Part shown: piece by piece, positions 1 through 64,000 of the stretch
Position numbering within the stretch: the first letter of the stretch is position 1
How the letters are laid out: the number at the start of each line of letters is the position of its first letter
Source of the DNA: Leishmania martiniquensis
Lineage: Eukaryota; Euglenozoa; Kinetoplastea; Trypanosomatida; Trypanosomatidae
DNA: 64,000 bases
NCBI RefSeq assembly: GCF_017916325.1
Contig: NC_090165.1
Coordinates: forward strand, 1,148,501-1,212,500
Direction: 5' to 3'
Position numbers and translations under genes: made by a program
Notes under the pieces: generated by a model
The model's input: the letters and a program-made list of their open reading frames with translations, nothing else
The model's database searches: none
Told to the model about the DNA's origin: nothing

Positions 1-558
1 GCTGTCGTACGGGTCAGGGGAGAGGGAGAAGATGGCCTTTGAGCCGTAGTACTCCTTGCCGATGGCTGCCATAATGCGGCGCCACTGCGGGCGGTTCGCG
101 ACACGGTTCGGGTCGCGGAAGTAAGCCGCGCTGATGAGCTGGCGCAGCATAATATGGTGATCCTGGCGGCTTACGGTCGCCTCCTTCGTTTCGCGAAGAA
201 TGAACTCGTTCAGTTGGTTCTGGCGAGCTGAAAGAATGCTCTGCCGGTCGTGGCTGCGGTTTGCGCGGCTGGGACCGTGTAGAAGACGATTACGCCGCTC
301 CTGGCACATCCGCTCCGCCACCTCGGCCGGTGTCTCATCCGCCTCCTCGCTGAGCTCTTCCTCGGACTCGAAGAGTGCCTCGCCTCCTTTGACGGTGAAG
401 CTGTCGGAGCACGACGTGCACTGAGGGCCAAGAGAGCTCGTGATCGAAGCGAAGCTTTCCGCTAAATGATCGCATGGGGAGGACTCGTTCAAGTCTTCGG
501 AGAGCAGGACGACGGTGGCGAAGCTGTCCTCCTCGTTCATCATGAGTGACTCAGACAT
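1..558 (-). CDS. Unknown protein, N-terminal 186 residues, 3' end outside window
   Basis: An open frame on the minus strand starts at the ATG at 558-556 and runs without a stop through the left edge, so the C-terminus is missing. The first third is rich in Ser, Glu and Asp, with clusters such as EEELSEEADE. The middle and end are basic, with Arg, Gln and His, and read like a folded or helical segment (for example RQLISAAYFRDPNRVANR). No signal peptide, membrane segment or known domain is visible. A stop codon lies upstream in the same frame near 630, which supports the chosen start. It is the last minus-strand gene in view of the left polycistronic block. The function is not recognised. Confidence 0.75.
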   Translation of the reverse strand, partial: MSESLMMNEEDSFATVVLLSEDLNESSPCDHLAESFASITSSLGPQCTSCSDSFTVKGGEALFESEEELSEEADETPAEVAERMCQERRNRLLHGPSRANRSHDRQSILSARQNQLNEFILRETKEATVSRQDHHIMLRQLISAAYFRDPNRVANRPQWRRIMAAIGKEYYGSKAIFSLSPDPYDS

Positions 559-2544
559 CTTTTTCTGTGGACTTCGGATAGGCTGAAGAGAGGCGTAAGA
601 GTGAGCACCGTGCCTACTTTGGACTTGCTAGAGCGTACAGGAAACTGTCAGCACATGCGAGTCAAGAGCTGAATGTAATCACTAATGTCTTCTCGTGGAT
701 GTCTTGTGCTGAAGCGGGCAGGGCACACACACACATACAATGAACGAATGCACTTAAGGTACAGGAGGTGCGCTAATGAGACGAAATGCGAATGGGTCGA
801 GCACAGTGATGGGAACGGAGAGCGAGCAAGGCGAGAAGGTTGAAGCAGTGGTGAGAACGAGAGGTTGGAAGAAGGCAGAGGAGATCAGCGCTGCATGGCG
901 ACTTGCTGAGCTGCAGTTTGACGTAGGGGGTCCTGCGACAGAAAGAGCGGGCGAGAAAAGGCAGGGGGCGGAGGGGGTGCAGAATGTGTGCTGTGCGCAC
1001 TCCGGAGAGCTGCTGACACACTGCTGCCGGTGTGCGTTAGGGGCTCCTGCTGCTGAGGTATAAAGAGGCAAATGGAAAGTCAGCGAGGGCCATCGGCGGG
1101 AGGGAGGCAGAGGGCGGGCAAAGGGGGAAAGGGGCAGAGACAGAGCCGCCAGCGCAGAGATCTCCCCACTGGCTAGACGGAGTTTGAGTGGCAACAGAGA
1201 TTGAGAGGTTGATGGCCGCCCTCCCACCTCCGCGCCCCCGCAACTTGTGTGACTGCTGAGCATCGGGGATGGACCGAGCGAGCAGGGGGGAGGCCTCACC
1301 CGTGCGTGCCGCCGAGAGCGCCCACTGCATCTCTTGCGCTTAGGGCCATGGAAAAGAGAAGCACGCACCGATGCCGCCTCCAGTGCTGCGCGCATGAGAA
1401 CACTCCAGCTCTCTCTTTTTCGCTCGCCGCTCTTTAAAAGACCTCTTGCGTGTGCGGTTAGAGTCACTTACGCCACCAGAGAGAACAGGGTGGAGAAAGA
1501 AAAGCGATGGGCCAAACCGTAAGAGTGGAGATGAGAGCCGAATAGCGAGCACACGCACATGCGCAGTCTGACACGTATGTGCGCTACCGTCGACTTCACT
1601 TTGGCCGCATGCCTCTCAGTTTTCTTCTTATGCCGCCTATCCCCCTCCGCCCGCCCCCTCAATGCGCCGCTTCGTCTGACACGCACGAATGCGAAAAAAA
1701 AAAAAGAAACGGCAGAAAAAACACCGACTCACGCAGAAAAAGAGCTCACAAGCGACAGGCATGCTCGGCTGGCCATGCACCACTCCGCAGACGCAGGCGA
1801 TGGAAAGGGAGAGGAGGGGGTAAATGAGGGGCATACACCACAAAAACGCCATAGCACACACACACACACGCACACATGAGAGTGCGTGCGCCCGACGTAG
1901 GACTTGAGGGAAAGGCGAACGCCATCCTTGACGGATCGTCGGTGTGCGAGTAATCGAAGAGTCGCAAGGCTCACAACGAGATCAAGAAGAGCCCCGAAAA
2001 AAAAACGTGGCAGAGTAAGAAGGGCGAGCCTTGCGCACACGACGCATACCGTTGGGTGAAGAAGAGGGCGGGGGGCAACGGAAGAGTGGGACTCGCCAAA
2101 AACGGCTGACGTTTGCCCGCGCAGTGGGCGACGACGTCAGACGTCAGGCACAGCAACTCGGCCCACGTGAAAGGAAAAGTGCGCAAAGGATACGCTATCA
2201 ATAAAAGCCCAAAAGAGCATCACTTTCGCACTCTTCTCGTTTGTTGTTTTCGTCCACCTTCACGGTCGTGAGAGCGGCCACGTAGGGAGCTGAGCAGCGA
2301 TGGTGAAGGGAAGAGGGACGCATCACAGCGTCGAGGTGAGCAATGAGAGTGATGGCTGGTAATTCCCTCGAGCCCGCCACCGGTCCTCCGTTCGGCGCCA
2401 GCCTCCCCCTCCCCTTTTCCCTCCCTTCCCTCGTCACAGGGGCCACGAGGCAAAAGAGGAGGCGGCCACTAGTTGCTTGTGACGGCGCATGCGAATGCAT
2501 GCGGACTGTTTAGCTACCTTTGCCCTAGACCAGCGGCAAGGCAC
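559..2544. other. Intergenic region without a convincing gene
   Basis: This 2 kb lies between the partial gene and TRAP-beta and should hold the 3' UTR of TRAP-beta and the 5' UTR of the partial gene. It contains A-runs near 1698 and 2000 and a CA repeat. A minus-strand frame at 754-1467 is open for 237 codons but is rich in Ser, Pro and Leu, matches no family and is most likely non-coding. Confidence 0.6.
1855..1876. repeat. CA dinucleotide microsatellite
   Basis: A run of CA units with one CG interruption lies in intergenic sequence. Confidence 0.85.
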
Positions 2545-3183
2545 CTACCTACTGGCCTTGCGGTGGCGGAGCAGCGTGTCCACTTCGCTCTGCTTCACGC
2601 GGTAGAGCACGTAAGGAAAAAGTGCCGGGATCGCGCCTAGGAAGATGTAGGCAGTCGACTCCTTAATGTAGCGCGCGTGCAGGCGCTCGTAGCGGTCTCG
2701 GGTGAGGACGGAGATGACGCCACGGAAGCTCTCGTCGTCAACACCCTCGCCGTAGTAATACGCCTCCCCCTCGCGGATCATGTTGCTGAAAGCCTTGCGG
2801 GACGTCTCAGGATTGCCCTGCTCCACATTGTACGTTACCTCAGCGACGGAGACGGCGTAGTTGCCCAGTGCCCTGGGAGTCACAGTGTAACGCATCGTCT
2901 CCGACGCGCCGTAGGGGAGGGATGCGATTGACATGCTCTGCAGCGTGCCGTCCTCCTGCTCGTCAGACACTTGCACGTCGAAGGCGGGATTCTGGCCGTA
3001 GTTCGTCACTGTTACTACGACCTCGACAGAGGCGCCAAGGACGATATCGTCGCTCGATGTTGTCTTTGACACAAACAACAGCGGATGCGGATTCATTTCC
3101 GCTTCCTCCACCAACTGCGCGAGGCACGTTGTCGCCACCACAGCGACCAAGCAAAGCGAGAGCAGCAACTTGAGCGCGGCCAT
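2545..3183 (-). CDS. SSR2: Translocon-associated protein subunit beta (TRAP-beta/SSR2)
   Basis: This 212-residue protein has the TRAP-beta layout. Residues 1-22 are a clear signal peptide (a hydrophobic run ending ATTCLA). A beta-rich luminal domain of about 140 residues follows, with the typical segment VVVTVTNYGQNPAFDVQVSD. A single membrane helix lies near residues 168-188, followed by a short basic cytosolic tail ending RHRKASR. In other eukaryotes TRAP-beta is a subunit of the translocon-associated protein complex in the ER membrane, which helps signal sequences engage Sec61. The length fits the family (about 180-210 residues). The start is a standard ATG directly before the signal peptide. 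The family call rests on domain order and recalled family features, not on an alignment. Confidence 0.85.
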   Translation of the reverse strand: MAALKLLLSLCLVAVVATTCLAQLVEEAEMNPHPLLFVSKTTSSDDIVLGASVEVVVTVTNYGQNPAFDVQVSDEQEDGTLQSMSIASLPYGASETMRYTVTPRALGNYAVSVAEVTYNVEQGNPETSRKAFSNMIREGEAYYYGEGVDDESFRGVISVLTRDRYERLHARYIKESTAYIFLGAIPALFPYVLYRVKQSEVDTLLRHRKASR

Positions 3184-4651
3184 TGTGAAGAGGATTCAAT
3201 TACACACCGACGCGCCACCGAAATTCTTCTCCCCTAATATGGGCTGTAACAGGTTAGGAAAGGTTGTGTCTGTGTGTGTGTGTGCTGTTCGGCTGCAGCA
3301 GCAACGCCGCGCGAAAGCCAAACGGAAAACAGTGTGTGGGGGGGAGGGGGAGGGGAACAACTACACGGGCGGGGTAGGAAGGTGCAAACGTAAAAAAAGG
3401 TATACTCTGGCAGCGGAAGCGCGCAGGAAAGACACTTGCCATGCTGGTCATGTCAGTGCGCATTTGGAGAGAGGCAGGAGACGAGGAAAAGAAACAGGTG
3501 CCAACGTGGAATATGGATGAGAGGACGTAAACGAAGCATGGCAAGACGGCAAAGGGGAGCGCGCTACGTGGAAGCACACAGGCGCGAGGAGCGGCAAGCC
3601 AAGCATCGGTGCGGAGCGCGGGGAGACTGTCACGCCCCCCAGATTGGTATTCATGCCCCGTATGTGGTCGCAAGTTAATTCTTCGCGTGGAGAAGGCCAA
3701 AGGTGTGTCCAGCAGCGGAGCGGCGCCTCGATTTCATTTTCCGCTGCGTCTGAGGGCGGGTGCACGATGGCCACCGTCGATCCCTCACAGAGTCATGCCT
3801 TATGGCCGTCTTTCTTCTCGTGTGTGTTTTCTTCTGTTGTTCCGCTTCCTAGGCGCAGTAAAAGCTCATCTGGCCATAACGGACGTCTTCGAATGGACAG
3901 CAGATATTGAGAAATGGGGAGCAACAGCGAGAGCGAGCTTCTCCCCCCTCCCCTGCTCTCCCCTACTCACGCCCCTCTCTCGCTCCGTATCGAGGTTGAA
4001 GTTGCATGCGAAAGAGATGACGGAAATCGGCCCCGCGCGGAGGGAAAGGGGAGGTCGAGAAATACGCCAATGGCCGAGGGCACGCACACAGCACCGCAGC
4101 CTTGACTGGTCATTTAGCCCATTCAGTGCCCAGACGCACATCTTTCCATTCGCGCTCTCTTTTCACCACCCCTGCCCTTCCAGTCAACGCCACTCCATTC
4201 TCCACGGCACGGAGCTTCGTGCCCATTCTGGCCTTCGAGTGTGTATAGCAGTTCCCCAACTTCTGCGGGGCGCACTGCTCCCCACTCGCTACGAAGCATT
4301 CATCAATGAAACGGGATCAAAAAAAAAAGAAAAAACGCGCTGCCGTCAACGCCGCTGTCAACCCAAACTGTGAGCCCTCTTTCAGTCTCCTCCGCGCGAT
4401 CTATCCATCTCGCACCAGCCAGCGGCTTGGGAGAGGGATGGGGGAAGGGGGAAGAGCAAAACGAAAAGGGGCGAGAAGGGCCAACAGCGGCATTGCAGCG
4501 GCATAGCAGTCGAGCGCCCGTGCACCGTTACGCATGAGGGTTGTTCGCACCTGAATAGGATAGAGGGTGGCGCCACGCCCATCTCGCTCACACCGGCCCA
4601 TGCCTTTTCGTCGCCGCCACCGCATCCTGTTCCCCGTCCCCCACCCTGTCC
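3184..4651. other. Intergenic region between TRAP-beta and the 315-residue gene
   Basis: No gene is supported. The stretch near 3250-3360 is GT- and G-rich on the plus strand, so it is pyrimidine-rich on the transcribed sense and is a likely trans-splice region for TRAP-beta. Unusually, 3936-4200 is pyrimidine-rich on the plus strand, opposite to the expected polarity. A-rich runs occur at 4320-4336. Confidence 0.55.
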
Positions 4652-5599
4652 TCAAAACCGAAGGGACTCCAAATCTTCGATGGTCATGTCGCAGAGCGAC
4701 ACATGGTGCTCGAGCAGACGCTGGCAGACACGTTTTGGCCCATGGAGTTTACACAAGTGACCAAAGGCATCACGGGCAGAGGGGGTGATCTTGCCAATGT
4801 CGACCAAGTGGTCCACGCAACGCTCCACGTATGACCAGTTTCCCATCTCCACCGCGTACGCCAGCAGCGGCGCAACCACGTCCGCGTCCCCCAAAACCCG
4901 GGCATGCTCGAGATGTTCGGAGAGTGTCTGCAAGCTGCAGCCGTCCTTCAGAATGAAAGGGAGCACCTTGTTATAGGGCACCGCGTTCTTTGGGCAAGCT
5001 GAGATCATCCTCAGCACCTCCTCCCAGGTACACTGAGACATGAGCGGCCACAAGCTGTTCAAATCAGCGCGGACCACACGCGCGTGGCTGAGCATCTCCG
5101 CTGCCACGTCAGGGCGCTTCTCTGCAAGGGCGGCGTGCAGGAGATTGCATCGGGTGACTGTAGAGAAAGGCAAGTCGTCCACGAGGCGTGTGTGCCACTC
5201 CGGTCCCGCCCCTTTCAGCAGCACCGCACACGCCTCCGCCATACCGATCTGCTGGCTGGCGCCACTCACGGAGGCCCCCATCAGGGCAGCGCTAATCATC
5301 TTACCATCTCCTTTGTTCAGCGCCTCCCAAAACAGCGACCACTCGACCTCCTCAAACTTGCGGCGCTGTAAGCTGGCGGAAAGGCGCAGCTTCTCATTAA
5401 AACGTGCCTTGATATCCTCCACACCGACGCCAGTGAAGTGCATGACAGCCTTTAAGAGGTCAAACGTATCTGCGGGTGGGGTGTGGTATGGGTGGCGCTG
5501 ATAGATTTGCAGTGCACGCAGCCAGTTGCCCGCCTCAAGGGAAGCATGAAAGGACTGCGGCAGCGGCGCCGCCTTCCATATTTTTTCCTGGCCTCGCAT
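4652..5599 (-). CDS. Unknown helical protein, possibly of the repeat (PPR-like) type
   Basis: The 315-residue protein starts at the ATG at 5599-5597; the frame is open slightly further upstream but only from a TTG codon. It is almost entirely alpha-helical in appearance. Repeated short segments resemble pentatricopeptide or armadillo-like units (for example MGNWSYVERCVDHLVDIGKI), and phrases such as LLHAALAEKRPDVAAEMLSHA recur in that style. Trypanosomatids have many PPR-like proteins that act on mitochondrial RNA, but no clean 35-residue periodicity could be established by eye. The N-terminus (MRGQEKIWKAAPLPQSF) is mildly basic. No catalytic motif is visible, so the function remains unassigned. 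Confidence 0.75.
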   Translation of the reverse strand: MRGQEKIWKAAPLPQSFHASLEAGNWLRALQIYQRHPYHTPPADTFDLLKAVMHFTGVGVEDIKARFNEKLRLSASLQRRKFEEVEWSLFWEALNKGDGKMISAALMGASVSGASQQIGMAEACAVLLKGAGPEWHTRLVDDLPFSTVTRCNLLHAALAEKRPDVAAEMLSHARVVRADLNSLWPLMSQCTWEEVLRMISACPKNAVPYNKVLPFILKDGCSLQTLSEHLEHARVLGDADVVAPLLAYAVEMGNWSYVERCVDHLVDIGKITPSARDAFGHLCKLHGPKRVCQRLLEHHVSLCDMTIEDLESLRF

Positions 5600-6571
5600 G
5601 GATAGATGAGGAAGTGACCACAGCAATGCGAGAGATGAACAGTCCGAAAAATGAACAGACCATCAGAGATGCACACACACACACTCACTTCCCTGAAGGG
5701 ACAAGTGCAATGTGCGTTTCACTCCCCCCACCCTCCCATAGAATGAGAAAAAGCAGGGTGGGAAGCGACGGGAGGTGCAACCCCCCTTCTGGGCACAGAT
5801 AGAACCTGAAAGCTGCTGCCTTCACTGCCTTGTTGCGGCATGCACCAGCGTGGCCGGCGAACGTCGTCGAAGCACGGACCGAACGAGCACTATCGATCAA
5901 AAAAAAAGAGAGCGAGCGAAAGAGACAGCGTGGTAGATGACATGAATCACAGAAATTGCATGGGAGAGCCGTAAAGCGCTTCCGTTTGCAATGTGATGCG
6001 GGCATACTTGGCGAAGCGGCACAGCCTGAGGAGAGAGAGTCAGCACTCCAGCGGATACTATCACGAAAACAGCCGCTGATGACTTGACCGTTTCAACACA
6101 ATGCGGCCACCACCACCCCTCACAAGCAAGGACCTGGAAGGAGAACACGAAGGATTACATAGGGCGCGAGACCGCTCACGTGAGAGGTGTGTACGTGCAA
6201 AAAGCCATCCACCTCAGTGGATACAAGAGGAAGTGGTGAGATACCTGCACAAGAATCGCCACGAACGAGGCGAGAAAAAAAAGGAGGGTATCAAAGCGAC
6301 GGCGCGCAGATGCTCGTCGCCGCCGCGTGCCACAATCCTCCCTTGCAGGGGGGAGGAGGCGACACGGCCCCGGCTCTGGGCAGGCTGCCTGTAGTCCCCG
6401 CCGGGCCGATGGCCAGCACAAGGAGAAGCACGAAAAAAAAAAAGCACTGTCTCCAGCATCCTCACCGCCATTCAGTGCACAAAAATTGGTGGAGATACAC
6501 GCACGCAGAGGTGAGAGTACACACTACCACCCGCTAATGCACTTCTCTTTCATGTGTCCCTTCCGTGTCGA
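5600..6571. other. Intergenic region, left flank of the 1015-bp repeat
   Basis: No gene is supported here. A-runs lie at 5899-5908, 6276-6283 and 6433-6443 on the plus strand, which are T-runs on the transcribed strand. It probably holds the 5' UTR and splice signals of the gene at 4652-5599. Confidence 0.5.
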
Positions 6572-7586
6572 ACGCATCAGCAGATGCATACGCTCACAAC
6601 CACAGCTTACCCGCTGCCGGTACCGCCACCGTCACGCCCAGGCCGTGCGCCTGGCGGCCACTTGCTGGCCTCCCCCTTCGGCTGCGCGGTGTGCCGCCTG
6701 CCCCAGGCGGGCCTGAGCAAGTGAGCTGCACGCCGTCGTCCAGGCGGGGGCCCGCCTCCACGGTCCTGCCCCAGGGTGCGGCAGGCCAGCTCCCTCGCAG
6801 CCCCCGCGCCCTGCCTGCGCGCCGCCGTCCGCCCTCGGTCCCCTCAAGCCGCGGCACCCCACGACACGCTGGCGGGAGCTTCTCGCGTGCCGGGCTGCAG
6901 CGCCCAACTGTCCTGTTCGCGGCGCCCTCGGCACGCTGCCGGGCCCCCGCACGCGCCGCGGGAGGCGGGACGCTGCCATGGCCCAGCGGCAGCCAGGGGC
7001 GCTCCGCCTCCACCGATGTCCGCACGCCTCTGACAGCAGAGGGTGCGCCACGCGCAAGGGGCCCCTATACCTTCGCCCTGATGGAGCGCAGAGAAGCACC
7101 AATAGACACCCGCCGCGGTCGACTCGTGCGGCACACGTGGGAGGTGCACCATAGCACCGCAGCGTGCAAGACCATAGAGCGGAGGCGAGGTCTGAGGCAT
7201 GCGCAGAGCGGTCCGCGAGTCGCCCGTCGCACGTGGGGCGCAAGGCCAGGCTAAGCGCTCTCAAGGCGAAAACAAGCGAAGGCAGCTGCTCTGGCAGGGG
7301 CGGGGGGCACCACAGTGCTATCGCAGTAGCAGGCGGCACACCATACGCGCTGTCTGCTGCCACGGCCAGTCACCCCGCCGCTGCACGAATTCATCGCGAA
7401 GACCGGTGCGCGGACGCAGCTGGGCAGGGGCGGCCTCCTGTCACCCCCTCTGCACAGCACTCAAGCTCCTTGGCATGACACAGTCGCTGCCAAGCAGCTC
7501 TTGTCGTCGCGTGTTGCGATGCACAGGGCGGCTGCGAGGTGGGGAAGGCGGCTCGGCGCCACAGACCGGTAGACAAGTCCATCATC
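6572..7586 (-). repeat. 1015-bp dispersed repeat, copy 1 (inverted partner at 50472-51486)
   Basis: The sequence from 6572 to 7586 is the reverse complement of 51486 down to 50472. Paired positions always sum to 58058, so there is no net insertion or deletion. Two differences were seen: the plus-strand triplets ctc/ctt near 7553 and ggg/gag near 7236. The outer edge at 6574-6587 is a perfect hairpin (GCATC, 4-base loop, GATGC). The element is very GC-rich and lies in the presumed 3' UTR of MNS1. It is given the minus strand because both copies then share the same orientation relative to transcription. It resembles a SIDER-like retroposon in setting and size class, but identity to a known family was not tested. 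Long frames inside it are the same in both copies only because the DNA is the same. Confidence 0.9.
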
Positions 7587-8013
7587 GGTGCAGTCAGCTT
7601 CGGCTCATCTGGCACTGTCGATGGTGCGCGCCTGCGATCTTTGCGCCTGTGCCTTCAGTATTAGCGAGCGCAGGCAAAGGGAAAGGACAGGTGCACGCGG
7701 CGGGCCCGTGACACCACGGCTGGAGCCCACACACAACTTTCAACACCCACAGAGAGGACAAGGCAGATACATGTGCATCCTCCAGGAAGTCTATAAAAGG
7801 GAGCCTCCGCAGCAACGGCAACAGCAGCAGCAGCAGCATTATATGTACATGTGAGGTGGTGCTACCCGCCAGCTGCACCCTCGACGCCTCACCGCCCGCC
7901 ACCACCCACACACCTTCATCTTTAATATGCGGAAATCATCGAGGGAGCGGAGGAGAGGAGGCAAGCACAAAAGCAGCAGATGGTCCCAACAACCACAAAA
8001 GGCGGAGTGTCTG
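7587..8013. other. Presumed 3' UTR of MNS1
   Basis: This segment between the repeat and the MNS1 stop holds a CAG-type trinucleotide run (7813-7838) and no gene. Confidence 0.5.
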
Positions 8014-9354
8014 TTAGTGGGCCCGCGGCGCAGCGCCTGCAGCTCTGATCTGGGGCAAGAATTGTACCTTCTCCTCGTCCCGCATGGCATGTACAGGTGC
8101 GTACGACCCTAGCTTGGGCAGGTGCTCCGCCAGCAGCTGCGCTCGAGCGCGTCGGATATACTCTTGGATCTGCTCCTCTCGCTTGCGGTCCTGCTCCTCT
8201 ACTCTGCGCTCTAGCTCCTTCTCCTGCTCCTTTAGGCGTCGGCGCTCCTCGAGACGCTGTTGCGCTTCCAAGATGTGCTGCTGCTTCATCTGTGCTTGCT
8301 TCTGGCGGTTGAGGGCCTGCAGCTTCACCTCAGCGGCTATCTTATCGATTGTCTCCTGCCGGAAGCGCGCTTCTTCGGCCATCTCCGCTTCTTTGGCGAG
8401 ACGGCGCTGCTCGATGAGGTGCTGGTTTTCGCGCGTCACTGCGGCTGCCATGCGCTCACGGCTTGCCCGCTCTGCCTCGATCAACATCTGCTCCTTCGTC
8501 AGCCGCTCCTCCTCGTAGTACTCCTGAAGCAGTGTCTCCAGTTCACGCTTCTTGGCCTCCTCCTCGGCGATGCGGCGGCCCTGCTCTTCCAGTATGCGGG
8601 CCTTCACGGCGCCCCGCTCGCGCGCCATCTTCTCGTTCATCTCTCGTCTACGGGCTTGCTCGGCGAGGTAGGCGCGAATCGCTGCCTCTTCCTTGGCCTC
8701 CCGCTCCTGCTCTGCCTTCTTCAAAGAAGCGCGGATGCGGCAGAACTCGTCTTTCTCCTCCATGATCCGACGCTGCCGGTCGCGACGGGCAAGGGTTTCT
8801 AGAAAGTCTTGCTCCTGCACTCGGGCCACAACGGCGTCTACAGCGATGCGCTCCTGTTCACGCTGTTTCGCTTCCTCAACGGCGGCCAAGCGGTGCTGGC
8901 GGATGATCTCTAGCTGCTCTGCCTGATGGCGACGAAAGCGCTCCATTTCTTCCTGGTGCTTCTTCTCCTCCTCTGCCTTGGCAAGCCGATCCTGCTCAGC
9001 GAGGTAATCCATGTACATCCGCCGCTCCTCCGCCTCCTGTGCCTTTGCGGCGCTGCGGTCAGTCACCTGTTCTGCACGACTCTTGCGGAGATAAGCGCCC
9101 TTTAGCTGACTCTCTAGCGACCGAACTTCCGGGTAGTCACACACCAGCTGCAGCATCTTCGCGTCCTTCATCTCGAGTCGCTGCTGCTCAGCCAGCTCGG
9201 CGGCGAGGGCCTCGTCAACGGCCGCTGTCTTTAACTTGGCTGAGCGCATGGCAGCAAAGTTTTCCTCCTCTTTCTGTCGAGCAAGCTCGGCTTGCACCGC
9301 TTTGTAGCGGTTCACGCGGCGCAGCCGCTCCGCTCGTGCTTCGCTAAAGCTCAT
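8014..9354 (-). CDS. MNS1: MNS1 family axonemal protein (TPH domain)
   Basis: This 446-residue protein is nearly all charged coiled coil (Glu, Arg, Ala, Gln), as in the trichohyalin/plectin homology (TPH) domain family. Three features point to MNS1 (meiosis-specific nuclear structural protein 1) rather than generic coiled coil: the N-terminal MSFSEARAERLRRVNRY, the segment VRSLESQLKGAYLRKSRAEQ near residues 76-95, and a C-terminal LLAEHLPKLGSYAP. These resemble the corresponding human segments as I recall them. MNS1 proteins line the inside of axonemal doublet microtubules, so a flagellar location is expected. The length is close to the vertebrate protein (about 495). The start is an ATG at 9354-9352 with no nearby alternative. 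The presumed 3' UTR carries the 1015-bp repeat. Confidence 0.82.
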   Translation of the reverse strand: MSFSEARAERLRRVNRYKAVQAELARQKEEENFAAMRSAKLKTAAVDEALAAELAEQQRLEMKDAKMLQLVCDYPEVRSLESQLKGAYLRKSRAEQVTDRSAAKAQEAEERRMYMDYLAEQDRLAKAEEEKKHQEEMERFRRHQAEQLEIIRQHRLAAVEEAKQREQERIAVDAVVARVQEQDFLETLARRDRQRRIMEEKDEFCRIRASLKKAEQEREAKEEAAIRAYLAEQARRREMNEKMARERGAVKARILEEQGRRIAEEEAKKRELETLLQEYYEEERLTKEQMLIEAERASRERMAAAVTRENQHLIEQRRLAKEAEMAEEARFRQETIDKIAAEVKLQALNRQKQAQMKQQHILEAQQRLEERRRLKEQEKELERRVEEQDRKREEQIQEYIRRARAQLLAEHLPKLGSYAPVHAMRDEEKVQFLPQIRAAGAAPRAH

Positions 9355-10019
9355 TTCGAGTCGCTATGCACTTTTGTCTTCTTGTCACAGAGACGCAACA
9401 GCGTCGGCGGAAACGCTGCGCGTTTAGGGGCAGCGCTAAGGACGAATGAGGGCTGTACGTGAGCAAGGGGGCGAGAAAGAACGCAGCGGAAATGGGAAAT
9501 TCACTTGAACCTCCTATGCTGGTGTTAATGGCAACCGTGGAGAGAGGTGAGTAGGGAGGGGGGTGGCGGGAGCTGGCAGAAGTGCTCGCCGCAGCTTCCA
9601 CGTGTTTTGTGCTTGTCTTCTGTACTTCCCTCTCTTGTCCGCGAACGATGGAAGAAATGACGAGGGAGACTTGAGAGACTGAGCGCACCGTTTTTGAAAA
9701 CGCTTCGTCGGCCACGCACACCCGAAGAGAGATGGAAAGGGGGAGGAGAGAGGGTGCGGCAAAGACTGAGATAGAAAAGCAAAAGCAGAAAGCGGAAGAA
9801 AAAACAAGCGTCTCAGCCGCTCTTTCTTCTCCGTCTATTCTGATACGTTTCTCAAAGTGGCGCGCAAGCAGGAGTCGCTTCCAGTGCTCATTGGTAAATG
9901 CTACGTGCTCCTATGACCGACAGACAGGAACCTTGGGCGTTACAGCCGCGCAGCGCGCCCTCACAGAGAAGCGAAAAGGGCAGTTGTAAAGCGCACCGGT
10001 TTCTGTCGTTTTCGAGGGC
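9355..10019. other. Intergenic region upstream of MNS1
   Basis: Purine-rich patches on the plus strand (for example 9730-9800) are pyrimidine tracts on the transcribed strand and are plausible splice-acceptor context for MNS1. No gene is seen. Confidence 0.5.
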
Positions 10020-10456
10020 TTCCTTCTCTGCCGCACAACGTGAATTCAGCTCCGCTCCGAAGCCAGCGCACCAGACGCACATCGCGTCACTCAAGGCAGC
10101 GGCAGGCGCGTCTTTCCGCAAGGCGCCGACTCCGTCACCGCAGCGCAGCCCCTGGCCCAGCGCCCGCTCGCCCCTCGCTGTGTACGCCTCGCCCCACACC
10201 CCAGTACGCCGGCAGCCACGCCGCGCATCCCTCTCGAGGTGGCGCAGGCTCCCCGCACCGACAGGCAGCGAGGGCCGCTTGGGATACGCTCGAGCGACGC
10301 CCACACGCTGCCCCGTCATGCGGATCGTGCAAGCGGCTTCACTGCCGCAGGTCGCTCCGACCCCGCCCCTCCTAGCACCCGGCCGCCGGCATCAGCAGCG
10401 CGATGCGCTGCTCTGACCCCCCCCGCCCTACGGCGCAGCTGCCTGGCCCTGCGTCC
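10020..10456 (-). repeat. 437-bp direct repeat, copy 1
   Basis: 10020-10456 matches 13744-14182 in the same orientation (offset 3724). The differences seen are a C-run two bases shorter here (8 against 10 near 10417-10424) and one A/G change near 10437. Flanking sequences differ immediately outside both ends. Read on the minus strand, the element ends in the purine-rich GCAGAGAAGGAA, which could be a decayed A-rich tail of a retroposon. That suggests an orientation matching transcription. SIDER-type identity is an inference. Confidence 0.9.
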
Positions 10457-11906
10457 TCACCGACACGCCACGCACCGAGGGGTGCCGCATGGGAGAGAAA
10501 TGAGAGAACTTCAGCAGCCACAAAGCCGCCGGGCATGACGGGCGTCGATCGACAAAAACAGAAAAGCGCCCGGAAAGGGATTCGGTCGCAAGCCAAGTGC
10601 CATCATGTCATAAGAGAGAGAGAACGGGCACACTTACACAAACAGAAACACAAGCACTCCAAAGAAGGGGCCGTCGCTGCCGCAGGGCTCCTCCCATGCG
10701 AAAGGGGAGGTGAACGCGTCCCCCTCAACACACACGAGTTCACATCGGCCGTCCACGCATGAGAGCTACTGATCGAATCCATGTTGCGGCTCCTACGCTC
10801 GAGGCGCGCTTCAGCGGCGGACGGCCGGGGGCCTGAGAGGTGGTGCCACTCCCGTTGAAGCTGTACAGAAAACATCCCCCTCCCTTCCTTCTGCAGAAGC
10901 GCCACCTCATTCTACCGGCCACAGACTCATGCACTGACGATGACGAAGTAGCGTCGGCTTCTTTTCTGTTCACCTCCTAATGTGTGTGCGCCTGTCCAAC
11001 CTCTGTACTTCGCAGCGTTGTAAGAACCGGAAGAGAGCAAAGCGCGACACGCGGAAGAAAGGAGGAGGCGGTCGGGCTAGAGAGAGGGATCAAAGAGAGA
11101 GAGAGAGCTGAGAGGTGAGAGGTGGGAAAGCAAACGCACCGAGCGAAGCACACAAACACTTAGCGGAGCGCTGGAGAAGCAACGAGAATATGATGAAACC
11201 ACCCGCGCTGCAGAGAAAAACTCCTGCTGGGAAACGAAAAAAGACATGATGGCAAGGGAAGGAGGAGCGGAGTCGAGTGGCCGCGGGAAGTGAGTGGAGA
11301 GCTGCATGAGACCTGGATGGTGGTGTGGATTGGGCGTGAAGAAGAAAAGGGAGCACGATGCCGAGTGCTGGCACCAGACACACACAGGTCCACACGGGAA
11401 CCCTACCCCAATTCTCATGCATAGCGTATGTATCCCTGTGAGGCTCGGTCTAAAGCGATGAGGAAAGAGGCCACTGTGTCTAGCTGGAGCACGGTCAGCT
11501 GGCGTGCAGAAAAGAAGACGGAGCAGGCATGCTTAGATGAGCTAGATAAAGGGCCGCAGGAATACAGGGGAAGCGAGCAGAAGAGGAGCTGCCGGTTCGC
11601 CGCCGCGGCAACGTCGAAAAGTGAAATAGAAAGAAACAGGGTAACATAAAAGGGGCGAGGGACAGGGCCGGTAGCGGACGGCGCCGTCCGACCACCTCGC
11701 GTACGCCAAAAGCTGCGTAGCGGCTCTCCCCCCCCCTTGCGCTGAGACCGGGTCACGCAAGGGTGCCAATCACCATGCTGAGACGCGGAGCGGCTAGTGA
11801 AGGGCAGTGAAGAAGGGCACAGAGAAAGAGAGACAGCAGAGGATCTCGCCTGTGGAGGCCGTGCGTAGATCCTTTTTTTTTTTTGCAGCCCGGCACCCCC
11901 TCCTCT
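10457..11906. other. Intergenic region between repeat copy 1 and the RRM gene
   Basis: No gene is supported. It contains a GA-rich run at about 11079-11107 and a T-run at 11873-11884, and is presumed 3' UTR of the RRM gene. Confidence 0.5.
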
Positions 11907-12332
11907 CTAGTAGCCCGCAGGGTGGTGATCGAGGATAATCTCACTCTCAGAGGGCGGCGGCTGCACCCCAACACGTTGGTAGTTGCTATCGAACTCGGCC
12001 AACGCGAGCGGTCGAGGTGGCCGCTTCTCCTCTGCTGCCTTCATGAACTCCTCCCCGACTTGATGGCCGTAAGCAGAGATGGAGGGACTACTCTTTGAGT
12101 AAAGCACAATCATCGGCAAATTTCGACACGTCTGGTAGTGGCAGTGCAGCGCCGCTATAGCAGCATCGGCGTTATCGACGGTGTCGTATGTCACCTCTGC
12201 GTAGCGATGCGGGCCGTCACCAAACAACTCCACGTGATGCACGGTTCCGTATGCAGAGAAGAGCCGCTCAAGGTATTGAACATTTGCGATCGACGATAAG
12301 TTCGACACAAAGAGAGTGGCTTTACCGTCCAT
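11907..12332 (-). CDS. Small RRM RNA-binding protein
   Basis: The 141-residue protein starts at the ATG at 12332-12330 (MDGKATLFVSNLSS). The frame remains open for 115 codons upstream, but that part is low-complexity leader sequence and begins far from any RRM-like start. One RNA recognition motif occupies about residues 5-80. RNP2 is LFVSNL, and RNP1 is degenerate (HRYAEVTY in place of the usual GFGFV-type octamer), so RNA contacts may be unusual. The tail, residues 85-141, is Pro- and Glu-rich. Trypanosomatids control gene expression mainly after transcription and carry many such proteins, so a role in mRNA fate is likely but unproven. The gene is bracketed by the 437-bp direct repeats. Confidence 0.82.
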   Translation of the reverse strand: MDGKATLFVSNLSSIANVQYLERLFSAYGTVHHVELFGDGPHRYAEVTYDTVDNADAAIAALHCHYQTCRNLPMIVLYSKSSPSISAYGHQVGEEFMKAAEEKRPPRPLALAEFDSNYQRVGVQPPPSESEIILDHHPAGY

Positions 12333-13743
12333 TCTGGTAACAGAGCAGAGGGAGGAAGGCTGCGGCTCTTTTTTTCCTCGTGCCGCCAACGGGCTATACG
12401 GTACTCGAGAGAGAACGAGATTTACGCAGAGCCGGCACTCCTTCTCCTCGGGGATGACTCGGCGCCCTAGTACAGATATCAGCGTGGGCCTCCAGAGGGC
12501 GCACGACAGCACCGCCGATGTAAGTAGGCAGACGATATGCGTAGATGGACTATGCGGGTCGAACTGTTGCTTCAACGTAGGCACAGCAGTGCAGTCATGT
12601 AAAAGCGAGGAGGAGGGGAAAAAGGAGGTGGAGGTGGAAGCGATGGTATACAAATATATGTAACCGAGACACGGCATGAGTAGAGTGCAGCAGAGAGAGA
12701 GAGATCAGCTCTCAGGAATGGCCCCTCACGTACACGGCAAGTCGACAGTATGGAAGCCTTTGAGTACGTATCAGCAACGTTTCGAGCAGGAGAGAAGGCG
12801 CCCTCTGTTTCGAAAGAGAGAGCGTCCGTCGACTAAACTGCCGTTTAGTGAGGAATCTGGCTCTCAAAGACGCAAACGTGTACCCGCGATCTATTGCTAC
12901 TCTGTGCTTCAAGTTTAAGCTTCTCGCCTCACGCCTGGTGTGCTGGAGCAGCTCGCCACCACGCCCCTCGGCCCTTTCGCGGGATGAGCGGGACTGACAG
13001 GCAAAAAGAGGAGACTTGTAAGAGGCGAAATCGACCTTGCCGCTCTGTGCAGTCGGATAGAATGCGCTCGGTGCGTATCAGAGAGAGTCGGCTTCTCTAC
13101 ATGCTCGCTCTCGTATGCGAGTCCTAGAAGCACACCCGCCGCGCCATCCGTCCCTCGGGCCCCTTGAAGCCTATCGCCATCTCCAGGCACCACAACTCGA
13201 CACACTCACGCACCAGCAGAGCGGGCACGTGAGAGAAATGCTCCGCCGTCTCCTCAAGAGCACCCGAGGAAAAGCGACGGCTAACCCGCTATCAGAGCGA
13301 GGACGGTTTTTCTGACGGGAAGAAGACAGGCTAAATACGTATGCCGACTTTTTCGAGCTGCGAATGCCGCTGCTATCTAATCGGGCTCGATCGTTCACTT
13401 GCAGTACAGTCAGCGTCCCCTTTTCTTCCTCTTCTCACTGCTGCACTTCATTACCGATGAACTTCTTGAGATGCGTCGCTGCCTGTAAGTCCCCGAGGCA
13501 CACAACGAATAAAGGGGCATCTTCGCGCCTCGCCATCCCAACACAGGAGAAGGGGCACGACTTTTTCGAGCGCTTACACGCGCCCAATAGGGTGGCACGA
13601 GAAAGGCAAAGCCGAGGATGGCTGCCATAAGCGCCACAGTAAGAGCAACAACCATGGGAATTGAGGGCGGGGGGGCGCAGCCTTATCGCAGAACTGCTAT
13701 GAGCAGGGTTGTGGAGTGCATGCTCCGCGTTCCCGTCAGCACG
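12333..13743. other. Intergenic region upstream of the RRM gene
   Basis: No gene is seen. The part nearest the gene on the transcribed strand carries pyrimidine tracts (12598-12650 on the minus strand), suitable for trans-splicing of the RRM transcript. Confidence 0.5.
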
Positions 13744-14182
13744 TTCCTTCTCTGCCGCACAACGTGAATTCAGCTCCGCTCCGAAGCCAGCGCACCAGAC
13801 GCACATCGCGTCACTCAAGGCAGCGGCAGGCGCGTCTTTCCGCAAGGCGCCGACTCCGTCACCGCAGCGCAGCCCCTGGCCCAGCGCCCGCTCGCCCCTC
13901 GCTGTGTACGCCTCGCCCCACACCCCAGTACGCCGGCAGCCACGCCGCGCATCCCTCTCGAGGTGGCGCAGGCTCCCCGCACCGACAGGCAGCGAGGGCC
14001 GCTTGGGATACGCTCGAGCGACGCCCACACGCTGCCCCGTCATGCGGATCGTGCAAGCGGCTTCACTGCCGCAGGTCGCTCCGACCCCGCCCCTCCTAGC
14101 ACCCGGCCGCCGGCATCAGCAGCGCGATGCGCTGCTCTGACCCCCCCCCCGCCCTACGGCGCGGCTGCCTGGCCCTGCGTCC
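13744..14182 (-). repeat. 439-bp direct repeat, copy 2
   Basis: This is the second copy of the element at 10020-10456, nearly identical, in the same orientation, 3.7 kb away. It ends 236 bp before the HMG-CoA reductase stop and so probably lies in that gene's 3' UTR or just past it. Confidence 0.9.
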
Positions 14183-14418
14183 GCACTGACATGACGCGCG
14201 GAGGTGTTCCCCTCCGTCATCGAGGGCCCCGTTGCTGCCAGCAGAAATGAAAAAGGGCACACAGCGCACGCTCAGAGACACGCACGCACGGTTACGTAGC
14301 CGCACATTCAGGCATAGGGAAGCGCCTAGCAGCCCTGCTCTATGCACGAGTCACCCCTCCCTGAAGCCACTTCATCCCAGCTGTGCAGAAGCAGCAAAGC
14401 AGCTCCCTGCAAGTCATC

Positions 14419-15720
14419 TTACTGACTCGGAGGCTTGCGATTCAGCTTCATGTGGGCACTTAGTAGGTGGCCAGCGGCAAGGCCGGCCAAGAGGGACAGC
14501 TCCCCGCAAATCACGGCACCTGCAACGACGCGGGCGATCTGGCGGGAGTTGGCGCCCGGGTTCTCCTTGTCGGCGCCGGCGCACCCCATCAGTTCCAGCA
14601 TCGCGCGTTGCGAAGACAGACCTGTGCCACCACCAACGGAGCCGACTTCGATGCTCGGCATCGTGAGGCTGATCATGAGATCCTCCCCAGTTTTGTCCAC
14701 TGTGGTCATGCACATGGAGGACTCCACCACCTGAGCGGGGTCCTGGCCCGTGGCGATGAAGACGGCGGCTACAATGTTGGCCGCGTGTGCGTTGAAGCCG
14801 CCGATGGAGCCCGCAAGGGCAGAACCCCGCAAGTTCTTTGTGACATTCAGTGACACAACGCTGTCAACAGTGCACTTGAGAACACCCTCAACGATATCAC
14901 GCTTGATGACGGCTTCCGCCACAACCGACTTCCCGCGTCCCTCAACCCAGTTCACTGCAGACGGCTTCTTGTCAGTGCAGAAGTTGCCCGACAAGGCCAG
15001 CACCCGCACAGAGGGAATGTGCTGCTGCAGCACTTGCAGCGCCTTGTCGCAGCCCTTCGTAATCATGTTCATGCCCATCGCATCGCCAGTGAAGGCAGAG
15101 AAGCGCATGTGCACCTGGCGGCCTGCCATGGCGCACTTGATGCCCAGCAACTTCCCGAAGCGGGTGGTCGACTCGAAAGCCTCCTTCAGCGCTTCAAATC
15201 GCTCCTCACAGAACTTGACCACGGCGATGGCTTCGTCGAAGGAGTTCACCTCCACTACGGGGGCGCGCGTCATAGCCTCCTTCAGCACCACAGTCCGGCA
15301 GCCGCCGCTTTGGTTGATGGCGCGTGCGCCACGGTGCGTGCTGGCAATCAGCGCACCCTCCGTCGTCGCCATCGGCAGTCCCACCTCTCTTCCATCTAAC
15401 AGCAGCGGGCCAGCCATCCCCACTGGTACCGGAACGTAGCCAAGGATGTTCTCGCAGCTTTGGCCCACAACACTGCTCCAGTCGTAGTTCCTATACGGCA
15501 ACCTCTCCAGCGGATGCGTGGAAGCGGAAGATGGGCACATCTTCTTTACAATCTCGCGACGAATGGCAATGGCACGGTCGTAGTCGGGGGCAAGCGCCTG
15601 CTCCAGGCCATAGAATGCAATCTTCTTCTCCTCCACTTGCTTGATAATCTCTGCATCAGACATGGATGCCCAGCTCCCTCCCTTGGCGGCGGAGCAAGCA
15701 CGCAGCAGAGAGCGACGCAT
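14419..15720 (-). CDS. HMGR: 3-hydroxy-3-methylglutaryl-CoA reductase (class I, soluble)
   Basis: This 433-residue enzyme makes mevalonate from HMG-CoA with NADPH, the committed step of isoprenoid and sterol synthesis. Motifs in order: Glu121 in ATTEGALIASTHRG, the NADPH-binding DAMGMNM at 213-219, Lys251 in NFCTDKKPSAVNW, Asp327 in GQDPAQVVESS, and His423 in LSAHMKLNRK. All four catalytic residues of class I enzymes are therefore present. There is no sterol-sensing membrane domain, as in other trypanosomatids, and the basic N-terminus (MRRSLLRACSAAKGG) fits a mitochondrial targeting peptide. The frame stays open for 340 codons upstream, but that leader is pyrimidine-rich UTR; the ATG at 15720 gives the family's usual length. 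It is the target of statins. The copy-2 direct repeat lies just downstream. Confidence 0.97.
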   Translation of the reverse strand: MRRSLLRACSAAKGGSWASMSDAEIIKQVEEKKIAFYGLEQALAPDYDRAIAIRREIVKKMCPSSASTHPLERLPYRNYDWSSVVGQSCENILGYVPVPVGMAGPLLLDGREVGLPMATTEGALIASTHRGARAINQSGGCRTVVLKEAMTRAPVVEVNSFDEAIAVVKFCEERFEALKEAFESTTRFGKLLGIKCAMAGRQVHMRFSAFTGDAMGMNMITKGCDKALQVLQQHIPSVRVLALSGNFCTDKKPSAVNWVEGRGKSVVAEAVIKRDIVEGVLKCTVDSVVSLNVTKNLRGSALAGSIGGFNAHAANIVAAVFIATGQDPAQVVESSMCMTTVDKTGEDLMISLTMPSIEVGSVGGGTGLSSQRAMLELMGCAGADKENPGANSRQIARVVAGAVICGELSLLAGLAAGHLLSAHMKLNRKPPSQ

Positions 15721-17297
15721 GGCTGTGAAAGGATAGAGAGGTAATGTGCTATAGCAATGCAGCGCCTTGACAGCAAGAAAAATGGGGACGGCGAGGGGGA
15801 GAGACGAGGACAGCAATGGGTAAGATAACTTGGCTACTCGGGAATCAGACGCGAGCGATGGAGGCGTACGATGCGAAATGTAGCACACGCGAAAGGAAAG
15901 TGGTGGAGAATTGAAAAAAAAATCCGCTTCAAGGCAAACCGTGGGGAGAAGACGACGCCGAGCAGCAAAAAAGCACGAGAAAGAACTGGCGTTGAAGTCA
16001 GTGCGATTACGATTCGCTCCCGTGTACGTTTTCGTTTGTGCAGTTGTTAAAGAGATGGGAGAGAGAGAAGGGTGAGAAGCCCGAAATTTGAGCAGATGCC
16101 GTTCACTCGTCGCTCTGTCAGCGCTCCTGTCACAGACACGCTCAGAAGCGAGTGAAAAGAGGGAGAAACCAAATAAGAAGTGAAGAAAGGAACGCCAAAT
16201 AAAAAAAACGGAACGAAGCGACGATATTGTGCAGTCCCCTCCCTGAGAGGTGAGGGGGGGGGGGAGAAGCGCAAGTGATCTCGAATCGGGTGTTACGGGT
16301 CGTAATTTTTTTTCATGAGGGAAGAGGGAGAGGGGCAATGGATGTGTGAGGGGTGTACCTACTTCTGCCCGACGGCAGTGGAGTGTCCAAGAGAAAGATG
16401 TAAGCGTAGGAAACAAGAAACCGAAATCACCGGCAAAAGGGCCGAAGGAGAGTGGCAAAAAAGGGGGGAAGAGGGAAAGGGACGGAGGAGATAACAGGAG
16501 GAGACAAGGGTGATGAGAGGAGAGAGGGGCGGAGAGAGAAATGAATAAAAAGGAGCCAACGGTGCAGCACACAAGAAGGAAAGGGTAATCTGACTCTTGG
16601 CGTGTTTCCAGTATTTGCTGTGCGGGGTGAAAGAGCGAGAAGGGGATGTAATGAGCGATTTCCTTCTGCGCAGGTGGATCGGGATTCGTGATCACGCAGA
16701 AAGCCATACCATGGCACACCCACGAGTAGGTGCGCGTCACGCAGCAGGCATTTGTGAGTGATGTGGTGGTGGTGATGGCAAGTGAAGGGAAGAATGAAGG
16801 GGATCACATAGAAGAAGGAGTCGAGGCGAAAGTGAAGCACATAATCATGTCACCGAAAGACGCCCGATATCAGGCAAGGAGCCGGTGTGGATCGCTGGCG
16901 TACCATGCGAGGCAGCGTCTTGTGCACGCCTCACTACTCTTGGAAAGAGACGCTAGGACACCAAATGCGCGAGACGCACTGCTGCCGGTGCGTGCCCTTG
17001 CAGGTCTGAAGTGCGGCCGCAACAAAAAGCGATGACGGATCGATACGAGGGGCAGCGGTGTGTATGTGTGTGGGTGCGTGTAACTGTGCGGTTGAGGCGA
17101 GGCGCGTAGCCTACCTTCCACACTCCGTCCCCGCAGGCCACAGGCATCACTCGAGTGAGCAAGAGAGCCTCCACACATGAAAGTACCGCTTCCATTCCTC
17201 TTTCATTTTCCTTCCTTCGAAGAACTCAAAGTAACAAAATGAAGCTGGTAAGAGCGTCGTGCCTGACTTAATCATCCTTGCCTTCCCGTGCGCTCCT
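15721..17297. other. Intergenic region upstream of HMG-CoA reductase
   Basis: On the transcribed (minus) strand this is strongly pyrimidine-rich, especially 16040-16560, including a C/T tract at 16240-16262. It is the likely trans-splice region of HMG-CoA reductase plus the 3' UTR of eS26. No gene is supported. Confidence 0.6.
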
Positions 17298-17636
17298 TTA
17301 CTTCTTTCCGGCGGGACGGTACGGCACCTTCTTCGTGTAGCGCGTCTTGCGGCTCTCGACCGGGCGAGCGCGCACGGTGCGGCTGTGAATGGCGCACGCA
17401 ATGCAGAAGCGCTGCTTCATATAGAGCTTCGGCATCGGAAAATTAGCGCCGTACACAGGGGACGCCTCCGCCACATCGCGGGCAGAGGCGGCATCCAGCA
17501 TGCGGCGCACCACGAAGCGTCCCACGGCCTTGTCCTTCGGCGTCAGACGACCGCAGTTGAAGCAGTGGATCGGCTTGACGCGACCGCGGCTGTGCGGGGG
17601 CTTTGAACGTCCGTGGTTGCGGCGCTTGGTCGTCAT
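17298..17636 (-). CDS. RPS26: 40S ribosomal protein eS26
   Basis: The 112-residue protein begins MTTKRRNHGRSKPPHSRGRV and has the eS26 hallmark HCFNCGRLTPKDKA together with a second CxxC pair in FCIACAIHSR, which form the zinc site. It is part of the small cytosolic subunit near the mRNA exit channel. The frame is open further upstream, but the ATG at 17636-17634 gives the conserved N-terminus and the expected length of about 110-120. The C-terminal tail is basic (KKVPYRPAGKK). Confidence 0.96.
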   Translation of the reverse strand: MTTKRRNHGRSKPPHSRGRVKPIHCFNCGRLTPKDKAVGRFVVRRMLDAASARDVAEASPVYGANFPMPKLYMKQRFCIACAIHSRTVRARPVESRKTRYTKKVPYRPAGKK

Positions 17637-18284
17637 GATGATTTCACAGACACTTCGCTGAGTATGTATGTACGGTCGTGGACAAGTAAAGGAAAATGGT
17701 GTGGAGGTGTGAGGTCGTAGTACAGGGAAGGTATGTGGGTTTGTGTGGGATGAGGGGAGCGAAAATGTAGGAACGTGCGCGTGTGAATTCAAGCATGTGA
17801 AATAGAAAGAAGAGGGCGAGGCATCATGATGAATGTGAAAAAGGTGGTGCTGAACGGAAAACACACCAGTACCTGTAACGGCGCCAGCGTCTCAGGTAGA
17901 CGAGTCGTGTCTCGGTTTGTCTGTGTGTTTGTGTGTTCGCACTTTCCCTGTCAGCGGTGCATGCCAATGACTTTCTCTGCCAGAGCTGCAGAAAAACGGC
18001 AACCCGGCGTCATGGAGAGCACTTTCAGAAAAAAAATCAGGTTGTGCACACACTCAGAGGGAGCGAGCAAGCGAATGGAGCACAAGTGCAGCGGAAGTAC
18101 ACCAAAAAAAAAAGAGGAGCTGAAGGACCATGAACAAAAAAAAATAATGAATCCCCCAAATGGAAGGTGCATTGCATTCCACGAATAGCGCATCGCTTTT
18201 TGTTCTCTGCTTTATCTCGGCGTAGCCCTGTTTGAAGGCGGTCTCTTGCGGCTGGGAAGAAACGCATGCGCGCGCGTAGAAATT
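17637..18284. other. Intergenic region upstream of eS26
   Basis: Plus-strand purine runs (18022-18160) correspond to T-rich tracts on the transcribed strand. This is probably the splice-acceptor region of eS26 plus the 3' UTR of the FKBP15-like gene. No gene is seen. Confidence 0.5.
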
Positions 18285-20930
18285 TCACAGGGAAGGTGGA
18301 CGCTGATGCGAAGGGGCCTCCGCTTCCCTGGTTGCGACACCATCACCAAAGTACCGTATCTTCGTCGAGGGAAACCGAACGCGTTGCCGTGGGGACGCTT
18401 TTTGAATCGCTGCCGTGTCTTGCGGGACGCTGTACTGAGACACTGCCACTGCCGAGGGTGGATCGGCGGCTGCGGTAGTTGGCGGGAGCTCGAGCGAAGG
18501 TGCAGAAATGACGGATTCTGCCACCTGAGAAGCCGCCGTGATAGTTGACGGCATCGGCGCTGGCGTTGCTGCCGCGATGGGCATACCGGTCTCCGTGGGC
18601 ATTGGCAGGCGTTGGTGCACTGCTGGGCTCAGTAGCACCTTGGTTCCCATTGCCTCTGCAGAAAGCATGGGGCCTTTGCTTGACGGGGCGTATGGAAACG
18701 GTGGACGGAGTGGTGGCATGCGGGTAGGTTGATTGTAGACGCTCGCTCGCACCCATGCCGATACAGCCACGCGCTCGTCTCGCGCCAGCTGCGCTTCCTT
18801 CGAGGCCTCCAGCCGCTGAAAGCTGAAAGGATCGAACTCCGCCCCAGACTCAGCGGCTCGCATCATTGCCGCCAAGCATGGCTGGCTGATTGGAGAGGCC
18901 CCACAGACGCTGATGAGACGAGTGAGCCGCTGGTATACCTCACCAACTTTGACAGCGTGCTCTTCTTGTGCTGCTTCCAGCTGGGCCGAGAGTGCGTTGC
19001 TGTCACGAAGGACTCGCGTCAAGGAGGCTTGGAGAGATTCGATCTGAGCGGTAAGGTGGCGCTCATCCGCCTCGTTCGCAGCCCAGTTCGCCTGCACGCG
19101 GACCTGCAGCGCCGCTGCCTCCGCCTTACATCGCTGAGCGTTCACCGCCATGTCGTGTGCAATAACGTCACCTTCGTTAGCAGCGTCTGCAAGTCCCTCC
19201 TCCACGCCCTGCGCCATGCCTTGCTCGTAGGCTTCCGCCGCAACCCTCTCCTTTGCTTCTTCGTACTGCCGATCACGAGCGGAGAGCTCTTCGATGAGGT
19301 CCTGCTTGAGCTGCCGTAGCTCAACTGCTGCGTGATCACGCTCTTCCTGAATAAGTTGAGCGTAGTGCGTACTGTCGCTCTCTGTCTTTGCTCTGATTTG
19401 CTGCGTGAGTGACTCCTTGAGCTGTGTATCGTCTTGGAGACTGCGCAGCTCTTCCTGCAAGGAAACCAACTTCGACTCTAACAGCTTACGCCTGGCTACC
19501 TCTTCGCTGTAGTTCTCCTCGAGCGTCCGCAACTTCTCTTCGTTCACCTGGTGATCGCCGACTGAGACGTTCAGTCGTATCTTCTCCTCTTTCAAGCGTA
19601 CGTCGTTCGCGCGAAGGACATTTTTGAGCGCGTGGAGGTGTCGGCTCGAGTCGCCCACCTCACCATCGAGCCGAACAATTCTCGCTTGCGTGTCTGAAAG
19701 CTGCCTGTCTAGCTCGATGCGTTCACTGGCGCTATCATCGAATGCAGCCTTCGCCTCCGCGCCCAAGGTCTTCGTCGTCTGAAGAAATTTGGCAAGTCGG
19801 GCCTCCAGCTCTCGATTTCGTGCCTCTGTTTCGCCAATGACGGCTCTTTTGTCTTCGACAGCGTTTTTCTTGGCGTCGCTCTCCGCAAGAAGGTGCTCGA
19901 CCGAGTACTCGATTTGTGCGCTTGTCAAGCTTCGTGCTCCAGACTGACGCTCATGACGCTTCAGGCTGGCACAGACACCGTCCAGCTCGCGCCGAGTGTC
20001 ACGCAGTTGCTCAGTGAGAGTAAACACCTGATCACGCAGCCTGTCCACTAGCAAAAACTGTTCCTTGCTGAAGCCATTCGTCGCCATTGCCGAGTAGCCA
20101 TCTACACAGTCTGAAGCAACGACAAGAGACCGCGTCAGCGAACCTGTAGCCGTCCTAGTGTCACCTTCTATCAAAAGCGGCTGACCTTTATCCTTGGCGG
20201 CCCTGTTGGGCTGAGATTTCAATGAGGCTTGCTGATCTTTGCGACGAGCGATCTCGACATAAAAGCACATGTTGACGTTTGGGCCGCGTCCACGTTTTGC
20301 CTTTGCAGGGACTACAATGAGGCGCTGTCCTCCTTCCCTCATGCCTACCGTCATCCCCTCGAAGCCTCGCATCATCGCTGTCACACATTGGTGACTAGCT
20401 GGCACCGTGAACTTCACCGCATCCTCGCTCTCCTTCTCCAGAAGGCTGCCAAGGCGCGGTAGTCCAGTGCTGGAGTCACTACACTGAACTACCCATACAC
20501 GGTAAAAAGCTTTTACGAGATCGCCAACAAAGATCTGCTTGTTCTCCTTGCCCTTGACAACATCGCACGAAAGGATACTGTCCGTCGGCTCACCAGCCGC
20601 ACCAAACATCGCCACAGTAACCTGCGCAGAAAATTCGATGGCGGCATCCTCTGTGGTAAACTGCAAAGACCAATAGTGACTATTTTCGTCGCGAAAGGTG
20701 ACGTAAGAACCGTCACGAGTGATATGAGCGCCAGCATCGTTGCTTGCCAATACAGCCGCTGTGCAGATGTATTTATTGTCACGATAGCAGCCGAGCTTGA
20801 AAGTTGTGTCGCTTGCCTTGCTCCCAATGAGAGCACAGTTCACCGGCCCATACTCGTCATACGCCCCGGTGGACTCAGAAAACGAGTGCAGCACTGCGTT
20901 CACAACACATGTGAAGTCAACAGTCGACAT
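18285..20930 (-). CDS. FKBP15/WAFL-like protein: WH1-like, FKBP-type and long coiled coil
   Basis: The 881-residue protein starts at the ATG at 20930-20928; an ATA codon earlier in the frame is not used. Residues 1-115 look like a WH1/EVH1-type module. Residues about 122-228 resemble an FKBP peptidyl-prolyl isomerase domain, most clearly in GFEGMTVGMREGGQRLIVVP at 189-208. Residues about 305-670 are a long coiled coil rich in Glu, Gln and Arg, and the last 140 residues are Pro-, Ala- and Ser-rich. This order matches FKBP15 (WAFL) of animals, an endosome- and actin-associated protein. The usual aromatic FKBP active-site residues cannot be confirmed by eye, so isomerase activity is uncertain. 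The coiled coil suggests a scaffold role. Confidence 0.72.
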   Translation of the reverse strand: MSTVDFTCVVNAVLHSFSESTGAYDEYGPVNCALIGSKASDTTFKLGCYRDNKYICTAAVLASNDAGAHITRDGSYVTFRDENSHYWSLQFTTEDAAIEFSAQVTVAMFGAAGEPTDSILSCDVVKGKENKQIFVGDLVKAFYRVWVVQCSDSSTGLPRLGSLLEKESEDAVKFTVPASHQCVTAMMRGFEGMTVGMREGGQRLIVVPAKAKRGRGPNVNMCFYVEIARRKDQQASLKSQPNRAAKDKGQPLLIEGDTRTATGSLTRSLVVASDCVDGYSAMATNGFSKEQFLLVDRLRDQVFTLTEQLRDTRRELDGVCASLKRHERQSGARSLTSAQIEYSVEHLLAESDAKKNAVEDKRAVIGETEARNRELEARLAKFLQTTKTLGAEAKAAFDDSASERIELDRQLSDTQARIVRLDGEVGDSSRHLHALKNVLRANDVRLKEEKIRLNVSVGDHQVNEEKLRTLEENYSEEVARRKLLESKLVSLQEELRSLQDDTQLKESLTQQIRAKTESDSTHYAQLIQEERDHAAVELRQLKQDLIEELSARDRQYEEAKERVAAEAYEQGMAQGVEEGLADAANEGDVIAHDMAVNAQRCKAEAAALQVRVQANWAANEADERHLTAQIESLQASLTRVLRDSNALSAQLEAAQEEHAVKVGEVYQRLTRLISVCGASPISQPCLAAMMRAAESGAEFDPFSFQRLEASKEAQLARDERVAVSAWVRASVYNQPTRMPPLRPPFPYAPSSKGPMLSAEAMGTKVLLSPAVHQRLPMPTETGMPIAAATPAPMPSTITAASQVAESVISAPSLELPPTTAAADPPSAVAVSQYSVPQDTAAIQKASPRQRVRFPSTKIRYFGDGVATREAEAPSHQRPPSL

Positions 20931-21372
20931 GAGTACATATGGAACCTCTAACAAAGTCAAAAGGACGCGCACAAATATCATCTATGGAAAAAATATGGAG
21001 AGGCAGTTACCGAGAAAGCGCGGATCAACTTGAAAAGTAAACATCCGAAAGCCAGAGCCCTGGCAATGAGCTCATCTGAAGCCATTACAATCACCTGAGA
21101 TGTGTGAAGCACGAGATGAATTCGACAGTAGTTCGAGAAACGCCAGGATAGTACGGAGTCAACAAAGCACTTGCCTCACTACAGCCTGAAATGCGGCAAC
21201 AACTCAGTGTTCCGAGTAACTCTGGCAATGGCTTGCATGCCGACTGCTCGTTTTTTTTTCTTTTATGCGCTTCTCTGATAAACGCCATGCAGTTCTTCAG
21301 CCAACGCGAAGCACCCGTGGGGCTCGTCACACGGAGAAATCATGTGCAGACTCTTTTTCGACCGAAGCTCCA
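20931..21372. other. Short intergenic region, start of the AT-richer zone
   Basis: It separates the FKBP15-like gene from the 414-residue gene. It is visibly richer in A and T than DNA to the left, and no gene is seen. Confidence 0.5.
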
Positions 21373-22617
21373 CTAGAGCATCAGCCACTCTTCCTCATTC
21401 ACCGTCTTCTCCAACTCGCAGTAGTCCACGTCCTGTGTATCAAGCTCCTTCTCGTACAGCGATATCCACGGAGCAGCCTCTTTCACAGAAGACTGTGACA
21501 TTTCCAAAATGGTCTCCAAGAGACGACGGAGCGAGCTCAGGTCTACGTAGTTTGGGGGGAGAAGAAGGTTGCGGATACGCACTTTGTCGAATGGAATGCC
21601 TAGAACAAAGCTGCCGCGCCTCGCAATTCCTTCGAGCTGCTTTGTATGCGGAACTTGTCGCTTTCGGAGCCAGTGATTATCAGCAGCGATAGTGATCAGA
21701 AAAATGTCACTTCCGCGGACATACATAAAGTCGGGCAGTCCATACACAGAGTCGTCGTGCGCAATATGACTCTTGTTATCCCCAAAATCGAACAGCGTCT
21801 CTTTGCTTGCACTCACATGCAAAAGCACTCGACCGTTTGAAACAGGGTTTGCGGTGCTATTTTTTGTAGACAAGCAGTGAATCAGAAAACGGCTTAAGGA
21901 CGACCTGTATCCTGAAACAATGTTGAACCCTAGAAAATCGTGAATCACGTCAATTTGTTCATAGCGAGAAACAATGTAGGCCAGCAGCTCCACAAAAGGG
22001 TTTGTTTCGTCAACCGACAGCTTTCCAGTCGACGGGTCTTGAACAATGATATTACTAAAGGCCTCATCAAATGTACCTTGCAGGCCCATGCTGTAAATAC
22101 AGCATAATCGCTCCAGCAACCGATGATCTCGAGAGCCATAGACCTCTAGGCGCAGAAAAGCATCTCGGAGCTCCTTTGCCTTGTTGACCTCGCCTCTCCA
22201 TCGAAGTTTGGAAGCCTCTTCCTGAAGCCATGCGCGGTTTTTCTCACGCACACTCTCTGGTGGAACACTAGTGATCGATGCCACTGTTTCAATATCACTG
22301 AGCACGTGTTTGCGCTCTTCCGCCTGATTTAGACAGAGGCTCTTCAGTGTCTCCTGCTGGAGCAATACTTTCTCTCGCTCTGCCGGAGAAAGAAGTGGGG
22401 GAACTCGAAACTCCCACTTATTCAGACGCCACTTCGCAATGTAAGACTCCGTCTGCTCAAGCAAAGTGAGCACGTCTTTTGATGCGCTAAGATTGCCATA
22501 CTTCAGCAACATATCCTTGTGATTGAGCGCCCTCGCTCCATAAGTCGCATGCCACCGCGCTGCGTTCGCCCCTCCCAATCGTTGCGCCCCATTAAAGAAG
22601 CGCAGCTGTGTTCTCAT
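21373..22617 (-). CDS. Unknown protein, probably mitochondrial
   Basis: The 414-residue protein begins MRTQLRFFNGAQRLGGANAA, a basic start without acidic residues that fits a mitochondrial presequence. Residues about 55-160 are helical and charged. The C-terminal third holds GLPDFMYVRGSDIFLITIAA followed by a basic stretch and QLEGIARRG, an order that vaguely recalls the PD-(D/E)XK nuclease-like fold of some trypanosomatid mitochondrial RNA proteins, but the catalytic Lys is not in place. The extreme C-terminus is acidic (EKTVNEEEWLML). Codon usage is more AT-rich than in genes further left, as in its neighbours next to the strand switch. No family is recognised with confidence. Confidence 0.78.
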   Translation of the reverse strand: MRTQLRFFNGAQRLGGANAARWHATYGARALNHKDMLLKYGNLSASKDVLTLLEQTESYIAKWRLNKWEFRVPPLLSPAEREKVLLQQETLKSLCLNQAEERKHVLSDIETVASITSVPPESVREKNRAWLQEEASKLRWRGEVNKAKELRDAFLRLEVYGSRDHRLLERLCCIYSMGLQGTFDEAFSNIIVQDPSTGKLSVDETNPFVELLAYIVSRYEQIDVIHDFLGFNIVSGYRSSLSRFLIHCLSTKNSTANPVSNGRVLLHVSASKETLFDFGDNKSHIAHDDSVYGLPDFMYVRGSDIFLITIAADNHWLRKRQVPHTKQLEGIARRGSFVLGIPFDKVRIRNLLLPPNYVDLSSLRRLLETILEMSQSSVKEAAPWISLYEKELDTQDVDYCELEKTVNEEEWLML

Positions 22618-23214
22618 AATATTGCCTTTTCAATGTTTACAAAGTAACGGTATACGAAACCTAATACCTATGTGTGGCATAATGACTTCGCATCGTTCGC
22701 GTCGAAGACAAAAGATATGGCATATGACCAAGCAAAGAAAGACGGGATCCTAGTACTTAGATAATTCGTGACAGACCAAAATCATATGCAACCCCCTATG
22801 TTCCAAACAGACATCTCTCTCTGCATCATCTGCAATTTCGCGCGTGAGGAAGCAGCGTCGTCGCTCGGAACTCTCGTTATGCTTGAAAAGCAAGGAGAAG
22901 CATTTACACAGCTCGGGACGGACTCATTTCTTCAGGATCGCATTCCTCTTCGTCGTCATTGTCACTTGCTCCATGCCTTCTACAGTACATGTCTAACTAA
23001 TAAGGCAACGTTTCAGACTCCGATAGACCTCTCAAAGAAGGGCACCGATCGAAGAGCAAATACAAACACTATCGACAGATCGGCTTCCTAAGGCTTGCAA
23101 AAGACGGCATCACTCATGTGGCAACTCTTTCGGAAACTTGATATGAAGGTGCTCCAAGATCCAGCCCACAGGTGCCTCAATCACGAAGGAAACTAGGAAA
23201 GCGGTGAGAGCAGT
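22618..23214. other. Intergenic, AT-richer, no gene
   Basis: No coding region is supported. A 107-codon frame at 22768-23091 lies on the plus strand, opposite to the transcription unit, and looks non-coding. Confidence 0.5.
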
Positions 23215-23640
23215 TCAAAAAGACTCTTTCGAGTGAATATGACGCAGCCACTCTGCGTCGAGGGTGCTACCACCCCATTCAATGTAGTGATTGTCCATTG
23301 GCGAGTGCATCAACGAATCGAGATATGGTTTTTCTCCGTATTCACCAAACGCGTTGGCAGCTAAAAATTTGGGCAGTCCAAACGGGAAAACGAAGTAGCA
23401 CGGAAAGAACCACATTAAGAGACGGCGAAACATCTCCCACGTCGTTTCGTATCGGCGAGTGTCACGATCAATCCAGAGCTCCTGGCGACCATATCCCCAA
23501 AACATCCAGAAGTTCAGGTGATACTGATGGAACACAGACGTATTCGGGGCCTCCCGTGGGTAGTTGAACGGGTACTTTGCCTCATTGTGCATCTCGAACT
23601 CCTGGTACCGGTAGACTTTCACGACTGTCCGCCGAAGCAT
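23215..23640 (-). CDS. Small single-pass membrane protein, possible respiratory-chain subunit
   Basis: This 141-residue protein is rich in Trp, Tyr and Phe and has one hydrophobic segment near residues 70-90 (LLMWFFPCYFVFPFGLPKFL). An N-terminal MLRRTVVKVYRYQEFEMHN could target mitochondria. The aromatic, single-helix build resembles accessory subunits of mitochondrial respiratory complexes of trypanosomatids, many of which have no homologue outside the group. That assignment is only an inference from composition and from the neighbouring gene of similar style. The start is a clean ATG at 23640-23638. Codon usage is AT-richer than average for the window. Confidence 0.72.
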   Translation of the reverse strand: MLRRTVVKVYRYQEFEMHNEAKYPFNYPREAPNTSVFHQYHLNFWMFWGYGRQELWIDRDTRRYETTWEMFRRLLMWFFPCYFVFPFGLPKFLAANAFGEYGEKPYLDSLMHSPMDNHYIEWGGSTLDAEWLRHIHSKESF

Positions 23641-24049
23641 CTTTGATAACCCAAAAAAATAGTGAAGGCACAGTATTCAATGCAGGGTCTCCGGCCTATG
23701 AGCGAGCTACGGTGAGAGATGATTAGGATGAAAGAGAAAAAACACGTACAGGTAATGAGGAGAGCAGAAGGTTGCAGTATTCGCTCATGCCCATATTTAT
23801 GCGACTAGAATCCTGCCGACAGCGTTACAGGTGGATAGAAAAATGTGCAGAGCTGAGTCCGCTCATGCAACTGCTCTTCAGACACTTCTGCAGGAAAGTG
23901 GAAGGCAATCGAGTCAACAAAAGAATTGCATCTATACACGAGACAAACACCTTTATCCGTTCAAGTCTTCGTTTTTTTTTTTTTGAATGAAGCAAACCTC
24001 GTCAACGGTGCTGTGAATAACGCCACAGGAAAAAGTTCACTGCTGCAGC
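23641..24049. other. Intergenic, AT-richer, no gene
   Basis: A T-run at 23971-23983 on the plus strand is the only notable feature, and no gene is seen. Confidence 0.5.
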
Positions 24050-24337
24050 TTAGCGATCCTCGTCATCAGCATCAAAAATACCTTCGCCTAGCTTCCACCA
24101 CGCCAGTGTGTAGTACATATGGAGGTCGTGGTGCTTTTCAGCTTCGTTCAGGTCGCTCCAGCCCTCTCCGGCAAGGGGCCAGTGATACATGGAGCGATAA
24201 GTGGAGAAGTACCATGGGATGTTCTTGTCTAGCTTCTTCACAAAACCAGGTTCTTTCATCCCATGGGGAAACTCACCTCTGGTGGTGAGCTCCAGATTGG
24301 CATATTTCATGCACCAGCGGCTAGATTTTCGAATCAT
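24050..24337 (-). CDS. Small aromatic-rich protein next to the strand switch, possibly mitochondrial
   Basis: The 95-residue protein starts MIRKSSRWCMKYANLELTTR and is unusually rich in Trp, Tyr and His (for example KNIPWYFSTYRSMYHWPLAG and LHMYYTLAWWKLGEG). It ends acidic (DADDEDR). There is no classical membrane helix. Composition and place beside the 141-residue protein suggest a respiratory-complex accessory subunit or similar small mitochondrial protein, but no family is recognised. It is the first minus-strand gene after the divergent strand switch, so it would be promoter-proximal in the left unit. The gene is short and the case for coding rests on the clean ATG, the amino acid pattern and the strand. 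Confidence 0.6.
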   Translation of the reverse strand: MIRKSSRWCMKYANLELTTRGEFPHGMKEPGFVKKLDKNIPWYFSTYRSMYHWPLAGEGWSDLNEAEKHHDLHMYYTLAWWKLGEGIFDADDEDR

Positions 24338-26889
24338 TGAAGAGAATGCTACCTATTTGCAGGTTCGAAAGTTGTGAGTGAAGGATGTAGAAAGGAGAAA
24401 AGGAGGTAAAGAAATGGTATCGAGAGCTTCAATAGAGTCGAGCGGGATAAAAGCCGACTCAAGGGGAAGCGACAAGTGCGGCATCATTTTTTCTTACCTT
24501 GGGCACACACTACGGGTATCCCAACGAGGTGGCAACACCAATCCCTGGTGTTTGCTCTGTTTAAAATCCTTTGAGTGCTAAACAAGGTTATGACGGTGCA
24601 GGAAAAGAGTAAGTGCAATTTCTGTTTTTAGGTGCATCCTGAAGGGGTCGGAAAGTAAGGAGGACAACGATCCAATAACAAAAATACGGAAATATCCACT
24701 GGCGTTTAGAGAAAGATTCGCAGCATCGTGATGCTTCCCGTCACAGTCAGCAGCATACGGTGCGCGACGTCAATGGGGAATGGAAGTCGTTAAGAGGGGG
24801 CTTTGGCCACAATTGTGGCTGTTCGCCCATGACCCCGTCAAAGGAGCTGGTCGAAAAAGCTGCCGATAAGAAAGCCGGTGGAGCACAGCTACCCCCCCCT
24901 CCATCGGAACTGACTTCACAGCATGATTGCTTTCAGGTACCAAGGAGCTCTTCTACAATAGATCATGCACGCGCAGAAGCCACTAAACCTTTTGTCGATC
25001 CCTTACCATACGCCTTGCAGGGAGGGGGGAACAACTTCCACTGTTTCCTTGCTTTTTCGAAGCTGGACGGTGAAGCGTGGCGTCTGCTGCCAGCTGCTTC
25101 GGCTTATCGAGATCGACCAATAGATAAACCACTGTCATCTAATTGTGAATATCCGGAAGAGAAACCTTGCCAATTTCAAGGTCAGGGAGTGCAGCTTTTC
25201 GAGCCTCAAAATGAGGACTTCTTTCTCGTTGAATTCGGTGTAACTTTACTATCTCGTCTTCGGCGACAAATACTTTAACCTTTTTCAATCTCTGCAGTGT
25301 TTGTTTTAATAGTGGGCTGGCGATGCGTGTTGTAAGATTGCGTCTCCCACTTGGCGAAAACCAAGGAAATTTCGAGTTGCATTAGAGCTCGGCGAACTTA
25401 CAGACGAGTTGCCGGTGCCCTAGAAGAGAGGAAATTACCGGAGGCTTTTTTCTTCGATCGGACAGTTGATGCCTTGTATTCATACGGGTGGTCCTTTTGG
25501 GAAGCGCTCGAAGTTTGCAGACTCACTTTTTCGGGTTCTCATTGTGAAAGGAGTGGTGCTGTAGACGCGTTCATGTTTGAAAATTACAGGGTTGCCCATG
25601 CGATTATCAGATGCTCTTATTGTTTCCTTTTTTCATGGGGAGAGGTCTCGTCTTGCTGAATTCAGTGCTTCATATATGTTAGGAGGCAATCACTATTGAA
25701 GTGAATTCTCACTTTGACCTTCAAAACAACTTGAGCTCTCATATTACCCCAGCCACGCCAACTCACCTCTCTTCTTCAGATGGCCTGCGGACAGAAACAA
25801 AGGTGTGGACGATTACCTTAAGGCTTTGAATTTCTGCTATCTATTCTTGGCGCAAGCTTTACTGTGCCAGTGAGTCAGAGAAAAAAGATACCTCATGGAC
25901 GACTATCTCCGTTTCAGCCTTTGATATGGTCCTCTTGCTTTTTTCCTTCGTGTCCATAAAGTGTATCAGTGAAAGACATAATGACCACCGAAGTCTTGAG
26001 TAGTTTTTTCTTTGATGAAAGGGGAAACAACCTATTCTTTGCGCAGTGCGCTTCATGCTTTCGTAGGCTACTCTGCTGAGTGTGTCAGAGCCAGTAGCTG
26101 AATTGCGGTGTGCTGCTGCTTCCTAGGAAGGTATGCATGAAGTAGCGATCGAGTCCGAAACCACTCCCCGAACCTGTGCGCGCATTGCGCGGTGTACATA
26201 TATTTTCATTACTTCATTGATAGGTGTCTTTTTGACGTTAATTATGCACCATGGCAGAGTTTTCGATGCTCAACGAGATCAGCGTGCACAAATGTGAGTA
26301 TCTAATGATGACCTGTGCAGCCCTATATCAAGTCAAGTTTCAGTTCTAGCAGCAAGTCTTCTTGTGATGCGTCGACTAAGCCCTCCTTTGAGAATCATAC
26401 AGTGATATGGTTTCCGAAAGGATGCGCTTTCAGGCCTCACAGTCTTGCGAAAAGCGTCTTCTTTGTCCATCTGTTTTGCTTAGCAACTGAAGTCGACAAA
26501 TTTTAGGGACTCTTCCGAAAACTTTTTTGTGACGATACCTCATGTGTTAACTGACTTCTCGAGATACGCCGCGCTGAGAATATTATCTGGAGCTGTTCCT
26601 ATTCGTGTAGCTACGTTTTTTCAAGCTTGACTGCCTTTCTAGTCCACCCTCCCTCAGAACTCCTTTGATTTCCGGAGATCCTGTTCGTGGGCGGGAACCT
26701 TCTTAAGTAGAGTGTGCGTGTCACTCCACGAGGGGGTTTTGTACAAAAATCTACTGAAATTCTTTTCTAATTCAGTGCCGATGTAACAAACTTTGCGAGG
26801 ATTCTTCTGAGTAAACATGACGCCGACTATGATGACTGATTCTCACAGTTCTCATACGTTTGCTGCCCATGACAGCCGAAAAGAGCTGC

Positions 26890-26910
26890 TATATATATAT
26901 ATATATATAT
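26890..26910. repeat. TA dinucleotide repeat in the strand switch
   Basis: An uninterrupted TA run of 21 bases lies inside the divergent strand-switch region; it would melt easily and exclude nucleosomes. Confidence 0.9.
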
Positions 26911-27668
26911 GTATGCACTTGCTTCCAGGCAGTCACCTTCCAGTCCTGCTATGTCATATCTGACGAAGCTTAAACGACTACTTGAAGCCACCGTGTTAGT
27001 TGTCTGAGGGCTTTTTGTTTTTGATGTGCAAGTCTCTGCGGCGACTTCTATTTGGTGCCATGAGGGCAACTAGACAACAAGGCAGCAGAATAGCGCATTT
27101 GGTCTTCCAGTTCTTTGTGATTTAATTTTCATGTTATTCTGTTAAAATGTTACACTGCTCTCTTCTGATGTGATGACTTATGCTTGCTTCCTAGTGAAGT
27201 CGTGCGGGGCGGTTGCGCTGTCGCGCACGTTGTGAAGGACGCTGGACCTTTACTGAGTGCTTTCTCGTTTCTGCCGAAATGCGACCCTTGTCATTTAGAA
27301 TGATCTTGAACTCTGCGCAGCCACAATTCAGCGCGAGTGGCAAAGGAGAGAGACAAAGCGGAATATGCATAAAAATCGACTCTAGGGTGCTACGCGCAGA
27401 TGTTAGTGAAAACTTATGAGCGACTTCTAGTGCCCTCTTTTTCAATCTTTCGCCTCTGGTGGTCGTGGCTCTTTAGATGCTTGCTGTGCTTATGGTGTCA
27501 TGTTTTGCTTGCCGAGGCTTCCCGGGAGCGCTGTGCTGGATGCATAGGGAAGGCCTTTTCGTTTTATTTTGCGCCTTCATCTACTCTCCTGCACACTCTA
27601 CTTCTATTTTCTCTCATTGCATTTTTTCTAGGGTTGCGTATGATTTATGCATGAGCGACTCTTCTATA

Positions 27669-27698
27669 CATATATATATAGAGAGAGGGAGAGAGAGT
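27669..27698. repeat. TA run followed by GA run
   Basis: A short TA repeat is joined directly to a GA-rich repeat, about 520 bp before the first plus-strand gene. Confidence 0.8.
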
Positions 27699-28214
27699 GC
27701 ATAGTCGTGTACTCTGCTGCTCTTCTTTCCTCTCCCTATCTTTGATGTCGAGGTTCTCAAAAGGTATGGATATTATTCTTGGGTTTCGTTCTGCATGCAC
27801 AGCTCTGAATGCTGATGTAGGGGAAAAAAGAAAGTGAGCTAGCTCAGTGCTGGCGCCATCTTCACTCGTTGAGAAAAAGGTTCGCTATTTTTTCTGAGAC
27901 TGATGGCGTCACGCAGTATACTTCCTTGCTTTTGTGAAAGCTAATTGGGCTCTTTGATATTGCCATATCCTGTATGTTTTTTTTCTCGCAGGTGCGTGCG
28001 CGTGCAGCTGATTTATTATTCTGCAGTACTTTGTGCTTTCACGTATGTGCCGTGTGCGTCCTGTTTTGCCTTTCATTCGGTTACTTGGAGCTTAGCATGC
28101 AACATCATCTCACTTTCTTTCCTCATACTCTGTTCTACCCCGCGGCTTTTCCGATTTTGACATTTTGACGTCTACACCCTGCGACACAATCAGGCTCTAC
28201 ACACCGATGGATTC

Positions 28215-29999
28215 ATGAGAAGATTTTTACCTATCCAGATGTTAGTTGATATCCACTTGAAGGCTCTCACGCTGAGCAACACCTACTTCACAGCAGCCCC
28301 ACGAGCTGAAGAAAATGAAAAGCTGCGTCTTTCCAACGCTGAGAAGGGTAAAGTGGTCACTCGCTTTCCTCCAGAGGCCAGCGGGTTTCTGCATATAGGC
28401 CACGCAAAAGCTGCGCTGATCAATCGCATGCTGGCAGATGCATATGAGGGAAAAATGCTTTTCCGCTTTGATGACACGAACCCGTCGAAAGAAAAGGAGC
28501 ATTTTGAGGACGCTATAGAGGAGGATCTCGAGACGCTGGGCGTGCCGTACGATTTCGGGCCAACATACTCGTCGGACTACTTTGATCTGATGTTCGAAAA
28601 GGCAGAGGATATGATCAAGCGTGGTTTGGCTTACTGTGACAAGACACCGCGAGAGGAGATGCAGAAGTGCCGCTTCGACGGTATTCCGACAAAGTACCGC
28701 GATGCGTCTGTAGAGGAGAACCTGCGCCTGTGGAATGAAATGAAGAAGGGCACTGAGGAAGGCCAGATCACGTGCCTGCGTGCCAAGGTGTCCATCGATG
28801 ACGCCAACAAGGCAATGCGGGACCCCGTCATGTACCGCGTGAACCTCACCCCGCATGCCCGTCAGGGGACAAAGCAAGTGGCATACCCTACCTACGACTT
28901 CTGCTGTCCTCTAGTCGATTCCGTTGAGGGTGTAACCCACGCTCTTCGGACGAATGAGTATCACGACCGCAATGCCCAATACTACTGGTTCTGCGACGCG
29001 ATGGGGATCCGGAAGCCGATTATTGAGGACTTCTCGCGGCTCAATATGGAGTATTCAGTGATGTCCAAGCGAAAGCTCACGAAGCTAGTTGAGACGCACG
29101 TGGTGGACGGGTGGGACGACCCGCGACTCCCAACGGTGCGTGCTCTGGTGCGCCGAGGTATGAAAATCGAGGCCCTCCGTCAGTTTGTGTCGGAGCAAGG
29201 CATGTCCAAGACCGTGAACTTCATGGAATGGTCGAAGATTTGGTATTTTAATTCACAGATTGTCGATCCAACAAGTCCCCGCTACACGGTGGTGTCGAAC
29301 ACGCTGAAGGTCCGCTGCACTGTTGAGGGCCAGAAGCACATGGAGGCTGCGAAGAAGCCGCTTCACAAGAAAAACCCCGGCATGGGCGAAAAGACCTATT
29401 ACAGGTCAGATGTTGTCTTTTTAGACGCCGAGGACGTCACGCTCATCAAGGAAGGCGAGGAGGTGACGCTGATGGACTGGGGCAATGCGTTCATCAAGGA
29501 CATCGAGCGTCCGAGCGCCGATGCTCTTCCTACGGAGGCCACAATTGTTCTGCACCCCGAGGGCGATGTCAAGAAGACGAAGTTCAAGTTTACATGGGTG
29601 CCTGAGAGCGACAGGGCCGTAATCCTGGTTCTGAATGAGTACGATAATCTCTTGACCAAGAAGAAACCGGACCCGGAGGAGAGCATTGATGACATCATTG
29701 CCCCCGTTTCCCTCTACTCGCAAGAGGTCATTGGCGAGGAGGCGTTGGCGGTGGTAAAGAAGGGTGACATTGTCCAGCTGGAGCGCCGCGGCTTCTACAT
29801 CGTGGATAACGACGCATCTGAGAAGAAGGTGCTCATCTCTATTCCGGATGGTCGCGACAAGGTGAATCACCTTTCCGCGAAGGCGCAGTACCTGAAGACA
29901 GTGCCGAAGAAGGCGTCCGCCGCTGACGAGCTGGCAGCCAAGCGTGCAGCGAAGGCAGCGAAAAAGGCCGCACAGAAGGCAGCGGCGAAGAGCAGCTAG
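28215..29999 (+). CDS. GluRS: Glutamyl-tRNA synthetase, eukaryotic cytosolic type
   Basis: The 594-residue class I synthetase charges tRNA-Glu with glutamate. The HIGH motif is at 60-63 in ASGFLHIGHAKAALIN, the ATP-site FRFDDTNPSKE follows at 83-93, and the KMSKS counterpart is VMSKRKL at 282-288. The segments YPTYDFCCPLVDSVEGVTHA and ALRTNEYHDRNAQYYW closely match the eukaryotic GluRS part of the bifunctional human enzyme as recalled, which separates it from GlnRS. The C-terminal half is the beta-barrel anticodon-binding region, and the last 30 residues are a Lys/Ala-rich tail. It lacks the N-terminal GST-like domain of the yeast enzyme. A second in-frame ATG at 28239 is a possible alternative start. 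It is the first plus-strand gene after the strand switch. Confidence 0.95.
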   Translation: MRRFLPIQMLVDIHLKALTLSNTYFTAAPRAEENEKLRLSNAEKGKVVTRFPPEASGFLHIGHAKAALINRMLADAYEGKMLFRFDDTNPSKEKEHFEDAIEEDLETLGVPYDFGPTYSSDYFDLMFEKAEDMIKRGLAYCDKTPREEMQKCRFDGIPTKYRDASVEENLRLWNEMKKGTEEGQITCLRAKVSIDDANKAMRDPVMYRVNLTPHARQGTKQVAYPTYDFCCPLVDSVEGVTHALRTNEYHDRNAQYYWFCDAMGIRKPIIEDFSRLNMEYSVMSKRKLTKLVETHVVDGWDDPRLPTVRALVRRGMKIEALRQFVSEQGMSKTVNFMEWSKIWYFNSQIVDPTSPRYTVVSNTLKVRCTVEGQKHMEAAKKPLHKKNPGMGEKTYYRSDVVFLDAEDVTLIKEGEEVTLMDWGNAFIKDIERPSADALPTEATIVLHPEGDVKKTKFKFTWVPESDRAVILVLNEYDNLLTKKKPDPEESIDDIIAPVSLYSQEVIGEEALAVVKKGDIVQLERRGFYIVDNDASEKKVLISIPDGRDKVNHLSAKAQYLKTVPKKASAADELAAKRAAKAAKKAAQKAAAKSS

Positions 30000-30791
30000 C
30001 GAGTCTCCAATGCAAGGATTCATTTTGTGCCCTGTGTCGCTGCCGTGGAAAACGTATCGCTGCTTGAACAGCATTCGTGTAGCTGCAGTCTTCTCTCTCA
30101 TGGCAATTCAGAGAGGGCCGAGGCTCGCTTTTATTCGACTGCACAGCAGGAGGACGAAAAAGTATTTGAGGAGGTGAAAAGAGATCCATGGGGCGCTACA
30201 GACACTCTTGAAGCGTTGACTTCATCCGCGAGCAGCGACGGCTTGCCTTCATTTTCTCGCCTTCGCCGTTATCTACCGTCTTTGCGTTTACTTTTCTCCT
30301 GTTACTCATGCCTGGCACTCGTGATAAATAAGTTCAATTTATTTTTGTAACGGTTGAGGAACTGCAGGGAAGGAATAAAGAAAGAGGGATTGGTGAGGAA
30401 AGGGACTGCCGCAGTTGCAGAAGCCTGTGCTTGTGCGCGTGCACAAGTCATTCTGCTTCCTTGTGCGTTTGCGGTAACCCTTCTCCCTACCGTCTGCATC
30501 GCTTCTCTATCCTGGCCTGTCTCGCTCTTTTTTCGCCAGTCACGTAAGATATCCTGACTTACACGTAATCGCTCTCATGCAACCACAAGGAGAAAAAAGA
30601 GGATAGCGAGAAGTAAGCGAGGGGGGGCTCCACGGCAGATGAGTGCGACCGTGGCAGGCTTCCATGGTACTGACTTCTGGTCTTGTGCTTACGAGTGAGC
30701 GCAGAGTCTCAGCGCTTTCTCTTCTTGCAAATCTTCGTCTATTTCTTCCCTTTGCACGATTGTGGTCGCCGAATGTCATGACACATCTGCC
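30000..30791. other. Intergenic region between GluRS and the helicase gene
   Basis: Pyrimidine-rich plus-strand patches at 30240-30310 and 30480-30540 provide trans-splice context for the helicase gene. No gene is seen. Confidence 0.5.
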
Positions 30792-33700
30792 ATGGCTGGT
30801 AAGCTGAATGAGCTGCACATCAGCGCACGCCGCGTGCCACAGAGGCTCGTGCCAGCAATGCCAAAGAGGGCAGCGATATCATTTGAGGACCTCAGCCTTG
30901 GGACACCGCTGCCCAGTGTGCTGGCGAAGTCCCGCGACGAGCGGCGAAAGGACCAGCGGATTCAGAAAAATGAGAAGAAGGAGCGCGCACGCGAGGCCAT
31001 GGCCAAGGTGGCGGCGGCGCGTGACATAGTGGCGCAGCATAAGCGCCTTGTCCAAGCGGAGACGGAACAAGAGCGGAAGCTCAAGGAGATTCATAAGCGC
31101 GAGCTGCGAGTGGAGCATTTGAAAGCACGCTACGAGCGCGAGGAAAGTGAGAGGCAACACGTTGTGCAGCTGCGCGCTACTCAGGAGAAGATCATCACAG
31201 AGTTGAAGACTGCGCGACGGGAGGAGGAAGCTGAAATGCAGCGGGTGCGGGCACTACTAGAGCGCGAGACGGCTGAGAGGGCAAAGGTGGCGCCGACCAA
31301 CGTCCACGTCGAGATCCACCGAACAGAGGAGGTGGAGCAGCAGCGGGCTGGTTTGCCTGTCTTACGTGAGGAGCAGCCGATCATGGAAGCCATTAACGAA
31401 GCGCGCCGCACGTGCGTCTTGGTGTGCGGCGAGACGGGCAGCGGCAAAACCACTCAAATTCCGCAGTTTCTGTGGGAGGCGGGGTATGGCCACCCAGAGG
31501 GCCACACTTTCGGGAGGGAGGGCTGCATCCTCGTCACGGAGCCCCGTCGTGTGGCAGCAGTGTCGATGGCGCGGCGTGTTGCCGAGGAGCTCAACGTCTC
31601 CTTTGGGGAAGAGGTGTGCTACCACGTTCGATACGATAACAACCTCTCTGACAAGTGCCGGCTGAAGTTTGCAACTGAGGGCATTGTGCTGAAGGAAATT
31701 CAATCTGACTTTCTTCTCCGTAAGTACAGCGTCATCGTAATCGATGAAGCACACGAGCGCAGTATCTCGTGCGACATTCTGATTGGGTTGCTTTCCCGCA
31801 TTGTGCCACTCCGCAATGACCTTTTCGACGAGGAGGTTCGCAAGCACCACGGCGACGTGGACAGGACAAGCATCAAACCGCTCAAGCTTGTCATCATGTC
31901 TGCCACCATGCGCGTTACCGACTTCAAAGAGAATCGAACACTCTTTCCCATTGCGCCGCCGCTCATCAATGTCGAGGCGCGCCGATACCCTGTCACGAAC
32001 CACTTTGCCCGGCGTACGGAGCTGAAGGAGTACGTGGACCAGGCCTTCGACAAGGTATGCCAGATGCACAAGAAACTGCCGCCAGGAGGCATTTTGGTGT
32101 TTCTGTGTACCCAACAAGAGATTGAGGATCTGTGTGGACGGCTGCGTCGCCACTATGCCACGACAAAAATCGAGTACTACGATAGCACCTACTCAAAGCA
32201 CGGGCTGCTGACCAGAGGGAAACAAAACGAGGCGGCTGCGTCGACAAGCGACAACGACGGCGACCCAGCAGCTACGGCAGAGGAGGCGGAGGAAAGGGAC
32301 GAGTACGGCCTTCGCACAGCAGATTACGCCCTGGACGACGAGGTGACAGACGGCAACTCGGGCGAGGTCGAAACTGTGCATGAGGGGCGACTGCGGCGAC
32401 CTTCTCAGCCAAGCGGCGGAAGGGACAAGCGCTCTTGCGTTGAGGCTGGAGCACAACCGACCTGCAGGGGCCTCTGGGGTACTAGCGAAGAGGCCAGCCC
32501 CGCTGCTGCGGATGAAGTAGCGCCTATGCCAGGCGAGGAGGAGCGGGAGGATGAGGTGAACGGAGAATATGACACCCTCCACGTCCTCCCGCTTTATGCG
32601 CTTCTCGACTTTCAGAAACAGCAAGAGGTTTTTAAGCCGCCGCCTAAAGGTACGCGCCTCTGCGTTGTCGCCACCAACGTGGCCGAGACCTCCATCACGA
32701 TCCCGAATATCAAGTATGTGGTGGATGCTGGGCGGGTGAAGTCGAAGGTGGTCGACGAAGAGACCAAAGCGAGCTGCTTCCGAATCGAGTGGATAAGTCA
32801 GGCTTCTGCAGAGCAGCGTAGCGGCCGCGCAGGTCGTGTGGGGCCGGGGCACTGCTACCGACTTTACAGCACTGCAGTATACGCAAACTTGATGGCGAAG
32901 CACGCCGACCCTGAAGTGCTCCGCACCCCGCTCGATTCCGTCGTGCTTCTTATGAAGCACATCGGGGTGAAGAACGTTGGTGGTTTTCCGTTTCCATCAC
33001 CACCGCGGGAGCCCGACTTGAAGGTTGCCCTGCAGCACCTCAGCGTCATTGGTGGCCTTGACGCAGCGCACAACTACAACATTACCGAGCTGGGCCGGCA
33101 GCTAGTTGGGTACCCGGTGCCGCCACGATTTGCACGGGCCCTTCTAGAGGTACTGCGGCAATGGCAGAAGGCGCGATCCACTGATGTGCTGAGCATGGTC
33201 GCTGCCATCGTCGCAGTGGCCGCGACGACGACAAACGTCTTTACCGGAGAGGGCAATCAACTCAAAGCGAGGAGGATCAACGAGCAAGTCGACGCCCCTA
33301 CGGACCCTCGACAGGCGCGGATTCGCTCCTTGCTGAACCCTGGCAGCGACCTGGTGACCTACCTTAACGCGTTCTATGCGTACCGCAGCGACCCGCGGTA
33401 CAGCTGTGACATGTTCTGCTTGGTTCGAAAGAGTATGCACGAGGCTAACTTACTCTTTACCCAACTCCGCAGCCACATGCTCCAACGGAGCAAAGATCAG
33501 GATGACTTAGTCGACACACTGGACGAAGGCGAGGCGGCAGTGTTCGAAAGGCATGAACAGAGCATTGATAGCCTTACCAATAATGGGTGCTCCTTGTCGA
33601 AGGAGACGGAGGTGCTGCTGCGACAGGTCTTCATTCCAGGACTCATGGACCAAGTCGCACGCCGCGCGACGGTGCATGAGTGCCGCTCGCTCGGGGTAGA

Positions 33701-33941
33701 GTACAACGACAAGCGCGCGACAAAGACACCATATCTTGTGCTGGGTGCCAACCGCACGATTGCCTACATCCATCCCACCAGCGCTGTGGCGCGCACGTTC
33801 CCGCCGCCGGAGTATATGACATTTGGATTTCTGCAGAAGGTGCGCCGCTCGGACAAAAAAGACGCACAAGCCATGATGATGGGCGTCACGGTGGTGATGC
33901 CAGAGTGGCTGCGCACCTACGGCTTCGAGGAGAGCGGATAG
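30792..33941 (+). CDS. ECM16: DEAH-box RNA helicase of the DHX37/Ecm16 (Dhr1) type
   Basis: The 1049-residue helicase starts at the ATG at 30792; the open frame before it begins only with GTG. Motifs in order: GETGSGKT 213-220, TEPRRVAA 249-256, DEAH 318-321, SAT 370-372, ATNVAETS 627-634 and QRSGRAGR 675-682, followed by HA2 and OB-fold regions. Segments KEIQSDFLLRKYSVIVIDEA and HVLPLYALLDFQKQQEVFKP match the DHX37/Dhr1 subfamily, which releases U3 snoRNA from the pre-40S processome in the nucleolus. Residues 55-165 form a charged coiled coil, and an acidic, low-complexity insertion of about 115 residues (475-590) separates the two RecA lobes, as in the yeast protein. The subfamily call is from pattern recall, not alignment. 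Confidence 0.88.
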   Translation: MAGKLNELHISARRVPQRLVPAMPKRAAISFEDLSLGTPLPSVLAKSRDERRKDQRIQKNEKKERAREAMAKVAAARDIVAQHKRLVQAETEQERKLKEIHKRELRVEHLKARYEREESERQHVVQLRATQEKIITELKTARREEEAEMQRVRALLERETAERAKVAPTNVHVEIHRTEEVEQQRAGLPVLREEQPIMEAINEARRTCVLVCGETGSGKTTQIPQFLWEAGYGHPEGHTFGREGCILVTEPRRVAAVSMARRVAEELNVSFGEEVCYHVRYDNNLSDKCRLKFATEGIVLKEIQSDFLLRKYSVIVIDEAHERSISCDILIGLLSRIVPLRNDLFDEEVRKHHGDVDRTSIKPLKLVIMSATMRVTDFKENRTLFPIAPPLINVEARRYPVTNHFARRTELKEYVDQAFDKVCQMHKKLPPGGILVFLCTQQEIEDLCGRLRRHYATTKIEYYDSTYSKHGLLTRGKQNEAAASTSDNDGDPAATAEEAEERDEYGLRTADYALDDEVTDGNSGEVETVHEGRLRRPSQPSGGRDKRSCVEAGAQPTCRGLWGTSEEASPAAADEVAPMPGEEEREDEVNGEYDTLHVLPLYALLDFQKQQEVFKPPPKGTRLCVVATNVAETSITIPNIKYVVDAGRVKSKVVDEETKASCFRIEWISQASAEQRSGRAGRVGPGHCYRLYSTAVYANLMAKHADPEVLRTPLDSVVLLMKHIGVKNVGGFPFPSPPREPDLKVALQHLSVIGGLDAAHNYNITELGRQLVGYPVPPRFARALLEVLRQWQKARSTDVLSMVAAIVAVAATTTNVFTGEGNQLKARRINEQVDAPTDPRQARIRSLLNPGSDLVTYLNAFYAYRSDPRYSCDMFCLVRKSMHEANLLFTQLRSHMLQRSKDQDDLVDTLDEGEAAVFERHEQSIDSLTNNGCSLSKETEVLLRQVFIPGLMDQVARRATVHECRSLGVEYNDKRATKTPYLVLGANRTIAYIHPTSAVARTFPPPEYMTFGFLQKVRRSDKKDAQAMMMGVTVVMPEWLRTYGFEESG

Positions 33942-34931
33942 TGGGAGCAGTAGGCCAGGAGCTTTCTCCGAGTTTTTCACACATGCGTGTCTTTCGCCTC
34001 GTCTTTTTCTGTGCGTGGAGACAGTGCTGCGTCTCGGACTTTTGCTTCCTCCGCTGCGCCCCATTGGTATGATGCATTCCTCCTTGGGCAGTAGCGGGCT
34101 CCAAGACGAAGACGAAAGGTTCTCGCCGCCAAAGTACGGGATGAAACTGTAGGGCTCCTGTGATGGGACTGTGATGATGCTGTGCGTCTATCTGTTTGTC
34201 GGCGCTGGCGATGTGACGCCCCCTCCCCCTTTTTCCTTCCTGGGGCTCTTCTCCTGCTTTTCTTGACCGTAAAGTGACGATCAAGACGCCTGGAGTCATT
34301 GCGTAAGCAACTCTCAATACCCCCCAGGAAACACCATTTTCTGTATTCGGCAGTGTCTGCTGCATCTCGAGCGTGGATGCTGTGCAGCACAGGCGGGAGG
34401 AGGAGGGAGGCAGCACCGCCTCGACGCACACAGGCGCAACTCTTCCGCGCTGGCGGCTTCCCCTAGTAAACGCGAGAGCTTTTGGTGCTTGCCGAGGCTC
34501 ACTGACTTTCCTTCTCATTTTCTGTCGCGTATTTTCGCGGCGTGTGCACCTCTCTCACCCGTTCTGTCCCTCTTCTCTGGTGCCGTCTCTTCGTCTTCTT
34601 GTCTGCATGGCGACGCCCGCATATGCGCACATATACATTTTCAAATATACCATGAAGGATTACCGGCGCCCCGGTTCGACCTCGCCGTGAGCGGAGCTTC
34701 CCCCCTCCTTCGGACTGCTCTTGCTGGCATCCTCAGTGGCCGCCTCTCTCTCCCTGCCGGTGATCTCGTGCCTCTTTCTACACACAACAATAGCAGAAAA
34801 AGTCCCCTCGCTGGTGTCCGTGCGCGCTTAGAAGAGCGAGCACCACGCCACCAAGAGCACTGCCGAATACTGCCGCTTCACATAAGCGGCACACCGAGCT
34901 CACCCCCTCCCCAAGCGCTGGGAGAGCTTAA
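33942..34931. other. Intergenic region between helicase and ankyrin genes
   Basis: Mixed pyrimidine-rich tracts (34500-34600 and 34690-34780) are splice context for the ankyrin gene. No gene is seen. Confidence 0.5.
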
Positions 34932-36170
34932 ATGCATTCGGGTATTGTGGGTGGGCAGCAGGGCCCCAAGGCGCTCCTTGATGCGGTGCGGCAGGCGGTC
35001 CGTGGCGGTAACATTGAAATACTACGTCGTCTCTCTAAAGAGTTTCTTGCTGTTAGCGACAACGTAGAGAAATGCCGGGATGAAAGCGGCAACACGATAG
35101 TCCACCTCGCTCTAGACAAGAACCCAGCCACACTCGAGTACGTAATCGAGGCACTCCACGCAAGCGTCAACGCCACGAATGCGCAGGGGCGTACCCCGCT
35201 GCACGAGGCAGTGGCACAAGACTACGTGTCATGTTGTGAGGTACTTCTGAACCACGGCGCCGATGACACCATTCAGTCTTCGACGCAGTCCACCCCTTTT
35301 CACACGGCCGCGGCGTGTGGAAGCGTCGAGTGCATGGAAGTAATTCTTCGACATAGTGAAAAACCGGAGGTGAAGGTGAATGAACTAGACCGGCAGCGCA
35401 GCTCTGCACTGCACAAATGTGCATTTGATGGAGACGTGCGAGTGAGTCGGTGGCTGGTCGAGCACGGCGCCAGCGTTGACGCCGCGGACTCCACGGATGC
35501 GACGCCCCTCCTCATCGCCGTGAAGATGGGCCAGACGGAAGTGGTGGAGTATCTCTTGAGAAGTGGGGCGGACTGCAACCGGCAAGACCGGCAGGGCAAC
35601 AGTGGCCTGCACTTCTGCGCCGTCCGCTGTGACGTCAAAGTAGCCCAGCTGCTCCTTGCTGCTGGGGCCAACCCGCACTTGCTCAACGAGGAGTGCGATA
35701 GTCCACTGCACATCGTTGCCCAGAATGTGCGCCTCGAATCCCGGACGTGGGAGGAGATGGTGGGGGTGCTGCTCATGGCCGGCTGCGACCCGCTACAGGT
35801 CAACGCCTGTAACAAGAAGCCGAGCGACTACGTCAGCCGCGGACTAAAGAAAATCTTTACCAAAGAGGAGGTTGAGCGGAGACTGCGCAGGGAGGCGCAG
35901 CTGCAGAAGGAGAGCGACGCCGAGCTCGCCAGGGCGTGGGAGCAGTGTGCGCAGTGGAAAACTAAAGTCCTCGAGAACCTTTCCGCTCGGCGCTTGTGGG
36001 AAGCGGCAGAGGACGAGAGGCTGGCGCGGGAAAAGGAGGAGCGCATTCGCGCTGCCAACGATGCGAGGATGATGTATGACGAGGTGCTCGCAAAGTGCCA
36101 CTTCCAGGAGGCGGAGATACAACGTAAGAAGGCAATGCTGGAGAAAGTCAACGCGAAATCAGGGTGGTAG
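34932..36170 (+). CDS. Ankyrin-repeat protein with C-terminal coiled coil
   Basis: The 412-residue protein has six to seven ankyrin repeats over residues 10-290, visible as recurring GRTPLHEAV / ATPLLIAV / NSGLHFCA and LLNHGAD / LVEHGAS / LLLAAGAN motifs about 33 residues apart. Residues about 305-412 are a highly charged coiled coil (EVERRLRREAQLQKESDAEL and EDERLAREKEERIRAAND). Ankyrin repeats bind other proteins and give no enzymatic clue; with a coiled coil, a cytoskeletal or flagellar scaffold is plausible. The start is an ATG at 34932 shortly after a stop in frame. The partner is unknown. Confidence 0.88.
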   Translation: MHSGIVGGQQGPKALLDAVRQAVRGGNIEILRRLSKEFLAVSDNVEKCRDESGNTIVHLALDKNPATLEYVIEALHASVNATNAQGRTPLHEAVAQDYVSCCEVLLNHGADDTIQSSTQSTPFHTAAACGSVECMEVILRHSEKPEVKVNELDRQRSSALHKCAFDGDVRVSRWLVEHGASVDAADSTDATPLLIAVKMGQTEVVEYLLRSGADCNRQDRQGNSGLHFCAVRCDVKVAQLLLAAGANPHLLNEECDSPLHIVAQNVRLESRTWEEMVGVLLMAGCDPLQVNACNKKPSDYVSRGLKKIFTKEEVERRLRREAQLQKESDAELARAWEQCAQWKTKVLENLSARRLWEAAEDERLAREKEERIRAANDARMMYDEVLAKCHFQEAEIQRKKAMLEKVNAKSGW

Positions 36171-36877
36171 TGCAGCGCCATCTCTCCTCCTACGCCCGCG
36201 CCTCTACCCACCTCGGTGAATGCTCCTCCGTCACGCGTTCTTCGGTGTGGGTGGAGTAGGCAGAGTTTGGGGAGAGGGGACTGGCGCATCTTCTGAGACG
36301 TTCCTCTGCCGTTTTCGTTTTTCCTCCTCCCTGCTCTTAAGTCGTTTGCTCTCTCTCTCTCTCGCATCCTTTCCCCTCCCCGCCGCTGCCGACCCGCCCA
36401 TGATGTATAATATATGCCTCCAAGATGATTGGCACAGCTTCTCACCCCCCCTACCCCAACGGAGCACGGTAATTCGAAATTCAACCGCAGCAGGAGCGAC
36501 CCATTGAAGCAGGTTGGGCGTGCTGCGTGCCTTGAAGGGCATGCGCTCAAATCACTTCATCTCTTTCCGTGCTGGCGCCGAGCTTCATCTTGCACCCCTC
36601 CTCGTCAGCCTCATTGCATTGTGTTGTGACAGCCAGCGCTGCTTGCGAGGAAGCTTCTTCCAGAAACAGGTGGATAAGCTGCACCCGTGGCGTTACATGC
36701 GTCATCTGTGGCTATCGGCTCACGCCGAGGAGAGTGGTGGCACAACCGCATTTATTCTCTCTGGTCACTCGAGCGCATCTCTGTCCTCCTCTTTCTTTCT
36801 TTACCCCCCCCCCCCTTTTTTTTTGGTGCGCTGTGCGTTCCTTCTCGGTCAGGTAGCACACAAGGGTGGCTGCCGAT
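36171..36877. other. Intergenic region upstream of the CNEP1R1-like gene
   Basis: It contains CT-rich runs near 36350-36380 and the strong pyrimidine tract annotated separately. No gene is seen. Confidence 0.5.
36786..36852 (+). promoter_or_regulatory. Polypyrimidine tract and candidate trans-splice acceptor
   Basis: A nearly pure C/T tract (36786-36823, including long C and T runs) is followed by the first AG at 36851-36852, 25 bases before the ATG at 36878. This is the expected arrangement for spliced-leader addition in trypanosomatids. Confidence 0.6.
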
Positions 36878-37408
36878 ATGAAGTCAGTGAAGGAGCGCGA
36901 TGCTGCCGGCATGGCGGCGTTTGAGCTGGCCCTGCAGTACAGCTTCATTCGGCAAGATCGCTCTTACCACTTTGTGCAGCTCTTGACGGCGCTGTGCTCC
37001 TTTGTGTTCTTCTCACAGTTGGCGATTCTCAATGTGCTTCTCGTGCTGCCACCGCTGGTGCCGTCAGTGGAGCAGCATGTGGAATTGCTGCGTACCTACA
37101 GTCACCCGCTCTTGGTGGTGCTTTCTCTGGTGGCGCTGCTGCTAATCCGTGCCAGCAAGAAGCGCTTCGTCATAGAGCCCGGTGAGCAAACGATGGAGCG
37201 CCTCAACCGCGATATTTTGGAACCGTGCCTCGGCATGAAGTTCGATACACAAACAGGGCTGCTGTTCTCCGACTGCCGCGCCGGTAGTCTGCGGGGGCGA
37301 GAGAACTACTATTCCCTTCGCTACCTCGATGACCCACCGCCACCCCTCCCTTCCGCGAGAGCGATGGAGGCTCGAGGGCGGAGACAAAGTGAGGAAGTTC
37401 TTGCTTGA
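36878..37408 (+). CDS. Candidate CNEP1R1/Spo7-like (TMEM188) membrane protein
   Basis: The 176-residue protein starts at the ATG at 36878; the frame is open four codons earlier but only from GTG. A soluble N-terminal helix containing FELALQYSFI is followed by two membrane helices (about residues 32-57 and 76-92), separated by a loop, and a C-terminal cytosolic part with RFVIEPGEQTMERLNRDI and MKFDTQTGLLFS. That order (short helix, hairpin of two helices, basic motif before an alpha/beta tail with D-x-x-G-L-L) matches TMEM188/CNEP1R1, the regulatory subunit of the nuclear-envelope lipin phosphatase. If correct, it would link to control of phospholipid synthesis and nuclear membrane shape. This is recalled similarity only; a generic two-helix ER protein cannot be excluded. 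Confidence 0.55.
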   Translation: MKSVKERDAAGMAAFELALQYSFIRQDRSYHFVQLLTALCSFVFFSQLAILNVLLVLPPLVPSVEQHVELLRTYSHPLLVVLSLVALLLIRASKKRFVIEPGEQTMERLNRDILEPCLGMKFDTQTGLLFSDCRAGSLRGRENYYSLRYLDDPPPPLPSARAMEARGRRQSEEVLA

Positions 37409-38323
37409 GGGCAGCTGACACGTGATGGAGAGAGAAAACATTTATCTATGCTCGCCTGCTGAATTGCACGAGCCGAGCAAGAAAAACACATACCAACATG
37501 CTGATGCGATGGCGTCACAAGCCCACGGGTAAACATCACGTAAAACAGCGCTGATACTCCCTCTTTTCCGGTTGGGGGTGGGGTAGTCAAGGACAAGAAC
37601 GGAGTGAGCCGCTGTGCAGGGAAAACATTGAAGGGCCATGCGCTTTACGGAAGTGCAGATCAGCCTCGTGCGCTTGCACTTGTAGAGGCTAATACATGTG
37701 ACTCGACGGCGTTCGGCCAAGCGGCGGGGAAGGGGAGGTGCGTGCAACGGGCAGCTTCGTGCCACAATATGCGTTGCTACCGGCCTCTCTTACCATTCGC
37801 AGTGTCGTTCGCTGCTCCTTTCTTCCCACTTCCTCCTCATGCACGCGGTTTCACCGCTGCTGTGAATCTTCGTCGAAGGCCGGCGGAGTGTGCTTTCCTA
37901 TCCGACACGTACTCCTGCTGCATGTACCCCCTTTCTCCGTAGCCTTTCAACCCATCCTCACTCTTTTGCCTTTGTCCATCTTGTGTTGTTGGACCGTGGC
38001 GCCCCATTCACAGCGCTACGAGGCATTCTCCTGGCGCAGCATCCTGCTGGAAAACAAAGGAGGCCGAGGCAGCTGAATTCTCTCTTCGCGCCCTCACGCC
38101 CGGTTCCGGCCACTGAGCTGTGCGCTTCGTCTTTGACTTTTTTCTCCGGGGCCTTCGCAACCGTGAGGGAGAGAGCAGACCACTACGTACTTTCCAGCAC
38201 GAGAAAACGTGCTCGATCACACTCGGCGCCGGCTATACCCCTTCTCGCCACCCTTGCATCCCGCACGACTACGTAGACTCGTGCTGTTCCGCCAAGGCAG
38301 TTAGAGACGAGAAAAAAAAGGGT
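37409..38323. other. Intergenic region upstream of the phosphatase gene
   Basis: Pyrimidine-rich plus-strand sequence at 37770-37990 precedes the phosphatase start. The phosphatase frame is also open upstream to 38120, but that part lacks a start that fits the family. No other gene is seen. Confidence 0.5.
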
Positions 38324-39439
38324 ATGATATGGATGTGGAAGAAACTGCCGCCCCTGCTTCTGTCCGCAGTGCTCATCATCGTTGTCTTCGCGGTCGCGCG
38401 GCGTGCCTCCGCACGCCGTCTTGTCGCCGTTGGGGACCTGCACGGCGACTATGAGCAGAGCATCTCCGTCTTGCGTCTTACGCGTCTCATCGACGACGTT
38501 AATCACTGGATCGGTGAGGATGCGCTCCTGATCCAGCTAGGGGACATTCTCGATGTTGGCCCCGACGATCTTCGCATTGTCCGCCTGTTGATGAAACTGC
38601 AGCAAGAGGCCTATGCGAGAGGGGGTGATGTGATTCAGCTGCTGGGCAACCACGAGCTGCGGAACTTCCGAGGCGACTACACGGCGGTGGACGAGGCGAG
38701 TCTTGCCACTAGTGGTGGCCAGAAAGGCCGTGACGCGCTCCTTTCGAATGCGACAGACCTGGGCAGATACCTGCGAACTCGCAAGGCGATTTTCCACTAC
38801 GGTCCGTTCCTCTTTATGCACGGAGGTTTCTCAACGGCGACAGCCGGCATGATCACAAGTCTGAGCAAGGTGGAGCAGTTCAACTCGGAGCTCACCAAGG
38901 CGCTGCTGAACGGCACCATCTCACCTCTGGCGGGCAACGGGCTGGACCTGACTGAGGACGATGTAGGCGACGTCGCTAACCCTATTCTGGTACGCAGCAT
39001 CTTGAATGTCAAGTGCGACGCTCTGAGGGAGGTACTCGAAAAGAAGTTTCCGGGCATCCAGTCTGTCGTAGTGGGCCACGTGCCACATAACCCACATAAC
39101 TTCGACGGCTGGCGGCTCTGTGGTGGCCGGCTTATAGATATCGACTTTGGCATGTCGCGTTGGAAGAAGGGGGACCCAGGGCACGTAGCGGCTCTAGAAA
39201 TCGAGGATGCTACGTGGCATGTGCAGCTTATCGAGACTGTGGCCGGATTTAGCTCGGCTTCGGGCACAAGGGCGCTCGTCCCACATACCCTGACGGTACC
39301 TTACTTACTCAGCTTCTCTGTGCTCATAATGGCCGTCTTGGCCGGGTTATTCCTTGCGGTGTACTGCATGCCGTTCCGCTTCACCTCAGCAGCTAAACCG
39401 CTACTAGAAGCGAATGTGGATCACTACGGCACAGTGTAG
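38324..39439 (+). CDS. Shewanella-like protein phosphatase (metallophosphoesterase), membrane-anchored
   Basis: The 371-residue protein starts MIWMWKKLPP at 38324 (a second ATG is at 38333) with a signal anchor at about residues 8-25. Metal-binding motifs follow: GDLHGD at 37-42, GDILDVGPDD at 73-82, and LLGNHELRNFRGD at 106-118. The segment LLMKLQQEAYARGGDVIQLL between them is typical of Shewanella-like phosphatases (SLP), relatives of PPP Ser/Thr phosphatases. A later MHGGF (165-169) and GHVPHNPH supply further metal ligands. Residues about 325-350 form a second membrane helix, and the tail ends ANVDHYGTV. In most PPP proteins the second motif reads GD-x-x-D-R-G; here Arg is replaced by Val, which may alter phosphate binding. 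The location (ER, acidocalcisome or surface) cannot be told. Confidence 0.82.
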   Translation: MIWMWKKLPPLLLSAVLIIVVFAVARRASARRLVAVGDLHGDYEQSISVLRLTRLIDDVNHWIGEDALLIQLGDILDVGPDDLRIVRLLMKLQQEAYARGGDVIQLLGNHELRNFRGDYTAVDEASLATSGGQKGRDALLSNATDLGRYLRTRKAIFHYGPFLFMHGGFSTATAGMITSLSKVEQFNSELTKALLNGTISPLAGNGLDLTEDDVGDVANPILVRSILNVKCDALREVLEKKFPGIQSVVVGHVPHNPHNFDGWRLCGGRLIDIDFGMSRWKKGDPGHVAALEIEDATWHVQLIETVAGFSSASGTRALVPHTLTVPYLLSFSVLIMAVLAGLFLAVYCMPFRFTSAAKPLLEANVDHYGTV

Positions 39440-40798
39440 CAAGGATGGTGAATCGCAATCATCGAAAGAGCACTGCGATGGTATAAGTACGACAAAGTCT
39501 CTCCCCCTCCCCCCTCCCCACTTCGTTGACCCCTGCCTACCGCCTTGTGGTGCACCTGACCTTTCTCTTCCTCTGCTTCTCTTTTTGATTGGAGAGTATG
39601 CGCCTTTACATCTATAGTCTCGTTGAGTAGCAGCGTGGTAGCGGCGTGAAGGAGAAGGGGCACCGCGTGTGAATGACGTCTGCGGCAGCACTTGTTGGCT
39701 CTGATGTCTTTCTCTATTTCACTCCGTGTAACTTCACTGTCGCAATCGATACCATTCTTTTTTTTTCAAAGTTAACTTTTGCTTCTCTTGCGTCTTTCTC
39801 TATGCTCAACCACTTACCCTCCTCTCTTCCCTGGTGAGGGGAGGTGCTGCCATCGCTGCGTTGTGGCGATGTGACTTTGCGTGGGCGTATCTCCCGTTAC
39901 GCTGCGTGCCTTTTTCGCATGTACTTTCCGACTGTGCGCTGCACGGTAACAACGACGGTGGCAGCGATCGAAGGAGCCGCTCCCTCTCGTTCCCTCTCTC
40001 GCGCTGCGATCGGCTGCTTCCTTACTAAGCTTATGCTCAACGACACGCCCCTGCCCTTTCCCCCTTCGCTCGAGCCCACAGATATGCTTTGGAGGACAGA
40101 GAGGCCGAGAGGGGGGTAGCAGTGGGAAAAAAAAAGCTGACCAAATATACGTTCAAGCCACACCATCTGCACTTGCAGCACCACCAAGTCACGAATGCGT
40201 CTGCAAGCCGTTCGTGGACAGTTCGTGAGGCGACTGAAGTCGCGAGGTGGGGTGGGAGTGAAGGGGGTGTGCAAGAGAGAGTCAATGAAAGAAGACGTCT
40301 TTGCGCCCCTCTTGCGAAGCCCCTCAGTTTCCTTTTCCAGCATCGTCTCTAGCCGCGGCCATCGCTGACCCCAACGTGCCTAGGGGCGCCTTCTGCGCAA
40401 GAGGTGCACACGGCGAAAGCCAAGCGTATGTAGCTGAATGCACTTCGTCCCTCTTCTGACATCCCCCTTTTCCGTCTCGCACCTCCTTTTTGCTGTTATC
40501 TGTCGCGATATTCTCCAACGCCTAACTGCCTGCACCGTGTTGCCCTCCCGCCACAGTTTTTGCTGGCGCTGCTGTGTTTTGTGTCCTGCCGCGCTTATCC
40601 TTTGCGCGCCCGCCAGAGTCGACTGCCGCTATCTCGTGCCGCTTACGCGCAACAGGTGTGCGGGGAGGCGCTCCCTGTCTTTTCGTCTCCCGTTCATTTG
40701 CTCTCCATCAATGGGGGTATCACGCCACCACCCGCTCATATACACGTACGCAGAAGCACACGCGCATTGCAGGCATTTCGCACAGGGCGCCCTTGTCA
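39440..40798. other. Intergenic region upstream of the 1020-residue gene
   Basis: Pyrimidine-rich tracts lie at 39500-39590, 39740-39830 and 40450-40500. No gene is supported. Confidence 0.5.
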
Positions 40799-43700
40799 AT
40801 GCCCAAGAGAGAAAAGGAGAAGAAGTCGCTGGCGCCTGCAGCGACCACGCCGGGGCTCGCAGATGAGGAGCGGTTGCTGGAGGTGTACCTGCACTGGGAC
40901 GTGGAGGCGCAAGCGGCTCCAGAGGTGCTTGTTCTCGTGCGGCTCAACCAACACGATCATTTTGTTCTTCCTCGCCAGCTGCCTCTTGACGCGAACAGCG
41001 ACTCGCGTACGGACGGGCAGCAAAATCCGCCTGATCCGCAGCTCTCTGCTGCATCACCGCTGCTTCTCCTCACCCGGCAGATGGTCCAAGTTGGTGAGTC
41101 GTCTGCACGCCATACACTTCTTAATGATAGCAAGGCCAACCGCATTGACGTGTACGCCCTCCCGAGCGCCGGCGATGGCGATGAAGCCGGTTGCAAGCAA
41201 GCGGGCGGGGCCTCAGGGAAGTTTCGCAGGAGCGCCACAGCGGTTGCCACCAAGTCCAAAGGAAAGGCAGCAGTCGGACTCACCGCTCTACCCGACGGGG
41301 CCCGCCGCATTGGGGGAACGACGCTGTCGCTTGTCCCGCTTCTTACAAGCTCTTCAGTGGACATTGCCGTGCCGCTCGATGCGGGGTCGCTCATCGATGC
41401 TGACGACTGCCTTCACTTTCGTGTGCAGTGCCGCGGCTCACCGCTGCTGTCGGCACAGTGCATGTCCCAGTGCCGTCCCGTGTTGTTGCGCGTATACAGC
41501 GTTGCAGGGCTACCCACGTTGGCATCCGTATCTCACTCCTCGTCCAAGGACATCGCCGCCGCCGCAGCTTCCAACTCACGCCGTCGCCTGCGCGCGTGTG
41601 TGTCGTTAGCGGGGGGCCGCGTGACGGTGCCGGCGCTCCCAATCAGGCCTGTAATCTCTCTCGAGGAGGCCACAGCGCCAACGACGTCCCCACCACAGGG
41701 CCCGACGGCCGCTTTCCACGAACATGTGCTCTTCTTGAGTGAGCTGGGTACACCTCTTGATGTTTACCGGAAGCTCTACAGTGCACCATGCGAGGTGTCG
41801 CTGTGGCAATTCTACGAGACGGACGCTCGGGGGACGGCTGCTACTGCCGCAGACGCCTCCTTGCCACCAGAGGAGGCCTCAGGGGCCTTACTTGGCACCG
41901 GCGGCTTCTCGGTGCGCGACTTCTTGACCGACGATCAAACGCGATTTTCGGAGGTGGTGCAGCTGCTGCCTGGTCGCTCCACAGTCGAGCTTGCAAAGGA
42001 TTGCTCGTGCCTCACCGCCGGCTGCAGTGTCTCCGTGCGCCTCAACTTTTTCCAGCCCTTTACCCCCTTGCAGCACGTCGACACGGAGGGGCAGCCGCTC
42101 CTGCGCAAGGCCTTCCTGACCCGCGCTCTTGTGCACCTGCCGTACGCAGCACCGTGGATGGCCGACTTTTTGACGCTTCTTCTACAGGAGGTCACGGCAT
42201 TGCCCCGCGCGACGCAGGATGTGCAGTTTTACCTACCTCCGCAGCCCTTGCCACCGCCCACAGAAACAATGGCGAAGGAGAAGTCATCTGGGGGCCGCAG
42301 CGGCAACGCCCACAGCCGCGGCGGGGGGAATCGCAAGGCGGGCAAGACAACCAGTCACCCTGCGCCACCAGACCTCCTGCCAGCCCCTCCATCGCCGTCT
42401 TTCGCCGACGAGCTGAAGGTTTACTCGCCGCCAGGGCTCAGCGGATTCGAGGTGGCAGACGGAGAGGAGCGGGTGTGGTGTTTTGAGGCGACGGTGCCCG
42501 AAGTACAGCGTGTGCTCAGCCGTCTTGGGGGCTTTTTGGAGGCTCGCGGTGTTGCGCCGTCGCAGGTGCGCGTGCGGTTCAATGCCGAACTGTTTGTACC
42601 GCAGCGCGCCTACTTGAGTTTTCCACCGTTGGTGATACCGCCAGATGGAGTAGCAGCTGCAGCGCAGGCGCCCGGCGCGCTCGATGGCGTGCCGGCGGCT
42701 TTGGAGGTGGAGCCGAGCGGAACGGGCGGACGGCTTCACCGTATTCGCCTCTGCACCGCTGTCGGCACCTTGTGCCGGATGCAGTCTCACTACATCCGTC
42801 GTACCCTCTCCGATGACTGCCTGCAGTGTCTGCACTCCTTGACAGCGCTACGGCGGGCTTCGTCGATGCGAGAGGCTGAGGGGCGAGGTTGGATGCCTTC
42901 GGCTGCTCTTCTCATTGCCGTAGAGCGCACCTTTGGCCAAACGCTGGAAAACGACGATTTGTTCGGCGTCGCTTTGGCCACCTCCGTTTCATCGACGACA
43001 GCATTAGCAGCGGTGGCCGCCGTGGAGGATACCGTGGAGGAAGCATCCGGCAGCAACGCTGGCGGCGCCGCTGCCTCCTTGATAGCGGAGGCGGCGGTAG
43101 GATCCCTGGTGTCTTTTGATGGCATGCTAAAGGCTGGAGCTCGCCGACCGGTGCCCCACGCTGTCCGCCTGCGCTTCCCTGTTACTGCGTGGATGATAGT
43201 GACCAAAACCGAGGAAGAGGTGCTGTGCGCCTTTCCGCAGAACACTCCCACTGATCTCGTGCGCTACCACATCGAAGGGCAGGTAGTGCGGTGCTCCACT
43301 TCCACCTTGCTCTACGTGCTCAAGTGCATGTGTCTTGCGAGCAGCATCACGCACAGCCACAACACCGCATTCGAGCGCGTCCTGCGCCGGCGTCACCGTG
43401 AGCAGTACGCGCTGTTGCAGGAGAGGGCGGCAGCGTCTGCAATAGGCAAACTCATGCCCGTACAGCAGGCTGCAGGTGACGCCGAGGGGTGCGTAGGATC
43501 CGCCTTTCACCGCATTTTTGCCGAGACTCGCGCTACCGCCACTAGCGAAGCGCGCGGAACGTATTCCAGTGATGACGACGAGACAGACTGGCTGGACTCG
43601 TGTGTGGACCAGTACTTGTACACGTGCTCTGCTTCTCCAAGCATGCCGTCAGCGCTACTGCGGCGCCTGCAGCCTGGTCGCGCGAGCTGTCATGGGACAT

Positions 43701-43861
43701 CGGCTCAGTCAACCCAGCGCAAACAAATGCCAGCCTCTACCACCTCGCAGACGGACTTCGCGTACGACAAGCTGTGGCATATGTGCGAACAGCGTGCTCG
43801 CGCCTCGGCAACAGCGACGTGGGCAAACGGCCACGAAAAGCTGCCACGAATCCAATTTTAA
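40799..43861 (+). CDS. Large unknown protein, 1020 residues
   Basis: The frame is open from 40574, but the ATG at 40799 (MPKREKEKKSLAPAATT) is the first that gives a compact, hydrophilic N-terminus. The upstream part is Arg- and Ser-rich leader sequence. The protein alternates beta-rich patches (such as FRVQCRGSPLLSAQ and VSLWQFYETD) with Ala-, Ser- and Pro-rich linkers; one clear linker is at about residues 490-535 (SGGRSGNAHSRGGGNRKAG). No signal peptide, membrane helix or catalytic motif was found. The beta patches could be C2-like or similar modules, but no specific domain is recognised. Confidence 0.78.
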   Translation: MPKREKEKKSLAPAATTPGLADEERLLEVYLHWDVEAQAAPEVLVLVRLNQHDHFVLPRQLPLDANSDSRTDGQQNPPDPQLSAASPLLLLTRQMVQVGESSARHTLLNDSKANRIDVYALPSAGDGDEAGCKQAGGASGKFRRSATAVATKSKGKAAVGLTALPDGARRIGGTTLSLVPLLTSSSVDIAVPLDAGSLIDADDCLHFRVQCRGSPLLSAQCMSQCRPVLLRVYSVAGLPTLASVSHSSSKDIAAAAASNSRRRLRACVSLAGGRVTVPALPIRPVISLEEATAPTTSPPQGPTAAFHEHVLFLSELGTPLDVYRKLYSAPCEVSLWQFYETDARGTAATAADASLPPEEASGALLGTGGFSVRDFLTDDQTRFSEVVQLLPGRSTVELAKDCSCLTAGCSVSVRLNFFQPFTPLQHVDTEGQPLLRKAFLTRALVHLPYAAPWMADFLTLLLQEVTALPRATQDVQFYLPPQPLPPPTETMAKEKSSGGRSGNAHSRGGGNRKAGKTTSHPAPPDLLPAPPSPSFADELKVYSPPGLSGFEVADGEERVWCFEATVPEVQRVLSRLGGFLEARGVAPSQVRVRFNAELFVPQRAYLSFPPLVIPPDGVAAAAQAPGALDGVPAALEVEPSGTGGRLHRIRLCTAVGTLCRMQSHYIRRTLSDDCLQCLHSLTALRRASSMREAEGRGWMPSAALLIAVERTFGQTLENDDLFGVALATSVSSTTALAAVAAVEDTVEEASGSNAGGAAASLIAEAAVGSLVSFDGMLKAGARRPVPHAVRLRFPVTAWMIVTKTEEEVLCAFPQNTPTDLVRYHIEGQVVRCSTSTLLYVLKCMCLASSITHSHNTAFERVLRRRHREQYALLQERAAASAIGKLMPVQQAAGDAEGCVGSAFHRIFAETRATATSEARGTYSSDDDETDWLDSCVDQYLYTCSASPSMPSALLRRLQPGRASCHGTSAQSTQRKQMPASTTSQTDFAYDKLWHMCEQRARASATATWANGHEKLPRIQF

Positions 43862-45114
43862 CCGGAAGAGATGGCGTGGACTGTGTCTGACATCCCTCCC
43901 TTTCTCTCCAGCGCCGTTTCCGCGCACGCCTGCTTTTTGCCCTCGCTCTTCCTGTTTCTCTTTTCATCTACTCATGTACACTACCAGCATGTCGAAGGAC
44001 GTATCCTTACCTCTGCTGGGGCCTTGTCCGGCTTACCGGCGCCTCTTGTTCGGACCAACCAATTGTTCGTGGAGTATTCCGCCGATGCCATTTCCAACGT
44101 GGCTCCTTTTCTTCTCCCCTTTCACTCCTGTTTTGGACTTTGCTGCATCGCGTGTTGCCGGCCTTTCACGAGGCGGTGCGAGCATGTCGGTGAGCTGAGC
44201 TTCATCACGTCTTCCTGGCACATACCCTCACCTCTCCCGCTTTTTTTTTTCACTCTTGCGCACGCTTGCACGAGAGCTTGCGCCAGGTAAAGGGGGGCCG
44301 AATAAGGAGAAAGAAACAACCGCACACGGGTGAGGTGCAGCGTCGCGTGGCGGTCTAGGAGAGCCAGACGTTCTCTCAGACGCCTTTGTCCATAGCAGTC
44401 ATGCAGGGAAAGGGGCGGGGGGTGGCTTGCTCGTTCCTGCGCTGTCTTTCAAACTCATCCAGGGCCTCGGATGCGCGGGCGCTGCTGTGCAGGGTTCCCC
44501 CCTTGCTGGTGCTACTCTGCCTTCCGCCTTTCGTCACCGTCTTCTCGTGATGCGGATGTGCGCTTCACGATGTTTACTCCGTTGCACGTCTTCCCTTCTC
44601 CAAGACTGCGCCACTCTTCTCCCGTCCCCCCCCCCGATTTCTTTCCCTCCTCTCGTTTGTCTCGTCGCCCTTCACACTCCGCCAACTTCCCCTTTTCCCC
44701 CTCTCTCGCAGTGCACACGCCCTTCAGATCCGTTCTGTCGCAGTGTTTCTCTCTGTCTCTCTCAATGTGTGTGTCTGCCTCAGGATTTGCCACTTTGTTT
44801 TCCCGCCCATTTGCATTACTTTCTTCGTGCTCTTCTGCGCATGTCTGGTGATAGGCTTGCTGTGGTGCCTCTCGGCCTGTCGTTAATTCTTGTCTTCCCC
44901 ACCCCCCCTCCGTCTCTTTAACCTGCCGTTACTCACACACTTGCACGCACTTACATATCCCAACTAGAGCGGCAGCGGCTTTGGCGTCCACCCCCACTTC
45001 GTTGCCCCGCATCCCTCCCCCCTCGCTCTCTCGCTTTCCTTTTCCCCTCACGCATCGAAGACGTCAAGAGCGCGGAGTGAAGCGCGGGGATAGCTGACGC
45101 TCATCACATACAAA
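43862..45114. other. Intergenic region between the 1020-residue gene and RAD23
   Basis: Strongly pyrimidine-rich on the plus strand, especially 44580-44930, with a T-run at 44241-44251. Long frames here (for example 44427-44921) translate to Ser-, Pro- and Leu-rich nonsense. It is a UTR and splice-signal region, and no gene is seen. Confidence 0.6.
45015..45060 (+). promoter_or_regulatory. Polypyrimidine tract and candidate trans-splice acceptor of RAD23
   Basis: A C/T-rich tract at 45009-45050 is followed by an AG at 45059-45060, leaving a 5' UTR of 54 bases before the ATG at 45115. Confidence 0.5.
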
Positions 45115-46395
45115 ATGAAGGTTATCCTCAAAACCATTACTGGGAAGCAGCACGAGGTGGATGTGGAGGCCACCTCGACCATCCTCGACGTGAAGAAGTT
45201 GCTGGAGGACGAGTACGAGCCAGCGTCGCTGCGGTTGTGCTTCAACGGTGCCGTGCTGGAGGACAGCAAGATCCTGGCGGATGCGGGGGTCAAGGACAAC
45301 GACTCGCTTGTGCTCGCTGGGCGCAAGCGAAAGATCCCAAAGCCGTCGGCGGAGCCGCCAAAGAAGGAGGTGGCTTCAGAGAGCAGCGCACCGCCTTCAG
45401 CTGCTTCGGCGCCTCCCCCGGCGATTTCGGCACCTGCTTCCACCACAGCATCTCTTGCCGCCTCAGAAGCCACCCCTCACCCGGCGGCTCCCACCCTCTC
45501 CGCTGTTCCTACAGCTACTCCAGCTACTGCCGCTCCTACGGCCCCCGCGGCCGCTGCTATTCCTGCCGTGCCTGCATCCTCGGCAACGAGCTTGTACGGG
45601 GTGGCCCCCAATTTGATCGACGAGGTGGCGTCAATGGGCTTCGAAGACCGCAATCAAATTGCTTTGGCGTTGCGCGCCGCCTTCATGAACGTCGAGCGCG
45701 CCGTGGAGTACCTCTTCGACGGCATCCCTCCCCACCTTGTGGAGGAGTTTACGCACCATACTGTTGCTTCCGTACCCTCAGTTGCACCGGGAGCGTCGAT
45801 TCCGTCTGCCTCTTCTGCAACCGCAGCCGCGACGCTGTCGGCCTCTACCGCATCCACCGCCGCGCCATCCACTGCTGAGTCCGAGATGCGCGCAGCCCTC
45901 TCGCGCATTCCGCAGTTCGACGAGATTCGCGTTCTGTACAACCAAAACACGGATACGCTGCCGGTAGTGATGCAGCAGATTGCGATGCGGCACCCAGCTG
46001 TTTATGAGCAGATCGAGCGCGATCCGGAGACATTCCTCTCCATCATGGGTGAGGGCGGGCAGCCGGGTACCACGAGCGCGCCGTCCGGGTCCGTCGCGTC
46101 GCCGACGGGACAGGCCGCCACAGGCGCGGCGGAAGAAGGTAGCTTTCTGAATCAGCTGCAGGGTGGACTTGAGCTGACGGCCGAGGATCGCACTGCGGTG
46201 CAGCAGCTTGTCGAGTTGGGAGGTGGCATGTGGGACGAGCAGAGCGCTGTGCTGGTTTACCTTGCTACCCAGCGAAATCAGGAGGTGGCGGCGAGTGTCT
46301 TGTTCGAGCACGGCGGCGTCCCGGCGGAGTTGTTGGCGGAAATCGCCACCCAAATGGCCGACGAGGAGGCGGAGGATTATGAGACTGAGCAATGA
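45115..46395 (+). CDS. RAD23: RAD23-like ubiquitin receptor and nucleotide-excision-repair protein
   Basis: The 426-residue protein has the complete RAD23 domain order. An N-terminal ubiquitin-like domain (1-70, starting MKVILKTITGKQHEVDVEAT) is followed by an Ala/Pro/Ser-rich linker, UBA1 at about 163-205 (ASMGFEDRNQIALALRAA), an XPC-binding/STI1 helix pair at about 262-312 (LPVVMQQIAMRHPAVYEQI), and a C-terminal UBA2 at about 355-402. RAD23 carries ubiquitylated proteins to the proteasome and stabilises the damage sensor XPC/Rad4 in DNA repair. The linker is unusually long in Ala-Pro runs. The start is the only plausible ATG. Confidence 0.95.
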   Translation: MKVILKTITGKQHEVDVEATSTILDVKKLLEDEYEPASLRLCFNGAVLEDSKILADAGVKDNDSLVLAGRKRKIPKPSAEPPKKEVASESSAPPSAASAPPPAISAPASTTASLAASEATPHPAAPTLSAVPTATPATAAPTAPAAAAIPAVPASSATSLYGVAPNLIDEVASMGFEDRNQIALALRAAFMNVERAVEYLFDGIPPHLVEEFTHHTVASVPSVAPGASIPSASSATAAATLSASTASTAAPSTAESEMRAALSRIPQFDEIRVLYNQNTDTLPVVMQQIAMRHPAVYEQIERDPETFLSIMGEGGQPGTTSAPSGSVASPTGQAATGAAEEGSFLNQLQGGLELTAEDRTAVQQLVELGGGMWDEQSAVLVYLATQRNQEVAASVLFEHGGVPAELLAEIATQMADEEAEDYETEQ

Positions 46396-47912
46396 CGAGA
46401 ACGAGGGAGAGACAGCTGCTATGGACGCCCTCGAGTGGTGCTCGTTGGGCTGCTGCTTGTACATGTACGCTTTCAACTGGAACTCTTGCTCCTTACGCCT
46501 CTTTCACCTGTCGCCTCTCGCGAACCTTGACTTCCCAGCTGCCCTGCAATGTGAGCCTCCCGCAACTTCGTACTTTATGCGGCGCCGTCGGCGGTTTTGA
46601 CAGAAGTGATTGACTGATGAGCAGTGGGGAGCACGGGCGAGCACAAGCGCTGTGGCGTCCCTTACCGATGCTTTGCCCTCCTCACTTCTCCTGTCGTGCC
46701 GCCTTTTCACTTCTGGGTGCTTTGCCGTTGTGCTTTCCCGAAAGGGTATTGGCGCATCTGTTGGTTCTTGTCGGTGGTTTATTGCGTCGACGCGTATGTT
46801 TTTGCGCGTGTGTTTGTGAGGTGCACACCGTCCACTCCTGGCACAGCGCCGCCAGGCACGTATTCGATCCCGTTGGTCGCCTGGTTCTTTTTTTTTCCCT
46901 TTTCGACCACAGACGCCGGCGTGTGCTCCTGCCACGCCTGCTTACCCCTTTCCCTCTTTCCTTCTCCTTTTTGATAGCGGAGGACACACCTCAGAGAGCG
47001 GCAGCACGTGACGGTGGCCGTGCAGTGCCCCACTCCGCAGGGAAGTTAGGCGCTCCCTTTCCCTGCCCATCCCGGAGCCGCTCCCGATGGCTGCAGGAAC
47101 GGACGCTCAGGGCGCGTGGAGGCCGGGCCGACGTACCGCCACTGATGCCGGCGGTCAGCTCGTGGATGGCGGTGCGTCGGAGCCGCCTGCCGCCGCGAGC
47201 GCGCGTGCGCCACCCTCATGGTAGCCACGGCATCCTCTGCGACTGCAACGGGTATCCCGCCCGGCCCTCGCGCGGCCCACTGGTGGGGTGTGCTAGCTGA
47301 GCCGCTCCAAAGGGAGGAGAGGGGGTGCAGCAGGTGGCGAGCAGCGGCGAGGCGAGGGTAGGCCGAGTATGAGGCAGGAGCCGTGCTCCGATGACCGAGC
47401 CGGCGCACTGCCGTATCGCGTGCCGGCTGCTTCCTCGCACTGCGAGGCGGTCAGGGCCTGCGCGACGGACTGAGAGGAGTACAAAGTAAGGCTATCATTG
47501 TATGACTGAAGGTGACCTGAAAACACGCAGCGCCTGTCTGCAACGCTGTTTTCTTTCCATTTTAGTACTCGTTCTTTGCATATGACGCAAGCTGACGTCC
47601 TTTTTTTGAAAATTGTCGACAGAGGCGCGATACGGCCATTCAGGGAGAGCGTGTTGGTGCAGCCTACGGAATGCTTCGGCTGATGGTCAGGGCGGCGGCG
47701 CATTCTTTGCTTTCCTGCTCGGCCCTGATAGATACGAGGCGCCATTTCTCATGAAGAGTCGAGGGAAGGAGATGAAGAAGCAACAGTAACTGAAAGCGGC
47801 AGCGAATGTGTGTCCAAAGAATGCTGGTATGTAAGTGAATACAGTGTGGGTTAGCCAACAGTTCTCCGACGTCTAACGTGCGGCTTCTTGCCGGGGGGGG
47901 GTAAATAGCATT
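46396..47912. other. Presumed 3' UTR of RAD23 with a GC-rich, retroposon-like segment
   Basis: The first 600 bases are pyrimidine-rich. 46990-47480 is abruptly GC-rich and mixed in composition, similar in style to the dispersed repeats elsewhere in the window, and may be a degenerate SIDER-type element. No close partner was found in the window. No gene is supported. Confidence 0.4.
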
Positions 47913-48540
47913 TCATAGGCGAGTGGCCACCGCGGTACTCTTGGGCGACTGTGTTGGGAGCGCGCCGATGAGGCGACACGCCACACGCGCAGGGCAGCAA
48001 CACCCCCCAACACTCGGCTCCTCTTCGTTACCTTTGTGGCTTCCGTCGTTCTCCTCATCCTCCTCTACCGTTGTCTTCTTGTGCTGGACTCGATGACGAA
48101 ATGGCGGCAACGTCGGTGGTGTCGAATAGCACCATCGCCTGTCCGCGACTGCAACTATTTTTTTCCATCTTGTGCCATATCCTCATGTTGCTCGTCATTT
48201 CTGTAGGCTCTCCACGTGAGTAGCCAGCGATGGTGGGAAAGACGCGGTAGAGATCAAACGAGGAGAACGTGGCGTTGGCGGTGACGCGGCAAACTGCCAC
48301 CGTCAGTAGTGTATCATCGAACAGAGAGTTGGGTCTTCGCTTCCTCGTAGTTGGAGCGTTCCCCTTACACCTACGACCTTTTCGTTCTTCATCTTCGCTA
48401 TTTTCTCATCGAACACCATCGCCTCCAACCTTTCAGTAGCTATTGGTGTAGTCGACGCACCTTCATCGTCGTGCCGAATGTCGAGGTCGAAATCTTCCAC
48501 TCAGGGCTGCCGCTTTGGAGTAAAAGGCCTGAAGGTACCG
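47913..48540 (-). pseudogene. Possible coding remnants on the opposite strand
   Basis: On the minus strand, against the direction of the surrounding unit, three consecutive pieces in different frames look protein-like. They read roughly DFDLDIRHDDEGASTTPIAT and EAMVFDEKIAKMKNEKV (48303-48500), then FSSFDLYRVFPTIAGYSRGE (about 48120-48320), then TTVEEDEENDGSHKGNEEE (about 47990-48080). They are balanced in amino acids, unlike the usual low-complexity frames, but broken by frame changes and stops. The ancestor is not recognised. Chance open frames cannot be excluded. Confidence 0.3.
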
Positions 48541-48596
48541 ACACGGGCCTGGTGGCCGGCCCTGAGGTGCGCTGAGATGCGCACATTATAGCGCAG

Positions 48597-50247
48597 ATGC
48601 GTTGCAGGAGGGGCATCGTAGCTGTCGTGGATGCCTTGAGACACAGCGAGCTTCATCGCATGCTCGACCTAACGGCGCTGGTGTCTGTGGGCATCAGGGC
48701 AGTCTTGGGTGCCGGCGTTTTCTGCATGACAGGACACGCGGCCCCTCTCTACGTCGGACCAATGATGCCTTTGCTCTTTCTTGTAGGCATGTGTCCATGC
48801 TTCTGCATCGGATTGTGCGACGCGGAGCTCTCGATGATGATGCCTGTCGGAGGTAGCGCCTACACCTATGCTTTCCTTGCATTTGGGGGACCTCGCTGGC
48901 TACGTGGTGGCTGCGTACCTGATGTTGGAGCATCTCCTTTCTAGCTCATCCGTGGAGGACAGCTGGCCAGCGTGTTTGTGCGCGCGCTACCGAGAGAGTG
49001 GGGGTGGGGTGGGACTGGACGCAGTTTTCAGCGTTTCTTGCTGGCTTACCAGTCGTGGTGGTGAGCTTCCGCTTTGCCTCTTCGCGGGGGCATTGCTGAA
49101 CCTCCCTGTGATTCTCACCTGTGCGGTGGCCACGGCGGCGCTCTGCGCCAGTGAGCGGCGTCCTCGTGTGTTTGAAGGCGGGGGGGTGCTTTGTCGCTTT
49201 GTGGGTTAGGGGCTCCACGACGCCGTCAACCACTGCGATGTCTTCCGCGGCTACCTGACCCCTTTCATTCAACCCCCCCCCCCACCCAAGCGGGGGCTCC
49301 TTTCGTCGCTTTGGAGTCAGCAGCATCTTCTGCTGTGCCATTGTTGTTCGCGAACTTCGGCTTTGACACTGTCTGTGCCACGGCGCACCAGTGCAAGCGG
49401 CCTCAGGGTAACCCTCCACGCAGCTTGGTGCGGACGCTCTTCATGTGCACCTCGTGCTACTGTGTGGTGACGCTGGTTCTGACCAGCATGATGGTCTAGC
49501 GCGTGCTCAACGTCGATGGCCCGGCTACCGAGGCCTTCCTACGCGTGCGTGCGCCGCTGCCGCTTCGCGTGCTCGTCAACGTCGGTGCTATGGCAGGACT
49601 AGTCTCCGTGTGCCTCATGCTGTTTTTGGCCATGCCACGCCTGCTTCTGGCCCTGGCTACAGACTGCCTCAACTCCCCTGCCCTCTTCTGCGTGCACCCC
49701 CGCTGTTACGCGCTTGTAGCGGCTACTGTCAGCACAGGCATTGCCGGCGACGTCGTCGCTGGCATTATTGCCTCTTGACGCGCTCGGTGAGCTTCTTCCT
49801 TTCAGGACTCTGGCTGTGCTCATCGTGGTGCGCGCGTCCATGTGGCGGCTGCACTACACTGCCCCCTGACGCGCCGCGACCCTTGCGGGCACCGCTTTCC
49901 CCTTAATCCTTGCATTGGGCGTTTTCTTCAACGCGCTGCAGCTTTTTTTTTTCGTTTCCCCGAGCACGTGGCGCAACGGCGCCGTAGTGCCGGCCATCTC
50001 GCTGGTTTGGTACTTACTGCATTGTTGCTGCCGCCTATAGCTCCTGGCGGGATATATGGAGCAGCCCACCGGCGTCGCCGCGTCCTCAGAGGAGGAAACG
50101 ATGGTTACCGAGCTCAGCTCCACCTGCGGCGTCGCAGATTGCACCCCTGGCACCTACCTCGGGCAGGAGATGGCGGAGGAAAATCTTTCACTAAAGGACG
50201 CCGTGGCGGGTGAGGAGCTCTTTCTGGCCGCTCCAAACGCGCGATAA
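48597..50247 (+). pseudogene. Decayed amino acid permease (APC superfamily, cationic amino acid transporter type)
   Basis: Pieces of a permease follow one another in collinear order but in changing frames: an N-terminal part with VLGAGVFCMTGHAAP and MPVGGSAYTYAFLAFG (48597-48890), then DLAGYVVAAYLMLEHLLSS after a frame change, then VPLLFANFGFDTVCATAHQC KR-type sequence (split here for length), then an in-frame TAG at 49497-49499, a further frame change near 49775, ELLPFRTLAVLIVVRASMWR, TGA at 49867-49869, a frame change in the T-run near 49945, TAG at 50038-50040, and a hydrophilic tail to 50247. A C-run at 49267-49282 is another disruption. The order of transmembrane segments is that of the APC family, so this is a once-functional transporter. 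It would have moved amino acids, possibly arginine or lysine. Confidence 0.85.
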
Positions 50248-50471
50248 GGGCGCAGCGTCTCTGCACCGTCGATGATTGTGAGGTGATCCTCAGCACCGTG
50301 CCAGCGTCTAGCGAAGCCCTTCTCTTTCCCTCCTTGTCTTTCCAAGCTATGACGCGGCGTGGGGTAGGCCGTGCTGAGCAGAGTACCTCCCCTGTGAAGG
50401 CATCTCTCTCAAGCTCTATTTTGCAGCTCCTTTTGTTTTCGCGTTATCGTCTCTGTCCCTTCGGCTTCATG

Positions 50472-51486
50472 GATGATGGACTTGTCTACCGGTCTGTGGC
50501 GCCAAGCCGCCTTCCCCACCTCGCAGCCGCCCTGTGCATCGCAACACGCGACGACAAGAGCTGCTTGGCAGCGACTGTGTCATGCCAAGGAGCTTGAGTG
50601 CTGTGCAGAGGGGGTGACAGGAGGCCGCCCCTGCCCAGCTGCGTCCGCGCACCGGTCTTCGCGATGAATTCGTGCAGCGGCGGGGTGACTGGCCGTGGCA
50701 GCAGACAGCGCGTATGGTGTGCCGCCTGCTACTGCGATAGCACTGTGGTGCCCCCCGCCCCTGCCAGAGCAGCTGCCTTCGCTTGTTTTCGCCTTGAGAG
50801 CGCTTAGCCTGGCCTTGCGCTCCACGTGCGACGGGCGACTCGCGGACCGCTCTGCGCATGCCTCAGACCTCGCCTCCGCTCTATGGTCTTGCACGCTGCG
50901 GTGCTATGGTGCACCTCCCACGTGTGCCGCACGAGTCGACCGCGGCGGGTGTCTATTGGTGCTTCTCTGCGCTCCATCAGGGCGAAGGTATAGGGGCCCC
51001 TTGCGCGTGGCGCACCCTCTGCTGTCAGAGGCGTGCGGACATCGGTGGAGGCGGAGCGCCCCTGGCTGCCGCTGGGCCATGGCAGCGTCCCGCCTCCCGC
51101 GGCGCGTGCGGGGGCCCGGCAGCGTGCCGAGGGCGCCGCGAACAGGACAGTTGGGCGCTGCAGCCCGGCACGCGAGAAGCTCCCGCCAGCGTGTCGTGGG
51201 GTGCCGCGGCTTGAGGGGACCGAGGGCGGACGGCGGCGCGCAGGCAGGGCGCGGGGGCTGCGAGGGAGCTGGCCTGCCGCACCCTGGGGCAGGACCGTGG
51301 AGGCGGGCCCCCGCCTGGACGACGGCGTGCAGCTCACTTGCTCAGGCCCGCCTGGGGCAGGCGGCACACCGCGCAGCCGAAGGGGGAGGCCAGCAAGTGG
51401 CCGCCAGGCGCACGGCCTGGGCGTGACGGTGGCGGTACCGGCAGCGGGTAAGCTGTGGTTGTGAGCGTATGCATCTGCTGATGCGT
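50472..51486 (+). repeat. 1015-bp dispersed repeat, copy 2 (inverted partner at 6572-7586)
   Basis: This is the reverse complement of copy 1, with two differences seen over 1015 bp. It begins 224 bp after the permease pseudogene and ends in the hairpin at 51471-51484. Relative to transcription its orientation is the same as copy 1, as expected for an element spread or selected in 3' UTRs. Confidence 0.9.
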
Positions 51487-52666
51487 GTGTGGTGACTTGA
51501 GTAAATCCGAGGTAAATGCTCAGTTCGCTGTCTCTGAGGGTTCAAGGGTGTAGTGACCCCGCGAATGTGTGGGCTTCTGTGTGTGCCGAGGTGGTTTTGC
51601 TGTGACGATACGGAGCGAGTGTGCTGCATGTGGGTCAAGTCCGTCGAAACGGAGGTATCTGTGCCCTCAATCTATAGATGCATATGTCCGAAGGGAGGCC
51701 CTTGCGCTTTTTTGTCCGTTGGCTTCACTTGTGTGTGCGTAAACTCCCTCTGTGCTACTCGCGACGATTCTGCGTTTTGTTGCGGGCGATCCGCACGTGT
51801 TGCGTTGCACGCTTTGAGCCATTTTCTGTTAGCCGGCGGTCAACGCTTGCGCTTCTATCCATTGTGGGGGAAGTGTGCGCGTTAGGGGCGTCTTGATGTG
51901 GTGCATGAAGGAAAAGCTCAAGGGGTTCAGCTAAGATGGAGACGATTGTGTTGGCGGGCGCGTTTCTGGTCTCAACTTGTCCGTCCCTTCTTGGGTGTGG
52001 GGGCGTGGGCATAGTGCTGATGCTCACCTTCGTGGTATCAGTGTGTGGGTGTTAGCTGGGCGCGAGCATTCACAGAGGGCGGAGACGGATGCGCGAATTC
52101 ATCCTTTTGCGGTGGCCGAGCCGCCTGTAGCGGTGGTCTTCCCCTCTCCCCACGCAGATACGCGGCCGCTGACGTGTAGAAACCAAAGGCTAAGAAAGGG
52201 GACCAGGCGCGCCTCACTAGCGGCTGTGCGAGGCCTCTCTCGCCTTGAGCCCCCTCACCGCTGCATCGGCCATCACCGTATCATCTATCTCCTTCATCCC
52301 TCTTTTTTTCCTGCCCATATGTGCCTCTGTCGGTATGCGTGCTCTACGCTTATATATATATTGGCACCTAACCACACGAAGAGCAACACGTGTGTGTGTG
52401 AGTGTGAGTGTTTTTTTTCGTGTGTGCGTGTGATCGCCCTCATCGGTGTCCACTCCCCTCATCCCTTCCTCCACCCCATTTTTGTTCTGGCACGCGCTAC
52501 GTATTTGCTTCGCTCCACCTCATCCGTCGGGGTTAAGCCGCTCATACCCACAGCATCGTCTTTGCCATTTTCAATAGAGCAAAACAAACAAACAAAAAGA
52601 GATCCCCTCTCTTCCCTTTGTATCACTGCTTTGCTTCTCCGTTTCGCGCGTTTTAAGGCGGCGAAA
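51487..52666. other. Leader region upstream of MORN1
   Basis: The MORN1 frame is open from 51977, but the translation there is non-repetitive and low-complexity, so it is counted as 5' flanking sequence. GT-rich runs and T-runs occur at 52303-52311 and 52390-52420. A pyrimidine tract at 52604-52654 ends in an AG at 52656-52657, but that would leave an implausibly short 5' UTR of 9 bases, so an upstream acceptor may be used. Confidence 0.5.
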
Positions 52667-53743
52667 ATGATGTACACAGGCGAAATTGAAAATGGCCAGA
52701 TGCACGGCCGGGGCTGTCTCATCTACCCGAACAAGGAGAAGTACGAGGGCGACTGGGTGTACGGCAAGCGTCACGGCCACGGCACATACACGTACGCAGA
52801 CGGTAGCAAGTACGATGGCGAGTGGGTGGAGGACAAGGTGCATGGCAAGGGCACGTGCTACTACGCAAGCGGCAACCGTTACACTGGTGACTGGACGTTT
52901 GGACGCATCAACGGCCGTGGAACTCTCGAGTACGCGGACGGTGATCGCTACGACGGCGAGTGGAAGGATGGCCGCATGCATGGCAAGGGTCTCTACTACT
53001 ATTCCAACGGTGACCGCTACGATGGCGAATGGAAGGAGGATAAACGCCACGGCAAGGGCACGGTGACGTACGCGGGCCCTGACGGTAGTGTGTCGGAGAA
53101 GTTCGACGGCGACTGGGTGGAGGGGCGCATGCAGGGCTGGGGCAAGTACTACTACGCCGACGGCGGCGTTTACGAGGGCGAGTGGCAGGATGGAAAGATG
53201 CACGGCAAGGGCACGTACATATTCCCGAACGGCAATAAGTACGAGGGCGAGTGGTGCGACGACGTGAAACAGGGCTACGGTGTGCTAACTTATGTCAACG
53301 GCGAGCGCTACGAGGGCTATTGGCTGGACGACAAGGCGCACGGCAACGGCACTCTCACCTACCTGCAGGGTGACCGCTACACCGGCGAGTGGTACCAGGG
53401 CAAAAAGCACGGCCGAGGTACGCTGGCCTACAGCAACAAAGACACGTACGAGGGCGAGTGGCGCAACGACAGCGCGACTGGCCGAGGCGTGCTAGAGTAC
53501 GCGAATGGATGCCGCTACGAGGGCGATTGGTTGGACGATAGGCGCCACGGCGATGGCCAGCTGCTGCTGCCAGACGGCTCCAGCTACGAGGGTGGGTGGG
53601 TGTGTGGTAAGAAGGAGGGACGCGCCCGCATCATCCTCAAGTGTGGGGCCGTTTTCGTGGGCAACTGGAAAGACAACCAAATCGTGGGCGAGGGCGAATT
53701 CCGCCTCTCCGAAAACTGCGACCTCAGCAATCCCGATTATTAG
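52667..53743 (+). CDS. MORN1: MORN1, 15-repeat MORN protein of the flagellar pocket hook complex
   Basis: The 358-residue protein is made almost wholly of MORN repeats. Fifteen Y-x-G-x-W-type units (YEGDW, YDGEW, YTGEW and so on) recur about every 23 residues, each followed by a HGxGT-like turn, with the last two degenerate (FVGNW). This length and repeat number match trypanosome MORN1, a component of the hook complex at the neck of the flagellar pocket that is needed for entry of large cargo. The ATG at 52667 gives a start directly in the first repeat ([20 protein letters not shown]). An alternative start at 52670 differs by one residue. Confidence 0.88.
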
Positions 53744-54943
53744 AGCTGACCCCTGTGAGTCACGTTTTTTTCTTTTCCGTTCGTTCTCTTGGACCCGCCC
53801 TCCATTCTCACGTCGTATGGCGGATCTTCCATCGCCTCCTGTGCGTTACTTTTTCTTTTTTCCTACTTTGGTTCTCTCGTTGTAGATGATCTACTAGGCG
53901 CGCGCCTTCACGGCTGCCGCCGCCGCCCCGCTCGTCACTCCTTGCGTTTCTAGCGGCGTGTGGTCGTGCCGGGAAGGTTTGTGACGTGGCGCGGAATGGC
54001 ACTCGTTCTTTATGTTACCGTTGTTGCGCAGCGTTTGATGATCGCGTTTGGGTTTGTCTGTCTGCGCTGGCGTGTGTATGCGTGGTATGCGCGGCGCGAT
54101 TAAGGTTTCCTTTTTAGTGTGGGGGCTTGCTGCTGTTTCGCTCTCTACAGAAGCACGGGTGTGCTTGCTCCTAGATCTCTTCTTCCCGCTATGGGCCATG
54201 TGGCGGCTTCAGGAGAGGGATTGTCCGCATGCGCGTGTGCGCATCCGTGCTCACGTGTCTGCTGTCACAGATCCAGGGGTACGAAGAGGAGCGCCGAGGG
54301 CAGAACTTTGACTTGAGAGAGCCAGGGCCGCGCCACTTCCCCCCCTTCCCCCCGTATCTCTCCATCCGCTCCTTTGTGCACCGCTTCTTAAGCCGCCCCC
54401 CTCCAGGTGCGAAGCGCCGCTGTGTTGGCGCGCGTGCGTTTGCCGCGTCTTCGCTCTTCGTGTGTGTCTTCGTCGCTTGGCGTGTTGCCGTGGCTCGCTC
54501 TCATGCACACATGCCAGTCTTTCTCTCTCCCCTCTGTGCTGATCTCCTCTCCTCTCCTCTTATCATAGACTGCGAACGTTGCATTTTTTTTCGTCTAGTT
54601 CTACACGTGCGTATGTACGCTATTTGTTGGGTGTGGGAGGGACGTATGCGTGGGGATTTTCCAGCGTTAGTGCGAGCCACCGCCGGCAGAGTCCCCTTCC
54701 GTCTCTCGTCGATATACGTTACAGCCATATCTCTTTCTGTGTTCGCTTTCATCCCCCCTCTCCCCCTCCTCTCTCTCTCTTGCTCGACCTTCTGCGTTGG
54801 CGGTTTTAGTTTCTGTAAGGTAGAGTGACCACGAGGAGCGCGTGTCTCCCATTGCGCGCCGTGCCTGGGACGACTTGGACAAAGCTGCTGCACGCGCACG
54901 CGCTGAGGGACATGCGCATGCGTGAACACGCAGACTCATACAG

Positions 54944-55001
54944 GCACACGCACACACACACACATACGCACACAAACACAGGGACACACACGCACTCACA
55001 C
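54944..55001. repeat. CA-rich microsatellite
   Basis: An imperfect array of CA and ACAC units interrupted by single bases (G, T and A) lies in the gap downstream of MORN1. Confidence 0.8.
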
Positions 55002-55583
55002 GCGGTGGTGCAACAATGTGGCGAGAAGAGGTGAATATCGGCATCTGCGGCAGCACTCCTCGCCTCCATCTTCCCTTCGCTTTACCCCTCCCGTTGCTTT
55101 CTGTCCGTTTCTCTGTGTCTGTATGTGTGTACGTTTTCCCCCTCTTCCCTTCTCTCCCCTCTTTTTTGAGCGCTCGCTGTCCTTTCTGCGTGAAAGGGAT
55201 AAGGGCAGCGCTTACAATTCAGACACAAAGCTGCACGCCCACGAGGGAAGAAAGGGCTCGGCGGTCGTTGGGCGAAGAGGAGAGCGCAAAGAAAAGGAAA
55301 AAAAGACGAAGCATACCCAATGATCAATGAAGGTGTAACGCGCACGACGCAAGTGAGAGAGCGTGGGGAGGGGGAGGGAGAAGTGCGGTGGCTCGGTCTT
55401 TCTCTGGAAAGCGATTTTGAGGGGTGGGTGAGCGTGAGAAGGCAGGCAGGCAGGCAAAAGAGGCAGGCGGAGGAAAGCCGATGGTGAGGGAAGGATGTCT
55501 GGGCAGGGGGCACTCGCATCACTGATAGCCACCGCTCCATCTTTTTACATCTTCCATCGTTGGCTGCTTCGCTCTCCCTCTAA

Positions 55584-55913
55584 CGGGCGCCCTCTGATCA
55601 CTGCATAGAACTCGGTGCGGGGCATGGCGCTGCCTACATGGCAGGTTTCCCCGATGCTCGTACGGCACCTAATTTCGTCTGCTCTACCTTCACGAATGTG
55701 TGCACGGCGAAGTCTCCCTCCTTGTTCAACGAAAAAAAAGAGATGCTCTTCTGGGCAAAGGCCTGGCGTGTGCACATGGAATCACTTCAAGCATCGCTTC
55801 ATCCCTCTCGAACTCACCCCCTGCTTCCCTTCTCTCCCCCTTTGAAGGCCGCTGCACTTCTGGTCTTCCTTTTTGTGCGTCCTGGTCTACACACACGCCC
55901 CATACCCCTTTAA
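55584..55913 (+). pseudogene. Unassigned protein-like fragment
   Basis: A frame beginning after a stop at 55581-55583 contains the varied segment HCIELGAGHGAAYMAGFPDA and, after a few residues, NVCTAKSPSLFNEKKEMLFW, ending in a less convincing tail. The amino acid mix is unlike the nonsense translations around it. It is short, interrupted by a stop upstream and followed by a different frame, so it could be the relic of a lost gene. No family is recognised and chance is possible. Confidence 0.2.
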
Positions 55914-58900
55914 CAACGGCAAGTTGCGGCACAGATATCGGACCTCTTTGAGTGAAGTCAACACAGCAATAGCGAGCTCGACTAGATGAGCTAGCTCCTC
56001 TATCATGGCTGGCCGGTACTCATGATCTGCTTCCTCTTCTACCGCCCCCGGCGGCTGCGCCACTCTTGAGGCTTTCCTCTTCGCGTGCGCGAGGGGTAGA
56101 GGGAAGTACGGCAGGGATACAGTGTTGAGTCATGATGTTCACCTACCCCCCTCCCCACTTATCTTCTCCCCTTCCCGAATCGCGTTGGTTCGTTGCCCCC
56201 TCTCGTACTATACACTTCCTCCTCTTGAATTTTTATTATTCTAGTCTCTACGAGGGAGGAAAGGATTGCGCATGTCGCGTGACTGCAATGCGACATAAGA
56301 GCGTCTCAGTGAAGAAGAGGAACGTGATGTAGGTGGCTGGTGCTCCTGCTAGTCGCATGCGCTTGAGCAGCCCTCCTCCACATTTGGGGAGCAAATCTCG
56401 CCGCGGCTTCGCTGCGCTCGCGGGTCTCATTTCTCCTGTAAGCAGACTTCTGGCCAGGACTAGACCTCGTCCCCCTCACGGCGCGTGGGGACACACCGCC
56501 GGGGACGCTGGTCGACAGAGCACACCACTATCGTTTTATGGGAGAAAGCACACACAGACATTAGGCCGCTCGCGGGACGGGCAAGGGGTACATACGGGCT
56601 CCGCCCGCGAGTGCGCTTATACTTAGTGGTGGGCCCCTCGCTGCGCAGTCCGTGTAGGCAGTGCCACCCGAACAGCACTCACGGGGCTGGTGAGGTGTCG
56701 GCGCGTCTGCTCCCTAACAGGGTGGGGGGAACTAGGGAGCCGCATGGCAACACGTTGACTGGGCGCAGCCTCATCCACTTATGAAGGAAAAGAAGACATG
56801 AACCGAGAAGAGAGAAACTCCACGCTCGCAGGTCGCAGCAACGGTGTACAACAGGCTGCAGTTACGAGTTCAACGAGAAAAACAAAACATCACACTCTCC
56901 TACAGCGCAGCCAATCGTTACAGGACAGACAGCAGCTTCGACAGGCGCCCTCGCTGCCGCTACCGGAGGCCTGCCCACAAACCTCCTGGGCGGGCGGGCG
57001 GGCGCTTGCTCCCCCGAGACTATTGTGTGAAAGGCGATGGTGGCGTGGAGGGCGAGAGGGCTTCGCTGCTTCACCAGGTATCCACCGTTTGCGTGCAGAG
57101 CACTCATGTGTGTGTGCAGGAGAGACGGTGGGAAAACGCAGAGGGAGAGGTAGAGTCATCATCCCGCACACAAAGTGGCGCCCACGCGCGTCAGGGTGCA
57201 GTGCAGCTTGGTCCGCGAGTCGGGCTTTACCAGCCTCCACCCCATCCGGTCAAGGAAAAACGCATCTTGCTCTGGTTATCCGGTTGGTTATCGCCCACTA
57301 AATGGTGTGAGACGTTTTAACCCTTCAAGGTCGAGCTTTGGACTGAGAAAGGGGCAGGGCGCTGACTACGAGGAGGCGGGGAATCGAGCGTACCCGTGCG
57401 CGTTCAGATTCGGCACACGTGCGCACGCGCCAAATGCGTGCGGCTCTGTATGTCCGGATTCGACCACATTTCTCACTTCAAATCAGCGAGGATCCTGTCA
57501 CCATGCAGACCCACTGTCAGGCCACAAGACGCGGGGGGAGTGACCTTAAAGATATTCGTGAGGCTCTTTTTCATTCGGCGACCGCATAGACTGCCTTCCT
57601 CGCGGTTTGCCGCTTTTCCTTCTCGGCTGAAGGTCAAGCTGGGGATGTAGCGAGACCAGGGCGGCACGTGTACCAGCTCGCTGTTACCCTCGCCCTGCCG
57701 ATTCGCGACCAGTTGTCTGCACGGAGTACCAAAAAGCGAAGAAATGATTGCAAAAAAGAAAAAGAGATCTCCTTACCGCTTTTCTTTGGCTTGCGTGGAT
57801 ACATGAGTTTCCAACAGCAAGCTCGTCGATGCAGCGGGGAGAAAAAGGAAATGCCCACACGTATTTTTTCTTCACGGCATCCACCCACGCATGCCACCAC
57901 CTTTTTTTACCATTGTCAATGAAAGGCGCCCAAGCGAAGGGCAGAGCGCATGCTGCTCATGACGCACCCCGAAACAGCGATTTTGGGGCCATGATGGGGG
58001 CCGCCTCCGTCATGACATCTTTTTCCGGTTCGTTTTTTTTTGTGGTGGTGGTGGGGTTGCAGCTCTACGCTCTCGCTCTGTCACGCCTCTTTTGCTTCTC
58101 TTCTCTTGAGTAGATCTATACATTTTTCGACATCTCTGCTTTGAACCTGCGTATCTCACCCCGCTTTGAGCCCTTCGTGAAGGGCGGGAGGCGGGAAAAA
58201 AGTGACGTTAGTCTTTGAGTTTAGGAGCGAGGGGAGGCGAAGGGTGGCGTGCGCTCATTTCTTTCACTCATCCGCCTCTCTTTTGTGCGGAGCAACGGAC
58301 GAAAAAAGGTTCACTCCAGGCGCGTGGGCGACTTCGAGCAGATCTCGATATGTGTGGCGGAATCGGCTAGTCACCAAACACGCTATCACTTCATACTTTT
58401 ACATGTTTTTTTTTGCTCGTAAATGATGCAAAAGAAAGCTACGAGGCATTCACATCATGTGCGTGTGAGCAGGATTGGTGGAGTAGAAGTCGGTGCGAAT
58501 TTCTCACGATCAACCGCAGTTTTTGCATCGGCTGACGCAGCTGTGTTCAATTTTTTTTTGAGTGGCGTAGAGGTGTGGCTTCCTCATTGTACAATGCTCT
58601 CTCTTTCCATTGCCCCTTTTCCTGTCCGCCTCACACTCCTCCCCCTTTCTCTCTCGCCCTCGACTTGTCAGGAGGAGGCTGGGCGAGACGCTATGGAAGG
58701 GAGGTGCACAGGCCGAAAACGAGTGAGGTTGTTTGGACTGCGCCATAGCTGCCAAGTATTGTGCTTTCAGCTCCGGAGAAGTGGGGAGGGGACAGACGTA
58801 GCCTCTTGCCCCCCTTCTGCATCAGAGGGTCGTCCTCTCCTCCTTTTCGAAGTCGCGATTCGGAGCGCTCGCACTTTATCATGAGCGATCGCATTCGGAT

Positions 58901-59506
58901 AACCAACGGTGCAGTCGCTGTTGCTATTTGCATGCCGTACGACCCACGCCTTGTTTTTCTTTCTCCACTCGCTGGTCACTGTGCCGCAGAAGATCCAGCG
59001 CATCACTGAAAGCCACAACGACTGGGACGCTTAAAGAGGGGGGAGAGAGAGCATGCGCTCTCCCTTTCATTGTATCTGCCGACTCTTCTATGTGTACGTT
59101 ACCCTATTCTTCGCGGTCCTCTCCGACATTTTTTTGGCTTTGTGATGTCGCTGCTCCTGCTGGTGCTTGACTGTGCCGTGCACATGTACACCTGTCCACA
59201 TGCAACTCGGTGCTCGGATGAATCACGCGCCGAAACTTCCTTGCCTTCGCGCACCCAGCACAGACACTTACGCTCTACTGTCTATAGAAGGCGCGAGCTA
59301 CGAAAGAAAAGGAGAGCAGACACAAAAAAACGGAGCCACACCTCTTATCGCACTTCTATTCGCTCTCACGCGAGCGCCTTCTCACCCCCTATAGGGTGGG
59401 TGTGTGCAGGACTTTGCGGCCACTGTCCTCGGTGGAGAGGGGACATTGCGTGACAGCGCCGTGACCAAAGGACAGGGCGTTCGAATCTCTCGCTCATTTT
59501 TGCCAT

Positions 59507-59508
59507 AG
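59507..59508 (+). promoter_or_regulatory. Candidate trans-splice acceptor of the BAR-like gene
   Basis: An AG at 59507-59508 follows a T-rich stretch at 59487-59501, 27 bases before the ATG at 59536. The pyrimidine tract is modest, so other acceptors are possible. Confidence 0.35.
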
Positions 59509-59535
59509 CACACGCACGCCTCACGCCATATCGCG

Positions 59536-60669
59536 ATGGAGACGCTGAAGGGAATCGCTCGCCGGACAACGCAGAGCCTGCGTGAGATGGTGTCTCGGGC
59601 GGAGGTGACGCCCGAGGAGATGCGCCTCACGGAGGTCATGGCGAAGGTGCGCGTGATGGAGACGAAGGGCGAGGTAATTTGCGAAAAGGTCATCCAAGCT
59701 GCTCGTCTCATGGGCGAGCTTGGCACCACGTTGCGGGAGATCGGGGAGGAGTACAAGGGTGTGCCAGATTTACCAAAGGAGAGCCGTGAGCTTGCGGACG
59801 ACGTCTTTGAGGTGGGTGTGAAGCTTTTAGAGACGTCGCAGGAGCACCAGAAAGGCCTGAAGGATAACGGGTTCGAGTTGCTGCGCAGCTTCTCCAAGCA
59901 GTGCGCGCAGCTACGCGAAGTGGAAGAGGCGCGGCGGCACCATCAGCTTGAGTACGACTTCTTCAAATCGAAGGTGGAGTATCTCCGCACATCACCGCAG
60001 AAGGACTTCACCCGCCTCCCACGCAATGAGCAGATCTTGGAGAACTGGCGCGTGGAGCTGTGGCGGGCTACCGAGCGTAGTAAGGCGATGTGCTCCCAGC
60101 TCTTTGTCGCTGGTCGCCAGGCAATTGACCGAAGCGTACTCACCACAATTCAGGTGCTCCACAGCTTTGTGGAGATCGCGTCCACGGGCTTCTCGCAAAC
60201 CTTTCAAGGGGTGCGCCTTCCCACTTATCCAAGCGCACCAATACTGCCGCCGGCGGCGCTGCCGCCGGCGCCGACGCCGACATCCGCGCCGGGCTACAGG
60301 CCATCACTGGTGCCCGGGTACGACGCATTGGCGCCATCGACGCCATACGCCTACAGCGGCCACACAACTAGTGGGGTAGTCGCTGGTGGCATCATAGCGG
60401 GGACTCCCGGTGCTCAAGACCCTGTGCCGGGAGCGGGTTACGCCTCGGCGCCGCCAGCTTGGTCGGCAAGCCCCTCCGGCTCAGTTGCGGCACCACAGCC
60501 GGCGCTACCTGTTCCCGGCCCAAGTGCTCCGTATGGAGGCGCATCTTCGTATGCCGCCACGCCGGGGGTCGTAGACAGCAGCACTGTTGGTTACCAACCG
60601 CCTCTTGTAGACATTCGCAATTCAGCAGACAACGGCTCCGCAGCGTATCAGCCGCCGGCAGTGCCGTGA
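59536..60669 (+). CDS. BAR-domain-like protein with Pro/Ala-rich tail
   Basis: Residues 1-225 of this 377-residue protein are a long helical bundle of the kind seen in BAR and F-BAR modules, which dimerise on curved membranes. Examples are SREMVSRAEVTPEEMRLTEV-like charged helices (shown in part) and SKAMCSQLFVAGRQAIDRSV. Residues 230-377 are Pro-, Ala-, Gly- and Tyr-rich (repeated PPA/PAP stretches), a likely disordered tail that binds partners. BAR assignment is by architecture only. In trypanosomatids such proteins are thought to act in endocytosis at the flagellar pocket. The start is an ATG with no better choice nearby. Confidence 0.68.
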   Translation: METLKGIARRTTQSLREMVSRAEVTPEEMRLTEVMAKVRVMETKGEVICEKVIQAARLMGELGTTLREIGEEYKGVPDLPKESRELADDVFEVGVKLLETSQEHQKGLKDNGFELLRSFSKQCAQLREVEEARRHHQLEYDFFKSKVEYLRTSPQKDFTRLPRNEQILENWRVELWRATERSKAMCSQLFVAGRQAIDRSVLTTIQVLHSFVEIASTGFSQTFQGVRLPTYPSAPILPPAALPPAPTPTSAPGYRPSLVPGYDALAPSTPYAYSGHTTSGVVAGGIIAGTPGAQDPVPGAGYASAPPAWSASPSGSVAAPQPALPVPGPSAPYGGASSYAATPGVVDSSTVGYQPPLVDIRNSADNGSAAYQPPAVP

Positions 60670-63042
60670 GCCGGCACGCACGCTGTGGCGGTGTGGTCGG
60701 CGGCTGTCGCAGTTTCTCCGAAGGTGTTGCTCTTCGTGTGGGTGGAGGTGGGGCTGTGTAGGTGGTGTAGTGAGAGGGAAACAGTGACGGAGGTGATGCG
60801 TCAGCACTGCACTGCTGCCCATCAACCTATTGACGCTCCTACGCTGCTCCGAGTTCTTTTTTTTACAGGATGCCGCATGCCTGTTTTTGGCGAAGGTAGG
60901 CGTCATTGTCGGTGGTCGTCTTGCTGCTTTTTTTCGTATTTCAGTAGTTCGTTTGTTGCCTCGTCCGCCTCCCCTCACATGTGTGTGGTGTGTCAGCGCG
61001 CGACCCCTTCCCACAGAGCTCTTTCTCGTTCTCTCTGAACCCAGCACGCCGCGATCCTGCCGTCGACTTCCTCTTTTTTCACCATCGCCCTCCCTCCCCC
61101 TCCCTCATGGGGGAGGTCTCTGTGACGCGCGTACAAGTGCATGTGAGGGGTATCGGATGCGGTATACATGTGTGGCTTCTTTGTACATACCCATCGAGCC
61201 TCGCAGCTGTCGCAACAGCCCACAGACATCGCTGCCCGCAGGGGGTGAGGGCAGGGCCTGCATGAAGGGGCGATTTCAGCAGAGGGCAAAGGCTGCGCTT
61301 TCGCTTCTCGGGGTGCTTTCTCTCTCTCTCGCCTATCCAGGGGATCGCTACGAGAGTAGCGATGCACCCATCACTGCCCCCTTTCGCTCACATACAGCGC
61401 TAGCGCGCGCGGGCAGTATATGCATTCCTTTCACATACATTCATACGAAGACGTGCTGCTCTTCTTATCCTACGCATCTCGAAATAAACTGACAAGAGCA
61501 CCCAGGGAGACTCAATCTGGAGTAGGCACGCATGTGGGTGAGGTCAATGCCCTCGTTGGAGAGGACGGCAGGGGCAGGGCGGGGGGGGACTGCACGGGGA
61601 AGGGGCAGCGACACGCCGGCTGGCTAATGGCCCTCCCCTTCCCTCTCCCCTCTTCCATTCCCTCCGCTCCATTTGTTTTCGCTCTCTTTTTCTCGTTTCG
61701 CTTCAGTATTTGCCAACGGTGTGCGAGGGGGGGGAACAAACCCAAGACGGAAGAGCTCCTCGCCCGCGCTGGAAGGGAAAGCGGGTGCACCTGCATGTGA
61801 TGCCACTAGCTGCTGCAACTCCCATCGTACACGTCGCTTTTCACTTCGCTGACGCCACCATGACCATCTGGGCCTGTTCGACGGCGCTGTCGAGGGTAGA
61901 GGCGCCACTGCCTAGGCTTCTGGACGTGCGGCCATGCGCCTGTGAGCGCAGGCACGCTCCCATCGCTATGCCTGTCCGCTGCGCCTGTGCACGTCGCACG
62001 CTCACCACCGTGACTCGCCAAATGCACGTCCCCTGTCCGTGCGCCTGCTGGTGTGCACGTTTGCCTTTCTCTGGTCGCACTCATTCGTTGCCTCACGCCC
62101 TCCATGCCTACTTACCCCCCTCCCCTCATCCACCACCACTGGCTTCCACCATACGTACCGTGCTGCGTGCGGGATCGTGCTTGCCGCGATATCGCACCAA
62201 AACGACAAGCGCCCGACCCACCCACACTTGAAGAGTACTGCGCCGCTGCGCGAGACAAGAGTAACAGCGATTGAACATCGTTAGAGCATTACTCTCCCCT
62301 CCCCCCTCGCACCCCTCCTCCTCCTCCCCTGTTTTCGACCTGCCTTTGCCCTTTTCTCATTCGGCTCGCACACCGTCTCTTCCCCCCCCGCCCCCTTTTT
62401 TGTTCCCCTCGTGTTCGCCCCCTCGGCAGTGTGTGTGTGTGCCCTGTGGGTGTGTGACACTTTTAGATCTCTCACTTTTTTGCTGTCATTTTGCTTTGGC
62501 TCCCTTCCGTTTTTTTTTCATTCACTCCACGCTCGTGTCAGGACGTTCGATCGCATCGCGCGCGTCTCTTTCAACGGCGTTTTCAGTCGACTCCTACTCT
62601 CTTCACCCTTTCTGCCTCACTCGTTAGAATCACGCCCTACCTGCCATTTATCGATTTCTCTCTTCTTCCCCCCCGCACAACCACTGATTTCGGCGCCTTC
62701 CTTTCGCTCAAGCTCCACAGACTACTCTCTCTCTCGGACACCTCACCGGCCAACAGGGCTGTTTCGCCGTGTTCTCTGTGTCTCTCGTTGCGTCGCGAGT
62801 GCCTTTCACTCGAGTGCCCTCTGCCCCTTCTCCCCCACACCGGAGCACAGTCTCACCCGCCACTCCACGAAGGGCCTGTGCGAGGCATCCGCATCGCCGT
62901 TGATTTGAATGTTTTGTGCTGTTCCTACTCGACTCCGTTTGTTGGCGTGCTCGAGGCCCCCGCACGTGCACCGCCGCCGGCGCCCTTCCCTGGATTACGA
63001 ACCCACTGAGCGAGTGTATCGTCTTGGGCCGGGGAAACAGCA
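60670..63042. other. Intergenic region between the BAR-like gene and the last gene
   Basis: Mostly pyrimidine-rich on the plus strand (for example 61040-61100 and 62290-62410), with several T-runs. Long frames here (60830-61492, 62411-62908) are low-complexity. No gene is supported. Confidence 0.55.
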
Positions 63043-64000
63043 ATGCAACCCGCTATAGCGTCCTCAGCGGCCGTCTCGACCGAGCCGCTCTTCGCAACCG
63101 TCACATTCGTTGGCGAGGACAACGTGCAGGGCAGCACTTTTCGTGTGCCGATCAGCCCCGCCACGACGGTGCGCCGACTCGCCAAGGATGCGATGCAGCG
63201 CCTCGTGATGTCACGGCGCAACCTGGACGGCTGTAGCGAGGCGCCTGCCATAGTGGTGACGGAGGTTTACGTGGGGGGCATCGGCGCGCAGCCTAAGGCG
63301 GAGGTGTTTGCTCAGGATTGTGTGACGCAGGTCATTTTGGTAAAGGAAGAAGTTGTGTTTATGCGACTCAAGGCGATGAACACACCCGCGCCGCTGTCAC
63401 GGTACACCTCGCCGCCCCCATCGGTGCAGCAGGTGACTGAACCCTCAACATGTTGTAATGCCGCCGCTTGCAGCGACCACGCTGTCCTACCGCCCGCCTC
63501 TAGCTCTGCCCCGCCGTCTCTCAAGGAGACAGTCACGCCAAAGGACGGGGCTGAGACAGCGGCCGCGTCCAAGTGCTCTGGGCCGAAGACGGCTGCGAAG
63601 CATGCAACGGCCCAGAAGCTGACAAGCGGCGGAGCGGCCGCGCCGCCGCCGAATCGCCGGCTAGGCTGGGGACCAGAGGCGTACGAGCTGTTTCCTGATA
63701 ACTATACGTCGACTCCTGGCAAGCGTCCGCGGACGGTGCGATCGGGCAATAAGACGACGGCGGCGCCGGCAGAGAAGTGGTGCAAGACGGAGTCGTCCAC
63801 CGCTGCTTCCTCTCGCATTGCGGTGGAGGGGAAGGAGGCGTCGTTAGGCAAGTCGGCTCCGGAGGGGAAGCGCTTAGGGTGGGGTCCCGAGGCATCCAAG
63901 CACTTTCCAGAGAACTACGTCAGCTCTCCCGAGAAGCTTCCTCGTCTCCAGCGTGCACAGAAGCAAGGGGCGAATGCGTCCGCGAATAGTGCCGTCTCTG
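63043..64000 (+). CDS. Unknown protein with repeated LGWGPEA motif, C-terminus outside window
   Basis: From the ATG at 63043 the frame is open to the right edge (319 codons and one base). Residues about 15-100 look folded, with beta-type patches such as PLFATVTFVGEDNVQGSTF and VVVTEVYVGGIG-like strands. The rest is Ala-, Ser-, Pro- and Lys-rich. Two copies of a conserved motif stand out: RRLGWGPEAYELFPDNYTST at residue 205 and KRLGWGPEASKHFPENYVSS at residue 276, each followed by basic P-x-K-x-P-R sequence. Short repeats of this kind in disordered proteins are often docking sites. No known family is recognised. Confidence 0.72.
   Translation, partial: MQPAIASSAAVSTEPLFATVTFVGEDNVQGSTFRVPISPATTVRRLAKDAMQRLVMSRRNLDGCSEAPAIVVTEVYVGGIGAQPKAEVFAQDCVTQVILVKEEVVFMRLKAMNTPAPLSRYTSPPPSVQQVTEPSTCCNAAACSDHAVLPPASSSAPPSLKETVTPKDGAETAAASKCSGPKTAAKHATAQKLTSGGAAAPPPNRRLGWGPEAYELFPDNYTSTPGKRPRTVRSGNKTTAAPAEKWCKTESSTAASSRIAVEGKEASLGKSAPEGKRLGWGPEASKHFPENYVSSPEKLPRLQRAQKQGANASANSAVS

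What the first reader, a model, noticed from the sequence alone, without database searches (positions are those of the whole stretch)
6572..51486. Near-identical 1015-bp inverted repeats straddle the divergent strand switch
The two copies (6572-7586 and 50472-51486) pair with a constant sum of 58058 and differ at two positions seen. They sit on opposite arms of the strand switch and face each other. Homologous recombination between them would invert 42.9 kb, yet all genes would still point away from the switch and match the outer flanks, so the flip should not disturb transcription polarity. This could be a chromosome segment able to exist in two orientations. The very high identity means a recent copy event or ongoing gene conversion.
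Basis: partly seen in the sequence, partly recalled or inferred. Interest (0 to 1): 0.8.

Follow-up and report, generated by a model that had tools for sequence, protein, structure and literature searches.

The report
Near-identical inverted repeats in Leishmania chromosome
A Leishmania chromosome carries two almost identical 1-kb non-coding repeats facing each other across a point where gene direction switches; this is one example of a repeat type already known to fuel chromosome rearrangement in these parasites, and nothing here shows that the segment between them actually flips.

Summary
The pair is real: 6572-7586 and 50472-51486, 1015 bp, two mismatches, inverted, straddling a divergent strand switch. 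The window lies on a chromosome-30-type contig of a Leishmania, probably subgenus Mundinia. The pair is not unusual there: a 252.5-kb stretch of that contig holds 48 repeat pairs of 0.2-2.5 kb and at least 85% identity, 18 inverted; 13 span this switch, six inverted, seven direct. The element belongs to a mosaic, intergenic, degenerate family with relatives on three other contigs at 73-76% over about 120 bp. In a second, SIDER2-like family, neighbouring copies are mostly near-identical and distant ones about 60% identical, alike for direct and inverted pairs. This fits published Leishmania 'RAG'/SIDER repeats, substrates for linear and circular amplicons and occasionally inversions. The window orientation matches conserved gene order at the left junction; the right junction was not testable. 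Inversion is possible but not evidenced. Preserved polarity is true but follows from geometry. Reads crossing one 1-kb repeat suffice as a test, but both new junctions must be counted, because a linear amplicon shares one.

The parts
6572..7586 (-). Repeat copy 1 (1015 bp, 71% GC), intergenic: 428 bp after the stop of the CFAP127/MNS1-like gene and 973 bp before the start of the next minus-strand gene
50472..51486 (+). Repeat copy 2, inverted relative to copy 1 but the same sense relative to transcription; 4077 bp after the end of the Rad23-like gene
23641..28214 (.). Divergent strand-switch region between the last minus-strand and first plus-strand gene model
4652..5599 (-). Conserved 315-aa gene just outside copy 1 (left junction gene L)
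8014..9354 (-). CFAP127/MNS1-like axonemal protein just inside copy 1 (gene C)
45115..46395 (+). Rad23-like ubiquitin/XPC-binding/UBA protein, last gene model inside copy 2 (gene R)
52667..53743 (+). MORN1-like gene just outside copy 2 (gene M; start approximate)
10020..10465 (-). Member of a second repeat family (SIDER2-like, about 520 bp), near-identical direct partner at 13744-14191
13744..14191 (-). Partner of 10020-10465, 98.9% identical, direct
46936..47479 (+). Third local repeat group, distantly related to 10020-10465; near-identical copies at C30:1236204-1236747 and C30:1242462-1242959

Best explanation
The two arms are members of a degenerate, non-coding, dispersed repeat family of the kind called RAG repeats/SIDERs in Leishmania. 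Shown: the family has a mosaic of copies along this chromosome arm and short distant relatives on other contigs. Inferred: nearby copies are kept near-identical by local ectopic recombination (mainly gene conversion), regardless of orientation. Inferred from published Leishmania work: such inverted pairs are substrates for fold-back annealing that makes linear inverted-duplication amplicons, and rarely for a balanced inversion. Here an inversion should be tolerated because the breakpoints are intergenic and polarity is kept. The orientation in the assembly looks ancestral.
For: Pair verified. 17 genome matches: 11 on the same contig including the two arms (78-100% over 99-1022 bp), 6 on contigs 16, 23 and 36 (73-76% over about 120 bp). 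48 RAG-type pairs in 252.5 kb, 18 inverted, 7 inverted pairs at 99% or more. Patchy identity: tracts at 97-100% next to stretches of the same element at 57-90% (c1 vs L3; left edge of c1 vs L4). Second family, 48 elements: median identity 0.995 at 25 kb or less (n=36), 0.922 at 25-75 kb (n=26), 0.548-0.608 in the three bins beyond on the same contig (n=105 in all), 0.585 between contigs (n=960); within 75 kb direct 0.971 (n=39) and inverted 0.973 (n=23). 0 of 21 repeats examined overlap a gene model; 16 of 21 have the same sense as copy 1 relative to transcription. [quoted passage not shown]
Against: No reads, no second isolate and no relative's DNA at this locus could be examined, so conversion is not separated from recent local duplication for this exact pair. 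Proximity is not enough: pairs of the two different subgroups within 75 kb are only 53-57% identical. The range is not fixed: segments overlapping this family are 99.1-99.9% identical at 107-216 kb. The elements came from two repeat queries plus a profile scan, so they are not a random sample. Extension of the family beyond the 120-bp core on other contigs is weak: the contig-16 and contig-23 profile matches carry a large composition bias (62.2 bits, bias 48.4; 16.9 bits, bias 58.7). The family is not shown to be SIDER, and a 2025 survey lists only 116 INGI copies for L. martiniquensis (PMC12278014).
Confidence: 0.7

Rival explanations
1. A true invertible segment: the 42.9 kb exist in both orientations in the population, flipped by homologous recombination between the arms, without transcriptional cost.
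For: Geometry and 99.8% identity over 1015 bp. Inversions between L. donovani strains are reported (2 larger than 10 kb, PMC12978572) and a SIDER-flanked inversion of synteny in L. infantum (PMC2689281).
Against: Only one orientation is seen, and it looks ancestral at the left junction. Published junction PCRs at inverted repeats were read as amplicons, with a frequency of about 1e-6 to 1e-7 per cell estimated with one amplified locus as yardstick.
Confidence: 0.12
2. One recent duplication: a single segmental or retroposition event copied the 1015-bp element to the other arm, with no ongoing exchange.
For: Only two differences in 1015; sharp edges and unrelated flanks at both copies; a 2025 survey suggests segmental duplication for low-divergence copies (PMC12278014).
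Against: Other copies share sub-tracts with sharp identity changes inside homologous sequence, and the same local near-identity recurs on many contigs, which a single event does not explain. No target-site duplication seen by eye.
Confidence: 0.25
3. Assembly artefact: one copy is a false duplication.
For: Near-identity; false duplications are a known problem (PMC12278014).
Against: Copies are inverted, have different unique flanks, two differences, and the left one sits in conserved gene order. A genome of similar size, not shown to be this one, was built from Nanopore reads with N50 15,090 bp (PMC8210701), which would cross a 1-kb repeat easily.
Confidence: 0.03

Closest known systems
Repeat alignment groups (RAGs) of Leishmania, Ubeda et al. 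2014 (PMC4028189)
   Same: Intergenic, 0.2-2.5 kb, at least 85% identity, low copy, on one chromosome, direct and inverted, distances on average 1-100 kb
   Different: The sections read list RAGs for L. major, L. infantum and L. braziliensis only; this pair is the longest inverted pair of the 18 in the stretch compared
SIDER2/SIDER1 degenerate retroposons (PMC2424063, PMC2689281, PMC2323293)
   Same: GC-rich, intergenic, mostly one sense relative to the transcription unit, near copies clustered on one chromosome arm, divergence from relatives elsewhere
   Different: 1015 bp instead of about 550; signature sequences not shown; no match to the profile of the SIDER2-like family of this genome
Inverted repeats that seed linear amplicons, e.g. 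around PTR1 (PMC4256157) and RS1-RS3 of M210/M230 (PMC2424063)
   Same: Inverted, near-identical, kilobases to tens of kilobases apart
   Different: No amplicon of this segment was found in the searches made; no drug-resistance locus is implied by these data

Membership tests
Leishmania RAG repeat | length 0.2-2.5 kb and identity of at least 85% on the same chromosome | tested here: met
   1015 bp, 99.8%
Leishmania RAG repeat | non-coding, intergenic | tested here: met
   neither copy overlaps a codon-scored gene model
Leishmania RAG repeat | low copy, confined to one chromosome at 85% or more | tested here: met
   all 11 matches of 78% or more are on C30; the 6 on other contigs are 73-76% (the tool calls its counts lower bounds)
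Leishmania RAG repeat | rearrangement junctions detectable in cells | not testable with these tools
   needs reads or PCR
SIDER2 retroposon | size about 550 bp | tested here: not met
   1015 bp; published exceptions of 981, 983 and 1270 bp exist (PMC2424063)
SIDER2 retroposon | GC-rich, mean 66.5% | tested here: met
   70.8%
SIDER2 retroposon | two tandem 79-nt signatures / HDV-like fold of the first | tested here: inconclusive
   no internal tandem similarity found, but none was found in the SIDER2-like family either, so the test may be too weak; no Rfam ribozyme match; no reference SIDER sequence available
SIDER2 retroposon | T-rich 5' stretch, A-rich 3' end, target-site duplication | tested here: inconclusive
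   flanks read by eye: none clear at copy 1; T-rich flank at copy 2 only
SIDER2 retroposon | mostly same sense as the transcription unit, subfamilies clustered by proximity | tested here: inconclusive
   9 of 11 family pieces share one sense relative to transcription and all close copies lie on one arm, but which strand is the element's own sense strand is unknown
Invertible DNA segment | both orientations occur | not testable with these tools
   one assembly only; conserved gene order at the left junction

The most novel reading that the evidence does not exclude
The 42.9-kb switch segment is a standing inversion polymorphism in this Leishmania, and orientation-blind local gene conversion continually re-identifies such arms across the genome, so that strand-switch segments are freely invertible units of chromosome evolution.
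Probability: 0.1. Interest if true: 0.6.

Novelty: new member of a known kind. Interest (0 to 1): 0.3.

Why it matters
A 2025 survey (PMC12278014, section read) finds zero-divergence copies of transposable elements in Leishmania unexpected, since no active elements remain, suggests duplication by means other than transposition, and says this merits investigation. The local, orientation-independent identity seen here and the mosaic tracts point to ectopic recombination among neighbours, and make that testable by comparing orthologous repeats between isolates. The pair also marks a place where Leishmania could rearrange without breaking transcription units.

Tried and rejected
Rfam at gathering threshold on the window (0 matches) and at E up to 5 on two repeat areas (one match each, E 2.3 and 3.5): chance-level; no ribozyme. 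Reading the repeat as coding: ORFs of 229 and 243 aa overlap it on opposite strands, but no gene model covers it. Reading the 1015-bp family as the same as the SIDER2-like one: the broad profile (53 sequences) gives no significant match to it or to its relatives (best E 5 and 0.47). Right-junction synteny through MORN1: 4728 matches, the 120 listed dominated by unrelated MORN proteins, uninformative. Paper searches that found nothing specific to this locus: 0 papers with at least 4 of Leishmania, strand switch, inversion, inverted repeats, chromosome 30; 16 papers with at least 3 of Leishmania, HMG-CoA reductase, amplicon, chromosome 30; ten listed, none about amplification of this region by its title; 256 papers with at least 4 of 6 terms, 20 listed, mostly not on Leishmania. 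A link to the chromosome's mapped replication origin was dropped: PMC5335649 (passages) places the L. major chromosome-30 origin near LmjF.30.0710/0720, whereas the window's CFAP127 homologue is LPMP_303130 in L. panamensis, so by gene numbering this is another, later switch (inference).

What I saw of each paper. Sections read: PMC4028189, PMC2689281, PMC12278014. Passages only: PMC4256157, PMC2424063, PMC12978572, PMC8421402, PMC8210701, PMC5509151, PMC4035085, PMC2323293, PMC4612428, PMC5335649. A term search without hits: PMC11520807. Others: search listings only.

Changed after checking: confidence in the best explanation was lowered to 0.7, because the distant profile matches are strongly biased in composition and only part of the published identity table fits homogenisation.

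Full report
Observation. The pair is exactly as described: 6572-7586 against 50472-51486, constant sum 58058, 1013 of 1015 positions complementary, mismatches at 7237/50821 and 7554/50504, with identity dropping at once outside. It is the only inverted repeat of 60 bp or more in the window at the seed used. Codon-scored gene models show a divergent switch at 23641-28214, with 7 of 7 minus-strand models between it and copy 1 and 7 of 7 plus-strand models between it and copy 2.

Where it is. The window is G000:C30:1148501-1212500 of a 32.3-Mb, 41-contig genome. The CFAP127/MNS1-like protein is 91% identical to Leishmania enriettii and 85% (over 92% of its length) to L. panamensis LPMP_303130, which points to chromosome 30. 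HMG-CoA reductase, a glutamyl-tRNA synthetase and a MORN1-like gene lie in or beside the segment. Subgenus Mundinia is likely. L. martiniquensis LSCM1 (42 scaffolds, 32,413,670 bp; PMC8210701, table seen) is close in size, but this identification is an inference. Against it: a survey lists only 116 INGI copies for L. martiniquensis (PMC12278014), while repeats are plentiful here.

The repeats in context. The whole-genome search finds 17 matches: 11 on the same contig, the two arms included, and 6 on contigs 16, 23 and 36 at 73-76% over about 120 bp (the tool calls counts lower bounds). Profile matches extend the contig-16 and contig-23 relatives over 627 and about 470 profile positions, but with large composition bias, so only the 120-bp core is firm. 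Self-comparison of C30:1100001-1352500 (252.5 kb, 5 kb of it N) gives 51 pairs of at least 150 bp and 80%; by the published RAG limits (0.2-2.5 kb, 85%) there are 48, 18 inverted and 30 direct, and 13 span this strand switch, 6 inverted and 7 direct. Seven inverted pairs reach 99%. The pair given to me is the longest inverted one (next 575 bp), while direct pairs within those limits reach 1080 bp.

How near-identity may be kept. For a second family (about 520 bp; query copy 72% GC), 48 elements of at least 200 bp (5 shorter rows of 53 dropped) give 1127 of 1128 possible comparisons with at least 150 shared columns. Median identity is 0.995 at 25 kb or less (36 pairs), 0.922 at 25-75 kb (26), 0.548 at 75-150 kb (25), 0.608 at 150-300 kb (48), 0.600 beyond (32) and 0.585 between contigs (960). 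No pair beyond 75 kb reaches 0.95; 36 of 62 within 75 kb do. Direct and inverted neighbours are alike (0.971, 39 pairs; 0.973, 23 pairs). Against a simple distance rule: members of different subgroups within 75 kb stay at 53-57%, and segments overlapping the 1015-bp family are 99.1-99.9% identical at 107-216 kb. In the 1015-bp family, copies share tracts at 97-100% that change abruptly to 57-90% inside sequence that is still homologous (c1 vs L3; left edge of c1 vs L4), the pattern expected from conversion tracts. Subfamilies of near neighbours are published for SIDER2 (PMC2424063, passages). They were defined at 85% or more within L. infantum; in the 11 table rows I saw, the L. major counterparts are 69-87% identical. 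The eight rows of subfamily A (69-83%) fit homogenisation within a genome; the two rows of subfamily B (87%) do not discriminate, nor does the one row of subfamily C (84%) by much.

What it can do. In Leishmania, repeats of this kind form circular amplicons (direct) or linear inverted duplications (inverted); 40 of 48 amplicons tested on chromosome 23 gave PCR products, 15 of them at inverted repeats, and the rearrangement frequency was estimated at about 1e-6 to 1e-7 per cell with one amplified locus as yardstick (PMC4028189). Cells without MRE11 form fewer linear amplicons, and inverted repeats 38 and 53 kb apart were used only once, against more frequent use of pairs 3-10 kb apart (PMC4256157, passages). 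Inversions are on record: one flanked by SIDERs on chromosome 32 (PMC2689281) and two above 10 kb between L. donovani strains (PMC12978572, passages). The present pair is therefore a plausible but not privileged substrate.

Does it flip? Nothing here shows it. The window's left junction thus looks ancestral. The right junction could not be tested. Preserved polarity follows from geometry: 16 of 21 repeats here have the same sense relative to transcription, so pairs across a divergent switch are often inverted.

Testing. Reads need only cross one 1-kb repeat. One new junction alone is ambiguous, because a linear inverted duplication and an inversion share it (my derivation from the published amplicon model); both new junctions and copy number must be scored.

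Membership. The pair meets the RAG criteria that could be tested. SIDER membership is open: size not met, signatures inconclusive, no match to the SIDER2-like profile of this genome. I file it as a RAG-type repeat and not as a SIDER2. That the second family is SIDER2-like rests on size, GC, location and dispersal, not on a comparison with SIDER2 sequences.

Noticed in passing
window 10020-10465 and 13744-14191: Direct repeat, 98.9% over 448 bp, flanking an RRM-protein gene (11907-12677); the geometry for a 3.7-kb circle or deletion. Part of the second family.
   Followed up: partly
G000:C30:1283418-1293647: Tandem duplication with a 5260-bp match at 99.9%.
   Followed up: no
window 20000-28000: GC falls to 45-50% in 2-kb blocks around the strand switch against 53-64% in the other blocks.
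   Followed up: no
   Followed up: no
contigs C8, C15, C16, C17, C25, C27, C28, C29, C32, C33, C34, C35: Relatives of the second repeat family, mostly in local groups whose members are close to identical to each other.
   Followed up: yes
G000:C30:1349970-1351093: Two identical 317-bp direct copies near the contig end, overlapping small gene models.
   Followed up: no
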